Shown here: positions 1 to 64,000 of the stretch, piece after piece | Position numbering within the stretch: the first letter of the stretch is position 1 | Layout of the letters: the number at the start of each line of letters is the position of its first letter | Translations under genes and position numbers: made by a program | Notes under the pieces: model-generated | Told to the model about the DNA's origin: nothing | Databases searched by the model: none | The model's input: the letters and a program-made list of their open reading frames with translations, nothing else | NCBI RefSeq assembly: GCF_003385955.1 | Contig: NZ_QRDW01000001.1 | Location: 310,001-374,000, forward strand | Reading direction: 5' to 3' | DNA length: 64,000 bases | Source of the DNA: Aestuariispira insulae | GTDB lineage: Bacteria > Pseudomonadota > Alphaproteobacteria > UBA8366 > Aestuariispiraceae

Positions 1-28
1 TGCCTTTTCCAACCTTCCGGACTAGATA

Positions 29-682
29 TTACTGGCCGTCGCGCAAATGTTTGACAAATTCGCCCAGCCCAAGCTGGCGGCTGCGACGCAGACGTTCGGA
101 CGTCAGGATCGAGCGCACCTGATGCACACTCTCATTGACGTCATTGTTGACGATCACCCAGTCATATTCCGGATAATGGCTCATTTCATCGGCCGCTTTG
201 GCCATGCGTTTCGCGACCACATCCGCCGGGTCCTGCGCACGCCGTTTCAACCGTTCTTCCAATTCCTTGGTCGAAGGTGGCAGGATGAAGATACGCACCA
301 GATCATCCTTGGCCTCTTCCGCCAATTGCTGGGTGCCCTGCCAGTCAATGTCAAACAGAACATCCCGGCCGCCGGCCAGGGCATCCATCACCGGCTTGCG
401 CGGGGTGCCGTAATAATTGTCGAAAACCTTGGCATGTTCCAGCATCTCGCCCCGGTTCACCATCAGGTTAAATTCTGAGGTATCGACAAAATGATAGTCC
501 AGCCCGGCCACTTCACCCGGGCGTTTGGGCCGGGTGGTGGCGGAAACGGAAAGCGTGATATTGGGATCGGTCGCCAGGATTTCCCGGGCTATCGTGGATT
601 TGCCAGCACCTGACGGCGACGACAAAACCAGCATCAGCCCCCGGCGTTTGATGTTGAACGGATCCACTTTATCACCCGACAT
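29..682 (-). CDS. gmk: Guanylate kinase
   Basis: This 217-residue protein phosphorylates GMP to GDP with ATP in the cytoplasm, a step in guanine nucleotide salvage and supply. The P-loop SSPSGAGKST lies at residues 21-30 and is followed by the GMP-binding segment containing SATTRPKRPGE, so the family call is secure. The ATG at 682 is preceded by AGGAAG at a normal distance. The N-terminal extension of about 15 residues before the first strand is common in alphaproteobacteria. The gene lies 44 bases downstream of the yicC-family gene on the same strand, an association seen in many proteobacteria. The first 28 bases of the window lie downstream of its stop and hold nothing I recognise. Confidence 0.97.
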   Translation of the reverse strand: MSGDKVDPFNIKRRGLMLVLSSPSGAGKSTIAREILATDPNITLSVSATTRPKRPGEVAGLDYHFVDTSEFNLMVNRGEMLEHAKVFDNYYGTPRKPVMDALAGGRDVLFDIDWQGTQQLAEEAKDDLVRIFILPPSTKELEERLKRRAQDPADVVAKRMAKAADEMSHYPEYDWVIVNNDVNESVHQVRSILTSERLRRSRQLGLGEFVKHLRDGQ

Positions 683-726
683 AATCTTCTTCCTGCTTAT
701 AACTCACTGGCCCTCACAAGGGGCAA

Positions 727-1599
727 TTATTCAATATTGGCAATCTGCTCGCGCAGCTGATCAATGCTGGATTTCAGCGCCAGGCCGATCCGGGTCAGTT
801 CCAGATCCGCAGATTTCGAACAAAGCGTATTGGCTTCCCGGTTAAATTCCTGGCACAGAAATTCAAGTTTCCGGCCAATTGCACCGCCCTTACCAAGATG
901 GCTGCGGGCCGCTTGTACGTGGCCTTTTAGCCGGTCCAGTTCTTCCCGGACATCCGCCTTCACCGCCAAAAGGGCCGCTTCTTGCGCCAGTTTTTCCTCC
1001 GGCAGTGCCGGACTTGCCTCTAACAGCAGGGCAACTTGGTTCTTGATGCGATTCTTAAGCGCTTCCGGCTGGGTCACCGCCAGCTTTTCGGCCTCATTCA
1101 CCAGGGCTTCAATTTCATCAAGCCGTTCATTCAGGATCTGAGCCGTCTGCGCGCCTTCTTCCAGTCTGGCGGCATGCAACGCCTTCAATGTATGATCCAG
1201 GCAGGACAGGATGGCATTGACCCGGGCTTCGTCACTGACCGCATCATCCCGATCATCACTTTGCTCGACCACGCCGCGCACCGCCAAGAGCTGGTCAATC
1301 TTGGGCGTATCACCCATTTTGCGGCACAAAGTGGTCAATTGATCGAGAAGCTCATTATTGACCCGCATCGAGGACTGATTTTCGGAAGAGCGCAGAGTCA
1401 ACCCGATATTAAGCGAACCGCGCTTGAAATAGGATTGGATGGCATGGCGTACCTTGGGATCCAGCCGTTCCCAGCCGGGCGGCATGCGTAGGCGCATATC
1501 CAGGCCCTTGCCGTTGACACTGCGCACTTCCCAGGCCCAGCTATACTGGTCATCATGGCCTTCGGATCGGGCAAAGCCGGTCATGCTGGCAATGGTCAT
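727..1599 (-). CDS. YicC-family endoribonuclease
   Basis: The protein is 290 residues when started at the ATG at 1599, which has AAGAGGG just upstream; an in-frame start 19 codons earlier lacks conservation and a ribosome site. It opens with the family signature MTIASMTGFAR and ends in the DUF1732 region with GRKLEFLCQEFNREANT. Members of the YicC family act as endoribonucleases and have been linked to small RNA decay and stationary-phase survival; the exact targets here are unknown. It precedes gmk in the same direction and is likely cotranscribed with it. Confidence 0.93.
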   Translation of the reverse strand: MTIASMTGFARSEGHDDQYSWAWEVRSVNGKGLDMRLRMPPGWERLDPKVRHAIQSYFKRGSLNIGLTLRSSENQSSMRVNNELLDQLTTLCRKMGDTPKIDQLLAVRGVVEQSDDRDDAVSDEARVNAILSCLDHTLKALHAARLEEGAQTAQILNERLDEIEALVNEAEKLAVTQPEALKNRIKNQVALLLEASPALPEEKLAQEAALLAVKADVREELDRLKGHVQAARSHLGKGGAIGRKLEFLCQEFNREANTLCSKSADLELTRIGLALKSSIDQLREQIANIE

Positions 1600-1692
1600 A
1601 TCAGGCCCTCTTGTTAAAACAGTGCTGTCAAACGACTGGTAGAACGCACTATACATACATCAATATCCTGTGTGTTTGTATAACGAAGCCCA

Positions 1693-2511
1693 ATGCGGAC
1701 AACAACCGGCAATTCACCTGCGAATGGAGTGGCCCCGCCCGTGAAACCACCGAAATCCATCTTGATCACCGGTGCCTCAAGCGGCATCGGGCGCGCACTC
1801 GCGCAGGCCTATGCCGCACCCGGCGTCATTTTGTTTCTGTCCGGCCGTAATCTTGAACGATTGCAGGAAACGGTTGCAGACTGTCTGGACAGGGGCGCGG
1901 ATGTGCACCCAAAGTCGCTGGATGTCACCGATCGTGCCGCCATGGAGGCCTGGATCCGGGAAAGCGATTCGCTTAGCCCCCTTGATCTGGTAATCGCTAA
2001 TGCCGGTATCTCGGGTGGTGTGGCCGGCAAAGACAAATCGGGGGAAACCGAAGCGCAGGCCCGCCAGATTTTTGATATTAATTTCAATGGTGTGCTGAAC
2101 AGTATCTATCCGGCAATCGAACTGTACAAACTCCGCCAACGCGGCCAGATCGCCATTGTCAGTTCTCTGGCCGGGTATCGGGGCCTGCCCGGCGCGCCGG
2201 CCTATTCTGCCTCCAAGGCTGCGGTGAAAGCCTATGGCGAGGCCTTAAGAGGCGCGCTGAAACGCGATGGCATCGCCGTCAATGTAATCTGCCCCGGTTT
2301 TGTAGTATCCCGCATCACCGATGCCAACCGTTTCCCCATGCCCTTCCTGATGAAGGCCGACCGGGCAGCAATCCTGATCAAAAAGGGGCTTAGCGTGAAC
2401 CGTGCCGTGATCGCCTTCCCCTGGCCGACCCGCTTCGTCAGTTGGATTTTCAGGATTTTGCCGGGCCGCCTGGCGGTGCCGCTGCTCAGCGGCCTGCCCG
2501 CCAAGGAGTGA
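1693..2511 (+). CDS. Short-chain dehydrogenase/reductase
   Basis: This is a classical SDR oxidoreductase of up to 272 residues. The Rossmann nucleotide-binding motif TGASSGIGRA is near residues 26-35, the NAG motif appears as IANAGISGG, and the catalytic Tyr and Lys are in YSASKAAVKAYGE. The substrate cannot be told from sequence. A GTG at 1741 with GGAG upstream is an alternative start that would remove a 16-residue proline-rich leader and begin just before the first strand; it may be the true start. The gene is divergent from yicC and convergent with mltG, with only two bases between the stop codons. Confidence 0.9.
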   Translation: MRTTTGNSPANGVAPPVKPPKSILITGASSGIGRALAQAYAAPGVILFLSGRNLERLQETVADCLDRGADVHPKSLDVTDRAAMEAWIRESDSLSPLDLVIANAGISGGVAGKDKSGETEAQARQIFDINFNGVLNSIYPAIELYKLRQRGQIAIVSSLAGYRGLPGAPAYSASKAAVKAYGEALRGALKRDGIAVNVICPGFVVSRITDANRFPMPFLMKADRAAILIKKGLSVNRAVIAFPWPTRFVSWIFRILPGRLAVPLLSGLPAKE

Positions 2512-2513
2512 AC

Positions 2514-3503
2514 CTAGTTCCCCTGCTGCTGCTTTTTGAATTTTCGCCAGCGCGCCACATTGCGGTTATGTTCTTTCAATGTGCGGGCAAAAGCATGACC
2601 GCCACTGCCGTCCGCCACGAAATAGAGGTCTTTGGTCTGCAACGGGTTCAACACGGCCTTGATGGATGCCAGCCCGGGATTGGCGATAGCGCCGGGCGGC
2701 AATCCCGGGATCACATAAGTGTTATAGGGATGGACCAACTTCCAATCCTGGCGGGTAAGCGCGCGGCCAAGCGGCTTCTTGCCGTCGGTCAGCGCATACC
2801 GCACGGTCGGATCGGACTGAAGCCGCATCCCCTTATTCAACCGGTTCACAAAAACCGACGCCACATGCGGGCGCTCGGCGGCCAGGCCGGTTTCTTTTTC
2901 GACGATTGAGGCCAGGATCACCGCCTCATGCCAGGTTTTGACCGGCAGGCCCGCCTGTCGGCCAGCCCACAAATCCTGCCTGGCCTGATCCATCGCCTTT
3001 TGCATGCGGGCCACCAGCCCCATGCGATCGTCATTCAGGGTGAAATGGTAGGTTTCGGGGAGCAGGCTGCCCTCTGCCGGGACAGGCCCCGTCACCTGGC
3101 CGGACAAGCCATCCATTTCCTCGATAAGCGCCACCACTTCCAGACTGGTCAGGCCTTCGGGAATGGTGATGGAACGGACCACCACCTCCTGGCGCTGGAT
3201 CTTATCCAATGCTTCGGCGGGGCTGATCCCCGCTTCAAACCGGTATTCCCCAGCCGCCAATGTCAGATGCTGCTCACGTAAGCGTACCATCCCGGCAAAC
3301 AGCCAGTCATATTCGATGACCCCCGCCTGCTGCAGGCTTCTGGCAATCTGGCGCACGCCCTGCCCCCGTTTCACCACCACCGTGGTATCCGTGATCAGGG
3401 GCCCCGGTTTCACAAATTGTTCCTGCGCCCACATGATTGCGCCGCCGGCAGTGAGCACGGCGGCGACAATCAAAACAGATAAGGCAATCAGGGCTTTTTT
3501 CAT
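2514..3503 (-). CDS. mltG: Endolytic murein transglycosylase MltG
   Basis: The 329-residue protein is an inner-membrane lytic transglycosylase thought to release or terminate nascent glycan strands. The start at 3503 (MKKALIALS) has GGAG upstream. A single membrane helix at about residues 4-26 is followed by a LysM-like region and the YceG catalytic domain. The catalytic Glu lies in ASIVEKETG, and the conserved RLNKGMRLQSDPTVRY and PYNTYVIPGLPPGAI segments are present. It follows fabF with a 16-base gap, the standard fabF-mltG order of alphaproteobacteria, so it is probably in the same transcript as the fatty acid genes. Confidence 0.96.
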   Translation of the reverse strand: MKKALIALSVLIVAAVLTAGGAIMWAQEQFVKPGPLITDTTVVVKRGQGVRQIARSLQQAGVIEYDWLFAGMVRLREQHLTLAAGEYRFEAGISPAEALDKIQRQEVVVRSITIPEGLTSLEVVALIEEMDGLSGQVTGPVPAEGSLLPETYHFTLNDDRMGLVARMQKAMDQARQDLWAGRQAGLPVKTWHEAVILASIVEKETGLAAERPHVASVFVNRLNKGMRLQSDPTVRYALTDGKKPLGRALTRQDWKLVHPYNTYVIPGLPPGAIANPGLASIKAVLNPLQTKDLYFVADGSGGHAFARTLKEHNRNVARWRKFKKQQQGN

Positions 3504-3519
3504 CCCCGGATCAACTCCT

Positions 3520-4782
3520 TCAGGAAACCTTCCCCATGACCAGGCTGGCATTGGTGCCGCCAAAGCCGAAGGAATTGGACAACGCGTAATTCACAGAACG
3601 TTCCTGAGCCTCATGGGCCACCAAGTTCAAATCACAGCTGTCGGACGGGTTATCCAGGTTCAAGGTCGGCGGCAGAATACCGGTTTCAATGGCCTTGATG
3701 CTGAAGATCGCCTCGATGGCACCAGCGGCACCCAACAGATGGCCGACCGCCGATTTGGTGGAAGACATGGCCAGCTTATGGGCATGATCACCAAACAGGC
3801 GTTTAACCGCGCCCAGCTCAATCTCGTCGCCCAGCGGGGTCGAGGTGCCATGGGCGTTCACATAATCGATCTTATCCGCGTCAATCTTGGCACTGCGCAG
3901 GGCAGCCCGCATGGCGCGGAAACCGCCATTGCCGTCTTCGGCAGGCGCTGTCACATGATGCGCGTCACCGCTCATGCCATAGCCCAGAACCTCGCCATAA
4001 ATCTTGGCGCCACGGGCTTTGGCATGCTCATATTCTTCCAGGACAACCACACCGGCACCCTCGCCCATGACAAAGCCGTCGCGGTCCTTGTCCCATGGGC
4101 GGGACGCTTTTTCCGGTGTATCGTTATAGCCGGTGGACAGTGCACGCGCAGCGGCAAATCCGGCCATGCCAATGCGGCAGACCGCGGCTTCGGCACCACC
4201 GGCCACCATGACCTTGGCATCGCCCAGCGCCACCATGCGGGCCGCATCACCAATAGCATGGGTACCGGTTGCACAGGCGGTGACCACGGAATGGTTGGGG
4301 CCGCGGAAACCGTATTTAATCGACAGGAAGCCACTGGCCAGGTTGATCAAATTGGCCGGGATGAAAAACGGGCTCAAACGGCGGGGTCCGCGATCCTTCA
4401 GGGTCAGCGTGCCTTCCGAAATGCCCGGCAGACCGCCAATGCCGGAACCGATCATGACACCGGTTTCGTCCTGATCCTCTTCCGTTTCCGGCTTCCAGCC
4501 GGAATCCTCAACAGCCTGGATACCGGCCGCCATCGCATAAGTGATGAAGGTATCCATCTTCTTCTGGTCCTTCTTATCGACATAATCATCGATATTGAGG
4601 GTTCCATCAGAACCATCGCCCCGCGGGACCATACCGGCAATCCGGGCCGGCAGATCGGAGACATCAATATGGGTGATGGGCACAATGCCGGAATGGGCAT
4701 TGGTCAGACGGTTCCAAACATGGTCAATGCCGTTCCCCAGCGGGGAAACAATGCCAAGACCAGTAACAACGACACGCTTCAT
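3520..4782 (-). CDS. fabF: Beta-ketoacyl-ACP synthase II
   Basis: FabF (420 residues from the ATG at 4782) condenses malonyl-ACP with acyl-ACP in fatty acid elongation. The catalytic Cys is in VTACATGTHAIGDA, and the two active-site His are in NAHGTSTPLGD and SAVGHLLGAAG. The reading frame extends 31 codons further upstream but those residues are not family-like and cross the terminator hairpin, so MKRVVVTGLGIVSPLG is taken as the N-terminus. It sits between acpP and mltG. A strong hairpin between acpP and fabF suggests partial termination after acpP, giving more carrier protein than synthase. Confidence 0.97.
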   Translation of the reverse strand: MKRVVVTGLGIVSPLGNGIDHVWNRLTNAHSGIVPITHIDVSDLPARIAGMVPRGDGSDGTLNIDDYVDKKDQKKMDTFITYAMAAGIQAVEDSGWKPETEEDQDETGVMIGSGIGGLPGISEGTLTLKDRGPRRLSPFFIPANLINLASGFLSIKYGFRGPNHSVVTACATGTHAIGDAARMVALGDAKVMVAGGAEAAVCRIGMAGFAAARALSTGYNDTPEKASRPWDKDRDGFVMGEGAGVVVLEEYEHAKARGAKIYGEVLGYGMSGDAHHVTAPAEDGNGGFRAMRAALRSAKIDADKIDYVNAHGTSTPLGDEIELGAVKRLFGDHAHKLAMSSTKSAVGHLLGAAGAIEAIFSIKAIETGILPPTLNLDNPSDSCDLNLVAHEAQERSVNYALSNSFGFGGTNASLVMGKVS

Positions 4783-4888
4783 GGAAATGATCTTCTCAGC
4801 CTGTTGAACGATGGCAATTTGATTATATGATTCACGCATTTTCTGCGGCGTCAGCCAAAACGCGCTCAGAATCATTGGGTATAAAAGC

Positions 4889-4926
4889 GAAAGGCGCGCG
4901 AATCGTCAACCGACCGCGCGCCTTTC
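4889..4926 (-). terminator. Hairpin terminator after acpP
   Basis: Positions 4889-4900 and 4915-4926 form a perfect 12-bp stem (GAAAGGCGCGCG and its complement) with a 14-base loop. Read on the minus strand it lies just beyond the acpP stop and is followed by CGCTTTTATAC. It looks like a rho-independent or partial terminator that would lower transcription into fabF. Confidence 0.75.
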
Positions 4927-4944
4927 ACAAAAAAACCGGCAGGA

Positions 4945-5187
4945 TTAGCCCTGGTTCGCTTCGATGAAATCGATAGCGTTCTTCACGGTCTGGATTTTCT
5001 CAGCCGCGTCGTCCGGGATTTCACAGCCAAACTCTTCTTCGAAGGCCATGACCAGTTCAACGGTGTCCAGGCTGTCTGCGCCCAGATCGTCAATGAAGCT
5101 GGCGGTTTCGGTTACTTTGGCTTCGTCAACACCCAGGTGATCGATAACGATCTTTTTAACGCGATCCGCAACGTCGCTCATTTTCAA
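4945..5187 (-). CDS. acpP: Acyl carrier protein
   Basis: The 80-residue acidic protein carries growing acyl chains on 4'-phosphopantetheine. The attachment Ser lies in the conserved [18 protein letters not shown] segment, and the length is that of a normal AcpP. The start at 5187 begins [10 protein letters not shown] after two extra residues ([10 protein letters not shown]); the ATG at 5181 is an equally possible start. It is placed between fabG and fabF, the usual order, but is separated from fabG by 173 bases, enough for its own promoter. Confidence 0.98.
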
Positions 5188-5360
5188 AATCCTTTGTCAA
5201 TTTCTTTGGGCACAATCCCAAGGTTCAGAACTTTTGCTCCGTTTTCGCGCGAAAATTCAGCACGGAACCACGGAGGCGAGGTTTCCTAACATAGTTCACC
5301 CCGGCTGGCCAGAGCCAACTAGCATGCTCTCCCAGCCGGTGGCAAGACTATGTATCAGAA

Positions 5361-6098
5361 TTAGATCATGGCCATCCCGCCATTCACATGCAGGGTCTGG
5401 CCGGTCATATAGGACGCTTCGTCGGAAGCAAGATAAACGACCGCCCCGGCAATATCATCGACAGACCCCATACGGCCCGCAGGAATAGAGGCGTTCAGCT
5501 TCTCATGCTGGGCATCGTCCAATACATCGGTCATGGCCGTGGCGATGAAACCAGGGGCCACGCAATTCACGGTGATACCGCGGCTGGCCACTTCCTGGGC
5601 CAGTGATTTGCTCATCCCGATCATGCCAGCCTTGGAGGCGCAATAGTTGGCCTGGCCGGGGTTACCGGTCACACCGACGATGGAGGTGATGCCGATGATT
5701 CGCCCGGTTTTGCGTTTCATCATGCCGCGCAAGACCGCCTGGGACAGTTTAAAAGCAGCCTTCAGGTTCACATTGATCACGGTGTCCCAGTCTTCTTCCT
5801 TCATGCGCATGGCCAGGCCATCCCGGGTCAGGCCCGCATTATTGACCAGAATATCGATCTGGCCCATAGCCGCCTCGGCATCTTTGATCAGTTGTACGCA
5901 GCTATCCATGTCGCTCAGGTTCGCCGGGGTCACGAAAGCGCGCTCACCCAGTTCTGCTTTCAATTTTTCCAGCGGCTCGGTCCGGGTGCCGGACAGGGCG
6001 ACAGTCGCCCCCCGCGCGTGCAGCGCTTTGGCAATGGCGTTCCCGATATCCCCGGACGCCCCGGTAACAAGCGCGCATTTCCCGCTCAGATCAAACAT
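5361..6098 (-). CDS. fabG: 3-oxoacyl-ACP reductase
   Basis: FabG reduces 3-oxoacyl-ACP with NADPH in the fatty acid cycle. The 245-residue SDR has TGASGDIGNAIA for cofactor binding, NNAGLTRDGL typical of FabG, and the catalytic Tyr-Lys in NYCASKAGMIG. The ATG at 6098 (MFDLSGKCALVTGASG) is preceded by AAGGGA, so the 31 codons upstream in frame are not counted. It ends in GMAMI. It lies 37 bases downstream of fabD and upstream of acpP. Confidence 0.97.
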   Translation of the reverse strand: MFDLSGKCALVTGASGDIGNAIAKALHARGATVALSGTRTEPLEKLKAELGERAFVTPANLSDMDSCVQLIKDAEAAMGQIDILVNNAGLTRDGLAMRMKEEDWDTVINVNLKAAFKLSQAVLRGMMKRKTGRIIGITSIVGVTGNPGQANYCASKAGMIGMSKSLAQEVASRGITVNCVAPGFIATAMTDVLDDAQHEKLNASIPAGRMGSVDDIAGAVVYLASDEASYMTGQTLHVNGGMAMI

Positions 6099-6135
6099 GT
6101 CTATTCCCTTTGTTTCTCTGGATTCTATTATTGGC

Positions 6136-7077
6136 TTACAGGCTTCCGAGGAAGCTCTCAACGTCGGCGGGGGTATTGACGGCCACACCACTCATGTCAC
6201 GGTCGATACGACGCACCAGCCCGGACAGCACCTTACCCGTCCCAACCTCAACCAGGGTATCCACATCCTGGGACTTCATATAAAGGACGGATTCACGCCA
6301 GCGCACCCGGCCGCATACCTGTTCCACCAGAAGTTCGCGGATCCGTACCGGATCGACAATTTTCTCAGCAACCACATTGGCCACCAGCGGCAGCGAGGGC
6401 GCATTGATCTCCGCTTTTGCCAGCGCATCCGCCATCGCATCAGCAGCCGGCTGCATCAGCGCGCAATGAAACGGTGCGGATACCGGCAACAGGACGGCAC
6501 GTTTGGCCCCCTTTGCCTTCGCCAGTTCAACAGCACGCTCCACCGCCGCCCGGGCACCTGAAATCACCACCTGGCCCGGCGCATTGTCGTTGGCTGCTGT
6601 GCAAACTTCGCCCTGAGCCGCCTCGGCGGCAACCGCTTCGGCATCAGCAAGGTCCAGCCCCAACAAAGCCGCCATGGCCCCCTCGCCCACCGGCACGGCC
6701 GCCTGCATGCTTTTGCCGCGCAATTTCAAAAGGCGGGCTGCATCGGCCAGGCTGAGGGCACGGGCCGCCGCCAGCGCGGAATATTCACCAAGCGAATGAC
6801 CTGCAACAAGGCTGGCCATATCGGACAGCGATTTACCGCCCTCTGATTCCAACACACGCGCGGTCGCCAGAGAAACCGCCATCAGGGCGGGCTGCGCATT
6901 TTCGGTTAAGGTCAACTCGTCCGCGTCGCCTTCGGTCATCAGACGGAACAGATTCTGTTCCAGCGCCTCATCCACTTCCTGGAACACCTCACGGGCGGTT
7001 GCGTATGCTTCGGCCAGTTCCTTGCCCATTCCAATCGCCTGGGACCCCTGTCCGGGAAACACAAAAGCGCGTGCCAT
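6136..7077 (-). CDS. fabD: Malonyl-CoA:ACP transacylase
   Basis: FabD (313 residues) transfers malonyl from CoA to ACP. The N-terminal FPGQGSQAIGMG motif and the nucleophile elbow GHSLGEYSALAAA are both intact, and the catalytic His is in VSAPFHCALM. It is the first gene of the fabD-fabG-acpP-fabF-mltG row on the minus strand. The upstream interval to the next gene is 141 bases and probably contains the promoter of this group. Confidence 0.97.
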   Translation of the reverse strand: MARAFVFPGQGSQAIGMGKELAEAYATAREVFQEVDEALEQNLFRLMTEGDADELTLTENAQPALMAVSLATARVLESEGGKSLSDMASLVAGHSLGEYSALAAARALSLADAARLLKLRGKSMQAAVPVGEGAMAALLGLDLADAEAVAAEAAQGEVCTAANDNAPGQVVISGARAAVERAVELAKAKGAKRAVLLPVSAPFHCALMQPAADAMADALAKAEINAPSLPLVANVVAEKIVDPVRIRELLVEQVCGRVRWRESVLYMKSQDVDTLVEVGTGKVLSGLVRRIDRDMSGVAVNTPADVESFLGSL

Positions 7078-7218
7078 ATGATTGACCTCTCCGATATTAA
7101 TCTATGTGTGGATCCGGGATGCAGGATAGCACCTCGGAAAGATTCGTCGAGTTGATAGTCGACCATACCGCTAAGTCAAGGCCGGGCAGCCCTGGGCCAA
7201 CAGAATGGCATATTCCGT

Positions 7219-8619
7219 TCATGGCGTGACCGGGATCTCACGGCGGATCATTGTCAGGCCATAAGATCTGTATTTTTCAAAGACTTCATCGGTCCCGCCC
7301 GGATTCTCAACCATGGCATAAAACTGGCTGGAGATTTCTTCAGACGGCTGATCGAAAGACAGCGCGGTCACGGTGTAATTGAGATCCCCACTGCGGAACA
7401 ACGGCAGACGGATCGGCAACACGACGGATTCGCCGCTTTCCAACTCGCCGGTGAAAAGCTGCATGGTTTCCTGTTTATCCCGGAAGCGGGAATTACTCAT
7501 CTGAGGGATCACGCTGGACCAGATCTGCCGGGTTGCGCCCGACCGATTGGTCAATTCAAATTCCAGACGGCACAATCGGTCCGGGCGGGTCAAACGCAGG
7601 TTGTTCTCCCCCTGGACCTTAAGGGTTTCCGCCTTAAGGGAAGTGTTGCGAAACCGCATGCCCGCACAGCTTTTACCATCGGCGGGACGTAGGCCACGAA
7701 CGCTGAGCGCCAGCGACACAGCCTGCGGCGACCGCTGCAGCTTTTCACGATATGTTTCCGCAAGCCATGGCCAGGCATGATCATTCAGCGCAGCCTCCAA
7801 GCGCTCAATCTGCCCTTTTTCCGCCATTTCCTGCCATTGCCGCGGCCCTTCATCCCAAAGGCGATAACCAAAGGCAGCCAACGAAAAGATGAGAATCAAT
7901 CCAAGTCCCAGCAAAACCCGGTACCGGGTAATACTGCTCGATGGCGAGGTTGTGTCAGCAGGTGGTTCTGTTGCCTTTTCCTCTTCGGAATGATCCACAG
8001 AACTTGGCATGGGTGATGTCTGCACCTCTTCCCTATCAGGTGCGGCAGTCTTTTCCGGCACGCCCATCTGCAGGGCATCCAGGGCCTCGGACACATTTTC
8101 AATGGCAAACACATCCACATTCGGCGGCAGTTTGCCAATCAACGCCTGATCCAGGTCCGCTTTCGGTAAAAAGATGGTCAAGGGCAGGCCTTCACCGGCC
8201 GTTTCCATCATCAACTGGCCGGTATGATCCAGTTTTTCTACCATATGGCCGACCTTCTCCACCCCAAGGTCGCGCGCATTGACAGCACCGGTAACAAAAA
8301 GAACCCCGTTGGCCGGTTCCCCTCGCTGCGCCAGGCGCCCCTCTGCCGCCAACGCATGGGCCAGATATACCCCCAGCTGCCAGCTTTCGCCATTGGTGAT
8401 GGGATCGGAAACATCCAGCCGGTAAACCCTGTGGCCTGTCATCCGTTCGATCACCCCCGTCGGCTTGCGGACAAAGGCATCATAACCGGGGGTAATCGGC
8501 AGGGACTGGGTGGTACCGTTCAGGCAGACCACCGACGAAATATCAGGATCTTCCTCTACGAGGCTCTGGATTTCGGAGGGGCCGTTTGTTGTCGCAATAT
8601 AGATGCGCAGCTTCATCAC
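7219..8619 (-). CDS. Membrane protein with possible Lon-like N-terminal domain
   Basis: This 466-residue protein has no family I can name with certainty. Residues 1-175 look cytoplasmic, then comes an acidic and Pro/Ser-rich linker (about 190-230), one membrane helix (about 233-255) and a periplasmic beta-rich domain. Within the N-terminal part, NGES at 76-79, FVTGAV near 108-113 and VGHMVEKL at 123-130 line up in order with the Lon peptidase signatures DGPS, TGE and GGxxEKL. Ser79 and Lys129 would then be the Ser-Lys dyad. This is a by-eye match, not a proven homology. It overlaps the upstream gene by four bases (ATGA) and is last of a coupled trio, which suggests it works in the same complex. 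Confidence 0.75.
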   Translation of the reverse strand: MMKLRIYIATTNGPSEIQSLVEEDPDISSVVCLNGTTQSLPITPGYDAFVRKPTGVIERMTGHRVYRLDVSDPITNGESWQLGVYLAHALAAEGRLAQRGEPANGVLFVTGAVNARDLGVEKVGHMVEKLDHTGQLMMETAGEGLPLTIFLPKADLDQALIGKLPPNVDVFAIENVSEALDALQMGVPEKTAAPDREEVQTSPMPSSVDHSEEEKATEPPADTTSPSSSITRYRVLLGLGLILIFSLAAFGYRLWDEGPRQWQEMAEKGQIERLEAALNDHAWPWLAETYREKLQRSPQAVSLALSVRGLRPADGKSCAGMRFRNTSLKAETLKVQGENNLRLTRPDRLCRLEFELTNRSGATRQIWSSVIPQMSNSRFRDKQETMQLFTGELESGESVVLPIRLPLFRSGDLNYTVTALSFDQPSEEISSQFYAMVENPGGTDEVFEKYRSYGLTMIRREIPVTP

Positions 8620-9170
8620 TGGAGATAGAGCTCCGTTTTCACATCCCTGAGCGCACGGACCAGATCCGACCCTTCTTCCTCTATCAACTGAATTCTGCCA
8701 TTCACCGGTGCCGGCAGCGGCTGTTTCAGATAGAGCCCCTCCGCATCCTTCAGCACAAGAGCCCCCGGTTCCTGCTGGGTATAATCCCCCAGCTCAAGAA
8801 TGATATAGAGTTGATTCTGCCCGCTGCGCGATGCTTTGAGGCGCAGGGTAAAGCCTTCGCCCTCACGCTGATCCACCATACCGCTGCTGGCGGCGGCAAC
8901 ACGCGGAAACTGATAAATCGCGGTCCGCGACATCAGGGCATCCAGATCCCGTCGCAAACGCGCGCTTTCTTTCAAGGCCCGGCTGATTTCCGGTGTCATC
9001 AGCGCATGCGGATCATTGGCAAAAGCATAAATCTGGGCAAACCCTATTGCGGGGACTGCATCAGAGCGGTGTATTGCCCGGCTGATCTGGTCCATATTGC
9101 TGAGTGCGTCAAAAAGGCGCTCTGCGGCCTGTTTTTCTTCAACGGTTTTCCCGTTCCAGGATGTCGTCAT
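8616..9170 (-). CDS. Conserved unknown soluble protein
   Basis: The 184-residue product has no signal peptide or membrane helix, so it is likely cytoplasmic. The N-terminal 95 residues are predicted helical (MTTSWNGKTVEEKQAAERL and following) and the C-terminal half is strand-rich with ILELGDYT and PVNGRIQLIEEE. I do not recognise it. Its start overlaps the stop of the 509-codon gene upstream by four bases, and its own stop overlaps the next start by four bases. Such double coupling usually marks subunits made in fixed ratio. Confidence 0.75.
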   Translation of the reverse strand: MTTSWNGKTVEEKQAAERLFDALSNMDQISRAIHRSDAVPAIGFAQIYAFANDPHALMTPEISRALKESARLRRDLDALMSRTAIYQFPRVAAASSGMVDQREGEGFTLRLKASRSGQNQLYIILELGDYTQQEPGALVLKDAEGLYLKQPLPAPVNGRIQLIEEEGSDLVRALRDVKTELYLQ

Positions 9171-10672
9171 GCCGACTCTCCATAAATACGTCTGAACTGG
9201 TTCGCAAATAACGGCCGGTCCATTTCATAGATCTTACCCCAGTCCTCGCTGTCTTGCAGCAATTCCAGGATCGATTGGAACCTGCCATTGACCGGGGCCA
9301 GACAATCCGCAGCCTGTTCAAACGCCTCTGCGGTTTCCGGTTCATCCAGAAGCTCTTCCTGGAATCCCTGTCGGGAAATGCTATGAAAGGCCTTGCGGGC
9401 TTTTCCCATAACGGCAAAATCAATCGTGCTGGTTTCATTGTCCCGTTCCTGGGCGCGCCCGACCACATAAAGCGCCGCCAGCATCAGTTTATCCAGATAC
9501 CCCGCGACCTTTTCCATGGCCGACAGCCGATCCTGATAATTCTCCACCGCCGCGTTTTCCAAAAGCGACATGAACTCATCCGCCAGCATCTTGTTGCGCA
9601 GCGCTTGAGAAATCCGGGCCTGGCCGCGGCCGAACACCTCGGCACGCATATAGGATATCCGCCATCGCCGGACCTCTTCCAGGCGGGGCAATAGGTAGGA
9701 TAATGTTTCCGTTTCCCGCTTGTTCAGGAATTTGATCCGGTCGAGCGGCGGTTCCATCAGGCGTTCCAGGGGATCCATTGCCTCATCGACGACAAAATCG
9801 CTGAGCTGGTGGGCTGAATCCGGATCGATCTCGCCCATTTCCCGATCATTGCCAATCACGCCTGCACGCCCAGCCGCCTGAAGCATCTTGCCATGATCGA
9901 GCGACTGAACGAAACGCACAAATCCATCGAACACAGTAGGAAAGGCCGTGAAATTCCCGCTCTCCTCGCCCGGCAGATGGGAATATTCCCGCCAGAAGGC
10001 TAGCAAACAGGCGTCATCAATTTCAGAACCGTCAAAGGATGGACCGTACTGTTCCTCGAGGAAAGTTACGATCTGTCGGAATTTCTTCTGGTTTTGCACA
10101 GTGGGCAGATGATCTTCCAGGAAACGATAGACCAGGCGCGCCATTTCCTTTGCCCCGTCAGAGACCGCCTTCTGGCTACAATCCGGTGATAGCACAGGCT
10201 GGAAAACCTCGGCGCATTCCACATAGCCCAACGCATTTACCAGAAAATCCATCAAAATGGCCAGAAATGGCATACGGCCAAATTTTATCGAAAAATCTTC
10301 GGCCCCCGGATAGTGCAATGTGATCCCGTCGGTGCGCACGCTGACATATTCCTGCGCCACACGTCCAGACGACGCTTTGGCGCAGATCACATCGCGGAAA
10401 TTGGTGGGCGTCGCCGGAATAACTTCCCAGAACAGAGTCTCAAAAGCCCCTTTTCGGTCCATCAAGGCCGCAGCCCGCACCAGATGCAAAAGTTCCAGCA
10501 TGGGCTTGGCATAGATTCGGCAGGCGATCACGCGCCCCAGTTCCATACATTCTTTTTCCCGGAAACGCGGCCTGCCGTCGAAATCCTGATCCGCGATGGC
10601 ATGAAAAATCTGTTCCAGCACCGGGCTTTTACCCGCCTGGAGCAGAAAAAATTCAGCAGGAGAATCCGACAT
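9167..10672 (-). CDS. Conserved unknown helical protein
   Basis: From the ATG at 10672 this is a 501-residue soluble, mainly helical protein; a GTG eight codons upstream is an alternative. I see no nucleotide-binding loop, signal peptide or membrane segment. Leu- and Glu-rich helices such as LLPRLEEVRRW and DRLSAMEKVAGYLDKLM suggest a scaffold or adaptor. It is the first gene of the translationally coupled trio with the two genes below it, and is 175 bases downstream of the lytic transglycosylase gene, with a hairpin between. Function is unknown; membership in the envelope cluster is inferred from position. Confidence 0.75.
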   Translation of the reverse strand: MSDSPAEFFLLQAGKSPVLEQIFHAIADQDFDGRPRFREKECMELGRVIACRIYAKPMLELLHLVRAAALMDRKGAFETLFWEVIPATPTNFRDVICAKASSGRVAQEYVSVRTDGITLHYPGAEDFSIKFGRMPFLAILMDFLVNALGYVECAEVFQPVLSPDCSQKAVSDGAKEMARLVYRFLEDHLPTVQNQKKFRQIVTFLEEQYGPSFDGSEIDDACLLAFWREYSHLPGEESGNFTAFPTVFDGFVRFVQSLDHGKMLQAAGRAGVIGNDREMGEIDPDSAHQLSDFVVDEAMDPLERLMEPPLDRIKFLNKRETETLSYLLPRLEEVRRWRISYMRAEVFGRGQARISQALRNKMLADEFMSLLENAAVENYQDRLSAMEKVAGYLDKLMLAALYVVGRAQERDNETSTIDFAVMGKARKAFHSISRQGFQEELLDEPETAEAFEQAADCLAPVNGRFQSILELLQDSEDWGKIYEMDRPLFANQFRRIYGESA

Positions 10673-10786
10673 AATCACCCAGGTCCGTCTTGTCACCGAT
10701 AAAACCGGCTAACGCGCTGATCAGCCAACTCTTTAGAACCTGATTATTGCATCAACCAGCCGCGGCGCAAGCCCTGAAAACGCGAA

Positions 10787-10817
10787 TATCCCCGGCCTTG
10801 GGTGAAAGCCGGGGATA
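10787..10817 (-). terminator. GC-rich hairpin below the transglycosylase gene
   Basis: A perfect 10-bp inverted repeat (10787-10796 with 10808-10817, TATCCCCGGC and complement) lies in the gap after the lytic transglycosylase stop on the minus strand. It is followed there by a weak T-rich stretch, TTCGCGTTTTC. It may be an attenuating or weak terminator that divides the row into two transcription levels. Confidence 0.45.
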
Positions 10818-10847
10818 AGGGGAAGGAAGGTTAAATCTGACAGTTGA

Positions 10848-11735
10848 TCACATGAAACGGGCGCTGCCTTTTGCCTTCAAGCGGTTTTCGGAGCGACTAA
10901 GGCTCTGGCGAAAGCGGCTGCGCAACTCCGGTTCCGGATCCTCGCCCATGGCTTCATACCATGCCGGAACAGACGGTTCCTGCATACTTGTCTGCTGGCT
11001 TGTGACCGCTTCGCCGACAAGATCCTTACCTTCCAGGATCCGGTCCGCTTCAGCCAGATAGTCGCGCCAGCCCTTTTCCACACCGTCCTCTTCCAGCAGC
11101 CAATAGGCGTCCGGATCAACCGGGGCATGCGTCAGCTTTTGTTTCTGTTTGGCATAGTCTCGCGAGGCCTCGGTCGCGGCCAACACAACACGAGAGCGGG
11201 TGAAGCGACGCCAATGACGGGTCACATCCGCCACATATTTCCGGGTATAGCCATGGGCGCGGGCACGAGCCCCCTTGCCGCCTTTCAGCGTGCCGCCATT
11301 ATAATGCGACAGGGCCAGGTCCCAGCGGTTGCCATATTGCCGATAGAGTTTTTCAAGAAACGCGATGCCCAGCTGGATATTTAGCCTCGGGTTCCATAAA
11401 CGCTTTGGTGCGACACCAAATTCCCCCCGCGCCGTTGCAGGCATAATCTGCATCACACCTCTCGCTCCGGCGTGGCTTTCCACATGGGCCTGAAAATCGG
11501 ATTCAACCTTGGCTACCGCCAGGGCCAGCGCCGGCGGAACCACTCCGTTTTTCCTGGCTTCTTCAACCACCATCCGCTGGATGGTCTCACGGCTGTACCC
11601 CTGATCCTGGCGGGTGGCAAAGCTGCTGCCCGATGTCGCCACAAGAATGCCAAGCGTGGTGGCAAAGACCGTGAAGGATACGAATATTGCAAACAGGAAT
11701 CGCGATAAGAAAAGCTCAGTCATGCGTTTTGTCAT
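10848..11735 (-). CDS. Membrane-anchored lytic transglycosylase (SLT domain)
   Basis: This 295-residue protein has one N-terminal membrane helix (about residues 10-32, SRFLFAIFVSFTVFATTLG) and a family 1 lytic transglycosylase domain. The catalytic Glu is in AVAKVESDFQ, followed by GARGVMQIMPATA, NIQLGIAFLEKLY and LSHYNGG. The domain would face the periplasm and cut peptidoglycan. About 110 C-terminal residues after the SLT domain are charged and unassigned. The start at 11735, two bases past the previous stop and preceded by AGGAAA, is better than the upstream one at 11765. Its place beside a TolR-like gene suggests it opens the wall for a trans-envelope assembly. Confidence 0.9.
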   Translation of the reverse strand: MTKRMTELFLSRFLFAIFVSFTVFATTLGILVATSGSSFATRQDQGYSRETIQRMVVEEARKNGVVPPALALAVAKVESDFQAHVESHAGARGVMQIMPATARGEFGVAPKRLWNPRLNIQLGIAFLEKLYRQYGNRWDLALSHYNGGTLKGGKGARARAHGYTRKYVADVTRHWRRFTRSRVVLAATEASRDYAKQKQKLTHAPVDPDAYWLLEEDGVEKGWRDYLAEADRILEGKDLVGEAVTSQQTSMQEPSVPAWYEAMGEDPEPELRSRFRQSLSRSENRLKAKGSARFM

Positions 11736-11737
11736 GG

Positions 11738-12175
11738 TCATTTCCTTCCAAGGGCTTCCATCCACCGGGCATCCAGGGTGGAAACAATCAAATTGTCGCG
11801 GTTGAACCGAGACCGGATTTCCAGCGCCTCCACCATGGGCAGACTGGGCGGCATGGCCAGAATCACCCGGCCATCCGGCGGCAGGTCCATTGGATCCAGA
11901 TCCTTAAGATCCGCATCGAAGAAACTGCCTTCGTGATAGATAACGATGATGTCTTCCGCGGCAGGTTCGGCCTTGCCGCTATTTTCCGATGCGTCGGGTT
12001 TGGCGGGGGCCAATTCCACAGACATGACAGCCTGCGCCGCAGCTTTTTCCTGACCGCTGCCAGCGCCCATGGAAACCATGGTCAGCACCATGATGGAGAA
12101 AAACCCCATGGCCAGGGCTAATGCGATCTCTGTCATGGCACTGTCGGCCGAATAGCTGTGATGTCCGTGATCCAT
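11738..12175 (-). CDS. Small single-pass ExbD/TolR/MotB-like membrane protein
   Basis: The product is 145 residues from the ATG at 12175, or 153 from 12199. A short His-rich cytoplasmic N-terminus leads to a single helix containing MTEIALALAMGFFSIMVLTM, with the bulk of the protein outside. That topology and a carboxylate (Glu16) at the start of the helix resemble ExbD, TolR and MotB, where an Asp there carries protons. The C-terminal domain ends in a strand-helix pattern (GRVILAMPPSLPMVEALEI) similar in size to the ExbD/TolR periplasmic domain. A matching TolQ/ExbB-like partner lies at 23385-23906. Family assignment is by eye and remains an inference. Confidence 0.7.
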   Translation of the reverse strand: MDHGHHSYSADSAMTEIALALAMGFFSIMVLTMVSMGAGSGQEKAAAQAVMSVELAPAKPDASENSGKAEPAAEDIIVIYHEGSFFDADLKDLDPMDLPPDGRVILAMPPSLPMVEALEIRSRFNRDNLIVSTLDARWMEALGRK

Positions 12176-12509
12176 TCTCTTCACCGCTTGACTTGTCATT
12201 AAAACGGCAGGCTTGTCCGCCGGTGAAAAACGCTATGGAAGGGGGAAGCGACTTTTCCCGGGCCCAATCCCAAGAGAATCTGAAAAACCTTTGGACCGAT
12301 AGGGGGATATGATCCCTGCTGCACATATGATATCATTGAATTTATTCGGGAAATATACTTCTATTGGCCATCAGGTTTTCTTTGAAAAAAGATCGAACCA
12401 ATCGCGGTTTTGAACCGGCATTTGCAAAAAACCGCCAGGGCCTTTCATTACGGTGACCAGCATAGACAGCGCCGGTGACAACCGCGCAAACAAAATGGAG
12501 AACCAGGTT
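12176..12509. other. Divergent intergenic region
   Basis: This 334-base region separates the minus-strand TolR-like gene from the plus-strand exported protein and must hold promoters for both. The middle part (about 12300-12370) is AT-rich. A 10-bp palindrome, ATGATATCAT, lies at 12327-12336 and could bind a regulator. I could not assign a -35/-10 pair with confidence. Confidence 0.5.
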
Positions 12510-13514
12510 ATGATGGTATTCGGGAAAAAACTAAGGCATGGCCTTGCAGCGATTGCGGCGCTGGGCCTGGCTGGAACCGTAATGACCGGCATGGCACATA
12601 CGGCCGCCGCTCAATCACACAGCACGCGTTTGCCGGTGCTCGTGATGGGGGAGGATTCGGACCCGTCTTCCGTGAAACGATCCAGCGATATCTTCAAGCG
12701 CGTTCTTGCCGGTTTGAAAGGCAGCATGCAGCGCTATGGTTTCCGTATGGTCGATGAAGAATTCATGGCCGTGGATCTTGGCTGGAAAAGCACCGACCGT
12801 CGGCCAAAAACCGAACTGATCGAAGCGGCAAAACTTGCCAACAATGCCGCCCAAGGCAATCTGCGCAGCCGGGTGATGGTTTTGTTCCGCATTCATGCGA
12901 CGTCCAAAAACCTCAGCTTTTCCAACAAAGTGACCACCCGCATCGATGGCGAGATCTATGATATCGCCAGCAACAGCTTCATCGACAGTTTTGAATTGGC
13001 CCCGGCGGCCTATGCCGCCCCTGCGGACTGCAATTCGATCTGTATTAACGAGGTTGTCGGTGGCAAAGCCCGAGAGATCGCCCAAAACCTGGGGGATATC
13101 CTGGCAAAGAAACTGGAATATGTTGCCTATGACCAGCCGGAAGGCATGGCCAATGCCGGTTCCGCCGGAACCGCCCAGGCCGAGAGCCAGATGCTGGTGC
13201 CTTACACGGTGACATTGAATTATTTCGACACACGCGAAGCACTCTCAATCATCGGGGTGATGGCTGATGAATTCCCGGGCTATTCCTCCCATGACCTATT
13301 GGAAAAGGGCGCAGTGACCCGCAAATATGAATATGTCACCAATGCCAAGGTGAGCAAACTGGAAGAATGGTTGAATATCCTGATGATCGATATGGGCTAT
13401 GATGTGGACAAACAGATCAACATTGATGTCCAGGCCGGCCGGATCATCATCGACAAGATCGTACCGACCCCGGACCGACCCCGGTCGGATGACGAAACCT
13501 CCCGGTTTAACTGA
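12510..13514 (+). CDS. Exported two-domain protein, paralogue of the lipoprotein at 20304
   Basis: Started at the ATG at 12510 (GGAG nine bases upstream), the 334-residue protein has a typical signal peptide ending near HTAAAQS. The mature N-terminal domain starts LPVLVMGEDSDP and has the alternating strand-helix pattern of CsgG/LpoB/TolB-N domains. It includes a conserved Cys pair in APADCNSIC. The C-terminal domain contains EFPGY, and ends in strands. All these landmarks recur in the same order in the product at 20304-21290, so the two are paralogues; this one is soluble and the other is a lipoprotein. It is monocistronic, with its own terminator. Function is unknown. Confidence 0.85.
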   Translation: MMVFGKKLRHGLAAIAALGLAGTVMTGMAHTAAAQSHSTRLPVLVMGEDSDPSSVKRSSDIFKRVLAGLKGSMQRYGFRMVDEEFMAVDLGWKSTDRRPKTELIEAAKLANNAAQGNLRSRVMVLFRIHATSKNLSFSNKVTTRIDGEIYDIASNSFIDSFELAPAAYAAPADCNSICINEVVGGKAREIAQNLGDILAKKLEYVAYDQPEGMANAGSAGTAQAESQMLVPYTVTLNYFDTREALSIIGVMADEFPGYSSHDLLEKGAVTRKYEYVTNAKVSKLEEWLNILMIDMGYDVDKQINIDVQAGRIIIDKIVPTPDRPRSDDETSRFN

Positions 13515-13541
13515 CCCGGACGTTCCTTCCCAACCATCACA

Positions 13542-13578
13542 GAAAGGCCCCTTTATCAAAGGGGCCTTTCTTATTTTG
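13542..13578 (+). terminator. Rho-independent terminator
   Basis: Positions 13542-13554 and 13558-13570 form a 13-bp stem (GAAAGGCCCCTTT and complement) followed by CTTATTTTG on the plus strand. It ends the transcript of the exported protein gene just upstream. Confidence 0.88.
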
Positions 13579-13605
13579 TCAGGAATCTCTCCAACAAGAG
13601 GTGCC

Positions 13606-15018
13606 CTATGTGCCGCTGATCCTTGCCAGCGCACGGCGTCGGAAAAGATCCGCTTCATCCGGGCCGACTAATATCTCTTTCAAATGGGCAGCCATGATCA
13701 CATAGGATTTGGCTCGTTTCCGGTATTCCGGCGGCACATTGGCCATTTGATCCAGCAGGGTCTCCCCATAGGTGTCCAATTCCTTGTTCAGGTTGCTGAC
13801 CACTGCGCGGGCCGCACTGCTGACACCAATCCGCTCACCAATACGGACCGTTTCCCGCACTGCCTTGGCCCTTTCTTCCGCCTTACGATATTCAGCCGGA
13901 TCGATATCAGACCTGAGATCCGCCACTCCGGTGGTGGTGCGGCCAATCTTTTTCCGCCGCATTTTCAGCGACCCCAACACCTGTTCCTTGGCCGATTGCA
14001 AAACAACTTTGTCGATGGTGCCGCTGATCCGCTTGCGTGTTTCCAGCAACCGCTGGCCCCACTCCCCTTCGCGTTTGATATTCAAATTATCAGTCACCGC
14101 CTTGAAGGAGCCAACATATTCCTGGGCCAGCTTCATCACTTCCTGCGCGCCGCCCGGCCGCCCGGCCACGGCTTCGATCGTGTCGGCGAAGGCTTCCACA
14201 TTCTGCAACACAACATCGCCAACAAGGGAGAGGTCCGTCATGCTGGCCAGGGTGTCATCGCCTTTGGGGCTAAGCGAACGCACCACCTTCAGGATATCCG
14301 CATCCCGCAGGAGACGCCGCATGATTCCGATTACCAGCCAGGATTCATTCCCCGGCTTGGAACCCGCAATCTTATGATAGGCCTCCTTAATCTCACCCAC
14401 ATGATTGCTGTCCAGCTTCATGATCGGTTTCATTGGCAGCCGCAGTTTCAACCGTTCAATTTCGGCCCCGATCCGTAGGAAAGGCAGCATTTCCCGCAGA
14501 TCATCCAAACGGTTCACGCCACCGATGTCTGCCGCCAGTTTCTTGCCGCTCTCGGCATCTGCATAGGCCTGTTCGACCGGTGCCTCAATCACCTCAACAG
14601 CGGTTTCCCAAATTGCAACCTGGGCTTCCCAAATCGCTTCCTTATCCCCACGCTCAGCTACCTTGTCATAGATCGCACAGACCCGGGACATATCCGCGCC
14701 ACCGGCACGCAACAGCCATTCCCAGACCGGCTGCAATGAAGCCCTGGCAATCAAGGCCTTTTCCTTGACCCGGGGATCCATCGGGGTCAGCAGATCCTCA
14801 AACGGGTTACAGAAAATCCGTTGTGGCGTATTGCGCCTTGGCGGTTTGACGAATTGTAATGAAGGTCGCAGCAAGGACATGATCAAATCATGGGGTATGC
14901 CGGTATCGCCGGCCTGCCTTGCTTTATCCAGCAAGGTCACCAGTTCTGAGACCCGGTGGGACGGCATCCGGGAAAAAAGTGCCTGAAGCGCTTCTTTTTT
15001 TTCAGCTTTCAGCAACAA
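13606..15018 (-). CDS. Conserved unknown helical protein
   Basis: This 470-residue, mostly helical protein has no signal peptide or clear membrane segment and is not recognised. Charged helices such as KEQVLGSLKMRRKKIGR and EERAKAVRETVRIGERIG dominate the C-terminal half. It starts with TTG at 15018, preceded by GGTGAGGA, and lies three bases downstream of the stop of the next gene upstream, so the two are translationally linked. It is convergent with the exported protein gene. Its nearness to the two envelope loci makes it a candidate cytoplasmic component of the same system, but nothing in its sequence proves that. Confidence 0.72.
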   Translation of the reverse strand: MLLKAEKKEALQALFSRMPSHRVSELVTLLDKARQAGDTGIPHDLIMSLLRPSLQFVKPPRRNTPQRIFCNPFEDLLTPMDPRVKEKALIARASLQPVWEWLLRAGGADMSRVCAIYDKVAERGDKEAIWEAQVAIWETAVEVIEAPVEQAYADAESGKKLAADIGGVNRLDDLREMLPFLRIGAEIERLKLRLPMKPIMKLDSNHVGEIKEAYHKIAGSKPGNESWLVIGIMRRLLRDADILKVVRSLSPKGDDTLASMTDLSLVGDVVLQNVEAFADTIEAVAGRPGGAQEVMKLAQEYVGSFKAVTDNLNIKREGEWGQRLLETRKRISGTIDKVVLQSAKEQVLGSLKMRRKKIGRTTTGVADLRSDIDPAEYRKAEERAKAVRETVRIGERIGVSSAARAVVSNLNKELDTYGETLLDQMANVPPEYRKRAKSYVIMAAHLKEILVGPDEADLFRRRALARISGT

Positions 15019-15021
15019 TCC

Positions 15022-16131
15022 TCACCCCTCTTCAACCGGAAATGCATCCAACATTTCCTGCAAATCCGGATCAATTTCCTCCGGCGCACCGTGCAAAGAC
15101 AAAGTCGCCCAGTTTTTCTGGTTCTTTCGGTAATTAGCCCATAGCACCATCTGATTGCTGCTCAAGGCTTCCTGTGGCAGCACAGGCAGGTTCTGTATCA
15201 GATGTGCCACCAATTCCCTCTGTCGGAAGCGTGGCGCTTCCGCTTCACGCTGCCACTGATCCAGCAAGCGCGGCCAGCCATCAAGAAGCCAGCAGCACCA
15301 ATGCACCAGATGCCGGATCATCTTGCGGGTCTCAGGCCAATTTTTCAGACTGGCCCGGATATTCTGTTCCGGCATATGCAGTTTCTCAGCGGTTTCCATA
15401 GCCAGACGCCCGCTCATGGAAACCGCATCGCTTATCTGGCCAGCCATGGCAGCGGTGCTGGATGATTCCTCACTCGCCCATTCCTGCAACTCCGCTGTGA
15501 AAGCAGCAATTGCCTGCAACTGGTCCATAACATAGCCATTGACCTGAGGCTGATCCAAGCCAATCGGCAGGATAACGTCGGACCAATCCCGCAGGGTCGC
15601 GACCACATGCTCTCCAATCATGCCGATCTGTCCCTTGGCAACATCCAGGGATTGATGCGCACACGCCATGACATTGGGATCGGAAAGCTGGTCCGCCGTG
15701 ATTGACCGATCAGAATCCGAGCCAAATTGCTTCAAAGCCCGTTCAATCAAAATGTAATGAATTTCCCGACCTGCTTCCTCTTCCCGGTCGAGTGAATCCT
15801 GTGCGGCCAAGGCGCGATCCGGCCCGTCATATCCTTCCGCCTGAACAGAAAGAAGATGACGCCGCAGTTGAGGAGGCTGGATATCGGCTGGGGTTTTCAC
15901 CAAGTCAAAAAGCGCCCGGTCATGCAAACTGAAGCTGACCATCTCGGGTAGACTGAACCAGGGAAGAATATAGGTTCCCATACTGCCCGACAGCCCCGGC
16001 AGCATGGCTTCCCAATTGCCGGAAGCCGTTATCCTAAGACGCGCATATTTGAGTGCCGGCGTGGTAAAAGCGACAGCCACTCCACGCTGCAAAAAGGTTT
16101 TTGGGAGCGAGATTTTTGCTTCTTTATTCAC
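15022..16131 (-). CDS. Conserved unknown protein
   Basis: The 369-residue protein (GTG start at 16131; a further seven codons are open upstream) has no recognised domain. The N-terminal 90 residues are strand-rich (GVAVAFTTPALKYARLRI), and the rest is helical with many Trp, including HLVHWCCWLLDGWPRLLDQW, which is amphipathic rather than a clear membrane helix. It runs directly into the gene below with a three-base gap. I infer a shared function with that gene and possibly with the envelope cluster, but cannot name one. Confidence 0.7.
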   Translation of the reverse strand: MNKEAKISLPKTFLQRGVAVAFTTPALKYARLRITASGNWEAMLPGLSGSMGTYILPWFSLPEMVSFSLHDRALFDLVKTPADIQPPQLRRHLLSVQAEGYDGPDRALAAQDSLDREEEAGREIHYILIERALKQFGSDSDRSITADQLSDPNVMACAHQSLDVAKGQIGMIGEHVVATLRDWSDVILPIGLDQPQVNGYVMDQLQAIAAFTAELQEWASEESSSTAAMAGQISDAVSMSGRLAMETAEKLHMPEQNIRASLKNWPETRKMIRHLVHWCCWLLDGWPRLLDQWQREAEAPRFRQRELVAHLIQNLPVLPQEALSSNQMVLWANYRKNQKNWATLSLHGAPEEIDPDLQEMLDAFPVEEG

Positions 16132-16338
16132 AATTTTGCCTGCCCTGCACAAAAAGCCGGCAAACCGACCTTACCACAACACTCATTTTCATTCCCTGTT
16201 TCCCGGCTTTTTACCGGAATTTATTCTTATTCCCATCTCTTCAAAAAAATAAGCATTCCTGACAAGCGGGCAAGATAATTCGGCCGCTAACACAGTTCTC
16301 CAATCCACCTCCCTCCTGTAGCGCTTTACTCAAAATTA

Positions 16339-17193
16339 ATGAACTCCGTGCACCCTTATTCCATGATGATACGGTCCTACAAATCTCTAAATGCTTGGCT
16401 TTTCATGCTGATGCTCTTTTTAACCGGCATTGCCAGCTCCCCCCTGGTGGCCGCAGATTGTAGTAAAAAAATAACAATTGCCTGGAGTGAGTGGGCGCCA
16501 TATCAGTTTCAAAATGACACCGGAGAACCCGCCGGGATTGATATCGATTTCATCCGGGCGATTCTAGACCAAGCCGGTTGCCAATATGATTTCAGGAAAA
16601 TGCCCTGGAAACGTGTCCTTGTGGAAGTGAAAGCCGGAAGCGTGGACCTTGCTTTGGGGGCTTCCAAAACGGCCGAGCGTGAGACATTCGCCCGTTTCAG
16701 CAACCCCTACCGGAGGGAATATATGGTACTGTTCATGCGCCATAACGATATTCCGTTGCGCCCCTTGAGCAGCCTGAACGAAATCACCCGTCATTCATCG
16801 ATGAAAATCGGGGTTCTGCGCGGCAGTTGGTATGGCGCTGAATTTGACCGGTTGCAAAAAAACGATGCCGTCTTTCAAAGGCAATTACATCTGAACAGTG
16901 ACTATATCCTGCTATTCAAATGGCTGGCCATTGGTCGCATGGATGTGGTCGTCAATGATCTATACAACGGCCTCAGCCTAATCCGGTTGTTGGCAAAAGA
17001 ACAAGTGATTGGGGTACACCCTTTGATCGTGAACGACAATTACGTGCATTTCATGTTGTCGCGTGCTTCCTTGTCGCAAAAGGACCTAGATCTCATCAAC
17101 GCCACAGATGCTCAATTGCGGCTATCCGGTTTTCAGCAACAGATATTCAGCCGCTACATTCCCGAGAATTATTCCAACTTCTTTCCACAATAA
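16339..17193 (+). CDS. Periplasmic solute-binding protein, family 3 type
   Basis: The 284-residue protein has a signal peptide (LNAWLFMLMLFLTGIASS, cleavage near PLVAA) and a bacterial extracellular solute-binding family 3 fold. Family-typical segments are ITIAWSEWAPYQF, GIDIDFIRAIL, GSVDLALGASKTAERE and VVNDLYNGLSLI. Such proteins bind amino acids or similar polar solutes for ABC uptake or for sensing. No ABC permease or ATPase gene lies nearby, so it may be an orphan receptor. An internal ATG at 16363 would give a shorter, more typical signal peptide; no strong ribosome site distinguishes the two. Confidence 0.85.
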   Translation: MNSVHPYSMMIRSYKSLNAWLFMLMLFLTGIASSPLVAADCSKKITIAWSEWAPYQFQNDTGEPAGIDIDFIRAILDQAGCQYDFRKMPWKRVLVEVKAGSVDLALGASKTAERETFARFSNPYRREYMVLFMRHNDIPLRPLSSLNEITRHSSMKIGVLRGSWYGAEFDRLQKNDAVFQRQLHLNSDYILLFKWLAIGRMDVVVNDLYNGLSLIRLLAKEQVIGVHPLIVNDNYVHFMLSRASLSQKDLDLINATDAQLRLSGFQQQIFSRYIPENYSNFFPQ

Positions 17194-17270
17194 AAATGAT
17201 GGGACTGGACTCTCAGTAAAACCTGCCTACATTTAGAATGATCATTCCAAACATGACAGGGTGGGGCAAT

Positions 17271-17960
17271 ATGATGAAACTTTATGAATTGGCGGGACAG
17301 CAGGACAATAACCTGTTCAGTCCTTATTGCTGGCGGATCCGGATGGCGCTGGCTCACAAAGGGCTGGATGCCAGCTATATTCCATGCCGTTTCACCGAAA
17401 AGGAATTGATCCGGGAATCAGGTCAGAAATTGGTGCCTGTTCTCCAGGATGGTGAAAAAATCATGCATGATTCCTGGGGCATCGCGCGCTATCTGGAAGA
17501 AACCTACCCGGAAAATCCACTCTTTCCCGGTAAGAGTGCCGTGGCACAGACCCTGTTTTTCCGCCATTGGGTGGAAGGCACACTCCAGCCCCTGATTTTA
17601 CCCGTCATCATCATGGATATCTTTAATCATATCCATGAAAAGGACCGCGACTATTTCCGAATCACCCGGGAAAAACGTTTCGGCATGCCCCTTGAACAGC
17701 GCGAGGATAAAAGCCCCGAACAGATAGAACGCCTTGCCACGGCCCTGTCTCCTGTCCGCGCGGTTTTCGCAGATAACGACTTCCTTTGCGGCACACAACC
17801 GGGCTTCGCGGATTATATCCTGTTCGGTGCCTTCCAATGGGCCAGAGGGGTTTCCGAAACCAAACTGCTGGACCAGAGCGACCCGGTTTTCCAATGGCGC
17901 GACCGCTTACTGCAACTGTTCGATGGCATGCCCTTGAAAACGGCCGGCTATCCCGTTTAA
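17271..17960 (+). CDS. Glutathione S-transferase family protein
   Basis: This is a 229-residue cytosolic protein with an N-terminal thioredoxin-like domain and a helical C-terminal domain. The segment NLFSPYCWRIRMALAHKGL holds the active-site region in the style of bacterial beta-etherase-like GSTs, followed by LVPVLQDGEKIMHDSWGIARYL with the cis-Pro and the glutathione-contact Asp-Ser. The substrate is unknown. The start at 17271 (MMKLYELAG) has GGTGGGG upstream. It is 25 bases upstream of a second GST-fold gene. Confidence 0.88.
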   Translation: MMKLYELAGQQDNNLFSPYCWRIRMALAHKGLDASYIPCRFTEKELIRESGQKLVPVLQDGEKIMHDSWGIARYLEETYPENPLFPGKSAVAQTLFFRHWVEGTLQPLILPVIIMDIFNHIHEKDRDYFRITREKRFGMPLEQREDKSPEQIERLATALSPVRAVFADNDFLCGTQPGFADYILFGAFQWARGVSETKLLDQSDPVFQWRDRLLQLFDGMPLKTAGYPV

Positions 17961-17985
17961 CGCTGGAACAAAGGAGAACCAAAAT

Positions 17986-18684
17986 ATGTTGGACCTTTAT
18001 TACTGGACCACGCCAAACGGCCATAAAATAACGATCTTCCTTGAAGAAGCCGGTCTTCCCTATACCATCAAGCCGGTCAATATTGGCACAGGGGAACAGT
18101 TTGAACCGGCATTCCTGGCAATCGCCCCCAACAACCGCATACCGGCCCTGGTCGATCATGAACCGCAAGATGGCGACGGGCCGATCAGCCTGTTTGAATC
18201 CGGTGCGATCCTTCAATATCTGGCACGCAAAGCGGGTCAGTTTGGTGGCAAAACACTGCGCGAGGAGACAGAGATCACGCAATGGCTGATGTGGCAGATG
18301 GGCGGTCTGGGGCCGATGCTTGGCCAAAACCATCATTTCAAGACCTATGCGCCAGAAACAATTCCCTACGCCATTGATCGTTATGTTGGCGAAACCGCAA
18401 GGCTTTACGCCGTGCTAAACCGTCGCCTTGCCGACCGGGAATATGTAGCAGGCCCCTACTCCATTGCCGATATGGCCTGTTATCCCTGGATAGTTAACCA
18501 CAAAGGGCAAGGTCAGGAACTGGCGGATTTTCCGAATTTGAAGACTTGGTTTGAACGGGTCGGCAAGCGAACCGCAGTCAGAAAAGCCTATGACATCGCC
18601 AACAACATCAATCAGGTCCCAACCGTGACGGATGACGCGAGGAAGGTTTTGTTCGGCCAGAACGCCAATACCGTAAGGAATTGA
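17986..18684 (+). CDS. YfcG/YghU-like GST-fold disulfide-bond oxidoreductase
   Basis: The 232-residue product matches the nu-class glutathione transferases typified by E. coli YfcG. Evidence is the N-terminal TTPNGHKITIFLEEAGL, the NIGTGEQFEPAFLAIAPNN segment and the SGAILQYLA motif. Such proteins have glutathione-dependent disulfide reductase and peroxidase activity. AAGGAGAA precedes the ATG. It forms a likely two-gene unit with the preceding GST. Confidence 0.92.
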   Translation: MLDLYYWTTPNGHKITIFLEEAGLPYTIKPVNIGTGEQFEPAFLAIAPNNRIPALVDHEPQDGDGPISLFESGAILQYLARKAGQFGGKTLREETEITQWLMWQMGGLGPMLGQNHHFKTYAPETIPYAIDRYVGETARLYAVLNRRLADREYVAGPYSIADMACYPWIVNHKGQGQELADFPNLKTWFERVGKRTAVRKAYDIANNINQVPTVTDDARKVLFGQNANTVRN

Positions 18685-18860
18685 AACCAACCACTCTTTG
18701 GACACAGCTTCTGATTGCATCGTGAAAATGTGCACTGACGTAAAACTGACGCAAGAATTCAGTGTTAAGGGTTGCGTTCGTGAACTGTTCAGTTCTAAGC
18801 TACCGCACCTGGCAGATGTCAGTTGGCTGCGAGAGAGATTAGTTGGAGCATCAGATTCCC

Positions 18861-19349
18861 ATGGATAGACGACTACCACCGGGCTTGGTATTTGAGAAAG
18901 CGCCCGCTGTCGTAAAGTGGTTCAATACTGAAAAAGGGTACGGTTTTGTAACACCGCAAGACTCCGAGCGTGACGCATTGCTGCACGCATCAGTACTGAT
19001 TAAAACCGGATTGCAGGGGTTACCGGAGAAAGCATCCGTCGTTTGCGATATCGCTGAGGGCCGCAAAGGATGGCAGGTCACCGAAATTCACGAAGTGGAT
19101 TTGGAATCCGCCCCAAGCCCGGTTGAAGAGAATGATTCAGCCGCGCTTCAGGTTGGATCTGTTAAATTTTACAACAGTGCCAAGGGGTTTGGCTTTGTCA
19201 CGCCGGATGTGGGCGGCCGTGATGTTTTCATTTCAATCCGCACGCTTGAGCGAAGTGGATTGATGTCGCTGGAAACCGACCAGCGTGTCAAACTGACCGT
19301 GCGAGACAGCCCGAAAGGGCCCCAGGCCACCAGCGTCGAACTGGTCTGA
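18861..19349 (+). CDS. Double cold-shock-domain protein
   Basis: The 162-residue protein carries two cold-shock domains. The first has VVKWFNTEKGYGFVTP and the second VKFYNSAKGFGFVTP, each with the RNP1-type KGxGF motif, joined by an acidic linker (residues about 75-98). It should bind single-stranded RNA or DNA. In the first domain the RNP2-like motif is changed to ALLHASVL, whereas the second keeps DVFISI. A leader of about 175 bases precedes it without another gene, consistent with post-transcriptional control as for other csp mRNAs. The ATG at 18861 is preferred over the TTG at 18843. The next gene starts seven bases after its stop. Confidence 0.92.
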   Translation: MDRRLPPGLVFEKAPAVVKWFNTEKGYGFVTPQDSERDALLHASVLIKTGLQGLPEKASVVCDIAEGRKGWQVTEIHEVDLESAPSPVEENDSAALQVGSVKFYNSAKGFGFVTPDVGGRDVFISIRTLERSGLMSLETDQRVKLTVRDSPKGPQATSVELV

Positions 19350-19356
19350 ACCGTCC

Positions 19357-20205
19357 GTGACAGAGCAGGCAACACCGATTGTGCCTGATCACGCCGCCGC
19401 CCAGTCTTACTGGGCGGGGAAAGCGGGTGATTGGGTTCAATGGGCCGATCCTGTTGCCAGGCTGGCCGAAAAAATCAACATACCTTTCCTGGAATCTATA
19501 GACCTGGCACCGGGCCATCGTTTGTTGGACCTGGCATCCGGCGCGGGTGAGCCCGCCATGAGCGCGCTATCGATCGCAGGAGAAAACGGCCTGGTGGTCG
19601 CCACGGATTTCGTGCCCGGCATGCTGACGGGCCTCCAGAAACGGCCTGGTGCGGATCAAATGAAACTGGCCGCCGCCGATATGCAGGCCCTGCCCTTTGC
19701 CGATACTGTTTTCGACAGGATCAGTTGCCGGTTCGGTATCATGTTTGTACCTGATCCCGCCGCGGTCGCTCGCGAATGCAGACGTATTTTGTCAACAGAC
19801 GGTGTATGCGGTTTCATGATCTGGGGACCGCAAGAAGATCAGACCCTGTTCAGCATTCTGTCTCAGGCTGTCTTTGATATTCTGGGACAGGAACCGGACA
19901 GCCATCACCAATCAATCTTTCGCTTCGGCAGAAAAGGTGATCTGCAGGATATTTTCCTTGATGCCGGCTTCCATTCCGTGGTCGAAACGGATCAATATCA
20001 CAAGGCCCGTGCGCACTTGGACCGCCCCTTCTGGCAGGCACAACTCCATATGACTTACGGGCATCTCCTGACCGATCTGGACCAAGCTGCACTCGATCAC
20101 CTGAATAATCACATCCTTTGTCTTTTCAAAGATTTACCAAGAGACGAACAGGGATCAACGATCCTCAACAGCCACACCCGGATACTGATCGCCCAAAAAG
20201 GTTAA
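19357..20205 (+). CDS. Class I SAM-dependent methyltransferase
   Basis: This 282-residue protein has a UbiE/MenG-like methyltransferase domain. The SAM-binding motif I is LLDLASGAGEPA, motif II is the acidic VVATDF strand end, and the post-motif MQALPFADTVFDRISCRFG is typical of this group. The substrate is unknown. It begins with GTG seven bases after the cold-shock gene and is probably cotranscribed with it. The next interval of about 100 bases has no strong terminator. Confidence 0.9.
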   Translation: MTEQATPIVPDHAAAQSYWAGKAGDWVQWADPVARLAEKINIPFLESIDLAPGHRLLDLASGAGEPAMSALSIAGENGLVVATDFVPGMLTGLQKRPGADQMKLAAADMQALPFADTVFDRISCRFGIMFVPDPAAVARECRRILSTDGVCGFMIWGPQEDQTLFSILSQAVFDILGQEPDSHHQSIFRFGRKGDLQDIFLDAGFHSVVETDQYHKARAHLDRPFWQAQLHMTYGHLLTDLDQAALDHLNNHILCLFKDLPRDEQGSTILNSHTRILIAQKG

Positions 20206-20303
20206 GCCATCCCTTCCCCTTGATTGTGGTACAATTTTTCCACCTGACCATTTCATAACTCGGCCCAACTGAGAGAAATACATATTTCAAGTGAGGAAAT
20301 GCC

Positions 20304-21290
20304 GTGTTTTACCGACTGAAAACCCAGTGCTGGAAACTCATGATCCTGGTTCCCCTGGCAATGCTGGGCGCATGTGCCAGCCAGCCAGGTGAGTTTTCCG
20401 GACGATCCAAAACCACCATCCTGGTGATGGCGGATGATTCTGATCCCACCACCCTGGCCCGTTCCAACAGCACCCATTACCGGGTCAATGCTGGCCTGAA
20501 AGGGGCCATGTCCCGCCAGGGTTTTCGATTGCTGGACGAAAATTTTGCCGAAGCCCAGCTGGGATGGCGGTTCCATGATCGCCAGCCGGAATCCGATCTG
20601 ATCCAGGCAGCAAAACTGATGCGGCAGTCCGGGCAGGCCAATCTGCAGCCCGAAATCCTGGTTCTCTACCGCCTGCACAGTCGGCACCGTGACAATGGTT
20701 ATGCAACGGTTGTACGCACAAGGCTGGCCGGTGCGATCTTTGACATCGCCGGGAACCGATTCCTAGATGAATTTGAATTACCGGTCGCGGAATATTCCGC
20801 CCCCGCCGATTGCAATCAACGCTGCATGGACAGAGTGGTTGGGTCCAAGGCAAAAGATATATCCAATCGCCTTGGGACCGTTCTTGGCCGAAAACTTGCC
20901 GCTTACAGCCCCGGCGGCAAAGACCGGAAATATGAAGATGACCGGGATGATTTTGATAATGAAGACAGTTTCAAGCTGACTCTGGAAGGTTTCAATTCCG
21001 AGGAATCTCGGGAAATCATCCGGGTCATGACAAATGAATTTCCAGGCTACCAGGATCTTGAGCTGATCAGCAGGAACCGCACAACAAGACTTTATCGCTA
21101 TGACAGCAAAGCAAGCCGGGCGAAACTTGAAAAATGGATCGTCATCCTTCTGAGCGATATGGGTTTCAACCCGGATCACGAGGTGGACATCACAGTTGCG
21201 GGCAATCGGATTTCGGTCACGCGCCTGGATATCCTGGATCCCTATCCCCCGAAAAAAAAGCAGAACAAAAAATCGCCAAGATTTCAGTAA
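20304..21290 (+). CDS. Two-domain lipoprotein, paralogue of the exported protein at 12510
   Basis: The 328-residue product has a lipoprotein signal with lipobox LGAC near residue 26, so it should be lipid-anchored, probably in the outer membrane. The mature domain begins TTILVMADDSDP and carries APADCNQRC and EFPGY at the same places as its paralogue encoded at 12510-13514. An acidic insert (KYEDDRDDFDNEDSF) separates the two domains and the C-terminus is Lys-rich. It starts with GTG, preceded by GAGGAAA. It is bounded by its own terminator, which separates it from the long envelope row that follows. Function is unknown; the fold looks like CsgG/LpoB/TolB-N. Confidence 0.85.
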   Translation: MFYRLKTQCWKLMILVPLAMLGACASQPGEFSGRSKTTILVMADDSDPTTLARSNSTHYRVNAGLKGAMSRQGFRLLDENFAEAQLGWRFHDRQPESDLIQAAKLMRQSGQANLQPEILVLYRLHSRHRDNGYATVVRTRLAGAIFDIAGNRFLDEFELPVAEYSAPADCNQRCMDRVVGSKAKDISNRLGTVLGRKLAAYSPGGKDRKYEDDRDDFDNEDSFKLTLEGFNSEESREIIRVMTNEFPGYQDLELISRNRTTRLYRYDSKASRAKLEKWIVILLSDMGFNPDHEVDITVAGNRISVTRLDILDPYPPKKKQNKKSPRFQ

Positions 21291-21305
21291 AACCTCCTAC
21301 CACCG

Positions 21306-21334
21306 AACCCCGCCAGCCGGCGGGGTTCTTTCTT
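21306..21334 (+). terminator. Rho-independent terminator
   Basis: A perfect 9-bp stem (21306-21314 with 21319-21327, AACCCCGCC and complement, loop AGCC) is followed by CTTTCTTTT. It ends the lipoprotein transcript. Confidence 0.92.
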
Positions 21335-21437
21335 TTCAATATCTTACCAAGCTGTTCAAAAAAATGCGGCTGACCTTTTCATAGATCGTTCCAGCGCTTC
21401 GAAAGGCGCATGAAACGGATGAATAAGGAATGCCACT

Positions 21438-22031
21438 ATGACCAAGCAATTCAACAGCCCTGTAAAAGCCACCGGCCTGGCGCGCCTTGGTCGCGCGGCC
21501 ATTCTGGGCACCGCCCTCGCCTCTCTTGCCGCCTGTAACGGCATGTATGGTGCTAAACAACCCACCGGCGAAGGGATCGGTTATCATGATGCCCGTTATC
21601 AGGAAATCGCCGCAATGCGCGAATATCGCGCCTGCCGTGACGAGGCCCTGGAATTGGACGCCCAGGCACGCCAGACCAAGTCGGCCGCAAAATATATCGC
21701 CAGCGCCAAGCTGATCGACGGCTGTGAGGCCAACCTTGGCCCGGAAGCGCGCGGCGTTGCCGTTGTAGAGCGGATGCGGGCCTACGGCCTGAGCATTCAG
21801 AATTATCTGAAAGGCGGCGAGATCGCGAACGCCCAGAATAATTTCGAGCGTTTCCAGCAGGAATTTGCCGGCAAGGACCTCTATTACGCCGACGGTAGCT
21901 CTTTCACAGAAACCATGAGTGCGTTGCTCTCGCGTGAGGAAACCACCTCTTACGGCCAGTTCTCCCTGCTGAATGTGAATAGTGATCTGAAGGCCGAAAT
22001 GCGCCGTGTCAATTATTGGCAACAGAATTGA
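21438..22031 (+). CDS. Small helical lipoprotein
   Basis: The 197-residue protein has a lipoprotein signal with the lipobox SLAAC near residue 33. The mature part is helical, with a segment resembling repeated-helix DUF4398-type periplasmic proteins: AAKYIASAKLIDGCEANL and GEIANAQNNFERFQQEF. AAGGA precedes the ATG. It is the first gene of the long row 21438-28914, in which gaps are short or absent. I infer a structural or assembly role at the outer membrane. Confidence 0.83.
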   Translation: MTKQFNSPVKATGLARLGRAAILGTALASLAACNGMYGAKQPTGEGIGYHDARYQEIAAMREYRACRDEALELDAQARQTKSAAKYIASAKLIDGCEANLGPEARGVAVVERMRAYGLSIQNYLKGGEIANAQNNFERFQQEFAGKDLYYADGSSFTETMSALLSREETTSYGQFSLLNVNSDLKAEMRRVNYWQQN

Positions 22032-22057
22032 TCAGGCCCAAAACGGAGGATTGAACC

Positions 22058-22954
22058 ATGAACAGTTCCCATAAAAAACACTTCCGTCAGGCCGTTTTAT
22101 GCGGCGCGGCTTTGGCCATCTTCATCGGTTTTGGCTCTCCCGCCATTACTTTTGCCGATGTGCCGAACTGGTCGCCGAAGGCCAGTGAACGCCTGGTGAA
22201 ACTGCCCGGCAATTACTTGAAAAAGGCGATCGACCGAGATTTTGCCGGGTCTGAGCTTGCGGGTGCCATCAACGATATCGGCAGCCAGGTCAACCTGAAG
22301 AAACAAAGCATCAAGGACCTGGAGGAAGCCGCCGAGATGGCAGATGGTGACGTCCGGATCGAGCTTCGCCACCAGCATCTAGCCGAAAAGCAGGAGTTCA
22401 TCAAACTGATGGGCGAGCGCCAGGATTTGCAGCGCAAGCAAGTACAGACCCGGATCACCCTTTATAAACGTCTGTTGAATAAACTGCAGCGCGAAAACCG
22501 GGGCACGGACCCGGAAACGCAACAACTGGTTCAACAGCAGGAAGAAGCCCGCCAGCGGTTTGAAACGGTTGCCGATCAGCTGGATCTGGAACTCTTCGGC
22601 GAGCCCGGTGTCAAACAGAGCAAATATTCCGTGGAATATGCCAAGAACTATGCCGCCATCCAGCAGTTGAGCGCCGCAATCAACAGCCACCCAATGAACC
22701 AGCAGCCGGAAATGAACGGCGAGCCGATCAGCAAGCAGGATTACCTGCGCCAGTTGATCCAGACCGCAGAATCCGAAAAAGCCCTGCTGGATCAACAGGA
22801 CAGCATTCTTGGCTACATGGCCAAACTGGTGGCGCTGGATGCGCTGGCCCTGGCAGAAGACGTCCAGGACGAACAGTTGGGCTTCGACCCGGATGATGAA
22901 GAACAGGAAGATCCGCTGGCAGTTGCCAACAATGTCGATCTTTTCCTGAACTGA
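22058..22954 (+). CDS. Exported coiled-coil protein
   Basis: This 298-residue protein starts with a signal peptide (AVLCGAALAIFIGFG, cleavage near TFA). The mature chain is Gln- and Glu-rich with long helices: ELRHQHLAEKQEFIKLMGE and KLQRENRGTDPETQQLVQQ indicate a periplasmic coiled coil of about 150 residues. The C-terminus is very acidic (DPDDEEQED). GGAGG precedes the ATG. No family is recognised. A rod of this kind could span or brace the periplasm, in keeping with the neighbouring TolA-like and OmpA-like genes. Confidence 0.82.
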   Translation: MNSSHKKHFRQAVLCGAALAIFIGFGSPAITFADVPNWSPKASERLVKLPGNYLKKAIDRDFAGSELAGAINDIGSQVNLKKQSIKDLEEAAEMADGDVRIELRHQHLAEKQEFIKLMGERQDLQRKQVQTRITLYKRLLNKLQRENRGTDPETQQLVQQQEEARQRFETVADQLDLELFGEPGVKQSKYSVEYAKNYAAIQQLSAAINSHPMNQQPEMNGEPISKQDYLRQLIQTAESEKALLDQQDSILGYMAKLVALDALALAEDVQDEQLGFDPDDEEQEDPLAVANNVDLFLN

Positions 22955-22995
22955 CCCTGATGAAGCCCTTGAATAGACTTAAGGAGACTTGAACC

Positions 22996-23385
22996 ATGAA
23001 TATCTTACTCAAAAGCACCATTTTGTCCGTGGCCCTGGCCGCAGCCGGCATTACCACCGCTCAGGCGGGCACGCTTGAAAACCTGGAACGGGAGCGTGCG
23101 GAGACCATTCAGGTGATCCTGGATCCCAGCATCAGCGCGGAAGAGCGCCAGCAACGTTTGAACCAGTCCCGCCACCGACTGGTGGATATGGAGCGTATGG
23201 TCCTGCGCGATAAGGATCTAAAAGGCAAAAACACGCCCGTTGTGCGGGTTGCCTTCCGCAATTACGACCTGACCTTCCTGGCCCATGCCGCAACCGAAAA
23301 GCAGGTCACCATGACCGAACAATGGCTGGAACAGGTGGGGGTCACCACCAATACCCTGATGAATGCGCGTGTGGGGCGGAAATAA
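22996..23385 (+). CDS. Small exported helical protein
   Basis: The 129-residue product has a clear signal peptide (ILSVALAAAGITTAQA) and a short helical mature domain rich in Arg and Glu (ENLERERAETIQV, SAEERQQRLNQSRHRLVDME). GGAG precedes the ATG. Its stop overlaps the start of the channel-like gene (TAATG), so the two are translationally coupled. It is probably a periplasmic accessory subunit of the predicted channel. No family is recognised. Confidence 0.83.
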   Translation: MNILLKSTILSVALAAAGITTAQAGTLENLERERAETIQVILDPSISAEERQQRLNQSRHRLVDMERMVLRDKDLKGKNTPVVRVAFRNYDLTFLAHAATEKQVTMTEQWLEQVGVTTNTLMNARVGRK

Positions 23386-23906
23386 TGAAACAGCTTGCTC
23401 CAACCCTTGGGAACGCCTCCCGGACGCTGAGTTATCTGTTGGGTGGGGTGGTTGTGACCCTGGCGATTGCCGCCATGACCACCTCGCTCAGCATCCAGGA
23501 CATTGCCCAATGGATGGGGCAGGTCCTGGGACCGACCTTCGTCACCCTGCTCACGATCATGGTTGCCGGCACCTTGTTTTGTTGGGTGAATATCCTGCGC
23601 CGCACCGGTGAGACCGCCGTCTGGCTGGAAGCGGGCATGCATGCCGCCAATGGCATTACCACGCTGGCACTGACATTCACCCTTCTTGGGATCAGCTTAG
23701 GCATCGGCACTCTGGCAGACCAGACCCTGACACCGGAAACCGTTCAAGAGGTAATCCGGGGGCTGACCGCGCAATTTTCACTGGCCTTTCTGACAACCGT
23801 GATCGGCCTGCCACTGGCCGCTCTGCTGCGTGCACTGATCCTGGTTACCTATACCAATATCCGGGCGAAACAGGCCCGCATGCCCCTGCTGACAGGAGGA
23901 CAATGA
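23385..23906 (+). CDS. TolQ/ExbB/MotA-like proton channel protein
   Basis: The 173-residue inner-membrane protein has about four hydrophobic helices (residues near 16-36, 50-70, 90-110 and 130-155). The third and fourth carry the family pattern: TFTLLGISLGIGTL resembles the LLGLLGTVIGM helix, and FLTTVIGLPLAALL resembles the TTxxGLxxAxP helix of MotA, TolQ and ExbB, including the Thr that lines the ion path. It lacks the large cytoplasmic part of MotA and is short even for ExbB. Its start overlaps the previous stop and it ends one base before the next ATG. The likely partner is the TolR-like protein at 11738-12175 or the single-pass protein just downstream. Confidence 0.82.
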   Translation: MKQLAPTLGNASRTLSYLLGGVVVTLAIAAMTTSLSIQDIAQWMGQVLGPTFVTLLTIMVAGTLFCWVNILRRTGETAVWLEAGMHAANGITTLALTFTLLGISLGIGTLADQTLTPETVQEVIRGLTAQFSLAFLTTVIGLPLAALLRALILVTYTNIRAKQARMPLLTGGQ

Positions 23907-23907
23907 G

Positions 23908-24558
23908 ATGAAATACATTATCTTCAATATCGTGGTCGCCGGCGCCCTGGTTTATCTGGTGGCGGGAGATGATCTGCAACTGCCGACCAGCCCGACCGAA
24001 GCGATTGAAAACACGGAAGTTCGGCTGGATGAAACGATCAATAAAATCCGACCAGAAGTAGAGAAGACCGCCTCTAAGGTCGCGGAAGAGGTCGCCGAAA
24101 AGGTGGCCGCCCGGGTGGCCGATGAAATTGCCGCGCGCCTTGAGCAGGAGCGGGTGTCCTCCCTGCAAATCGCAGCCCGAAGCACTGCACCGATCGCACC
24201 CGGGCCGGACCATGTCCCGGCGCAGGCCGACCCGGTCACCGCGGCCATGCTGGACCCGGAAGATACGCTGTATCAGGATCCCGCCATCGGCCTGCCGGAG
24301 GAGACCGCCATCGCCGAAACCCTGCCGCCGATCGAAGAGGTTCAGATTGCCCCTGTCACCACCTATAAACCGATCGATGGCCTGGAGGAAGCAGTCGGTC
24401 AATCCCGCGAAATGGCCGGAGACTTCAGCCCGCCAACGCCGGACAGCATCCAGATCGCGGAAGGCGAGCAGATGATGGCACCGCGCGATCGCCAGCGGGA
24501 GCTGGATGCGCTCGCCCAGAATATGGAAATGATGTTTTTGAACCGGGCCGGCCAATAA
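23908..24558 (+). CDS. Single-pass membrane protein with coiled coil
   Basis: The 216-residue protein has one N-terminal helix (IIFNIVVAGALVYLVAG), then a helical stretch of repeated EV/EKV units (KVAEEVAEKVAARVADEIAA), then a Pro- and acidic-rich unstructured region. The topology is N-in with the body in the periplasm. AGGAGGA precedes the ATG, one base after the previous stop, so it is coupled to the channel-like gene. It could act as the TolR-like or rod partner of that channel. No known family is recognised. Confidence 0.8.
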   Translation: MKYIIFNIVVAGALVYLVAGDDLQLPTSPTEAIENTEVRLDETINKIRPEVEKTASKVAEEVAEKVAARVADEIAARLEQERVSSLQIAARSTAPIAPGPDHVPAQADPVTAAMLDPEDTLYQDPAIGLPEETAIAETLPPIEEVQIAPVTTYKPIDGLEEAVGQSREMAGDFSPPTPDSIQIAEGEQMMAPRDRQRELDALAQNMEMMFLNRAGQ

Positions 24559-24600
24559 GCCCCATGTGATTCGAAAACGCTGTTGAGGAGAGACAGGATC

Positions 24601-25896
24601 ATGAAACGGACCGGAAATTTTGCATCCATTGCCTTGATGCTGGCCGTTGCCCTGTCTCTCGCCTGGCTTAAATGGCCGCAGGATCGGGCCGAACAACGGG
24701 AAGAGACGGTTCAGAAGAAACAGAGCCCGGCTCAAATGTCTGAGACTGAAATCCGGAAAGAACTGGAACGAGCCCTGCAGGAACAGGCGCAGATGAACAC
24801 GGTCACCCTGCCCGCACCGCCGCCGGCACCAGCGATGGAAACGAACGCCGCAGTTGTGCCGGATACCGCTGCTAAAACCCCAAAGCCGGCGGAGAAACCG
24901 CTCAAAACCAGGTCCGTCTTGAAACCGGAAGCGCAAAAGCCGACCCCGGTCAGGGCGGTGCAGCCCCTGAAACAGGCTGCCCCGCAAGATCCGCCGACCA
25001 CAAAGAAGAGAAAGACGATTGAGCCGATCAAGCCCCGGAAACGGACTAAGATTGTAGAGGTTACCCGGACACCGATCCAAACATTTGCCCCCACCAGGCC
25101 TGAAACAATGAGACCGGTCATTGAGCCAATAAAACCCATCAAGGCCGAGTTGCCCCAGGATAATCAGGAACAGCCGGATCCCCAAGACCGCCCGGAAAAA
25201 ACACATGAGAACTATCCGACAAATGACAATGCCGACCTGGTTGCAGATGCGCGCGGGCAAGCGCTCTCCGCGGCAAAAGAACTCCCCGCCGCCAAGGCCG
25301 AACTGGATGACTGGCGTAAACAGGCGGATCAGGTACTCCATGTCTCTGCCAGCCAGTCAAAATCGGAGGTACAGGCCGGGCGCAGCCTCTTGCGTTTGCT
25401 GGAACATGGCTCCGGCCCGGCCATCGAGATCGCCTGGCCGTCGAGCAACCGGGAGCGTATGGCCCTATTCGACAGTTTCAACGCTTGTTTCGGCATGGTG
25501 ACCGCCGTCATGGACCGCTCCGGCATGCTCTATCGGGAAGGCGGCCGCTCCGGTAAACCCTGGCAGGTTAGCATGGATGCCTATAGCGGATTCGTCCGCC
25601 AGCCATCCGGCGCCGTCATCCAGGCGGAAGAGAAAAAGGCCGCCCTGATTCGCCGCCAGCACCGCCTCGCCGGGCCATCCACCATGGTCCGGGTTTTCCC
25701 CCGGTCTGTCGATGCAGTCATATTGGGCGGCTTGAGCCGACTGATAGGGCATCGCTACAAGCAAGCCCGCGTCATTCATGCGCGCTATCAAAAATCCGGC
25801 CGCGGGCTGGAGATCCGTTCTATCATGGTAGATGGCACCCCTGTTTCCGGAACAATTTCCGTGGAAGCCTATCGTCATTGCGGAGGGCTAACATGA
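24601..25896 (+). CDS. TolA/TonB-like periplasm-spanning protein
   Basis: This 431-residue protein has the layout of TolA or TonB: one N-terminal membrane helix (about residues 8-24), a Pro/Lys/Glu-rich extended region from about 65 to 210 (PAPPPAPAMETN, KPTPVRAVQPLK), and a folded C-terminal domain of about 200 residues. The C-terminal domain has no TonB or TolA signature I can see and may be a new type. GAGGAGAGACAGG precedes the start at 24601. The stop overlaps the next gene's start. Rods of this kind carry energy from an inner-membrane proton channel to outer-membrane partners. Confidence 0.8.
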   Translation: MKRTGNFASIALMLAVALSLAWLKWPQDRAEQREETVQKKQSPAQMSETEIRKELERALQEQAQMNTVTLPAPPPAPAMETNAAVVPDTAAKTPKPAEKPLKTRSVLKPEAQKPTPVRAVQPLKQAAPQDPPTTKKRKTIEPIKPRKRTKIVEVTRTPIQTFAPTRPETMRPVIEPIKPIKAELPQDNQEQPDPQDRPEKTHENYPTNDNADLVADARGQALSAAKELPAAKAELDDWRKQADQVLHVSASQSKSEVQAGRSLLRLLEHGSGPAIEIAWPSSNRERMALFDSFNACFGMVTAVMDRSGMLYREGGRSGKPWQVSMDAYSGFVRQPSGAVIQAEEKKAALIRRQHRLAGPSTMVRVFPRSVDAVILGGLSRLIGHRYKQARVIHARYQKSGRGLEIRSIMVDGTPVSGTISVEAYRHCGGLT

Positions 25897-26627
25897 AGAT
25901 ATCCTTCAAACCCAAGAGCCCCCTGATCCTGGCCACAGCCGGGTTAGGCCTAAGCCTGTTGTCGGCTTGCGTCACCACCGAGCATGTACCCTATGGAGCA
26001 CGGGATGAAAAACCGCTCACTCTGGGCCGCACGGTCGAATATGAGATCAACGACCGGTTCTACCAGGATGCACCGGAATGCGTGACCATTCTGCCGGTGG
26101 ATACAGGCGGAGACGCGCAGACGACGATCCACCTAGCAGTTGAAGATGCAGTTTCGCGCTATATGCGTATGAAGATGACCCGGGTGATCGATCGCACGGA
26201 CCGTCGCCTGCTGGAACGCCGACTGGCGGTCGATCTGTCTCACTCATCCGACCGCTCAGCCTACGCCCGGACCAGCCGTTGTCGCCATTTTGTCCGCATC
26301 CGCCCCTGGGGCGGCGGCAATCAATATCTGGTCTTCTGGTCACGGGAGAGCATCGGCGCGGAGGTTTCCATTGTGCGCGCCGATGACAACACCCCGCTCT
26401 GGAAAGCACGCCATGTGGCGTCACGATCCGATGGTGGGCTTCCGCTCAACCCGTTTTCCGCTGTTTTCAGCGCCTATGAGGCAAATGCCCTGTCCAGTGA
26501 TTCTGAAATACCGCTTTCGTTGGCCGATGATGTGGCCCGCAATATCGTGGCGACTATTCCCACCATGCGGCGCAGCACCATCACCCAATACAGCTACACC
26601 CCCACAAAGCCCTTTGGTACGAATTGA
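25893..26627 (+). CDS. Lipoprotein with LpoB/CsgG-like fold
   Basis: The 244-residue product starts at the ATG at 25893, overlapping the previous stop (ATGA). It has a lipoprotein signal with lipobox LLSAC near residue 26. The mature domain has an ECVTILPVDTGGD strand followed by helices and RTDRRLLERRLAV, the pattern of stress-type or LpoB/CsgG-like outer-membrane lipoproteins where a strand and a helix precede a ViDR/VeR motif. The basis is pattern, not a database match. It probably sits in the outer membrane facing the periplasm. Confidence 0.8.
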   Translation: MKISFKPKSPLILATAGLGLSLLSACVTTEHVPYGARDEKPLTLGRTVEYEINDRFYQDAPECVTILPVDTGGDAQTTIHLAVEDAVSRYMRMKMTRVIDRTDRRLLERRLAVDLSHSSDRSAYARTSRCRHFVRIRPWGGGNQYLVFWSRESIGAEVSIVRADDNTPLWKARHVASRSDGGLPLNPFSAVFSAYEANALSSDSEIPLSLADDVARNIVATIPTMRRSTITQYSYTPTKPFGTN

Positions 26628-26669
26628 CCGACAATCAGCAAAAATTTAAACTGTACAAATATTTAGAGG

Positions 26670-27224
26670 ATGACGCTGATGACCGAGCACAAATGTAAAA
26701 CTCTCCGGAAATGTCTGCATTTCATTGTCTCAGCGGGAATTGTCCTCACAGCCATTGCCGCCCATGCCCAACAGGATAACAACATCATCGACAGCCGCGA
26801 TCTGATTGGCCAGTTGACGCCTGTCACCGGCGAGGTCGCCATTGTCAATCTTTCCATCCCCTTCAAAATCGGCTCTGCCGACCTGACCGCCCAAGCTCGG
26901 GATCAATTGAACCAATTGGGTCAGGCTTTGCAGTCGGAAGCTCTCAGCTTGATGGATGTCGGCCTGTTCGGCCATACCGATGCCTCCGGATCGGCGGGTT
27001 ACAATCTGACCCTTTCGGATAAAAGGGCTCAGATGGTGCGCGACTATCTGATCGAACACTTTAAGATTGATCCGGAAAAATTAACGGCACGGGGATATGG
27101 CGAGGAACGCCTGTTGCACCCAGAAGCGCCACTGGCGGCGGAAAATCGCCGTGTAGAAGTGGTGACCACCCGACCGATCACCGGCACCCCACCGCCGGAA
27201 GGCGACACACAGGCCATCAACTGA
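26670..27224 (+). CDS. OmpA/Pal-type peptidoglycan-binding protein
   Basis: The protein is 184 residues with a signal peptide ending near AIAAHA and an OmpA C-terminal domain. The peptidoglycan-contact residues are present in FGHTDASGSAGYNLTLSDKR (Asp) and ENRRVEV (Arg). It has no lipobox, so unlike Pal it is probably soluble or held by partners. The ATG at 26670 has GAGGA just upstream; 26679 is an alternative. In the row it follows a lipoprotein and precedes the DUF4384 protein, the place of Pal in a Tol-like set. Confidence 0.92.
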   Translation: MTLMTEHKCKTLRKCLHFIVSAGIVLTAIAAHAQQDNNIIDSRDLIGQLTPVTGEVAIVNLSIPFKIGSADLTAQARDQLNQLGQALQSEALSLMDVGLFGHTDASGSAGYNLTLSDKRAQMVRDYLIEHFKIDPEKLTARGYGEERLLHPEAPLAAENRRVEVVTTRPITGTPPPEGDTQAIN

Positions 27225-27258
27225 CCGCCGACCCCGGGACAGGATATTGTATAGGATT

Positions 27259-28914
27259 ATGATCGCTTTCACGCCTTTTGCCAGAAAACTTCTTACCGCC
27301 CTGGTGCTGCCGCTTATTCTGCTCAGCTTCAAGGGGGCTGCCATGGCTGCGGATGCGGACCGCACCCTTCGCAAGCTGGCCATCGAGATCATTTACGACG
27401 TGCCTCGGGGCAAGAAGCTTGCGATCCGGCCGTTCTTCGACCAGGAAACTGATCTGCCGCGTGATATCGCCGACAGCCTCTACGATTCGCTCTTCACCGC
27501 CTTTTTCCGGGTGAGCGCCGGGGACCATGTCTTCGTCGAGCGCCAGAACCTGATCAAAATCATGCGGTCCCGTGAAGAGTTTTATGCCGAAGATCTGGAG
27601 CAATTGCTGCGGTCAGCAAAGGCAGATGTGGAAATCATCTGTACCCCGACCCCCCATGTTGACGGCGTGCTGCTTGCCTGCAATGCCAGCGACCTGCTGC
27701 ATGCCACCACTCTGGGCCGGGCACAGGCGGTGATTCCGCTTGATGCCAAGAAAAGCGGCGCACAACCTTATGAGCTTGCGCTGTCAGACATTGCCTTCCA
27801 GGTCGCGCCTAAGCTGGGGGATCTGAAGGCCATAGACCGGATCGCCATCCGGGACCAGAATAAGGGCAGCCAGACCGACCTTGGCGCTTGGCTTGGAAAA
27901 CAGCTAGCAACACAGGTGGAAAGCCGGGTTTCCCAGAAACAGCGGCAGGATCAGGAACAGTATGAACGCCAGCGGGAGTTGGATGAAACCGCACAGGAAA
28001 CCATGCAACCCACCGGCCATTATTCCCTGACCGGCACGCTCTATCGGTTGGACGAAACAACCCTGCAATTGCTGGTCAGTTTCGATCATCGCGGCCAGAC
28101 CGCAGCCAAAGGCAGTGCCAAACTGACCTTGGCATCGCTCCCCGAGTCCCATCAGGAATCCCAGAATATCAGGGAGCGCGTCTTCAGTGCGGTTGGAGAG
28201 GCCATAGTATCCGCAAAACTGGACCAGGATGCCGCGCGCCGCGCCGCGCAGAACCTGGCCCGCGCGCGCGTGGTTGCCCAGGCGCTAGGCATTCCGGGGC
28301 CCGCAGTCAAGGAGATTGTCAGCGAGGCCGATGCCGCCCATGCCCTGACCAAGACCCTGAGCGCCGGTATCCCGATCGAGGAACGCTTCATCGACATCAA
28401 TCCCACCGGACCCGGTGAGCGGATCGCGGTTGAAATCCGCGCCAGGGTCCTCCCCGTTGGAACCGTTCTGGTGCCGGACGTGAAAGCCCGGCTCAGCAAA
28501 GGAACCTATCGTGCGATGGAGCCGATCTATCTGGATGTTTCCAGCACAGCCACCGCCTTTATCGGTGTCTATTCCTGGGGGGCCGATAATCGTGTCGTGC
28601 GAATATTCCCGAACCCGCGCCGCCCGTCCCTGGCGGTTGAGCCAGACAGCCCACTTTTGTTGCCGGGTGAAAAGGATGGCCGTTTCATGTCCATGCCGCT
28701 GCCGGGCTATGACAATCCCGAGGATCACGAGGCCCTGATCGTAATTGCCAGCAACAAACCCACCGATTTTAAAAGCCTGGCCCCGGAAGTCGGACAAACC
28801 CTCTCGGAAACGATGAAACGATCAACCGACGGCAGCCAGTTTTTCAATGCCTTGAGCAAGCTGGATGTCAGCCGGATCTCTATTCATATTCTCCCCTATC
28901 AGGTTCGGCGCTGA
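27259..28914 (+). CDS. Exported CsgG/FlgO-like protein with C-terminal DUF4384
   Basis: The 551-residue protein has a signal peptide ending near KGAAMA. The N-terminal domain (about 25-150) has KKLAIRPFFDQETDLP, a helix, and VFVERQNLIKIM, the layout of CsgG/FlgO domains that have a VvER strand. A middle region is charged (QDQEQYERQRELDE). The C-terminal domain carries the DUF4384 pattern YRAMEPIYLDVSSTATAFIGV then VRIFPNP. DUF4384 proteins are often linked to envelope or serine-protease loci. It closes the row; the biotin operon with its own promoter follows. A TTG at 27247 is an alternative start. Confidence 0.85.
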   Translation: MIAFTPFARKLLTALVLPLILLSFKGAAMAADADRTLRKLAIEIIYDVPRGKKLAIRPFFDQETDLPRDIADSLYDSLFTAFFRVSAGDHVFVERQNLIKIMRSREEFYAEDLEQLLRSAKADVEIICTPTPHVDGVLLACNASDLLHATTLGRAQAVIPLDAKKSGAQPYELALSDIAFQVAPKLGDLKAIDRIAIRDQNKGSQTDLGAWLGKQLATQVESRVSQKQRQDQEQYERQRELDETAQETMQPTGHYSLTGTLYRLDETTLQLLVSFDHRGQTAAKGSAKLTLASLPESHQESQNIRERVFSAVGEAIVSAKLDQDAARRAAQNLARARVVAQALGIPGPAVKEIVSEADAAHALTKTLSAGIPIEERFIDINPTGPGERIAVEIRARVLPVGTVLVPDVKARLSKGTYRAMEPIYLDVSSTATAFIGVYSWGADNRVVRIFPNPRRPSLAVEPDSPLLLPGEKDGRFMSMPLPGYDNPEDHEALIVIASNKPTDFKSLAPEVGQTLSETMKRSTDGSQFFNALSKLDVSRISIHILPYQVRR

Positions 28915-28945
28915 TAACAACCAGTCAAGCTGGCCTGGACAGGTT

Positions 28946-28963
28946 CCATACGCATGCGTATGG
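28946..28963. promoter_or_regulatory. 18-bp perfect palindrome upstream of bioB
   Basis: CCATACGCATGCGTATGG is fully self-complementary. It lies 42 bases upstream of the -35 element of the predicted bioB promoter. Palindromes of this length are typical of dimeric regulator sites. It does not match the BioR box (TTATCTATAA). Confidence 0.6.
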
Positions 28964-29004
28964 TATCGAAGTTTTCATCCGACGGCGGCACTATCCGTCG
29001 TCAC

Positions 29005-29033
29005 TGGACAGACCTTGTCCCGGTCATTATAAA
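29005..29033 (+). promoter_or_regulatory. Predicted bioB promoter
   Basis: TGGACA at 29005-29010 and TATAAA at 29028-29033 are separated by 17 bases, giving five of six matches to each sigma-70 element. A start near 29040 would leave a leader of about 55 bases before the bioB ATG. Confidence 0.7.
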
Positions 29034-29094
29034 CGGCAGGCTAAACAAGGGGGACCTTAAGGTCTCTCGCACAGGTACAGGACGGTGATTTCTC

Positions 29095-30114
29095 ATGGAA
29101 TTGATTCACACACGCATTCGGCATGACTGGACGCTGGAAGAGGTAGAAGCGATGTTCGCAATGCCCTTCATGGATCTGCTGCATAAGGCCCAGTGCATTC
29201 ATCGTGAGAATTTCGATCCCAATGAGGTCCAGGTTTCCACCCTGCTGTCCATCAAGACCGGTTCCTGCCCGGAAGATTGCGCCTATTGCCCGCAGAGCGC
29301 GCATCACAATGCCGAGCTTGATAAAGAAAAGCTCATGGAAGTGGAAAAGGTCCTGACCCAGGCCCGCGCCGCCAAGGATAAAGGAGCGACCCGATTTTGC
29401 ATGGGTGCCGCCTGGAAAAACCCCAATGGCCGTGATTTCCCGTATGTCCTGAAAATGATCGAGGGGGTTAGGGATCTGGGTATGGAAAGTTGCATGACCC
29501 TGGGGATGCTGTCGCCCGAACAGACCATCGCTCTGAAAGAAGCCGGCCTGGATTATTACAACCATAATCTGGATACCAGCCGGGAATATTACGAGAAGAT
29601 CATCTCGACCCGGACCTATGACGACCGGTTGAACACATTGGAAAATGTCCGCAATGCCGGGATCAATGTCTGCTCCGGTGGCATCATGGGCATGGGAGAA
29701 ACCGAAACCGACCGGGCGAATTTGTTCCGGGAGCTGGCCAATCTGCCTGAGCATCCGCAAAGCGTGCCGGTTAACCTGCTGATTAAGGTCAAAGGCACCC
29801 CACTGGAAAATGTCGAGGACCTGGATCCGTTTGATTTTGTCCGTGCCGTGGCTGTCGCACGGATCATGATGCCGAAATCCCACGTTCGCCTGAGCGCCGG
29901 CCGCGAGATCATGGATGACGCCACCCAGGCACTGTGTTTCCATGCCGGCGCCAATTCGATTTTCTATGGTGACAAGCTGCTGACCACCGCCAATCCGGCT
30001 GCCGACAAGGACCGGGAACTGTTTGAACGTCTGGGTTTGCGCCCGGAAGGGGCGAAATGCAATGGCCGACATCAGTCCGTACAGGAAGACGCTGCAGCAG
30101 CTCAGCACGCTTGA
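29095..30114 (+). CDS. bioB: Biotin synthase
   Basis: BioB (339 residues) inserts sulfur into dethiobiotin using radical SAM chemistry. The radical SAM Cys triad is in CPEDCAYC, and the second iron-sulfur cluster ligands are in [17 protein letters not shown] and INVCSGG. It is the first gene of bioB-bioF-bioD-bioA, which runs from pimeloyl-thioester to biotin. The gene for pimeloyl supply is not in this operon. Its 3' end overlaps bioF by 53 bases. Confidence 0.98.
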
Positions 30115-31183
30115 ACGCAGGCGCTCCCTGAAACCAACAGCGGGGTTCGATTTCAGCTCCAATGATTTTCTGGGTCTGAAAAACCATCCCGCCGTCCGGA
30201 TGGCCGTTGAACACGCCCTGTCCGACGGCATGGACCTTGGGTCCGGCGGTTCGCGCCTGCTGCGCGGCAATCACAAAGCGTTTGAAGCGCTGGAACAGGA
30301 TGCTGCCAGTTTTTTTGGGGCGGGTGCCGCGCTTTACATGGCGTCAGGCTTCATGGCCAATTTCGCCCTTTTCAGCACTCTGCCCCAGCGCGGTGATGTG
30401 ATTTTGATGGATGAATTGATCCATGCCAGCGCCAAGGAAGGCATCCGCGCTTCCTTCGCGAAATCATCCAAGATCGCCCATAACGATGCGAACGCCTTTG
30501 AGGCTGAGATCAAACGCTGGCGGGAAAAAGGGGCTAAAAATATCTGGCTGGCGGTTGAAAGCGTCTACAGCATGGATGGCGACAAAGCGCCAATTGCGGA
30601 ATTGATGGCCATTGCCGACCAATATGGCTGTTTCCTGGTCGTCGATGAAGCCCACGCCACCGGCATACAAGGGCCAAACGGTCGCGGGCTTGCCGAACCG
30701 TTTGAAGGCCGGGAAAACCTGATCTCCATGCATACATGCGGCAAGGCTCTTGGTGTTTCCGGTGCCCTGATCACCATGGATGCCACCCTCTGCGATTTCA
30801 TGGTCAACGCATCACGTGCCTTCATCTACACAACCGCCCCCTCACCCGTGATGGCGGTAGCAGTCCGCGAGGCCCTTGCCCTGGTGGACCGCGAACCGGA
30901 GAGACGCAAAGAATTGCTCGCGCTCGCTGCAAAGGCCAAAAGCCGCTTGGTTGATTACCTCCCGCCATCAAAAGATGGCAGCCAGATCCTGCCCGTCATT
31001 TTAGGGACTGATGAAAAAGCAGTGAAAGCAGCGGACTATATGCAAGCGGCGGGGTTTGATGTCCGGGCCGTGCGTCCGCCAACCGTACCGGAAGGGTCTG
31101 CGCGATTAAGGGTTTCCATCACCTTGAATATCGACGAACAGATCCTAGATGCCTTCTGCGGCAAACTAGCCGACGCGCTTTGA
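30062..31183 (+). CDS. bioF: 8-amino-7-oxononanoate synthase
   Basis: BioF joins pimeloyl-ACP/CoA with L-alanine, using PLP. The 373-residue protein started at 30062 ([13 protein letters not shown]) has AAGGGG upstream. The substrate-binding region [22 protein letters not shown], and the PLP lysine in [10 protein letters not shown] are intact, with [10 protein letters not shown] giving the PLP-contact Asp. The start lies inside bioB, 53 bases before its stop, so translation of the two is linked. Confidence 0.97.
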
Positions 31184-31205
31184 CGACCATCATAAGAACA
31201 AAGAT

Positions 31206-31871
31206 ATGGGAGGGTTGGATTTGACCAACGGCTTCATCGTAAGTGGCACAGATACCGAGATCGGCAAGACCGTTTTTTCCGCCATGCTGACATTGGCGCT
31301 GAAAGGTGTTTATTGGAAACCGATCCAGTCAGGCCTGGAGGAATTGTCAGATACAGAAACTGTCCGCCGTATGACCGGCCTCAGCCTCGGCCATTTCCTG
31401 CCTGAGGCCTATCGCCTCAACACCCCCGCCTCACCCCACTATTCCGCCGAGCTGGATGATGTCGAGATTGATGTCAGCCGTCTGGATCCGGCCAAGCTGG
31501 AACCGGAAATTGCCAATGCACCGATGATCATCGAAGGGGCCGGCGGCCTTCTGGTGCCGATCACAAGGGAACTGCTAACGATCGATCTGTTCAAAAGCTG
31601 GAATATGCCGGTGATTTTATGTGCCCGCACCAGTCTTGGCACCATCAACCACAGCCTGCTTTCTGTGGAAGCCTTGAAGGCGCGGGATATGGAAATCGCC
31701 GGGATCGTCTTTATCGGAGATGAAAATCCGGACAATGAACGCACCATCACGGAATTTGCCGGGGTGACAAATCTGGGCCGCCTGCCCCGCCTGCCGGAGC
31801 TGGACGCCAAGAACCTGCGCGAGACCTTTAACAATCATTTCAAACTGGGTGAATTCGGAGCCTTCCTATGA
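31206..31871 (+). CDS. bioD: Dethiobiotin synthetase
   Basis: BioD (up to 221 residues) closes the ureido ring of dethiobiotin with ATP and CO2. The P-loop variant GTDTEIGKTVF and the IEGAGGLLVPI motif identify it. The ATG at 31206 lies within its own best ribosome site (GGGAGGG, 31208-31214), so translation may begin at the TTG at 31221 (TTG ACC AAC), seven bases after that site. The stop overlaps the bioA start by four bases. Confidence 0.96.
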   Translation: MGGLDLTNGFIVSGTDTEIGKTVFSAMLTLALKGVYWKPIQSGLEELSDTETVRRMTGLSLGHFLPEAYRLNTPASPHYSAELDDVEIDVSRLDPAKLEPEIANAPMIIEGAGGLLVPITRELLTIDLFKSWNMPVILCARTSLGTINHSLLSVEALKARDMEIAGIVFIGDENPDNERTITEFAGVTNLGRLPRLPELDAKNLRETFNNHFKLGEFGAFL

Positions 31872-33142
31872 GCGATATCAAGAAAAAATCACCAATCTGG
31901 CACCCGTTCACCCAGCATGCGCTTTTCCCCGAAATGACCCATATCGCACGCGGGGATGGTGCCTATCTTTATACCAAGGACGGGCATCGGCTGATCGACG
32001 GTATCTCCTCCTGGTGGGTGGTGACCCACGGCCATTGCCACCCAAGGCTCCAGGCCGCAGCAAAAGCCCAGATGGAAAAGCTCGATCAGGTGATTTTTGC
32101 CGGCTACACCCACGACCCAGCGGAAGAAGTTGCCCGCGGCATGGTAGACCTGACCCCGGACGGGCTCGACTATGTCTTTTTCTCCGACAGCGGCTCCACC
32201 AGTGTTGAAGTTGCTCTGAAGATGGCGCTTGGCTACTGGTATCATATCGGGTCCAAACGCTCGAAAATCCTGGTGATGGAAAACAGCTATCACGGAGACA
32301 CCATCGGCACCATGTCGGTTGGCGAGCGCGGAGTTTATAACAATCCTTATAATTCCCTGCTTTTCACCGTGGACTGCCTGCCCTTCCCAGCCAAGGGCGC
32401 AGAACAGGAAACCCTGGATCAGCTGGAAGCCAAGATCAAAGCCGATCCTGACGGCGTTGCCGCCTTCATCGTCGAGCCCCTTATTCAGGGTGCCGGTGGC
32501 ATGATGATGTATTCCGCCGAAACGCTGCGCGAAATGCACCGGATCTGCCAAGAGCATGACGTTCTTTTCATCGCGGATGAGGTTATGACCGGCTGGGGCC
32601 GGACCGGCACCCTGTTTGCCTGCGAGCAGGCCGGCATTGTGCCCGATATCGCCTGTTATTCCAAAGGCATCACTGGCGGTTTCCTGCCCCTGGCAGTGAC
32701 CATGTGCCACGAGCGGATCTTTAACGCCCATTATTCCGAAGACCGGTCAAAAACCTTCTTCCACAGCAGCTCCTATACCGCCAACCCGATCGCCTGCGCC
32801 GTTGCGGCGGAGAATATCAGGATGTGGCAGGATGAACCTGTGATGGAGCGGGTGAGCCGCCTGGCCAGCTCCCATGCAAATTGGCTGGAGGCGCTGGCCC
32901 GGGATGACCGGGTCGAAAATCTGCGCCAGTGCGGCACGATCGCAGCCTTTGACATAAAGGTGACCGATGGCGGCTACCTGAGCGATATCGCCCCCAGGCT
33001 CTACCGGTATTTCCAGGAAAACGGTATTTTGCTCCGCCCGCTCGGCAATACGGTTTATCTGATGACCCCATATTGTCTGAGTGATGATGATTTGTCCCAC
33101 CTGTACGGCACCATCGGACGGGCCTTGGACGATTTAAGCTGA
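31868..33142 (+). CDS. bioA: Adenosylmethionine-8-amino-7-oxononanoate aminotransferase
   Basis: BioA (424 residues) makes 7,8-diaminopelargonate with SAM as amino donor. Family-typical features are IWHPFTQH at the N-terminus, DGISSWWVVTHGHCHP, FIADEVMTGWGRTG, and the PLP lysine in CYSKGITGGF. It ends the biotin operon. The following 112 bases have no strong terminator and lead to a small gene. Confidence 0.98.
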   Translation: MSDIKKKSPIWHPFTQHALFPEMTHIARGDGAYLYTKDGHRLIDGISSWWVVTHGHCHPRLQAAAKAQMEKLDQVIFAGYTHDPAEEVARGMVDLTPDGLDYVFFSDSGSTSVEVALKMALGYWYHIGSKRSKILVMENSYHGDTIGTMSVGERGVYNNPYNSLLFTVDCLPFPAKGAEQETLDQLEAKIKADPDGVAAFIVEPLIQGAGGMMMYSAETLREMHRICQEHDVLFIADEVMTGWGRTGTLFACEQAGIVPDIACYSKGITGGFLPLAVTMCHERIFNAHYSEDRSKTFFHSSSYTANPIACAVAAENIRMWQDEPVMERVSRLASSHANWLEALARDDRVENLRQCGTIAAFDIKVTDGGYLSDIAPRLYRYFQENGILLRPLGNTVYLMTPYCLSDDDLSHLYGTIGRALDDLS

Positions 33143-33254
33143 TCATCGCACACCGAGGATATTCGCCGATCTCATATGATCCAGGTCAATGACAGTTGCC
33201 TGCTGCAAGTGAATTGTGGCAGGTAACGACAACTATGTTTCAGGACCAACGGAC

Positions 33255-33434
33255 ATGACATGCACCTGCCAGGAAGCGGCCATCACCGCTTATGCCCAGC
33301 TCCGCGCCAAGGGCATCCTCCATGAAGACGCGTTGCAGGCAGCCAAAACCATCATCAAGCTGCGTCATCGTGATTTCAGCCAGCCCGAAATCGACCGCTT
33401 GGCCCATGAATGGACAAGCAACGGGGCCATCTGA
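33255..33434 (+). CDS. Small unknown protein
   Basis: A 59-residue protein started at the ATG at 33255 (MTCTCQEAAITAYAQLRAKG); a GTG at 33216 would add 13 residues. It is helical, with the sequence HEDALQAAKTIIKLRHRDFSQPEIDRLAHEW suitably described as two amphipathic helices. It is not recognised. The reading frame has codon use like its neighbours and runs nearly from the end of bioA, so a real gene is likely but not proven. Confidence 0.55.
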   Translation: MTCTCQEAAITAYAQLRAKGILHEDALQAAKTIIKLRHRDFSQPEIDRLAHEWTSNGAI

Positions 33435-33665
33435 TCCGGGTCACCATCGTCAAATCCTTCATTCCTCTTGCTTTTGCCGGTTGAAAACCTTATAACCCGG
33501 CCATCGTTCAAGGCTTGTCCCTGCCGGGGCAGGCCTTAGTTTGTGAAACTGCTCCTTGCCGGGGAATCTATTTCAAGTCCTCGGCTAGGGTCAGGCGGCA
33601 GATGAGAAAGCCTATGTTTTCAAAAGGTTGCGCTGACCCAACAAGAGCCAAAGGGAGTGGCATAT
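33435..33665 (+). other. Leader region of the rpsF operon
   Basis: This 231-base gap must hold the promoter and leader of rpsF-rpsR-rplI. A GC-rich self-complementary patch (CCCTGCCGGGGCAGG, 33520-33534) lies in it. Such leaders in many bacteria carry an S6:S18-binding RNA element, but I cannot identify that element by eye. Confidence 0.4.
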
Positions 33666-34082
33666 ATGCCCAACTATGAAACTGTTTTGATCGCGCGTCA
33701 GGACGTTTCTGCTACTCAGGCAGAAACCCTTGCCGATCAGTTCCAGGGTTACCTGACCGCTGAAGGCGGTGAAGTTGCCCGTCGCGAATACTGGGGTCTG
33801 CGGAACCTGGCCTATCGCATCAAGAAAAACCGCAAAGGTCACTACATCCTGCTGAACTACACCGCGCCTGCGTCTGCTGTTCAGGAGATGGAGCGCAACA
33901 TGCGTCTGTCTGACGACGTTCTGCGTTACATGACCGTTCGCACCGAAGAACTGCCGAGCGACGCCAGCGTTGTTATGCAGCGCAAGGACGAACGTGGTGG
34001 TCCGCGCGGTGATCGTGGCGACCGCGGTGACCGTGGCCCGCGCGGCCCGCGTCCTGAAAAAACTGAAGGGGGAGCAGAATAA
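33666..34082 (+). CDS. rpsF: Ribosomal protein bS6
   Basis: bS6 (138 residues) binds 16S rRNA with bS18 in the small subunit. The core [22 protein letters not shown] and [21 protein letters not shown] is normal. The C-terminus carries a repetitive basic tail with [22 protein letters not shown] precedes the ATG at 33666; the GTG nine bases earlier is less likely. Its stop overlaps the rpsR start by one base. Confidence 0.98.
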
Positions 34083-34312
34083 TGGCTGTTCGTCGTCCTT
34101 TCTTCCGTCGTAAGAAGACTTGTCCGTTCTCTGGTGAAAATGCACCGGCGATCGACTATAAAGACGTGAAACTGCTTCAGCGTTTCATGTCCGAACGCGG
34201 CAAAATCGTTCCTTCCCGAATCACAGCTGTATCCGGTAAGAAACAGCGCCTGCTGGCTCAGGCCATCAAGCGTGCCCGTTTCCTGGGCCTGCTGCCCTAC
34301 GTGATCAAGTAA
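34082..34312 (+). CDS. rpsR: Ribosomal protein bS18
   Basis: bS18 (76 residues) has the conserved [20 protein letters not shown] and the [26 protein letters not shown] segment, cut here as two known motifs RFMSERGKI and [13 protein letters not shown]. It is directly coupled to rpsF and followed by rplI 14 bases later. Confidence 0.98.
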
Positions 34313-34326
34313 GGGGAGATTGACCA

Positions 34327-34968
34327 ATGGAAATCATTCTTCTCCAACGCGTTGAGAAACTGGGTCAGATGGGTGACGTTGTTAACGTTAAACCCGGCTT
34401 TGCCCGTAACTTCCTGCTGCCGCAGAAAATGGCCATCCGCGCCAACAAGGACAACCTGGCCCGCTTCGAAGCTGAAAAAGCTCAGCTGGAAGCTGCCAAC
34501 CTTGAGCGCAAGAGTGAAGCCCAGGCTGTAGCCGAGAAAATGGAAGGCCTGCGCGTCGTCCTGATCCGTGCTGCTTCCGAAGGCGGCCAGCTCTACGGTT
34601 CCGTCACCAGCCGCGACATTGCCGCTGCTGTCACCGAAGCCGGGTTCTCCGTATCCCGGAACCAGGTTCTGATGGAAAAGCCGGTTAAAACCCTCGGTAT
34701 CTTCGATTTCCGCGTGCGCCTGCACCCGGAAGTAGACGTGACTGTCTCCATCAACGTTGCACAGTCCGACGAAGAAGCCCAGGCACAGGCAGACCGCGTT
34801 GCCCGTGGTGAGCCCGCTGTTCTGACCGCTGCTGAACTGGACGCCCAGATCGCAGCAGAGGTTGCTAAAGAACAGGCTGATGCCATTGCTGTTGCAGCGG
34901 CAGAAGTTGAAGCCGAAGAAGAAGCTGAAGCTGCTTCCGAACAGGCTGAAGAAGCTACCGAGGAATAA
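34327..34968 (+). CDS. rplI: Ribosomal protein bL9 with long acidic tail
   Basis: bL9 is 213 residues here, against about 149 in E. coli. The N-terminal domain MEIILLQRVEKLGQMGD with KPGFARNFLLP and the linker helix are normal. The extra C-terminal 55 residues are Ala/Glu-rich (VEAEEEAEAASEQAEEATEE). The tail is opposite in charge to that of bS6 in the same operon. GGGGAG precedes the ATG. A strong terminator follows. Confidence 0.97.
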   Translation: MEIILLQRVEKLGQMGDVVNVKPGFARNFLLPQKMAIRANKDNLARFEAEKAQLEAANLERKSEAQAVAEKMEGLRVVLIRAASEGGQLYGSVTSRDIAAAVTEAGFSVSRNQVLMEKPVKTLGIFDFRVRLHPEVDVTVSINVAQSDEEAQAQADRVARGEPAVLTAAELDAQIAAEVAKEQADAIAVAAAEVEAEEEAEAASEQAEEATEE

Positions 34969-35002
34969 GCCGCAAGGCTGGTTTTTCGAACCGCATCTTG
35001 GG

Positions 35003-35038
35003 AAAACGGCGCAACATCAGTTGCGCCGTTTTTCTTTT
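35003..35038 (+). terminator. Rho-independent terminator of the rpsF operon
   Basis: A 13-bp stem (35003-35015 with 35020-35032, AAAACGGCGCAAC and complement, loop ATCA) is followed by TTCTTTT. Confidence 0.93.
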
Positions 35039-36227
35039 ACACCCCTTCCAGACCCGTCCCGCGGCGCAACGCGATCTTTTCCGCCAAAGCGCCTGATGGC
35101 GTGATGAAGTCATGCAAACGGTACCCGTCAGGCTCATTCATCAGACTGACCACATCTTCACCGATCTGTTCGCGCGCCCAATGCCACATGCTCAGCAATG
35201 CGGTCTGGTCAAAAAACCACGCCATATCCGACAAGTGATGACGGATCAAATGGCACAGGACCTCCAGATAAAGCTCAGCCTCCTTTGATTGACCAAAATA
35301 GATGCTGGTGGCCCACTGACGCAGCCAGGGCACAGTTGTGCTGTCCTGGAACAGGCTGATCTTGTCAGTTCGCGCGCGATGAAGATAGCGATCAAAATCA
35401 TTCACCTCCGCCACATCGATATCCATGCATAGAATATCAGCCGTTCCCGCTTTTAAGAGGCGCTGCACGTGTAAAAACCGGCTGCTCGCACAATAGGGCG
35501 CAAGATTTTCGCCCTCAAATGGCTCAACGGTAGCCGTGACCCGCTCCCCAAAGCGGGCCAGAACCGCCTCTATCTTCGTTTCATCACCATCCATCACATG
35601 GATATGGACCGGTGCAATACCTCCCACTGCCTGGATAAACCCCTCGCCAAACCGTTCAAAATAGCTTTGGTCGGCAAGCGTAAAAATGTGAAGCGGACCC
35701 GACAATACCGGCCGCTTCCCACTAACGGATGAAATATCGGGATCCCAGGCGGGCGCGGCCTCCGCCCTCATGGCCTCTATTTCCGAGGGGCTGAAAAACA
35801 TCTCAATAATCCTGCCGGAACGCTGAACCTGCGGCAGGCGATCCAGCTGACAGCGGATTTTGTCCGGCATGTCATTTAACCGGCGCAGGATGGCACGCCC
35901 CTGTTCTACAGGACCAAGACAGGTCCGGGCGGCACCAACACCAAAGACGGTGACCGCATCAAACATATCCCTGATGTCCGGTACCGGAATAGCCGCCACC
36001 TGGGCCAGCAAATGCGGACTGTCGGCTACGATATTGGATACCAGGGTCGAAAAATAGAGCGCGGCCCCGTCCCCGAACAGCTCCTCCCGCTTTTCAAACA
36101 GTGGTCGGCACTGCCCATGCAGGCCAGCCATCACAGCATAGAGGCCCAACATGATCCAATTGTCCTTGTTTTCCGGTTCGGCATGGATCGCAGCCTGCAA
36201 CTTTCCAATCCGCTCTTCTATCTCCAA
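35037..36227 (-). CDS. Unknown protein with GT-A-like DxD motif
   Basis: The 396-residue cytosolic protein is not firmly assigned. The first 130 residues are helical and resemble a TPR-like region (HAEPENKDNWIMLGLYAVMA). From about 178 there is a strand-loop pattern with LHIFTLADQSYFERFGEGF, and ADILCMDIDVAEVND gives an Asp-x-Asp (residues 269-271) after a hydrophobic strand, as in GT-A glycosyltransferases. Nearby FDQTALLSMW also fits such enzymes. I infer a glycosyltransferase-like protein. It is convergent with rplI and divergent from dnaB. Confidence 0.72.
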   Translation of the reverse strand: MEIEERIGKLQAAIHAEPENKDNWIMLGLYAVMAGLHGQCRPLFEKREELFGDGAALYFSTLVSNIVADSPHLLAQVAAIPVPDIRDMFDAVTVFGVGAARTCLGPVEQGRAILRRLNDMPDKIRCQLDRLPQVQRSGRIIEMFFSPSEIEAMRAEAAPAWDPDISSVSGKRPVLSGPLHIFTLADQSYFERFGEGFIQAVGGIAPVHIHVMDGDETKIEAVLARFGERVTATVEPFEGENLAPYCASSRFLHVQRLLKAGTADILCMDIDVAEVNDFDRYLHRARTDKISLFQDSTTVPWLRQWATSIYFGQSKEAELYLEVLCHLIRHHLSDMAWFFDQTALLSMWHWAREQIGEDVVSLMNEPDGYRLHDFITPSGALAEKIALRRGTGLEGV

Positions 36228-36244
36228 ACCGGTAACCTCTCATC

Positions 36245-36352
36245 TTATCCACAGGGAAAGCACGTTATCCCCAGCCTATACATAACCTTCCCCAGTGACC
36301 CTAGCCCAGTGAAATGCTATTTTCAAACCAGTAGCAATGGGTCTTTGGATAA
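36245..36352. promoter_or_regulatory. DnaA-box-like sites upstream of dnaB
   Basis: TTATCCACA at 36245-36253 is a perfect consensus DnaA box. TTATCCCCA at 36265-36273 and, on the other strand, TTATCCAAA at 36344-36352 each match eight of nine. They sit between the divergent genes and end just before the dnaB start, so they could couple dnaB expression to DnaA. Confidence 0.65.
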
Positions 36353-36360
36353 CAAAACAG

Positions 36361-37890
36361 ATGGCTGACAACGTCGCTTCCCACGGAAACGTCACCCCAC
36401 TTAACGAAGCCACCGCCGACGGCAAGCTGGTCCGCCAGCCACCGCGCAACGAGGAAATCGAAGCCGCGCTTCTGGGTGCGCTTTTGCGCAACAACCGGGC
36501 TTTTGAAAAAGTCGGTGATATCCTTAAGGCGGATTATTTCTTCGCACCGGAACATCAATGCATCTATCTGATGATCAAGAATCTGGTGGATGCAGGTCAG
36601 GAAGCCAGGCCCACCACGCTTGCCCATATTGCCGATGCGGAACCTATTTTACGGGAAGTAGGCGGTTCGGAATATCTTTACGAGCTGGCCGCCAACGTGG
36701 TCACCGTCATCAATGCGGCCGACTATGCCCAGACCATTGCGGATCTCTATTTGAAACGCGAATTGATCGGGCTTGGCGAGGATGTGGTCAATGACGCCTA
36801 TGACCTGACGCTTGATGAAGATGCCGCTCGCCAGATCGAAAAAGTCGAACACCGGCTCTACAACCTGGCCACCAGCGGCGAGCTGGACCGCGGGGTCACC
36901 TCGCTGAAAGACGCGGCTTTCAAGGCATTGGAACATGCGGAAGAAGCCTATAAGCGCGATTCACATGTGGTCGGCGTCACCTCGGGCTTCCGTGATATCG
37001 ACAATATGCTGGGCGGCCTCCATGGTTCGGATTTGATCATCCTGGCGGGGCGCCCCGCGATGGGTAAAACGGCGTTGGTGACCACCATGGCCTATAACGC
37101 CGCCAAGGCCTATCGCCAGTGGGAGGATGAACAGGGCAACATCCGCGAGGAAGGCGGCAAGGTTCTGTTCTTCAGCCTGGAGATGTCCGCCGACCAGCTG
37201 GCCGGCCGTATTCTTTCCGGTGAAGCCGGTGTGTCGGGTGACAAGATCCGCCGCGGCGATATCGACCAGGAAGATTTCACCAAAATCGCCAAGGCCGCCA
37301 ATGTCCTGGCCAAGGCCCCCTTGTTTATCGATGACACCCCGGCCCTTTCCATTACCGGGATGCGCCAGAGGGCCCGGCGCGTGAAACGCCAGATGGGCCT
37401 GCATATGGTGATCGTCGATTACCTGCAGCTGCTGCAGGGGCCGCCGGACAAGAAGATCGACAACCGCGTGCAGGAGGTTTCCGAGATTACCAGGGGCCTG
37501 AAGACGCTCGCAAAAGAGCTGGAAATCCCCGTGATCGCCCTTTCCCAGCTGTCCCGTCAGGTGGAAAACCGCGAAGACAAACGCCCACAGCTTTCCGACC
37601 TTCGTGAATCGGGTTCCATTGAGCAGGATGCGGACGTGGTGAGTTTCGTTTACCGCCCGGAATATTACCTGCAAAAGGAACATCCGGAACAAAGGCCGTC
37701 GGAACCGCAGGACAAATTCCTGGAACGGCTGGCCCAGCATGAGTCCCGATTGGCCGAATCCCGCAATGTGGCCGAATATATTATCGCCAAACAACGTCAT
37801 GGCCCTGTCGGTACGGTTGAGCTGTTCTTCGACAACGACTACGCTCGCTTCGGAGACCTTGACCGACATCATAACGACGACGAATTCTGA
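36361..37890 (+). CDS. dnaB: Replicative DNA helicase
   Basis: DnaB unwinds DNA at the replication fork as a hexamer. The 509-residue product has the N-terminal domain (PRNEEIEAALLGALLRNN) and the C-terminal RecA-like domain with Walker A in AGRPAMGKTAL and Walker B in MVIVDYLQLL. The arginine-finger region ESGSIEQDADVV is intact. The ATG at 36361 (MADNVASHG) is preferred; an ATG at 36337 is also open. It is followed two bases later by alr. Confidence 0.97.
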   Translation: MADNVASHGNVTPLNEATADGKLVRQPPRNEEIEAALLGALLRNNRAFEKVGDILKADYFFAPEHQCIYLMIKNLVDAGQEARPTTLAHIADAEPILREVGGSEYLYELAANVVTVINAADYAQTIADLYLKRELIGLGEDVVNDAYDLTLDEDAARQIEKVEHRLYNLATSGELDRGVTSLKDAAFKALEHAEEAYKRDSHVVGVTSGFRDIDNMLGGLHGSDLIILAGRPAMGKTALVTTMAYNAAKAYRQWEDEQGNIREEGGKVLFFSLEMSADQLAGRILSGEAGVSGDKIRRGDIDQEDFTKIAKAANVLAKAPLFIDDTPALSITGMRQRARRVKRQMGLHMVIVDYLQLLQGPPDKKIDNRVQEVSEITRGLKTLAKELEIPVIALSQLSRQVENREDKRPQLSDLRESGSIEQDADVVSFVYRPEYYLQKEHPEQRPSEPQDKFLERLAQHESRLAESRNVAEYIIAKQRHGPVGTVELFFDNDYARFGDLDRHHNDDEF

Positions 37891-37891
37891 T

Positions 37892-38983
37892 ATGAATCTT
37901 AGCCATGCCCCCTGCCAACTTTCAATCGACCTCAATGCGCTTCGTGAAAATTACCGCCTGATTGATCGGGAAACCGGGAACGCACGGGTTTCGGCCGTGG
38001 TCAAATACAATGCCTATGGCCTTGGCATCGAAGCGGTGGTGCGAACATTGTGGGATGAAGGCTGTAAAACCTTCCTCACAGCCCAGTTGGATGAAGCCCT
38101 GCAGGTGCGATCCGTCCTGGCCGATGCCGAAGTCATAGCCCTGAACGGCTTAATGTCTGGTGAAGAACAAGTTTATCTCGAAAACAACCTGTTGCCGACG
38201 TTGAATGATCCGGGCCAGTTGCAGCGCTGGGCGGATTTTTGCCGCGCATATGACCGTACCCTGCCCGCCGCCCTGCATTTTGACACCGGCATGTCGCGCC
38301 TGGGATTTGCTCCGGCAGAATATCGGGAACTTGCCGAGAAGACGGATCGTCTCAACGGGATCGATTGCCGCTATCTATTTAGCCATCTTGCCTGTGCCGA
38401 ACAGGCCGACCACCCGATGAATATCGCGCAGCGTGATGAATTTGCCCGTGTGATTCGCGCCTTTCCGGCCATGACCCATGCCCTGGCCGCTTCCAGCGGT
38501 GTTTTTTTGGGGCCGGAGTGGCATTTCGGGATGGTCCGGACCGGTTTGGCGCTCTATGGCGGCAATCCTAATTTGAAGATGACCAACCCCATGCGGCAAG
38601 TCGTTAAATTAAAAGGGAAAATCCTGCAAATCCGCGAGATTGACGCCCCCGAAACCGTTGGCTATGGTGCGCTATACACCGCGCCAGGCAAACAAAAAAT
38701 CGCGACGATCGGTGCCGGATATGCCGATGGCTATCCAAGGCGATTGAGCGATCAGGCTGTCGTGATGTATCAAGGACAGGCATTGCCGGTGGTTGGTCGC
38801 GTTTCCATGGATTTGACCACGGTGGATGTCACCGATGTGCCGGGGGTTGTGGCAGGCGACATGCTGGACCTGATAGGTCCAGGCCAGGATATTAATGATC
38901 TGGCGGTTCAGGCCGACACCATCCCCTATGAGATCTTGACCAGTCTGGGCGCGCGTTATCCGCGCGTCTATGAGGGAGAATGA
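37892..38983 (+). CDS. alr: Alanine racemase
   Basis: Alr (363 residues) interconverts L- and D-alanine for peptidoglycan. The PLP lysine is in AVVKYNAYGLG (residue 38), and the catalytic Tyr region is in GYGALYTAPGKQKIATIGAGYADG. The start is two bases after the dnaB stop. The frame is open upstream inside dnaB but the family N-terminus begins at MNLSHAPCQLSIDLNALREN. Confidence 0.96.
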   Translation: MNLSHAPCQLSIDLNALRENYRLIDRETGNARVSAVVKYNAYGLGIEAVVRTLWDEGCKTFLTAQLDEALQVRSVLADAEVIALNGLMSGEEQVYLENNLLPTLNDPGQLQRWADFCRAYDRTLPAALHFDTGMSRLGFAPAEYRELAEKTDRLNGIDCRYLFSHLACAEQADHPMNIAQRDEFARVIRAFPAMTHALAASSGVFLGPEWHFGMVRTGLALYGGNPNLKMTNPMRQVVKLKGKILQIREIDAPETVGYGALYTAPGKQKIATIGAGYADGYPRRLSDQAVVMYQGQALPVVGRVSMDLTTVDVTDVPGVVAGDMLDLIGPGQDINDLAVQADTIPYEILTSLGARYPRVYEGE

Positions 38984-38987
38984 CTGA

Positions 38988-39761
38988 ATGAACCCGCTCC
39001 GGCCGCTGGGCGCCGCCTTCCTGAACTTCCTTGAAGCCGCGGGCCGCCTGACCCTGTTTGCGCTCAATGGCCTCTCCCATTGTTTCCGCCCGCCTTTCTA
39101 CCCGCGCCTGATCGGTCGACAGATGATCGATATTGGCTACTATTCCCTGCCTGTTGTGGGTTTGACCACCCTGTTTGCCGGAATGGTGCTGGCGCTGCAA
39201 AGCTATACCGGCTTTGCCCGTTTTTCCGCGGAAGGCGCAATTCCCAACGTTGTTGTCCTCTCCTTGACCCGTGAATTAGGCCCTGTCCTTGCCGGCTTGA
39301 TGATTGCAGGACGCATCGGGGCCGCCATGGCCGCCGAGATTGGCACCATGCGTGTGACCGAGCAGATTGACGCGCTGGAGACGCTTTCCACCAACCCGTT
39401 TAAATATCTGGTGGCGCCACGCCTGATCGCCGGCACCACCATGATGCCCCTGCTGGTCCTGATCGGGGATGTGATCGGGGTGTTCGGCGGCTATCTGGTC
39501 AGTGTCTACAAACTGGGTTTCAACCAGATCACCTATATCCAGAACACCTGGAACTTCCTGGAGTTCCAGGATGTGTTCTCCGGTCTGGTGAAAGCGGCGG
39601 TCTTTGGACTACTGGTGGCTTTGATGGGCTGTTATCACGGTTATAACAGCCGCGGCGGCGCACAAGGTGTTGGCACCGCAACCACCAACGCGGTTGTTTC
39701 GGCGTCGATCCTGATCCTGATCGCAAACTATATGATCACCGAGCTGTTTTTCGCACAATGA
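38988..39761 (+). CDS. mlaE: MlaE-family lipid ABC permease
   Basis: The 257-residue inner-membrane protein belongs to the MlaE/DUF140 permeases that move phospholipids across the envelope. Conserved segments are GMVLALQSYTGFARFSAEG, LTRELGPVLAGLMIAGRIG and GTMRVTEQIDAL. It overlaps mlaF by four bases. No mlaD or mlaC gene follows: radA is next, so the substrate-binding parts must be encoded elsewhere. Confidence 0.95.
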   Translation: MNPLRPLGAAFLNFLEAAGRLTLFALNGLSHCFRPPFYPRLIGRQMIDIGYYSLPVVGLTTLFAGMVLALQSYTGFARFSAEGAIPNVVVLSLTRELGPVLAGLMIAGRIGAAMAAEIGTMRVTEQIDALETLSTNPFKYLVAPRLIAGTTMMPLLVLIGDVIGVFGGYLVSVYKLGFNQITYIQNTWNFLEFQDVFSGLVKAAVFGLLVALMGCYHGYNSRGGAQGVGTATTNAVVSASILILIANYMITELFFAQ

Positions 39762-40558
39762 CCAGGACCGCCACAGCCCCAGTTCAGGCTTCGCCCAAAA
39801 TCGCCATGCGCAACGTGAAAAAGGCGTTCGGTTCCAAAGTAGTGCTCGACGGTTTTGACCTTGATGTCATGCCCGGAGAATCCGTCGTCATTATCGGCGG
39901 GTCCGGGACGGGAAAATCTGTCTCGCTTAAATGTATCCTGGGACTCCTCAACCCCGACAGTGGCGAGATTGATATCGACGGCCAGCCGATCCTGGGCCTT
40001 TCAAAACAAGACCGGGATGCGGTGAATGCCAAGATCGGCATGCTGTTCCAGAATGCCGCCTTATTTGATTCCATTTCCGTGTGGGAAAATGTCGCTTTCA
40101 CCCTGGTCCAGGGCGAAGGCATGGCGCGGAGCAAAGCCCGTGACATTGCCATGGAAAAACTGGGTCAGGTCGGGTTGAGCGCCGAGATCGGCGAACGCAA
40201 CCCGGCACAACTCTCCGGCGGGATGCGCAAGCGTGTGGGCCTGGCCCGCGCCATCGCCGGCGACCCGGATATTATTTTCTTCGACGAGCCCACCACCGGC
40301 CTGGATCCGATCATGGGCCATATTATTGACAAACTGATTGTTAAATGTGTGCGCGAGGTGGGCGCGACGGCTCTCACCATCACCCATGACATGGCAAGCG
40401 CCCGGCGCATCGCCGATCGGGTGACCATGCTGTATAAGGGCAAGAATATCTGGACCGACCGGATTGAGAAGCTGGATTCCTCCGGCAATCCCTATGTCCA
40501 CCAATTCGTCAATGGTCTGGCGGAAGGTCCGATCGATCTGCCAATTTTAAAGAACTGA
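39758..40558 (+). CDS. mlaF: MlaF-type ABC ATPase
   Basis: The 266-residue ATPase has Walker A GGSGTGKSVS, the signature LSGGMRKRVGLARA, Walker B DIIFFDEPTTGLDP, and the switch His in ITHDMA. It pairs with the MlaE-type permease whose stop it overlaps. The pair would drive lipid transport at the inner membrane. Confidence 0.95.
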   Translation: MTRTATAPVQASPKIAMRNVKKAFGSKVVLDGFDLDVMPGESVVIIGGSGTGKSVSLKCILGLLNPDSGEIDIDGQPILGLSKQDRDAVNAKIGMLFQNAALFDSISVWENVAFTLVQGEGMARSKARDIAMEKLGQVGLSAEIGERNPAQLSGGMRKRVGLARAIAGDPDIIFFDEPTTGLDPIMGHIIDKLIVKCVREVGATALTITHDMASARRIADRVTMLYKGKNIWTDRIEKLDSSGNPYVHQFVNGLAEGPIDLPILKN

Positions 40559-40571
40559 GGTCATTTCATCC

Positions 40572-41996
40572 GTGGCAAAGGCTAAGACCCGATATGTCTG
40601 TCAGTCCTGCGGGTCGGTCTACACCCGCTGGGCCGGGCGCTGTGACGCCTGTGGCGAATGGAACTCCATTTCCGAAGAGATTGTCGAGGCCGAAGCCCCC
40701 ATTGGCGGCAAGGCTTCAACCCAGAAATCGAACCGCGGCCGCGCCCTTGAATTTGTCAGCCTTCAGGGCGAGAGCGCCCAGGCGCCGCGCCTGGTTACTG
40801 GCATCACCGAGTTTGACCGGGTCACCGGTGGCGGACTGGTCGATGGTTCCGCCATCCTGATCGGCGGCGATCCCGGCATCGGTAAATCCACCCTGCTTTT
40901 GCAGGTGACTGCGGCCGTCGCCAGAAAAGTCCCCTGCGCCTATGTTTCCGGCGAGGAAGCCATTGATCAGGTGCGCATGCGCGCCGCCCGCCTGGGCGTC
41001 GCCGACAGTCCGGTTCAACTGGCATCGGCGACCAACCTGCGCAATATCATCGCCACGATGGAATCTGAGAATAAACCGCGTGTGGTGGTGGTTGATTCAA
41101 TCCAGACCATGTTCATAGATGCGCTGGAATCTGCCCCCGGCACGGTCGGACAGGTCCGCGCCTGTGCCCAGGAACTGATCCGGGTGGCCAAAAAACAGGG
41201 CGTGACCGTCCTGATTGTCGGCCATGTCACCAAAGAGGGGAATATCGCCGGCCCCCGCATTCTCGAGCATATGGTTGATACCGTCCTATATTTCGAAGGC
41301 GAGCGCGGCCATCAGTTCCGGATTTTGCGCGGGGTGAAAAACCGGTTCGGCGCGACCGATGAAATCGGCGTCTTTGATATGACCGAACAGGGCCTGATGG
41401 AGGTTCCCAACCCGTCTGAACTGTTCCTGGCCGACCGCCAGGACGGTGTTGCCGGTGCCGCGGTCTTTGCCGGCATGGAAGGCACCAGGCCGGTCCTGGT
41501 GGAAATCCAGGCCCTGGTCGCCCCCTCCCCTCTGGCGACGCCAAGGCGCGCTGTGATCGGCTGGGACAGCAACCGGCTCGCCATGGTTTTGGCGGTCCTG
41601 GAAGCCCGGGCGGGCTTCACGCTTTCCGGCAATGATGTTTATCTCAATGTCGCGGGCGGCCTGCGGATCAATGAACCGGCAGCCGATCTTGCGATCGCCG
41701 CGGCCTTGGTCTCTTCCCTGACCCAGACCCCGGTCCCCAGCGACATGGTGATCTTTGGCGAGATCGGCCTCTCTGGCGAGGTGCGCTCGGTCAGCCAGAT
41801 GGACGCCCGGTTGAAAGAGGCGGAAAAACTGGGCTTTGCCCAGGCCATGATGCCCAGACGCCGATCCAAGACAAAATTAAAGAAAAGCGGGATCCGCCTG
41901 ATCGAAATGCCGGATCTATTGGGCCTGGATACATTATTTGGCGAAAATGCGGCCAAAGGCACCGGACAGCGGCTGCAAAGCCTGGCGGGAGAGTAA
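40572..41996 (+). CDS. radA: DNA repair protein RadA
   Basis: RadA (474 residues) is a RecA-like helicase acting in recombination. It has the N-terminal zinc motif CQSCGSVYTRWAGRCDACG, Walker A GGDPGIGKSTLL, the KNRFG motif in VKNRFGATDEIGVF, and a Lon-like C-terminal domain. The GTG at 40572 is preceded by GAGGTCATTTC. It ends three bases before cvpA. Confidence 0.96.
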   Translation: MAKAKTRYVCQSCGSVYTRWAGRCDACGEWNSISEEIVEAEAPIGGKASTQKSNRGRALEFVSLQGESAQAPRLVTGITEFDRVTGGGLVDGSAILIGGDPGIGKSTLLLQVTAAVARKVPCAYVSGEEAIDQVRMRAARLGVADSPVQLASATNLRNIIATMESENKPRVVVVDSIQTMFIDALESAPGTVGQVRACAQELIRVAKKQGVTVLIVGHVTKEGNIAGPRILEHMVDTVLYFEGERGHQFRILRGVKNRFGATDEIGVFDMTEQGLMEVPNPSELFLADRQDGVAGAAVFAGMEGTRPVLVEIQALVAPSPLATPRRAVIGWDSNRLAMVLAVLEARAGFTLSGNDVYLNVAGGLRINEPAADLAIAAALVSSLTQTPVPSDMVIFGEIGLSGEVRSVSQMDARLKEAEKLGFAQAMMPRRRSKTKLKKSGIRLIEMPDLLGLDTLFGENAAKGTGQRLQSLAGE

Positions 41997-41999
41997 CTG

Positions 42000-42677
42000 T
42001 TGGAAAATTTGTCCCTCAACTATGTTGATTTGTTCATCCTGATCCTAGCTTTACTATCCGCGGTATTGGCCGCAACACGGGGTTTCGTTCGGGAAGTCCT
42101 GGCAATCGGTGCCTGGGTAGGAGCAGGAGCTGCAACTTTCTTCGGCCTACCGCTTGCTCAGCCCTACGCCCGCCAGTTTATCGAAAACGAAATTAGCAGC
42201 CTAATTATTTGCGGCGTACTAATTTTCCTGACCACTCTTGTGCTGTTGAGCATTGCCAGTCATTCCTTTTCAACGCGGGTCAAGGAAAGTGCTGTTGGCT
42301 CGTTGGATCGATCCCTGGGATTTGTCTTTGGAATCGCTAGGGTTTTTCTTCTTGTCTGCGGGGTGTATTTCTTGACGAGCCTGTTTCTGGAGTCTGATGA
42401 TGATTTTCCGGATGCCGTCACCAGCGCGGGAAGCTTTAAATACGTAAAAGTAAGCACCGAGAAATTCTTGAGTTTATTCTCCAAAAGTTATACATCCGGG
42501 GCGGAAGACTTTGGACGAGACTCTCGGCAGTTTATTGATGATGCCGCAGAGACACAGCGCCAACTTGAGCAACTTAACAAGTTAAGACCTTCCGGTGATG
42601 GCGATCAAAGCGAAACACCGGCATATGATCAGGATGAGCGCTCGGACTTGGAAAACCTGATCGAGGACAATCAGTAA
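42000..42677 (+). CDS. cvpA: CvpA family membrane protein
   Basis: The 225-residue membrane protein has four predicted helices and the CvpA core (NYVDLFILILALLSAVLAA, RGFVREVL, and GSLDRSLGFVFGIARV). CvpA is linked to colicin V production and envelope homeostasis. It starts with TTG three bases after the radA stop, with GGGAGAG upstream. A hand count over 42181-42300 gives about 46 percent GC, against about 70 percent over 41461-41580 in radA. The acidic C-terminus (EDNQ) is typical. Confidence 0.9.
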   Translation: MENLSLNYVDLFILILALLSAVLAATRGFVREVLAIGAWVGAGAATFFGLPLAQPYARQFIENEISSLIICGVLIFLTTLVLLSIASHSFSTRVKESAVGSLDRSLGFVFGIARVFLLVCGVYFLTSLFLESDDDFPDAVTSAGSFKYVKVSTEKFLSLFSKSYTSGAEDFGRDSRQFIDDAAETQRQLEQLNKLRPSGDGDQSETPAYDQDERSDLENLIEDNQ

Positions 42678-42688
42678 GGCCCGTACCC

Positions 42689-44143
42689 ATGATGCTGACC
42701 ACCAATCCCTTCGACGACGATAAACTTCACGAGGAATGCGCGATTTTCGGCATCCGCGGCACAAAGGATGCTGCCGCCCATACGGTGCTGGGTCTCCATG
42801 CCCAGCAGCACCGCGGGCAGGAAGCCACCGGGATCGTGTCCACCGATGGCGACGAATTCAAGGTGCACCGGGCCATGGGCCATGTGGGCGATGTCTTCGG
42901 CAAGCCCCAGGTGATGGAGACATTGGAGGGGATCGCCGCCATCGGCCATAACCGCTATTCCACCACCGGAGAAAGCGGCCTGCGCAATGTCCAACCCATT
43001 TATGCGGATTTCGAGTTTGGCGGCCTGGCCCTTGCCCATAACGGCAACCTGACCAACGCGCTGCAGCTGCGCAAGGAACTGGTTCATCGCGGATCAATCT
43101 TCCAGTCCACCACCGATACCGAAGTGATCGTCCATCTGCTGGCGACCTCGCGCGGGCCGGTTACCGAGCGCCTGATCACCGCGCTCCGCCTGGTGGAAGG
43201 GGCCTATTCCCTGGTCCTGCTGACCAAGCGCAAACTGATCGGCGTGCGCGACCCGCGCGGTGTGCGCCCGCTGGTGCTGGGCAAACTGGGGGACGCCTAT
43301 ATCTTTGCTTCTGAATCGGTTGCCCTGGACATCATCGGCGCGGAGAAAGTCCGCGACGTGGAACCCGGCGAGATGATCACAATTGACGAGAATGGCATCA
43401 ACAGCCAGTTCCCGTTCAACCGCCAGGAAAAACGTTTCTGCATCTTCGAATATGTTTATTTCGCGCGGCCCGACAGCGTCCTGGAAAACAAATCCGTTTA
43501 TGAAGCACGCAAGCGGATCGGCGAAGAGCTGGCCCGTGAAAACCCGGTCGAAGCCGATGTGGTCGTGCCGATCCCGGACAGCGGCGTGCCAAGTGCCGTC
43601 GGCTATGCCCAGGAATCCGGCATTCCCTTTGAATATGGCATTATCCGGAACCATTACGTTGGCCGGACCTTCATTGAACCGACCGACGAAATCCGCCATC
43701 TGGGCGTTAAGCTGAAACATAATGCCAACCGGCATTATATCGAGGGCAAGCGGGTTATCCTGGTCGACGATTCCATCGTGCGCGGCACCACATCGCGCAA
43801 GATTGTGGAAATGGTCCGTGAAGCGGGCGCGACCGAGGTGCATATGCGCATCACCAGCCCGCCGACCGCCCATTCCTGCTATTACGGTGTCGACACACCG
43901 GAACGGCAGAGCCTGCTGGCCGCACAACATAATATCAAGGAAATGTGCAAGCTGATTGGCGCGGACAGCCTTGGTTTTGTCTCCATCGACGGCCTGTATC
44001 GTGCAATGGGCGAAGCCAACCGTGATAAAGAGCATCCGCAATATTGCGACGCCTGCTTCACCGGTGACTATCCAATTGAAAATGTCGATGCCAATTCCGG
44101 CGACAGCGCCAAGCTGACCCTTCTGCGTGAGCAGGTGCGCTGA
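42689..44143 (+). CDS. purF: Amidophosphoribosyltransferase
   Basis: PurF (484 residues) makes phosphoribosylamine from PRPP and glutamine, the first step of purine synthesis. The propeptide ends before the catalytic Cys in EECAIFG, the glutaminase motif is HNRYSTTG, and the PRPP-binding loop is VILVDDSIVRGTTSRK. A Cys-rich C-terminal region (HPQYCDACFTGDY) is present, as in Fe-S type PurF. The ATG at 42692 is an equally good start. Confidence 0.97.
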   Translation: MMLTTNPFDDDKLHEECAIFGIRGTKDAAAHTVLGLHAQQHRGQEATGIVSTDGDEFKVHRAMGHVGDVFGKPQVMETLEGIAAIGHNRYSTTGESGLRNVQPIYADFEFGGLALAHNGNLTNALQLRKELVHRGSIFQSTTDTEVIVHLLATSRGPVTERLITALRLVEGAYSLVLLTKRKLIGVRDPRGVRPLVLGKLGDAYIFASESVALDIIGAEKVRDVEPGEMITIDENGINSQFPFNRQEKRFCIFEYVYFARPDSVLENKSVYEARKRIGEELARENPVEADVVVPIPDSGVPSAVGYAQESGIPFEYGIIRNHYVGRTFIEPTDEIRHLGVKLKHNANRHYIEGKRVILVDDSIVRGTTSRKIVEMVREAGATEVHMRITSPPTAHSCYYGVDTPERQSLLAAQHNIKEMCKLIGADSLGFVSIDGLYRAMGEANRDKEHPQYCDACFTGDYPIENVDANSGDSAKLTLLREQVR

Positions 44144-44146
44144 CAT

Positions 44147-44857
44147 ATGGCTGAGAAAAAACTGGAAGGCCGGATTGCCCTAGTCACCGGGGCCAGCCGC
44201 GGAATTGGTTTTGCCGTGGCACGGCGCATGGCGGAAGAAGGTGCCCATGTGGTCGCCCTGGCCCGCACTGTTGGTGGCCTGGAAGAATTGGATGACATCA
44301 TCACGGAAAAGGGTGGCAAATGCACCCTGGTGCCGCTGGACCTGCGCGATGGTGACAAGATTGATGCGCTCGGCGCCTCACTCTATGAGCGGTTCGGCCG
44401 TCTCGATATTCTGGTCGGCAATGCCGGGATCCTGGGTGAATTATCACCCGTCGGCCATCTGCCGCCGAAGCTTTGGGAAGAGACGTTCAGCGTCAATACA
44501 CATGCCAATTTCCGTCTGATCCGCAGCCTGGATCCCCTGCTGCGCCAGAGTGATGCCGGTCGTGCGATATTTGTTTCCAGCGAGATTGCCCAGGAACAGC
44601 GCCCTTTCTGGTCACTGTATGCCGCCAGTAAAGCGGCACTGGAAGCACTTGTGCAAGGCTATGCGGCGGAAATCGGTAATATCACCAATATCCGGGCCAA
44701 TATTATCCATCCCGGGCCCGTGGCCACAGCCATGCGTGCAAAGGCCTATCCCGGAGAGGATCAGAAGAAGTTGAATCGGCCTTGGGATATCACCGACAGA
44801 TTCATCGAGATGGCTTCAAGCAATTTCAACGAAAACGGCACCATTGTCCGGTTATAA
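44147..44857 (+). CDS. Short-chain dehydrogenase
   Basis: The 236-residue SDR has the cofactor motif TGASRGIGFAVA, the NAG motif in GNAGILGEL, and the Tyr-Lys pair in LYAASKAAL. It starts four bases after purF. The substrate is unknown. This type of SDR next to purF is common in alphaproteobacteria. A bidirectional terminator begins at its stop. Confidence 0.92.
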   Translation: MAEKKLEGRIALVTGASRGIGFAVARRMAEEGAHVVALARTVGGLEELDDIITEKGGKCTLVPLDLRDGDKIDALGASLYERFGRLDILVGNAGILGELSPVGHLPPKLWEETFSVNTHANFRLIRSLDPLLRQSDAGRAIFVSSEIAQEQRPFWSLYAASKAALEALVQGYAAEIGNITNIRANIIHPGPVATAMRAKAYPGEDQKKLNRPWDITDRFIEMASSNFNENGTIVRL

Positions 44858-44883
44858 AAAAAGCCTCCGCAAGGAGGCTTTTT
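44856..44883. terminator. Bidirectional terminator
   Basis: An 11-bp stem (44858-44868 with 44873-44883, AAAAAGCCTCC and complement, loop GCAA) has A/T tracts on both sides. It serves the SDR gene on the plus strand and the lipoprotein gene on the minus strand. Confidence 0.92.
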
Positions 44884-44884
44884 A

Positions 44885-45298
44885 TTAACTTTGCCCTGTA
44901 CTGACGCGGCGCAACGTCCATTTGCCCTGACAGCGCTTATTCTGCCATGTACCGCTGCCATTGATTTGGGTGAATGTGCCTTCCATGACGCCTTCATTGC
45001 CATATTCACGCTGGATGAACTGACCGCGAACGAGATTGCCGTCATCATCAACGCGACCTGAATATCGAATGATGCTCTTTCCCTCTTCGACGCTGCCACT
45101 CATGCGTCCATTCACCACCTCTGCGGACATATTGATCCGGCGCAAACATCTCTTCTCGCCGATTGAAAGCGTGAAACGACCGACCCAGCGACCATCATAG
45201 GGACCAGGCTCTCCACCAAGATCAAGCGCCTGACAACCGCCAAGGAACAGGACCGCTCCAAGCAAGGCGCCCGCTTTGCCACACAATATACGTGTCAT
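44885..45298 (-). CDS. Small lipoprotein of unknown function
   Basis: The 137-residue product has a lipoprotein signal with lipobox LGGC near residue 22. The mature part is strand-rich (GRWVGRFTLSIG, GTFTQINGSGTWQ) with three Cys, and resembles small periplasmic beta-barrel-like domains. It ends the row der-lipoprotein on the minus strand and is not otherwise recognised. Confidence 0.82.
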   Translation of the reverse strand: MTRILCGKAGALLGAVLFLGGCQALDLGGEPGPYDGRWVGRFTLSIGEKRCLRRINMSAEVVNGRMSGSVEEGKSIIRYSGRVDDDGNLVRGQFIQREYGNEGVMEGTFTQINGSGTWQNKRCQGKWTLRRVSTGQS

Positions 45299-45319
45299 TC
45301 TAAACCCCTTGATCTTATT

Positions 45320-46747
45320 TTATGACTTTGGCGCAAACGGATTCTTGCGCTTACGCATCATCACGCGCAAAGGAATGCCGGGCATATCAAAATCCTCGCG
45401 CAATCGGTTGACCATATAGCGCGTGTATGAATCCGGCAGATCCTCGGGCACAGAGGCAAAAACAGCGAAGGTCGGTGGCCGGGTCTTTGCCTGAGTCATA
45501 TACCGCAGTTTGATGCGCCGACCATGGGCCAACGGCGGCGGGTGAGCTTCCGTCAATTCCGCCAGCCATTCATTCAGACGCGATGTCGGTATCCGGCGGT
45601 TCCAGGTTCCATACACGGTCAACACCGCTTCCAGCATGCGGCTCAGGTTACGCCCCTTGAGCGCGGAAATGGTCACCACAGGAATGCCCTTCACTTGCGG
45701 CAGGGATGTCTGAATCCGATCGCTCAGCTTTTGCAGCGCCTCGCCCTTATCATTGATGATGTCCCACTTGTTGGCGACAATCACCAGGGCACGGCCTTCG
45801 TCGATCACCTGTCGTGCGATGGTCAGGTCCTGCTTTTCCAGCATATCATTCGCATCAAGCACCAGAGCCACGACCTGTGCAAACCGGATCGCCCGCCGGG
45901 TATCCGCAGAGGAAAGCTTCTCGACTTTGTCCGTAATTCGGCCACGCCGGCGCAGTCCGGCCGTATCCACCAGTTTGATCTGACGGCCGCGCCATTCCCA
46001 CTCGAGTGCGATGGAATCACGTGTCAGGCCGGCTTCCGGCCCGGTCAGCAAACGGTCTTCACCGACAAGCCGGTTCACCAGGGTTGATTTTCCTACATTC
46101 GGACGTCCGACAATGGCAAGCTGGATCGGCTTTTCGGGATCATCATCTTCCAGGACAGCCTCTTCGCCTTCTTCCAGCTCAATCTCGTCACCGGTTTGCT
46201 TGTCATCAGATTTCCGGTCTTCAAAGGCGGCGGCCTGTTGGTCCGCCTCCGCCTTTTCCTCGTAAGGCAACAATGCTTGATACAGGTCCAGCATGCCTTC
46301 ACCATGCTCTGCAGAAAGCGGGATCGGGTCGCCCAGACCGAGAGAATAAGCCTCCATCAGGCCCGGTTGACCGGCAGCCCCTTCGCATTTATTCGCGACC
46401 AGGATGACGGGTGTCGAATGTTTGCGCAGGAATTTCGCAAAATGTGCATCAAGTGGCATAACCCCGGCCCTGGCATCAATCAGCAAGACCGCAACATCCG
46501 CTTCCTCCAGCGCCATTTCCGTCTGACGGCGCATGCGACCTTCCATGCTTTCATCAAACGCCTCTTCCAGACCGGCAGTATCGATCACACGGAACCGGAG
46601 ATCGGAAAGCCTGGCGTCGCCCTCCCGCCGGTCACGAGTCACCCCAGGCTGGTCATCGACGATGGCCAGCCGTTTGCCGACAAGACGGTTGAAAAGGGTT
46701 GATTTCCCAACATTGGGCCGACCAATGACGGCGAGTGTGAATCCCAT
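45320..46747 (-). CDS. der: GTPase Der
   Basis: Der (475 residues) is a ribosome-assembly GTPase with two G domains. Each has its own P-loop ([14 protein letters not shown] and [14 protein letters not shown]), separated by an acidic linker. NKCE and NKWD motifs give guanine specificity. A C-terminal KH-like domain with [10 protein letters not shown] follows. It lies 12 bases downstream of bamB. Confidence 0.97.
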
Positions 46748-46759
46748 AATAAGTACAGT

Positions 46760-48094
46760 CTATTTGAAGGCGATCAATCGACCGCCATCGGTTTGAATAA
46801 AGATTTTGCCATCAGCAACGACAGGCGGCACACGGATCGCGTCCCCGACATCCTCCCGGCCCAGCGCAGAGCCATCATAGGGCGAGAATGTCCATAATTC
46901 ACCAATGGAATTGCCCAGCAGCAGTCGGTCCCCCACCAAAACCGGCCCGACCCAGTTAATGGGATCCTCACGGTCCTCAGGGTCTTCCCAGATCGGCAGG
47001 CTCGACAGCCAACGTACGCGTCCGCCACGGCGGGTTAATGCCGCCAAATGCCCATCGGATGCAAGCACAAATACGAAATTACCGGCCACCCATGGGGTGT
47101 TAATGCCGCCAATCCTGCGATCCCACACACGGGCACCGCTTTTCTGGTCAAATGCCGCCATGCGCCCGGCATGGGAGATGGCAAAGACGACCCCACGATC
47201 AACCACCGGTCCGCCACGGATATCAGCCAGGCTGGAAAGGGTATCCACACGGCGCAGGCTCGCCAGAGACCCGCTCCAGGCCACGCGTCCATTGGTCAGT
47301 CGCAGAGCAAACAGTTCTCCGGAGGAATAGGGAATATAGGCCATGGAATTGTGGATCGCGGGGCTGCTGCCACCAATCAGACCGGCAGATTCCGCAAAGC
47401 CCGTATGGGTCCACAATTTCTCGCCAGTGCTGGCGCTGTAGGCCGTGCTCTGGTTGTCCACGGCTGTGACAAGGACAATATCCTTACTGACCGCCGGTGC
47501 CGAGCGGATCGGTCCGCTGGCAATCTTGCGCCAGATTTCTTGGCCATTTTCCGTGGACATCGCAATCACACGGGCATATCCGGTACTCAGGAACAAACGA
47601 TCTCCGTCAACGGCAAGCCCACCGCCAAAGGCATCATCATCCTCATCGGGTATTTCGATTTCCCGGCTCCAGAGCAAGCGGCCGGTTTCCACATCATGCG
47701 CCCTGACTTCATAGTCAATATCGACGGTAAAAATACGTCCATTGGAAATAACAGGCGCATTCAGCAACCGGTTTTCATCATCACCGCCATCACCGATGCT
47801 GACGGACCAAGCTTCCGTCAGCGCATCACCGGCCTGGAGATGGTGCATCGCATGATCGGAATATCCGCCATATTGTGGCCAGTCCTTATTCACATAAGGC
47901 TTGGGCAGCCTGACCTCCAAGTCTGCAAGCCTCGGATCCGGCTCGAGATCACTCTCAAGCAGAATGATGGAAACACGATCCCCCGGCAACGGCGGAGCTT
48001 CATCTTCACCAAACCAGCTGCACCCAGCCAGAATTCCGCCGGCGAGGCTTAACGTCAGGGCATTTCTGGACAGGGTCCGGATCGACATTCGCAT
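46760..48094 (-). CDS. bamB: Outer membrane assembly factor BamB
   Basis: This 444-residue lipoprotein has lipobox LAGC near residue 25 and PQQ-like beta-propeller repeats (for example GLAVDGDRLFLSTGYARVIA). It forms part of the BAM complex that inserts outer-membrane proteins. The gene order yfgM-like, bamB, der matches enteric yfgM-bamB-der and supports the assignment. Confidence 0.93.
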   Translation of the reverse strand: MRMSIRTLSRNALTLSLAGGILAGCSWFGEDEAPPLPGDRVSIILLESDLEPDPRLADLEVRLPKPYVNKDWPQYGGYSDHAMHHLQAGDALTEAWSVSIGDGGDDENRLLNAPVISNGRIFTVDIDYEVRAHDVETGRLLWSREIEIPDEDDDAFGGGLAVDGDRLFLSTGYARVIAMSTENGQEIWRKIASGPIRSAPAVSKDIVLVTAVDNQSTAYSASTGEKLWTHTGFAESAGLIGGSSPAIHNSMAYIPYSSGELFALRLTNGRVAWSGSLASLRRVDTLSSLADIRGGPVVDRGVVFAISHAGRMAAFDQKSGARVWDRRIGGINTPWVAGNFVFVLASDGHLAALTRRGGRVRWLSSLPIWEDPEDREDPINWVGPVLVGDRLLLGNSIGELWTFSPYDGSALGREDVGDAIRVPPVVADGKIFIQTDGGRLIAFK

Positions 48095-48097
48095 AAA

Positions 48098-48742
48098 TTA
48101 CCCCTCCAATGCCCGAAGCAACTCGGTGGCACGCGCCCGGACACCTTCAGGTGCTTCCGCAGCATCCACAATCGTCTTGATATGACCAATCGCCTGATCT
48201 TTGTCACCTGCCCGCAGAGCCAGCCCTGCCGCAAGTTCAAGCGCCGTATAACGCCAAGTCGCTCCGGCTTCCAACTGCGGCGCCAGCTTTTCCATTAACA
48301 CGGCCGTGTCACTGGTTTCGTCAGCATGCATCACCGCAAGCACGGTACCAAGCCCACGATAAATCGGATCGATTTTGTCGTCAGAGGCAATCCGCTCGTA
48401 AATTGCAACAGCCTTGGCCGTCTGGTTTTCGTCCAGCAAAAGCGACGCCTGGCGCAACTCCGCCAGCAGCCGGTAACCGGCATCCGATTCGCTTGAAACC
48501 TGTTCCAATGCCGCCAGAGCCGTATCAACCTCGCCACTGCGGGCTGTTACCAACGCCTGATCCAGTTGGTTTGCCTGTTCGACCATTCTGGTTTTGTTAT
48601 GATAGTCCCAATATTTGTAACCGGCGGTAACAGCGATGATCAGCGCAATCGCAACATAGACATAATTGCCGTATTTTTTCCACGCATCCCCCATCCGGTC
48701 GCGCTTAAGATCTTCTTCAATTTCGTCAAAAATGTCGGCCAC
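48098..48742 (-). CDS. YfgM-like TPR membrane protein
   Basis: Started at the GTG at 48742 (VADIFDEIEEDLKRDRMGD, AAGGAAA upstream), the protein is 214 residues. One membrane helix (about 26-46) precedes a periplasmic TPR-like region with repeated Ala/Leu helices (ALAALEQVSSESDAGYRLLA). YfgM relatives act as periplasmic chaperone partners of the Sec translocon. It is three bases upstream of bamB. Confidence 0.9.
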   Translation of the reverse strand: MADIFDEIEEDLKRDRMGDAWKKYGNYVYVAIALIIAVTAGYKYWDYHNKTRMVEQANQLDQALVTARSGEVDTALAALEQVSSESDAGYRLLAELRQASLLLDENQTAKAVAIYERIASDDKIDPIYRGLGTVLAVMHADETSDTAVLMEKLAPQLEAGATWRYTALELAAGLALRAGDKDQAIGHIKTIVDAAEAPEGVRARATELLRALEG

Positions 48743-48827
48743 GGTCGGTTTCCTTGAATTTACTGCGAAAGCTCGCCATCCACTAAAAAAAGATGAATGC
48801 GTTACAAAGCCTGACTGAACGGTTCCG

Positions 48828-49382
48828 TCAAGTGTTCTCACGCCATTTAATGCTGCATCCCATGCTCGCAACCTGTTGCTTTGGCCCCTGGCCGGTCATG
48901 GCAATTTGCCTCATGGCCTCGAGCAGTTCCGGGCGCACCCCATCCATGGCCTGGGTACGCGATTCATCAAGGCGCCCCCGATACTGCAACTCAAGCGCTT
49001 GATTAAAGCCGAAAAAATCGGGTGTACAAACAGCACCATATGCTCTGGCCACGGCCTGGCTCTCATCCACCAGATAGGGAAAATGGATCTTATGGGCCTT
49101 TACAAATTCAATCATCTTTTCAGGAGCATCTTCCGGATAGCGCGTCCAGTCATTGGCATTTATTGCCACTGTGGCAATCCCGGCTTCTTCCAGAAGGTAT
49201 GCCGTTTCAGCCAATCGGTCGATGATGCCCCGCACATAAGGACAATGATTGCACATGAAAATGATCAAAGTTCCCGCCCTACCCCGATAATCATCCAGCC
49301 GGTGCAATTGCCCTAAAGCATCCGGGAGTTCAAATGACGGCGCCTGCCATCCAAAATCACAAATCGGTGTATTTTCCGCCAT
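48828..49382 (-). CDS. Thioredoxin-fold peroxiredoxin-like protein
   Basis: The 184-residue protein (start 49382, AGGGGAAG upstream) has a thioredoxin fold with a CxxC active site in FMCNHCPYVRG, followed by IATVAINANDW and PDFFGFN. It belongs to the AhpC/TSA-like group of redoxins of unknown substrate. The C-terminal region is longer than the core fold by about 40 residues. Confidence 0.9.
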   Translation of the reverse strand: MAENTPICDFGWQAPSFELPDALGQLHRLDDYRGRAGTLIIFMCNHCPYVRGIIDRLAETAYLLEEAGIATVAINANDWTRYPEDAPEKMIEFVKAHKIHFPYLVDESQAVARAYGAVCTPDFFGFNQALELQYRGRLDESRTQAMDGVRPELLEAMRQIAMTGQGPKQQVASMGCSIKWRENT

Positions 49383-49576
49383 CCATCTTCCCCTGTTAGC
49401 TCTTTTCCCAAAATGTAGGGATTTCACGATTTGCCCGCAATATCATTTGGGCATCTTCATATTTTCTATGTCCATGACGCTTTTGGCCCGCTGCTTGCAT
49501 GCTCACCTGTGATAACTTTGACGCCGATGACCGGTTCAACAGTCCGGCATTCGGCAAGACCATAAAGAGAAAGCGT

Positions 49577-49933
49577 ATGAAGAATTCTAAGCGCCAGCTC
49601 CCTGTTTCCTACAGCACGGTAAAAATTGCCGCCATAACATTGGTTGCGGTTTCGATCAGCGCTTGCGGCGTTGATCAGCCCTTCGGCCTCGCGGCCACGG
49701 CCACAACAGGCTTCATCATGGAAGACAAGCTCCCGACCGATTATGTGGCTGAAGCCATAACCGGCAAGGATTGCAGCTATATCCGTCGTCTTGATGACGG
49801 CGGCCCCCTCTGCCGGAGCCAGGACTATGGGCAGGTCATTGAACAGCCGATCTATTGCTACAAATCGCTGGGCAATGTAAGCTGCTACAGAAAGCCCAAT
49901 CCTTACGGGGATGGCGTCCTGCCGGTGCAATGA
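49577..49933 (+). CDS. Small conserved lipoprotein
   Basis: The product is 118 residues from the ATG at 49577 (AAGAGAAAG upstream). A lipoprotein signal ends in SISAC. The mature part has AITGKDCSYIRRLDDG and five or so Cys residues, two in KSLGNVSCYRKP, a pattern of small alphaproteobacterial lipoproteins of unknown function. An open frame to 49499 is longer but lacks a signal peptide in the right place. Confidence 0.82.
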   Translation: MKNSKRQLPVSYSTVKIAAITLVAVSISACGVDQPFGLAATATTGFIMEDKLPTDYVAEAITGKDCSYIRRLDDGGPLCRSQDYGQVIEQPIYCYKSLGNVSCYRKPNPYGDGVLPVQ

Positions 49934-49992
49934 GTCATAGCAGATAACATCGCCACCAGCACCGGCACTGCCTGGAGGAATGACCGCCGCCG

Positions 49993-50337
49993 ATGAATAA
50001 TCTGGTTGATCTGTCGAATTATCGCCAAAAAGGCTCGAAACACCGGGCCGTTTTCTTTTCCAAAGAGGAGCTGCGATCAATTCTGGATCTATATTCCAGA
50101 CATGTGGCGGATGGAGAGTGGAAAGATTATGCCATTGACCACCAGGGACCTGTCGCCGGGTTTTCCGTCTTCCGCCATAGTTTTGACCGTCCGCTTCTCA
50201 CCATCGGAAAACGCCGCAATGGCAAGCATGAAGAGTTTTTCTTAACCAGCAACGGCCGCACTATAAAGCGCAGCCGCCACCTGGGAGATCTCTTAAAATA
50301 TCTTTCGAAACCGATGAAGCTGATCAAGCTGCCCTGA
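49993..50337 (+). CDS. DUF2794 family protein
   Basis: The 114-residue soluble protein matches DUF2794, an alphaproteobacteria-specific family of unknown function. Family-like segments are LDLYSRHVADGEWKDYAID, FSVFRHSFDRPLL and IGKRRNGKHEEFFL. It follows the lipoprotein by 59 bases and is convergent with gap. Confidence 0.88.
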   Translation: MNNLVDLSNYRQKGSKHRAVFFSKEELRSILDLYSRHVADGEWKDYAIDHQGPVAGFSVFRHSFDRPLLTIGKRRNGKHEEFFLTSNGRTIKRSRHLGDLLKYLSKPMKLIKLP

Positions 50338-50384
50338 CCTTCGGGAACGGGCCTGCATCAAGGCAGCTCAATCCACTCGGTTTT

Positions 50385-51422
50385 TTACGCGCCAACCAGC
50401 TCTTTTTCGCTGCTTAGCACTTTGCCAATCGCATTGGCGGTATCCAGCATGCGGTTGGAGAAACCCCATTCATTGTCATACCAGCTCATCACGCGTACCA
50501 GCTTGCCGCCGACAACCTGCGTTTCCGTCAGATCAAAGACGGAGCTTGCCGGGTTGTGATTATAATCGATGGAGACAAGTGGTGCCTGATTCACCGCCAG
50601 AACACCTTTCAAAGCGGGGCTATTGGCCGCTGCTACAATCGCCGCATTCACGGTTTCTGCATCGGTTTCCGTCTTGGCGGTAAAGGTCAGGTCGATCACA
50701 GAGACATTCGGTGTCGGCACACGAAGCGCGGTGCCATCCAGTTTGCCCGCCAGCTCCGGCAGGACCAAACCAACCGCACGGGCAGCACCCGTCGAGGTCG
50801 GGATGATGGACTGGGCGGCCGCACGGGCACGACGCAGGTCTTTATGAACACTGTCGACCACATTCTGGTCACCGGTATAGGCGTGAACCGTGGTCATATA
50901 GCCGACTTCGATGCCAATCGCCTCGTTGAGGACCTTGGCAACCGGCGCCAGGCAGTTGGTGGTGCAGGAAGCATTGGAAATGACCATATCCTCGGCGGTC
51001 AACTCTTCATGGTTGATGCCGAAAACAACGGTTTTGTCTGCATCCTTGCAGGGGGCGGAAACAAGCACCCGTTTGGCACCGGATGCGATATGGGCGGAGG
51101 CGGAATCACGATCAACAAACCGACCGGTACATTCCAGCACCACATCGATATCCAACTCTTTCCACGGCAGCTTTGTCACGTCGGGTTCACTCAGCGCCTT
51201 GATCCGCCCCGAACCGGCATCCATCCAATCCTCGCCAGAGGTAACCTCATGCGGAAACCGGCCATGCACGCTGTCGAAGGAGAACAGATGCGCGTTGGTC
51301 GCAACCGGCGCGAGGTCATTGATCGCGACCACTTCAATATCCTTGCGACCGCTTTCCAAAGCAGCCCGCAATACCAACCGGCCAATGCGGCCAAAACCGT
51401 TGATAGCAACCCGAGTAGTCAT
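50385..51422 (-). CDS. gap: Glyceraldehyde-3-phosphate dehydrogenase
   Basis: GAPDH (345 residues) oxidises glyceraldehyde-3-phosphate in glycolysis and acts in reverse in gluconeogenesis. The nucleotide-binding [12 protein letters not shown] and the catalytic Cys in [15 protein letters not shown] are intact, as is [23 protein letters not shown] lies upstream. It is transcribed towards the DUF2794 gene. Confidence 0.98.
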
Positions 51423-51596
51423 ATTTCCGCCTCCTTAAAGGACAAATCCTGTTTTATTATCTTCCAGGATTATAGGCGAGAAACCTTAATAATCTGACAC
51501 CTGACCGGGTGGCAGGCCGTCTCTTTGCAGGGGTAAAAAAACAGCCCTTTCGGGTAGGTTTTATTCTGGAGGTGAGCCGTAAGGCCGGATGCAGAC

Positions 51597-52205
51597 CTAG
51601 CTGTCGCCACGCGACAGGGCCGTTGCCACCGCCTGCGCGCGGTTTTTGACCCCCAGTTTCAGGAATAAGTTTTTAAGATGAAACTTCACGGTGTTCTCGG
51701 TAATACCTATATCAACTGCGATCTGCTTGTTGGAGCGGCCGGTTTTCAACGCATCCAGCAGTTCGATTTCACGCCGCGTCAGGGTTTCCCACGGATCATC
51801 CGCCAGACGCCGCAGATCCGTGAAAGGAAAACTCATGCGCCCTTCCGCCACCGAACCAACAACATCCAGGAGGGCTTCATTGGAATCCCCCTTGTGGCAA
51901 AAGCCCGCCGCGCCATAGAGCATGGCCTCACGGACCACCCTTGTCCCCGGCACGCCGGTATAAATGACGATCCTGGGAGCATCTGGGCGCTCTGCAACCG
52001 CATCAAGAACGGCCCGCCCATCACAGCCGGGCATTTCCCAGCCAATCACACCAACATCGCATTTCACATTAGCGATCACATCCAGGAATTCCAGACCGTC
52101 TGCCGCCGTGCCAACAACGCGCAACCCCTCCTCAGCTTCCAGCAGGCTTTTCAAGCCGGCGAGCACAAGCGGGTTTTTATCGGTCACGACAATATCGGCA
52201 GTCAT
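51597..52205 (-). CDS. LuxR-type response regulator with degenerate receiver
   Basis: The 202-residue protein has an N-terminal receiver and a C-terminal LuxR/NarL helix-turn-helix (LTRREIELLDALKTGRSNKQ, then NTVKFHLKNLFLKLGV). In the receiver the phosphoacceptor Asp is replaced by Gly55 (VIGWEMPG), and the metal-binding acidic pair is reduced to Asp9-Lys10 (VVTDKNP). The Thr (YTG) and Lys (HKG) of the site remain. It is probably not phosphorylated in the usual way. It is between gap and gcrA, with no kinase gene adjacent on the same strand; two membrane histidine kinases lie further on. Confidence 0.9.
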   Translation of the reverse strand: MTADIVVTDKNPLVLAGLKSLLEAEEGLRVVGTAADGLEFLDVIANVKCDVGVIGWEMPGCDGRAVLDAVAERPDAPRIVIYTGVPGTRVVREAMLYGAAGFCHKGDSNEALLDVVGSVAEGRMSFPFTDLRRLADDPWETLTRREIELLDALKTGRSNKQIAVDIGITENTVKFHLKNLFLKLGVKNRAQAVATALSRGDS

Positions 52206-52811
52206 TCAAACAGTTCCGGATCTAAAATGAAGTTTTTATTGGGTTCTCACCTGTCCCCGAGAAGATAGACAGATCAAGGAGGATTCCGCAATTTCTTTCG
52301 CGCATCCCAACATCATACTCGGGCGTCTTGTGATCTTCCTCCCGTGGCGAAAACCACAAGTTGGATGAGCTATTCCGTCAAACGCTAAAACATTGCAAAA
52401 TCGAGACAAAAGACTGCAAATGAAGTTTTGATGAATTATCCACAACACCAACCTGTTGGAAATACTGTTGCGACTCGGCGGCATGATTGCCGTGAAACGT
52501 CGTCATGCGGGTATTTCACAGCCCTATTGCGGAAATTGCCAAAAACCCCGAGTCGCCCAGAATCCAACGGCTCAGCCTGGGGATAAAATATTTCTTCCGA
52601 AAGTCCTTGAGACTCGAAATCACGCCGTATATTGTGTTCTTCAGAGGGGCTCTATACCACATGTATGTAGTACACATATATGTAGATACAAGAGCCAGGG
52701 AGTGCGTCCAAACATGAATAAGGGCGATTTCCTTATACGCATCACCTCTGGTCAAGCGGTGCCGGCGACGGTACCACAGAAGATGAAACCAATAGGTTAT
52801 GAGGTCGTATC
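52206..52811. promoter_or_regulatory. gcrA upstream region with DnaA boxes and GANTC sites
   Basis: This 606-base gap has no convincing gene. It holds a consensus DnaA box TTATCCACA at 52436-52444 and TGGGGATAA (the reverse of TTATCCCCA) at 52578-52586. GANTC methylation sites lie at 52472, 52550, 52560 and 52611. A candidate promoter is TTGAGA (52608-52613) with TATATT at 52629-52634, with a short 15-base spacer, overlapping the last GANTC. The site pattern fits cell-cycle control of gcrA by DnaA and DNA methylation. Confidence 0.6.
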
Positions 52812-53153
52812 ATGGAGTGGACTGAAGAGCGCGTCGCAACCTTGAAGGCTCTGTGGCAAAATGGATATTCCGCGCGTCAGATCGCCGAACGTCTGGGGGG
52901 AGTAACCCGCAACGCCGTCATCGGCAAAGCGCACCGGATGGGGCTTTCATCCCGCCCGTCCCCGATTAAGAAAACACAAAAGCCGGCGGCTCCGGCTGTG
53001 AAAGAGCGAAGCTGCCAATGGCCAATCGGCCATCCCGGATCAGATGATTTCCATTTCTGCGGCGAAGCGGCAGAGGCTGGTCGGCCCTATTGTTCGACCC
53101 ATTGCGAAGTCGCCTACCGTCGGTCCAGTGGCAGCAGTGAAAACGCCGCCTGA
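52812..53153 (+). CDS. gcrA: Cell-cycle regulator GcrA
   Basis: The 113-residue protein is a GcrA homologue. The DNA-binding N-terminus MEWTEERVATLKALWQNGYS with IAERLGGVTRNAVIGKAHR is characteristic. The C-terminal Cys-rich patch (RSCQWPIGHPG, FCGEAAEAGRPYCSTHC) is also family-like. GcrA, in Caulobacter, recruits sigma-70 polymerase to promoters with methylated GANTC. The protein is shorter than that of Caulobacter because the linker between the two parts is reduced. A terminator follows. Confidence 0.95.
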   Translation: MEWTEERVATLKALWQNGYSARQIAERLGGVTRNAVIGKAHRMGLSSRPSPIKKTQKPAAPAVKERSCQWPIGHPGSDDFHFCGEAAEAGRPYCSTHCEVAYRRSSGSSENAA

Positions 53154-53184
53154 TATCATAGGCCGTTTTTGTTGTTGAAAAACC

Positions 53185-53220
53185 ATCAGGCAGCTCTGTG
53201 AGGAGCTGCCTGATTTTGTT
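53185..53220 (+). terminator. Rho-independent terminator of gcrA
   Basis: A 12-bp stem (53185-53196 with 53203-53214, ATCAGGCAGCTC and complement) is followed by TTTTGTT. Confidence 0.9.
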
Positions 53221-53483
53221 CATACCCTTTTCCTCCGCCCTCAAAAGTCGAAGAAGCCAATCCTTGCGATTGGCATTTTATTTACGTAACAACAATAATT
53301 TAGGTTGGTAATTTCCCTTAACCCTAGTTTAAACTCTTTCCCGATAACAGCTGAACGGTTACCGGTCCGACCATTCTGACCGGTTTTGGTATTGCAGGGC
53401 CGAAATTTGCGCGTGACTATTACAAATACCGCCCATTGGGAAACACCTTGTTTCCCAGCTCCCCCAAGGGAGACAATCGGCTG
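53221..53483 (+). promoter_or_regulatory. Upstream region of histidine kinase with CtrA box
   Basis: After the gcrA terminator there is no gene before 53484. TTAACCCTAGTTTAA at 53318-53332 is an exact TTAA-N7-TTAA CtrA site, about 150 bases before the kinase start. This suggests that the downstream kinase gene is in the CtrA regulon. Two adjacent AT-rich stretches may form the promoter. Confidence 0.6.
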
Positions 53484-55340
53484 ATGCGATTCCGTGAAAA
53501 AATTGCCTTTCAGCAAGCACGCTGGGTCCTTGTGACCGCATTCATCCTGGGCATTCTGCTCAGTTCCTTGCAAATCGCCTGGGATCTGCGCAATGAGCAG
53601 GAGGAAATCAACAACACGGTCAATCAGGTTCTTGGCACTGTAAAAGCATCCGCAGCACAAGCCGCCTATGGCCTCAACAATCAGTTGGCACAACAGGTCT
53701 TGAACGGCCTGCTGGAATATCGACCGGTCACCAGCGGTGCTATTTTTGCCCGCATCGACAATGAAATCATCGAAAAACTGGCCAGCATCGACCGGTCCCA
53801 TCCTCAAAGCGAATTGCAGTGGCTCGCCAACATCCTGGTGCCACAGCGCAAGCATTATCAGGTTGAACTTCTCAATCCGGATAATGGCCAGGTGATCGGT
53901 GAATTACAGGTTTCCATCGACCCCAATGTTGTTGCGGAGAGTTTTCTGGACCGCTTGTTGCTGGTCGTTTTAACGACCATTATCTGGACGGTTGTGATTT
54001 CCGTATTGTTATTGGTCCTGTTCTACTTTTCCCTGACACGGGCCTTGCTTCAAACTGCCGACAGCCTATCAGCGATTGATCCCGCCAACCCGGGCAAATC
54101 CCAGATCCCGACCCCATACGGCCATCGATCCAATGAATTTGGCAAACTGATCAATGACATCAACAGGATGCTGAACCGTTTCGGCAAGGCCATTGAACAG
54201 CGGGGGGAAATTGAGAACCGACTGCGGGAGAGCGAAGAGAAATTCCGGACCTTGTTCAGCAAATCCCCAGCCGCCATGTCCCTGAAAGATTCAGAGGGAC
54301 GCTTTGTCATGGTCAACCAAGCTTTTGAGGAACTGTATTCCAAATCAGCCTCAGACGTGATCGGCCATGAAAGCCAATTGATCAGCGGACTGCCCGAACC
54401 GGACAAATGCCGTCAGATGGAACTGGCGGTTTTAAATGAGAACCGCACGATCGACAGCGAACTGGAATATTCTATCGGCAATAATCAAAACAAAACCATT
54501 TTAATGGTGATGTTCCCGATCAATATCGTTCAGGGCATGCCAAGCTATGTCGGCTGTATCAGCCTGGATATTTCCGCCAGAAAAAACCTGGAGCGCGCAT
54601 TGCGCAGCGCTAAGGAAGAAGCCGAATTTGCCAACCGCGCCAAAAGTACTTTCCTGGCCAATATGAGTCATGAGCTGCGTACCCCGCTCAATTCAATCAT
54701 CGGCTATTCCAATCTTATGCAGGAACAGTTGTTTGGCACGGTCTCCAACCCCCGTTATGAAGAATATATCGACTATATACATCAGTCCGGTGTCCATCTG
54801 TTAGAGGTCATCAACGACATCCTGGATCTTTCTAAGATTGAGGCCGGTGCAATGGAGCTGTCCGAAGAAACGATCGATCTCACAAAATTGGTGGATGACT
54901 GTTTGCGCATGGTCGCAGCAAAAGCCCAAGCCGGAAATCTAAAGATCTCGAACCATGTGGCTGACGATTGCCCACATTTGATGGGTGACAAATTGAGGAT
55001 CAAGCAAATCCTGCTCAACCTATTGTCAAATGCCATCAAATTCACGCCGGCGGGCGGAGAGATCTCCATCGAAACCGAGGTAAAGGACGGGACCATCAGC
55101 CTGAATGTCACCGATACCGGCATTGGCATCAGTGAAGGCGATTTGGAAAAAGTGCTCGACCCCTTCGTGCAGGTCGATGACATCCTGTCGCGTAGCCATG
55201 AAGGAAGCGGTCTGGGTCTGGCCCTTGTGCGGAATTTCATGGAACAACATCACGGCAGCGTTCGCATCGAAAGCGCCATTCACCAGGGAACCAAGGTAAT
55301 CCTCTCCTTCCCAGCCAACAGAACAATTACGGATCAATAG
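53484..55340 (+). CDS. Membrane sensor histidine kinase (HAMP-PAS)
   Basis: The 618-residue protein has two membrane helices (about 12-32 and 158-183) flanking a 125-residue periplasmic sensor domain, a HAMP region, a PAS domain (about 250-365), HisKA with the phosphoacceptor His396 in MSHELRTPLNS, and a HATPase domain with NAIKFTPAGGE and DTGIGIS. GGGAGA precedes the ATG at 53484. No response regulator is adjacent. The HisKA is orthodox, so phosphotransfer to an unlinked regulator is expected. Confidence 0.94.
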   Translation: MRFREKIAFQQARWVLVTAFILGILLSSLQIAWDLRNEQEEINNTVNQVLGTVKASAAQAAYGLNNQLAQQVLNGLLEYRPVTSGAIFARIDNEIIEKLASIDRSHPQSELQWLANILVPQRKHYQVELLNPDNGQVIGELQVSIDPNVVAESFLDRLLLVVLTTIIWTVVISVLLLVLFYFSLTRALLQTADSLSAIDPANPGKSQIPTPYGHRSNEFGKLINDINRMLNRFGKAIEQRGEIENRLRESEEKFRTLFSKSPAAMSLKDSEGRFVMVNQAFEELYSKSASDVIGHESQLISGLPEPDKCRQMELAVLNENRTIDSELEYSIGNNQNKTILMVMFPINIVQGMPSYVGCISLDISARKNLERALRSAKEEAEFANRAKSTFLANMSHELRTPLNSIIGYSNLMQEQLFGTVSNPRYEEYIDYIHQSGVHLLEVINDILDLSKIEAGAMELSEETIDLTKLVDDCLRMVAAKAQAGNLKISNHVADDCPHLMGDKLRIKQILLNLLSNAIKFTPAGGEISIETEVKDGTISLNVTDTGIGISEGDLEKVLDPFVQVDDILSRSHEGSGLGLALVRNFMEQHHGSVRIESAIHQGTKVILSFPANRTITDQ

Positions 55341-55409
55341 GATAGTGTTAATCTTTGGGAAAGAATAAATGATTAGACTTTCCACACCAGCGCGTTAACG
55401 GGATAGCGC

Positions 55410-57335
55410 ATGACCAAAGGGCGATTTCAAACTCAGACTCTGACCGGCAAGTTTCTCTTGCTGGCCCTGCCGCCTATGATTTTCAGCGCGGCAATTTATC
55501 TGGTCGCGTTGAGTTGGTTCCAGGCCCGTACGATCCACGAAACAGAACGTCAAATCACTGTCGCCATGGCCCAGCGCTATGCGGATATCCTGTCCCGTCC
55601 CATCTGGAACCTGGAAGAGGAAACCACCTCGGAAATTTTGGACTCTCTCGTCAATGAACCGGAAACATTGTGCATCCAATTGGCGGAAGTGATTGGATTG
55701 GAAGGCCCGGCCGAACGCGGCGAGTGTGGCAATGAAAGCGAGTTGCAGACGATCAGCGCCTCTGCCTCGATCGTGTTCACCCAGGGACGGGTGCGCGAGA
55801 ATATCGGATCCCTCTACCTGGTCCGGGAATTCAAAGGACAACCGGTCAATATTCTGAAATTGATCGCGCCGCAGATCATTCTGACGGTGATCGTAATTGG
55901 CGTCCTGATTATCTTTGCTTTCTACGGTTTCCGCCGTTCGGTGACAGCGCCCCTGGATGAAATCCAGCATTCCCTGCTAGCCTATGAGGAGACCGGTAAA
56001 CGCGAAGCCGTAAAATGGAGCAGCACGGATGAACTGGGCCGGTTCGTAGAAGCTTATAACGCTTCGCTCGCGCGGCAGGAAGCCAGTGAGATGGCTCTGC
56101 GCAAACAGCTGACTTTGACCCGCACCCTATTAAACACGGTGCCCAACCCTGTCGCGTTCCTGAACCCCGATTTCACCCTGCGCGGTTGCAACGAGAGCTT
56201 TACAGCCTTGTTTGGCATTCAGGATGAACATGATATCGGCCTGCCGATCAGTGACCTGATGCAAACCAACCCCTGGGCCTCTCTGCCGGAGGATATAGAC
56301 CAGGCATTTTCCTCCAACACCGAGCGGACACCGGTATACAGCCTTGAAACTATGGTTAAGGATCGGCTCGGTAAGGAACGGTTTGTGATTTTCTCCACAA
56401 GTGCCTTGCGCGGCCAGGACGGCCGGATCAACAGCCTGGTTTCGGTTATGCAGGACATTACCGAGCGAAAAGATTCCGAGGTTGAATTGCAGAGGGCAAA
56501 AGAATCCGCAGAAAGCGCCCTTGCCGAACTGAAGGTTGCTCAGGATAACCTGATCCAAAGTGAAAAAATGGCAAGTTTGGGCAGCCTCGTGGCCGGTATC
56601 TCACATGAAATCAATACGCCGGTGGGAAGCTCGATCACCGTTGCCTCATCGATCAGTGAGAAAACGAGCGATTTCAAAACCCTCTTGGAAACAGGGAAGG
56701 TCCGAAAATCAGATCTGACGCAATATCTCAATATGATGGCGGAAGCCTCGGAAATTTTGAATAACAGCCTGACAACCGCAGCAGAACTGGTCCATAGTTT
56801 TAAACAGGTCGCGGTTGATCAGACCACATCGAAAAGACGCCGTTTCAACCTGCGCCAGGTCCTGTCTGAAGTCACCGCCACCCTTCAGCCCGCAATCAAG
56901 AAAACGCCTCACAGCTTGGAGCTGGATCTGGACGAAAACATCGCCATGGACAGCTATCCCGGCCCCTTGGGACAGGTTTTGACCAATATTGTGAACAACG
57001 CGCTGCTGCACGCATTCGAAAGCAAGGATCGCGGCAATATCTTGGTCCAGAGCCGTATGGAAGGCGACAAACATGTGATGATCGAAATCCGCGACGATGG
57101 CTGTGGCATCCCCACAAACCATATCAAACGGATCTTTGATCCCTTCTTCACCACCAAAATGGGAACCGGTGGTACCGGGCTTGGCCTCAACGTCACATAT
57201 AATATCGTCACCAATCTTCTTGGCGGCAGTATCTCCGTGACCAGCCACGAAAACGAAGGCAGTCAGTTCCAGATCAAGATTCCCATCACAGCCCCTGTCC
57301 GATCCGATGAGGAAGAGGCGCAATATAACATCTGA
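55410..57335 (+). CDS. Membrane sensor histidine kinase (PAS, NtrB-like HisKA)
   Basis: This 641-residue kinase has two membrane helices (about 15-35 and 155-175), a periplasmic domain with two Cys (residues 88 and 106), a HAMP-like linker, a PAS domain (about 240-355), a HisKA with His399 in ISHEINTPVGSS, and a HATPase with NNALLHAF and DDGCGIP. The HisKA type is that of NtrB/DctB-like kinases. It lies 69 bases after the first kinase on the same strand; the pair may form one unit. Confidence 0.94.
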   Translation: MTKGRFQTQTLTGKFLLLALPPMIFSAAIYLVALSWFQARTIHETERQITVAMAQRYADILSRPIWNLEEETTSEILDSLVNEPETLCIQLAEVIGLEGPAERGECGNESELQTISASASIVFTQGRVRENIGSLYLVREFKGQPVNILKLIAPQIILTVIVIGVLIIFAFYGFRRSVTAPLDEIQHSLLAYEETGKREAVKWSSTDELGRFVEAYNASLARQEASEMALRKQLTLTRTLLNTVPNPVAFLNPDFTLRGCNESFTALFGIQDEHDIGLPISDLMQTNPWASLPEDIDQAFSSNTERTPVYSLETMVKDRLGKERFVIFSTSALRGQDGRINSLVSVMQDITERKDSEVELQRAKESAESALAELKVAQDNLIQSEKMASLGSLVAGISHEINTPVGSSITVASSISEKTSDFKTLLETGKVRKSDLTQYLNMMAEASEILNNSLTTAAELVHSFKQVAVDQTTSKRRRFNLRQVLSEVTATLQPAIKKTPHSLELDLDENIAMDSYPGPLGQVLTNIVNNALLHAFESKDRGNILVQSRMEGDKHVMIEIRDDGCGIPTNHIKRIFDPFFTTKMGTGGTGLGLNVTYNIVTNLLGGSISVTSHENEGSQFQIKIPITAPVRSDEEEAQYNI

Positions 57336-57406
57336 CCGCCAGCCCAGGACCGACGGTCAGCACAAATCCAATGTGAAACAAGAAATAGTGAACCCGCTCC
57401 CGGAAC

Positions 57407-57952
57407 TCAGTTGGGGGCTATCCGTCTCGCGGCCATATTACTCTGAAGCTCCAGCTTTTCTTCCCGGGAAAGATATTGATCTGCCAGTGGCAGGACAACG
57501 GCCTCTTCCCAATTCGAATGGCGACGCAGCCCTTCGCTGAAGGCCCGTATATTGATCACCAGCCTTGTCGGGTTCGGTAGAGAATGCCCCCGTGCCAATA
57601 CTTCCAGATCCGACAGGATGAAGGAAACAAGGTCATCATCAAACTCATGTTCCTTGCGAAGCTGCTTGATGACCTTGCGGATCTGCGGAGCATAGTCTTC
57701 ATGGCGTTCCAGCAGAGGAAAAAGACTGTCTTCCTCATCCCGGATATGGCGCGGTAATTCATCGCGGAAAAAAGACATGGCCGACAGAAGCATCGCAGGC
57801 TCATTACCGGACGCAAAATCCTCAACCCTTTCAACCAGCGCATCACAGATTTTCATATGCCGCGCGTGATCCTCCCTGAACAGATCCAACGGTTCTATTA
57901 GATTTTGCCTTACGGCATGAGATGAAGGTTTCACAATGTTCATATTCGTCAT
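57407..57952 (-). CDS. Hemerythrin-domain protein
   Basis: The 181-residue protein is an HHE/hemerythrin-like four-helix protein. Metal ligands appear as His in DHARHMK, HIRDEEDSLFPLLER, KEHEFDDD and HSNWEEAVVLP. Such proteins bind a di-iron site and respond to oxygen, nitric oxide or iron. The start at 57952 (MTNMNIVKPS, with GGGGAAAAG upstream) is preferred to the one at 57991. It is divergent from the predicted Fur-regulated small RNA, whose Fur sites could also affect it. Confidence 0.9.
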   Translation of the reverse strand: MTNMNIVKPSSHAVRQNLIEPLDLFREDHARHMKICDALVERVEDFASGNEPAMLLSAMSFFRDELPRHIRDEEDSLFPLLERHEDYAPQIRKVIKQLRKEHEFDDDLVSFILSDLEVLARGHSLPNPTRLVINIRAFSEGLRRHSNWEEAVVLPLADQYLSREEKLELQSNMAARRIAPN

Positions 57953-58105
57953 GACCGGCTTTTCCCCATTTCTATTGGAGCAATTTGGCAAATTTATGCC
58001 GGTCTAAAACGAAGCGCCATGATCTATCTCAATACCCCAGACCTGTTCTCGTCCGGCCTTCCCCCTTACTTTTTGTCGAGTACCGTAGAAGTTCGGCATC
58101 TAGGA

Positions 58106-58135
58106 AATTGAAGAAAAACGTTTTTTTTCTCAATT
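58106..58135. repeat. AT-rich inverted repeat
   Basis: AATTGAAGAAAAA (58106-58118) can pair with TTTTTTTTCTCAATT-type sequence ending at 58135, giving an imperfect AT hairpin that abuts the first Fur box. It may be a terminator for either side or an UP-like element. Its role is unclear. Confidence 0.4.
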
Positions 58136-58179
58136 AAGAATGATTTTCACTTGCACCCGCAATTGAGAACGATTATTAA
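58135..58179 (+). promoter_or_regulatory. Predicted Fur-controlled promoter
   Basis: The sigma-70 elements TTGCAC (58151-58156) and TATTAA (58174-58179) are 17 bases apart. Two Fur-box-like 7-1-7 sites lie at 58135-58149 (TAAGAATGATTTTCA) and 58164-58178 (TGAGAACGATTATTA), each matching 11 of 14 fixed positions of TGATAATnATTATCA. The second box covers the -10 and so fits repression. Confidence 0.7.
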
Positions 58180-58185
58180 TATCCC

Positions 58186-58338
58186 TGGTTGGAGGCGAAC
58201 GCACCTTATGAGTCCCCTCTTTGGCTGCTGTGCCCTCCCACCGTCTTTGTCCTGATGCCACATCGCAGTTTTCTGAGTTGTTTTGTGGCTTCGATCCTGA
58301 TCCAACTAACCCCCTGGCTTTTGCCAGGGGGCTTTTTT
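58186..58338 (+). ncRNA. Predicted Fur-regulated small RNA
   Basis: From the promoter above, transcription should start near 58186 and stop at the terminator at 58310-58338, giving an RNA of about 150 bases. It lies between a hemerythrin gene and fliJ, both on the other strand, so no protein gene explains the promoter and terminator. It contains C/U-rich stretches (CCCCTC at 58214-58219 and CCCTCCC at 58233-58239) that are complementary to Shine-Dalgarno sequences. A 15-codon open frame (58208-58255, MSPLFGCCALPPSLS) has GGAGG upstream. The predicted iron control makes it a functional analogue of RyhB, though sequence similarity is not claimed. Confidence 0.6.
58310..58338 (+). terminator. 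Rho-independent terminator
   Basis: A perfect 9-bp stem (58310-58318 with 58323-58331, CCCCCTGGC and complement, loop TTTT) is followed by CTTTTTTT. It points along the plus strand, and no protein gene lies upstream on that strand. Confidence 0.93.
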
Positions 58339-58351
58339 TCAATAAAACGGA

Positions 58352-58768
58352 TCATTGCGAGCGCCTGTGGCGCTCCATCCCCAATTCATCCAGCTCCTGC
58401 TGTTCCTTGTTTTTTTGATCCTGCATTTCCTGCTCTCGCCGGTTATCCCGCGTGATTTCTGCCTTCTTCAGTTCGGCAAAGGCTTCTGCTAGTTTATCGC
58501 GGGCATGTTCCAACAGTGGCTGCAGGGCACCGATCTTGCCATGGATCCTGACTTTCTCTGCCCTGGCCCAGTTTAGAAACCGAACATAGGCAACAGCATA
58601 TTCCGGTTGCTGACGAGCTGTATTTTTTTCCTCTTCGATCCTAAGATCGAGAGAAGCAATTTCAGCTATCAACCGGTCTTCTTCTTCCTGGATCACCTTT
58701 AGTTCGCGCCGCCGTTCGTCGACATCGAACTGATTGAGACGCACAAGGGTGTCGAGGGTTTTGCTCAC
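58352..58768 (-). CDS. fliJ: Flagellar export protein FliJ
   Basis: The 138-residue coiled-coil protein fits FliJ, a soluble part of the flagellar type III export apparatus that links the ATPase to the export gate. The N-terminal MSKTLDTLVRLNQFDVDERRRE and the long charged helices are typical. Its start overlaps the fliI stop by four bases. Confidence 0.88.
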   Translation of the reverse strand: MSKTLDTLVRLNQFDVDERRRELKVIQEEEDRLIAEIASLDLRIEEEKNTARQQPEYAVAYVRFLNWARAEKVRIHGKIGALQPLLEHARDKLAEAFAELKKAEITRDNRREQEMQDQKNKEQQELDELGMERHRRSQ

Positions 58769-60102
58769 GGATAGCTCATCCCGAGGATGTCAGACAATTC
58801 CTGATACCCCTGCTCCAACTCGGATCTCTCATTCACGCCTTGCCCAACAAAACCGTCAATCATCGGGAAGAAATGGATTGCTTCATCCACCAACGGATCT
58901 GAACCGCGGCGATAGGCCCCCAAACGAATTAGCTCGGCCATATCCTCATAGGCCGACAGCAATTGCCGGGCGCGATTAACGATTTCATTTTGGGTTTCGC
59001 TGTTGCAGTCCGGCATGCTTCTGGAAACACTGCGTAAAATATTGACCGCCGGATATCGATTTCGCTGCGCAATCGTCCGGTCCAGCACAATATGCCCGTC
59101 CAAAATCCCGCGCACCGCATCAGAAATCGGTTCGTTATGATCGTCACCTTCCACAAGAACGGTGAACAACCCGGTAATGCTGCCCTCAGCCGTTCCAGGC
59201 CCTGCCCGCTCCAGCAGTCTCGGCAGTTCGGAAAAGACGGTTGGGGTATACCCTTTGGTCGCTGGCGGCTCACCCGCGCTCAAACCAATCTCACGCTGCG
59301 CCATGGCAAAGCGGGTCACCGAATCCATCAGGCACAAGACATCGTTCCCGCGATCCCGGAAATATTCCGCCACCGCCATAGTCATATAAGCCGCTTCACG
59401 CCGCACCAAAGAGGATTCATCCGATGTCGACACCACAACCACACTGCGGGCCAACCCCTCTTCTCCTAGATCGTCCTGGATGAATTCCTGAACCTCGCGG
59501 CCACGCTCGCCGATCAGACCAATCACAATGACAGGTGCGCTGGAATAACGGGCCAGCATGGACATCAAAATAGATTTGCCGACACCGGATCCCGCGAAAA
59601 TCCCCATTCTCTGTCCTCGGCAACAGGTCAGGAACGTATTAAGAGCCCGGATTCCAAGATCAATCTTTTCGCCAACACGGTTTCGGGCATGGGCCGGCGG
59701 CGGGGAACTGCGCACCGGGTAGGCAAGATCACCCTGGCGCAAGGGCCCAGCATTATCAATCGGCTCACCAAAGGCATTGATCACACGCCCCAACCAACTG
59801 GGATCCGGCCGGATCACCGCTTCGCTTTCGGTCACTTCCACCCGTGCGCCAAGACCAACACCATCCAGCGTCCCATATGGCATGGCCAGGGCGGCACCTT
59901 CGCGGAACCCGACCACTTCGCAAGGAACAAAGCGGGATTCACGCGCCCGGATGAAACAACGATCTCCGATGGAAAGATGACCTTGAATGCCGCTGATCTG
60001 CACCAGCATGCCCTGAATGGCCGAAACCTTGCCATAGGTATATTGGTGGGGAACACGCTTAATATCCGCGCTGAGCTGATCAAGAATAGATACCATAGTC
60101 AT
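58765..60102 (-). CDS. fliI: Flagellum-specific ATPase FliI
   Basis: FliI (445 residues) is the ATPase of the flagellar export apparatus. The P-loop is GIFAGSGVGKSILM, Walker B is DVLCLMDSVTRFA, and the conserved GERGREV and GEPPATKGYTPTVF segments are present. It is coupled to fliJ and divergent from ctrA, a placement that is typical for many alphaproteobacteria. Confidence 0.97.
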   Translation of the reverse strand: MTMVSILDQLSADIKRVPHQYTYGKVSAIQGMLVQISGIQGHLSIGDRCFIRARESRFVPCEVVGFREGAALAMPYGTLDGVGLGARVEVTESEAVIRPDPSWLGRVINAFGEPIDNAGPLRQGDLAYPVRSSPPPAHARNRVGEKIDLGIRALNTFLTCCRGQRMGIFAGSGVGKSILMSMLARYSSAPVIVIGLIGERGREVQEFIQDDLGEEGLARSVVVVSTSDESSLVRREAAYMTMAVAEYFRDRGNDVLCLMDSVTRFAMAQREIGLSAGEPPATKGYTPTVFSELPRLLERAGPGTAEGSITGLFTVLVEGDDHNEPISDAVRGILDGHIVLDRTIAQRNRYPAVNILRSVSRSMPDCNSETQNEIVNRARQLLSAYEDMAELIRLGAYRRGSDPLVDEAIHFFPMIDGFVGQGVNERSELEQGYQELSDILGMSYP

Positions 60103-60222
60103 CCATTATCACGTGGTTGATCCGCATTCAAATCCCCATGCAAAATTCACGAATTGATTGCGCAAAAATCGCCGAAACATCCATAGGTGACAGACTTGTG
60201 ATGATAATAAAGCATTTTTCTT

Positions 60223-60236
60223 TTAACCTTTATTAA
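60223..60236. promoter_or_regulatory. CtrA-like half-sites upstream of ctrA
   Basis: TTAACC at 60223-60228 and TTAA at 60233-60236 are spaced by six bases, one base short of the standard TTAA-N7-TTAA. It lies about 55 bases before the ctrA start, within the divergent fliI-ctrA gap of 185 bases. Autoregulation is plausible but the spacing weakens the case. Confidence 0.4.
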
Positions 60237-60287
60237 CAGAATGTGCTTTAATAGAGATGGGTAACTTAAGGTACAGGGGAACCAGCT

Positions 60288-60998
60288 ATGCGGATACTGC
60301 TAGTAGAAGACGACCAGGCGACCGCTCAAAGCATACGCCTTACCCTGAAGTCGGAAGGATATGTTGTCGACACCGCAGAACTTGGTGAAGACGGCCTGGA
60401 GATCGGAAAAATATATGATTACGATCTCATTATCCTCGACCTCATTCTACCGGATATCGACGGTTACGAAGTGTTACGGCGACTTCGTGATGCACGGGTT
60501 GAGACGCCTATTCTTATTCTCTCAGGCCTGACTGAGCTGGACAACAAGGTCAAAGGGCTCGGTTTCGGCGCGGATGATTATCTGACGAAGCCATTTCATA
60601 AGCAGGAACTTCTGGCCCGCATTCAGGCAATCATCAGGCGCTCCAAAGGCCATTCACAATCCATGATTAAAACCGGTGACCTGATGGTCAACCTGGACAC
60701 CCGTTCTGTGGATGTCTGCGGCAAGCCGGTCCATCTGACCGGCAAGGAATACGGGATTCTTGAGTTGCTGGCGCTGCGCAAAGGCACCACCTTGACCAAG
60801 GAAATGTTCCTAAACCACCTGTATGGTGGCATGGACGAACCCGAAGCCAAGATTATTGATGTTTTTGTCTGTAAGCTGCGCAAAAAACTGGCCAATGCGG
60901 CCGGTGGCACCAATTATATTGAAACCGTCTGGGGACGCGGCTACGTGTTGCGCGATCCACATGACGGCAGTATGGAACATTCAGCTGCAGCAAGCTGA
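60288..60998 (+). CDS. ctrA: Cell-cycle response regulator CtrA
   Basis: The 236-residue protein is CtrA, the master OmpR-type regulator of alphaproteobacterial motility and cell cycle. The phosphoacceptor is Asp51 in [13 protein letters not shown], and the highly conserved C-terminal winged helix has [17 protein letters not shown] and [16 protein letters not shown] with [17 protein letters not shown] precedes the ATG. It is next to the flagellar genes and the chemotaxis cluster, and a bidirectional terminator follows. Confidence 0.97.
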
Positions 60999-61004
60999 CG
61001 AAAC

Positions 61005-61037
61005 AAAAAACCGCCGGATCATCCGGCGGTTTTTTTT
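61005..61037. terminator. Bidirectional terminator between ctrA and cheR
   Basis: A 7-bp GC stem (61011-61017 with 61023-61029, CCGCCGG and complement, loop ATCAT) is flanked by an A6 tract and a T8 tract. It ends ctrA on the plus strand and cheR on the minus strand. Confidence 0.92.
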
Positions 61038-61053
61038 GGGGAAATCCATCCGG

Positions 61054-61881
61054 TCAGAATTCAACGTCACTGTTGCTCAGCTGATAAACGCCACGGCGAC
61101 CTTGGACCGGCTTGAAACTGTCGGTAACGCCCAGAACCGTTTCTGCGCCCCCCAACAACAATGCGCCATCCTTCGGCATCTGGCGGGCAACCCCGTCCAA
61201 TACCTTTTTCTTGGTTTCCTGATCAAAATAGATCAAGACGTTGCGACAAAAGACAACATCGAACGTCCCCAAAGCCGAGGGCGATTCAAGCAAATTGAAT
61301 TCACGGAATTGCACCATTGAGCGAATCCCCGCATCCAACTGCCATTTGTCCCCTGTTTGGCGGAAATACTTCACCAAAATGGTAATCGGCAGGCCGCGCT
61401 GCACCTCAAACTGGGTATAGAGCCCGGTCTTGGCCTTATCCAACATTTCCACGGAAATGTCAGTCGCAAGGATCTCAATCCGCCAGCCCATCAGTTTCGA
61501 TCCCAATTCCTTCAGGATCATGGCCAGGGAATAAGGCTCCTGTCCGCCGGAACAAGCCGCACACCAGATACGGATTCGCTTACTGTCCTGGCGCCCTTCC
61601 ATCAATTTCGGCAAAAGCACATCCCGGAACAGATCAAAAGGCTTTTGATCCCGGAAAAAAAGCGTCTCGTTGGTGGTCATGGCCTCGGTAATGTCGCCCA
61701 TGACATTTTCGTCACGCTTTCTGCGCACCACATCCGCCAGTTCTTCCAGGCCTTTCAAACCATGTTTCCTGGCAACAGGCATCAGCCGGGTTTCCAGCAG
61801 ATACGCCTTATCCTTGCCAAGGACCAGGCCCGAGCGATCTTTCAACATGCTGGCAAGCAGGTCAAAATCCTCTACCTTCAT
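61054..61881 (-). CDS. cheR: Chemotaxis methyltransferase CheR
   Basis: CheR (275 residues) methylates Glu residues on chemoreceptors. The N-terminal helical domain is followed by the SAM-binding domain with RIRIWCAACSGGQEPYSLAM and ILATDIS, and VVFCRNVLIYFD. It is last of cheA-cheY-cheB-cheR on the minus strand, overlapping cheB by four bases. Confidence 0.97.
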   Translation of the reverse strand: MKVEDFDLLASMLKDRSGLVLGKDKAYLLETRLMPVARKHGLKGLEELADVVRRKRDENVMGDITEAMTTNETLFFRDQKPFDLFRDVLLPKLMEGRQDSKRIRIWCAACSGGQEPYSLAMILKELGSKLMGWRIEILATDISVEMLDKAKTGLYTQFEVQRGLPITILVKYFRQTGDKWQLDAGIRSMVQFREFNLLESPSALGTFDVVFCRNVLIYFDQETKKKVLDGVARQMPKDGALLLGGAETVLGVTDSFKPVQGRRGVYQLSNSDVEF

Positions 61882-63050
61882 GCTGAGCCTCCCAGTGCAA
61901 TCGATTTGATTTTACTACCGATATCATTGATTGGCAGGATATCACTGCACAATCCGGCATTGGCGACCGCCCCAGGCATTCCCCAGACGACACTGGTTTC
62001 TTCGTCTTGGGCCAGAACACGCCCACCGGCGTCAACCACAACCTTTGCCCCGGCGCAACCATCAGCGCCCATCCCGGTCAAAATGATGGTCAGCACCTTG
62101 TTGCCGCCATAAGCCGAAACGATGCTACGCAACATGGGATCAACTGCCGGACGGCAGAAATTTTCAGGCGGGTCTTGCGTCAGATGAATCTTTTTCTGAC
62201 CACCTTCCGCTTTGACCAGCATGTGATAATCGCCAGGTGCAATGTAAACACGGCCGCTTTGCACCACTTCACCGTCAACGGCTTCCTTGGCAACCCGGCC
62301 CGACGCCTTTGTTACATGTTCTGCCAGAATCGTCGTGAATGTTGGTGGCATATGTTGTGTTATGAAAATCGGCTGTTGGCTTTCCGTGCCAAGATCTTTC
62401 AGCACCTGGAACAATGCCTGAGGGCCACCGGTGGAACTGCCAATCGCGATAACATCCGGCTGGACTTTACCAGCCGCCATAGACCGCAATTGCGGCGCTG
62501 GTTTCGCAGCCTTAAAAGCTGCGGTTCCCGCTGACTGACCCGCGGACCGCTTGGCGGCAAGGGCCGCTGCACTGGTGCCAGCAGCTGGTGCCGTGCCGTT
62601 CGCCATTTGCTGGCGACGCAGGCGGCGACGCCGTCCGATCCGGCCCAGCGTTCGAACTTTTTCGGTCAATTCACGTTTGAAATCTTCCCGTCCGCCGATT
62701 TCGCTGCTGGTGGTGGGTTTTGGCACATAGTCAGCCGCCCCCAAAGACAGCGCTTTCAAGGAGATTTCCGCATTATGAAGCGTCAAGGTCGACGCCATGA
62801 TGATCTGAATGCCGGGTGCCTTCTTCAACAGCTGCGGCAATGCCGTCAGGCCGTCCATGCGAGGCATCTCGATATCGAGCACAATCACATCGACATCATG
62901 CCGCTCCAAAGCGGCCAGCGCGCGCTCTCCGTCCCCCACGGAAACCACAACCGAAAGATCATCACTCTCTTCCAGGAAGCGAGTCACCATCCCCCGGACA
63001 ACAAGGGCGTCATCGACGACCATTACATTTATTTGGTCAGTATTGGACAT
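61878..63050 (-). CDS. cheB: Chemotaxis methylesterase CheB
   Basis: CheB (390 residues from 63050, MSNTDQINVMVVDDA; AAGAGA upstream) removes methyl groups from chemoreceptors. The receiver has Asp59 (VIVLDIEMPRMDG), and the esterase domain has the Ser in AIGSSTGGPQAL, the His in ITQHMPPTFT and the Asp in LTGMGADGCAGA. An Ala-rich linker joins the parts. The frame extends 13 codons upstream. Confidence 0.96.
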   Translation of the reverse strand: MSNTDQINVMVVDDALVVRGMVTRFLEESDDLSVVVSVGDGERALAALERHDVDVIVLDIEMPRMDGLTALPQLLKKAPGIQIIMASTLTLHNAEISLKALSLGAADYVPKPTTSSEIGGREDFKRELTEKVRTLGRIGRRRRLRRQQMANGTAPAAGTSAAALAAKRSAGQSAGTAAFKAAKPAPQLRSMAAGKVQPDVIAIGSSTGGPQALFQVLKDLGTESQQPIFITQHMPPTFTTILAEHVTKASGRVAKEAVDGEVVQSGRVYIAPGDYHMLVKAEGGQKKIHLTQDPPENFCRPAVDPMLRSIVSAYGGNKVLTIILTGMGADGCAGAKVVVDAGGRVLAQDEETSVVWGMPGAVANAGLCSDILPINDIGSKIKSIALGGSA

Positions 63051-63088
63051 ATTGGTCTCTTGCATACGGACTGGGGACGCGATCTGCA

Positions 63089-63454
63089 TTAAAGAAGGCC
63101 TACTTGAAGAAACTTGCTTTGTATGATCTCGCTATCAAACGGCTTCATGATATATTCGTTGGCACCGGCTGCGATGGCTTCTTGAATATGCGACAGGTCG
63201 TTTTCTGTCGTGCAGAAGACCACTTTCACTTCTTCACCGTCTGGCAGTGCCCGCATTGCCAGCAAGAACTCCATGCCATCCATGTTCGGCATGTTCCAGT
63301 CAAGCAAAACACCGTCGGGCATTTTTTCCTTACATTTGTCGAGAGCTTCTTTCCCGTCTTCCGCCTCAATGACCTCGAAGCTCAATTCCTCGAGAATTTT
63401 GCGGGCCACCATCCGGATTACCCGGGAGTCATCCACTACGAGACAGGACTTCAT
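63089..63454 (-). CDS. cheY: Chemotaxis response regulator CheY
   Basis: CheY (121 residues from 63454, GGAGC upstream) is a single receiver domain. The phosphoacceptor Asp52 is in VLLDWNMPNMDG, the Thr is in CTTEND, and the Lys in YIMKPF. It is followed by cheB with a gap of 38 bases. Confidence 0.95.
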   Translation of the reverse strand: MKSCLVVDDSRVIRMVARKILEELSFEVIEAEDGKEALDKCKEKMPDGVLLDWNMPNMDGMEFLLAMRALPDGEEVKVVFCTTENDLSHIQEAIAAGANEYIMKPFDSEIIQSKFLQVGLL

Positions 63455-63521
63455 ACTTTTGCTCCATTTCACACTGGTTCAAGACCAAGTTTCTGTGGTT
63501 GTTTATTATTATTTTCAGCAA

Positions 63522-63545
63522 CCGCCCGCCCTGGCGGGAGGGCGG
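63522..63545. repeat. GC-rich inverted repeat between cheA and cheY
   Basis: CCGCCC (63522-63527) pairs with GGGCGG (63540-63545) around a partly self-complementary GCCCTGGCGGGA core. No T-tract follows on either strand, so it may mark an mRNA processing or attenuation site. Confidence 0.4.
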
Positions 63546-63555
63546 CCCCATTCAA

Positions 63556-63999
63556 TCAATCATCTGTCCAGGCCGATTCCGCCAGCGCCTGCAACAGGCC
63601 GTCCCTGTCATGTTTCGCAACATAATCCGTAAAACCAACCTCACGTCCCTGCTCCAGATCACTGGGTGTGGTATGGGACGTCATCGCGACAATGGGAAGG
63701 TTGGACCAGCGGGAACCCGCCCGGATCGTCCGGCAGAATTCAAAGCCGTTCATGCCAGGCATTTCAATGTCGCTGACGATGGCATCCACCTTGAACCCTT
63801 TTTCACAGAGTTTCATCGCGTCACCGGCGCTTTCCACAGCCGTCACTTCATAGCCGGCCACAGACAGGATCGGCGTTAGCAGGTTCCTGAAGAAGGCACT
63901 GTCATCGACCAGCAGGACACGTTTACGCAGGGTGATCCCGCCGGATGTGCTGTCGGTTGCGGCACCGAACCAGTCGCTGAAGGCTTCCGTCAGGTAATA
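63556..63999 (-). CDS. cheA: C-terminal end of a CheA-receiver hybrid kinase (partial)
   Basis: The frame is open through the right end of the window. The first visible residues (YYLTEAFSDWFGAATD) resemble the end of a CheW-like domain, and are followed by a complete receiver with VLLVDDSAFFRNLLTP, the Asp in IVSDIEMPGMNG, the Thr in AMTSHT and the Lys in VAKHD. This is the layout of hybrid CheA proteins. The kinase core lies outside the window. It is upstream of cheY on the same strand. Confidence 0.85.
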   Translation of the reverse strand, partial: YYLTEAFSDWFGAATDSTSGGITLRKRVLLVDDSAFFRNLLTPILSVAGYEVTAVESAGDAMKLCEKGFKVDAIVSDIEMPGMNGFEFCRTIRAGSRWSNLPIVAMTSHTTPSDLEQGREVGFTDYVAKHDRDGLLQALAESAWTDD

Positions 64000-64000
64000 G

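Follow-up and report, generated by a model that had tools for sequence, protein, structure and literature searches.

Do two nearby loci of Aestuariispira insulae encode a single trans-envelope machine and, if so, of what kind? The original prediction for the window (the whole 64,000-nucleotide stretch analysed) was of a Tol-Pal-like machine split over two loci and driven by proton motive force. We found partial support for this interpretation. An ORF check of the window showed the genes it named to be open at about the predicted coordinates, but the set is larger than predicted: the m509-m184-m466 module, with its Lon-type domain, lies inside the predicted span and had been missed. Our best explanation, which we hold to be likely, is one undescribed ion-driven trans-envelope machine built on a 5:2-type motor and carrying a Lon-domain module. 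The features are as follows.

7219..8616, minus strand: m466, Lon-type (S16) domain in residues 1-185, one TM helix, beta domain with two conserved Cys
8616..9170, minus strand: m184, small member of the same module as m466 and m509; no TM helix detected, no known family
9167..10696, minus strand: m509, module protein taken as cytosolic, no known family
10848..11741, minus strand: SLT lytic transglycosylase, exported or membrane-anchored
11738..12199, minus strand: TolR-like protein, candidate motor B subunit; N-terminal TM helix, invariant Glu, small C-terminal domain; the start may be internal
12453..13514, plus strand: p353, exported, accessory; start possibly 12510
20304..21290, plus strand: p328, lipoprotein (LGAC lipobox), paralogue of p353, accessory
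21438..22031, plus strand: LP197, lipoprotein (LAAC lipobox), core
22058..22954, plus strand: p298, exported, core; helix-rich on sequence reading
22996..23385, plus strand: p129, small exported protein, core
23385..23906, plus strand: MotA-like A subunit, four TM helices, short TM2-TM3 loop, ZorA/TolQ/ExbB/MotA-type predicted fold
23908..24558, plus strand: p216, N-terminal TM helix, then linker, then conserved C-terminal motif
24583..25896, plus strand: rod, resembling TolA in topology alone; a TM helix followed by a Pro-rich linker and a conserved C-terminal domain with no assigned fold
25878..26627, plus strand: LP249, lipoprotein (LSAC lipobox)
26670..27224, plus strand: OmpA-domain protein, no lipobox, accessory
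27247..28914, plus strand: DUF4384 protein, exported, DUF4384 at the C-terminal end, accessory; its N-terminal part we take to be CsgG-like

The two loci of the window form one operon with short gaps in many relatives, in the order TolR-SLT-m509-m184-m466-LP197-p298-p129-MotA-p216-rod-LP249. This arrangement, with its gene order, is repeated in dozens of other loci, so the gene set is not a chance assembly. The minus-strand genes at 7219-10696 belong to the system. The predicted unity of the two loci was also borne out by co-occurrence. A smaller set of 59 genomes had 15 carriers, 14 of which have both the MotA-like and the TolR-like gene. Among 385 alphaproteobacterial genomes, 20 had the MotA-like gene and 19 the TolR-like gene, with both present in 17 of the 22 that had either (Fisher 1.1e-24, kinship ignored). 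In two genomes (G009 and G011) the halves are separated by about 294 and 316 kb, and neither has been lost. The TolR-like gene was absent from the locus in 7 of the 35 loci having room upstream. The paralogous exported pair said to link the loci is real, p353 (12453 or 12510 to 13514) and p328 being 39% identical. Between them, 13606-20205 encodes m470, m376, a solute-binding protein, two GSTs, a cold-shock protein and a methyltransferase, a segment that we do not assign to the system; m470 and m376 were rejected as parts of the system, having no phmmer match in 19 stretches from relatives.

The system is present in Alphaproteobacteria and Gammaproteobacteria. No match was found on plasmids, phages or viral contigs, and an origin from such elements was set aside. 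FabG/FabD and BioB neighbours are common to the window and another carrier (G001). For a wider view we surveyed 101 loci, many of them short, by profile matches per locus. OmpA profiles matched in 11 and CsgG/DUF4384 profiles in 32 of them; another neighbour carries a CsgG Pfam match. A conserved cargo gene adjoining the core was sought, and none was common to more than 13 loci. Some loci have as neighbours a Ser/Thr kinase (an FGE-sulfatase fusion in the copy scanned), an FHA protein, a caspase with SH3 or a trypsin, each accessory enzyme cluster occurring in 4 to 8 loci. In G321 an OmpA-subtilase fusion adjoins a separate m509 module.

Neither Pfam nor NCBIfam assigned any window protein to MotA/ExbB, ExbD or TonB, so the evidence for the motor and rod labels comes from ZorA profiles, from the predicted fold, from topology and from individual conserved residues. 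We moved the start of the MotA-like gene to 23385, an ATG that overlaps the stop codon of p129. PF01618 (MotA_ExbB) matched neither the window protein nor any of 13 members in Pfam searches, and a PDB sequence search with the MotA-like profile returned no motor protein. The only motor-family profiles that matched were those of ZorA: of 13 members, 11 gave a match at E up to 0.1, the best being 4.5e-5. We also considered a direct profile link to ExbB, but the hhalign result (0.041; best control 0.11) is too weak to carry the claim. The AlphaFold model (pLDDT 92.8) gave 33 best Foldseek matches that were all TolQ, ZorA, ExbB, MotA or Pom, with a best E of only 0.093. Structural alignment gave Z 10.8 for TolQ and Z 9.8 for ZorA (rmsd 2.4 over 122 residues); CorA also reached 9.8 in the same comparison, and the aligner warns that Z below about 13 in helical bundles can reflect a common arrangement. 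A Thr in TM3 is present in 97 of 97 rows, and the protein ends about 20 residues past TM4. The ZorA profiles and the predicted fold make the TolQ/ExbB/MotA/ZorA kind, as predicted, the most likely assignment for the channel-like protein, over an unrelated family. It probably forms a pentamer.

The identification of an ExbD/TolR-like protein at 11738 was retained in weaker form than claimed. A single TM helix is predicted, and its Glu is invariant in 66 of 66 non-gap alignment rows, but no Pfam ExbD (PF02472) match was found in the window. A direct profile link to ExbD was dropped as support (hhalign 0.031, best control 0.048), being too weak to carry the claim, and PDB sequence searches with TolR-like profiles gave nothing usable and no motor protein. 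ExbD and TolR have an essential Asp, according to PMC12905483. The TolR-like protein is probably a dimer with the invariant TM Glu as the candidate ion-binding acid.

The predicted TolA/TonB-like rod has the expected topology (TM helix, Pro-rich linker). The TM helix of TolA/TonB carries an SHLS motif (Ser-3X-His), as PMC12905483 describes. SxxxH was absent within the TM helix in all 34 rod proteins with the C-domain motif and a clear TM helix; in a single one, that of L149, it occurs just beyond the helix. The rod had no Pfam TonB/TolA C-terminal match, and a PDB profile search returned only weak linker matches, including TonB at E 7.5. The C-domain motif sought was missing in 59 of 111 rod rows. 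Since the p216 and rod profiles also pick up linker-like or other-frame stretches, counts for these two proteins are soft.

Lipoboxes, assigned by sequence pattern, were found in LP197 and LP249, where lipoproteins had been proposed, and additionally in p328. PDB sequence searches with LP249 and p353 profiles gave nothing usable. The lytic transglycosylase beside the TolR-like gene has an SLT domain (PF01464, E 1.9e-22), and its likely ATG overlaps the TolR-like stop. DUF4384 was detected in the predicted CsgG/DUF4384 protein at 29.4 bits (cut-off 27). The OmpA/Pal-like protein has an OmpA domain (PF00691, 3.2e-18), but no lipobox pattern occurs in the first 60 residues and the Pal model scored 47.9 bits, below its cut-off of 125.

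With hhalign, m466 matched Lon at 9.2e-8, 11 controls all being 0.11 or worse. A PDB sequence search returned 26 matches, all of the Lon family (best 0.0028), and in VIA structural matches the first 49 of the best 50 were Lon-type folds. Best Z-scores against residues 1-185 were 15.2 for Lon, 14.9 for RadA, 13.4 for ComM and 12.9 for BrxL. Lon was absent among the best 50 plain Foldseek matches, which read as beta-sandwich proteins and presumably fall on the C-terminal domain. A Ser and a Lys that align with those of Lon are each conserved in 47 of 48 rows, with one gap each (43 of 44 with one gap in a second count). No Pfam domain, such as the AAA+ ATPase domain of LonA, was found in nine m466 members, the window protein included. 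The N-terminal part of m466 is a Lon-type domain with a conserved Ser-Lys dyad, fused through a TM helix to a further domain. The Lon-type domain would lie in the cytosol and the beta domain in the periplasm, an orientation that would make m466 a likely coupler between motor and cytosol. Such a domain may have peptidase activity; the S16 fold can also serve as a scaffold, as in RadA and ComM. PDB sequence searches gave no motor protein with the m509 profile and nothing usable with that of m184.

We propose that in the inner membrane a MotA-like pentamer and a TolR-like dimer would form the 5:2-type motor. Its motion would be passed outward by the single-TM, Pro-rich rod, perhaps with p216 too, and the dedicated lytic transglycosylase would open the wall for the rod to pass. 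The rod would reach the lipoproteins LP197 and LP249 and the exported p298 and p129, which may act on outer-membrane or wall components. The m509-m184-m466 module would join the motor on the cytosolic side in most carriers, m466 likely serving as an assembly scaffold or regulatory peptidase that couples motor to cytosol. In all this we infer sidedness, assembly, stoichiometry, ion flow (proton drive included), force transfer and proteolysis. As for its task at the outer membrane, our guess is that the machine remodels the envelope or takes part in surface assembly. We suggest tentatively, as a doubtful but possible extension, that this is its own class of envelope machine, in which a minimal ion motor reads or moves outer-membrane parts and a membrane-anchored Lon-type peptidase turns the mechanical state of the surface into proteolytic signalling inside.

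Other readings were weighed. The motor and wall parts might instead sense envelope stress or phage entry in the manner of Zorya, with m509-m184-m466, as Lon-type peptidase, being effector or switch. The ZorA-only profile matches and the ZorA chains among the top folds are in keeping with this, as are the regulated enzymes near some loci (kinase, FHA, caspase, trypsin, and the OmpA-subtilase of G321). We nevertheless consider it unlikely: descent of m509 from EH_Signature/ZorC was not supported by Pfam in nine members or by profile against EH_Signature loci, the A subunit lacks the long cytoplasmic tail of ZorA, mobile elements gave no match, the FabG/FabD and BioB neighbours are common to the window and G001, and each enzyme cluster occurs in 4 to 8 loci. 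A motor-driven machine that exports a surface polymer or lipoprotein, or sets it in place, through a CsgG-like outer-membrane channel would account for the dedicated lytic transglycosylase, the two core lipoproteins and the CsgG matches, yet 69 of the 101 loci, among which many are short, have no CsgG/DUF4384 profile match and no cargo gene beside the core is common to most loci, which makes this improbable as well.

More improbable still is a split into two separate systems that adjoin only in some cases, with the envelope motor (module B, from LP197 to the rod) as one and the cytosolic m509-m184-m466 set as the other. The m509 module does occur without the motor in three genomes (G148, G198 and G224), and the motor without m509 in G043. 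Next to the motor the module is missing in several loci, for example in G043 (whose contig is also that of L150) and in L135. However, 57 of 101 loci contain both m509 and the MotA-like gene, 13 of the 18 m509 carriers among the 385 genomes also have the MotA-like gene, and the TolR-like gene itself tracks the motor across these genomes.

The reading as a single motor machine with a Lon-domain module would extend a short list, few kinds of ion-driven 5:2 motors being known. PMC12204202, a 2025 survey, names flagellar, gliding, Tol, Ton, Zorya and type I secretion motors, and states that such trans-envelope systems are still to be discovered. Our literature search, in which preprints and most subscription papers were not covered, turned up no account of this gene set. 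The set is conserved over two classes, adds a Lon-type domain to motor parts and includes about ten subunits to which Pfam gives no family name. Many carriers are marine bacteria, and cultured ones, among them Terasakiella, Curvivirga, Colwellia and Glaciecola, offer deletion targets.

Among known systems, Agl-Glt and GldLM are likewise ion-driven motors and have many envelope subunits, a likeness by description only. GldLM is named in PMC12905483, and Agl proteins are named in PMC12505986 and PMC12204202. Tol-Pal (TolQRA-TolB-Pal) shares the TolQ-like A fold, a single-TM TolR-like protein with an acidic residue, a rod with TM helix and long linker, and an OmpA-domain protein and lipoproteins nearby. 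In detail the predicted likeness to it failed: Glu replaces Asp, the rod helix lacks an SHLS-type motif, the OmpA protein is not lipidated, a TolB beta-propeller had no Pfam match among 29 proteins scanned (5361-33142), and a lytic transglycosylase and a Lon-type module are added here. An ordinary ExbB/ExbD-family pair is encoded separately in the same genome, on C5. Zorya ZorAB (ZorA, type II) shares the A subunit, by the ZorA model matches in 11 of 13 members and a chain rmsd of 2.4. It differs in the long ZorA cytoplasmic tail (described in PMC11890865), in that the TolR-like B subunit here has no OmpA match, and in that for this set no EH_Signature protein was found and no location on plasmids or phages. 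Lon, RadA, ComM and BrxL share the S16 fold of m466 residues 1-185, the Ser and Lys being aligned with Lon, whereas m466 has no ATPase domain that we could find and is set apart by its fused TM helix and further domain.

The genes named in the original prediction were all found in the window. Two runs flank a further gene pair:

7219-12199, minus strand: one run encoding m466, m184, m509, a lytic transglycosylase (SLT) and a small single-TM (TolR-like) protein
13606-16152, minus strand: adjacent genes m470 and m376, perhaps a separate orphan pair
21438-28914, plus strand: one run encoding lipoprotein LP197, p298, p129, a four-TM (MotA-like) protein, p216, a TM-linker-domain protein (the rod), lipoprotein LP249, an OmpA-domain protein and a DUF4384 protein

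Only SLT (PF01464, E 1.9e-22), OmpA and DUF4384 were named by Pfam above cut-off in the first and last of these runs. With its start at 23385, the MotA-like gene overlaps the stop of p129; the structure model and the searches were based on residues from 23388 onward. For m470 and m376 we found no convincing Pfam or NCBIfam family and no phmmer match in the 19 relative stretches compared.

No relevant Pfam model matched the thirteen MotA-like members. A PADLOC ZorA model matched 11 of them with E values no higher than 0.1 (4.5e-5 for the best match), though as relatives these are not 11 independent tests. When the MotA-like profile was run against stretches with EH_Signature (Zorya-type) genes from six genomes, the two best matches were proteins of 791 and 696 aa (E 0.027 and 0.089), taken for ZorA by length and place. 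The AlphaFold model was confident (pLDDT 92.8, pTM 0.83), showing four long helices, the loop that links TM2 to TM3 being very short. The first 33 Foldseek rows were TolQ, ZorA, ExbB, MotA and Pom chains, none below E 0.09. On realignment TolQ gave Z 10.8 and ZorA Z 9.8 (rmsd 2.4 over 122 residues); CorA also reached 9.8. Given the ZorA profile matches and the consistent structural ranking, membership of the TolQ/ZorA/ExbB/MotA fold family is likely, if not certain. Thr is invariant in TM3 (97/97), and a Thr/Ser pair in TM4 is nearly so. The TolR-like helix has Glu in all 66 non-gap rows, at the position where, according to PMC12905483, TolR and ExbD carry an essential Asp.

The rod has the layout of TolA and TonB: a TM helix, a Pro-rich linker and a conserved C-terminal domain. 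This domain had no match in Pfam, nor by sequence in the PDB. Of 34 rod sequences showing a clear TM as well as the C-domain motif, none has Ser-3X-His within the helix; in one of them (L149) it lies directly beyond the helix end.

The two loci belong together, as had been predicted. Among 59 genomes (own plus relatives), 15 had the MotA-like gene (the G022 match was weak, 5.9e-4) and 14 of these the TolR-like gene, which occurred nowhere else; the exception, G031, is a 530-contig assembly. In 385 evenly drawn alphaproteobacterial genomes, 20 had MotA-like, 19 TolR-like and 17 both (Fisher 1.1e-24, ignoring relatedness). The single-gene carriers (MotA-like in G237, G346 and G390; TolR-like in G165 and G228) are assemblies of 230 to 440 contigs. 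m509 was found in 18 of the 385, 13 of them with MotA-like. Since G148, G198 and G224 have m509 without either motor match, the m509-bearing module is not strictly tied to the motor. Lone m509-m184 pairs were seen in three genomes (L275 9724-14346, L276 8568-10651, L277 8549-12619), accompanied by m466 in L275 and L277; a DUF1194 protein follows in L275, and SLT and p353, an exported accessory protein, precede in L277.

All fourteen genes form a single run of ~12 kb in G024 and G033, and G027, G034 and G037 keep the same core order as far as contigs or matches reach. The first half is inverted in the window and G001; G009 and G011 retain both halves, although these are separated by ~294 kb and ~316 kb. 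Profile matches were counted in 101 loci, which are not independent, since some, to judge by contig name and length, are one contig entered twice, and many of whose contigs end early: MotA-like 101, p298 97, p129 97, LP197 91, rod 89, p216 84 (the rod and p216 counts being affected by some false stretches), SLT 67, TolR-like 64, m466 60, m184 59, LP249 57, m509 57, CsgG/DUF4384 32, p353 28 and OmpA 11. Once identical sequences had been removed from the 80 genome-collection loci, 63 remained. Thirty-five of these have 9 kb or more of upstream sequence; the TolR-like gene is present in 28 of them and shares the strand in 25. Measured median gaps between neighbouring matches were -12 to 78 bases, with 209 for m466-LP197. 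In G022 a typical TolR-SLT-m509-m184-m466 half lies on one contig, and a second, very divergent operon copy (L051) on a different one (C11).

Seven of 398 phylum-wide genomes matched: the window's own and six listed under the same phylum, other class. In a named collection 147 loci encode relatives; the best 80 of these represent Rhodospirillales, Terasakiella, Curvivirga, Magnetovibrio, Sneathiella and SAR116, as well as Colwellia, Glaciecola and Paraglaciecola from the gammaproteobacteria and a single MAG with a Deltaproteobacteria label. A four-protein tree of 73 of 81 loci unites nine gammaproteobacterial loci in a single clade (support 1.0) and places the window with Curvivirga. One MAG labelled Gammaproteobacteria (L181) may be mislabelled, because its tree position and divergent gene order match SAR116; labels may also be wrong for two Methylocystaceae MAGs (L128, L130) placed with Terasakiella. 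Neither tblastn against plasmids and phages nor a viral-contig scan gave a match.

Ser/Thr kinase, FHA, caspase-SH3, trypsin-like and DUF1194 proteins are encoded near some loci. Each of these clusters spans 4 to 8 loci, and one member per cluster was scanned; the kinase copy scanned (L189) is fused to an FGE-sulfatase. These accessory genes are sporadic but point towards regulation. Members of the kinase cluster occur in the gammaproteobacterial loci L157, L182, L109 (from a genome outside the class) and L189, of which the last three also have an FHA cluster member. A separate m509 module in G321 has a fusion of OmpA with a subtilase and an SH3-FGE protein as neighbours. In L281, an OmpA domain fused to a subtilase (1129-3363) lies next to p353 paralogues, an SH3-FGE gene, a CsgG-like gene and m466-m184-m509.

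For m466, all 26 matches of its profile to PDB sequences were Lon-family (E 0.0028 to 1.1), and hhalign against Lon of relatives gave 9.2e-8, with 11 controls at 0.11 or worse. Residues 1-185 of its model (pLDDT 86.3, pTM 0.52) align structurally with chains of Lon, RadA, ComM, BrxL and VP4, the highest Z being 15.2; of 50 rows, the first 49 were Lon-type folds. The plain Foldseek list showed no Lon-type fold. Because Ser78 and Lys128 align globally with the Lon nucleophile Ser and Lys, and 47 of 48 rows have the Ser and 47 the Lys (one gap each), m466 keeps the dyad and is a candidate peptidase. No ATPase domain was seen in m466. A TM helix and a beta domain follow, the latter with two Cys (39 and 38 of 44 rows).

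We found no description of this gene set in the literature searched. We take it as an ion-motor machine that would act across the wall on outer-membrane parts, and to which a cytosolic Lon-domain module would belong. It does not constitute a Tol-Pal system, and probably works like the motors of Tol, Ton and Zorya.
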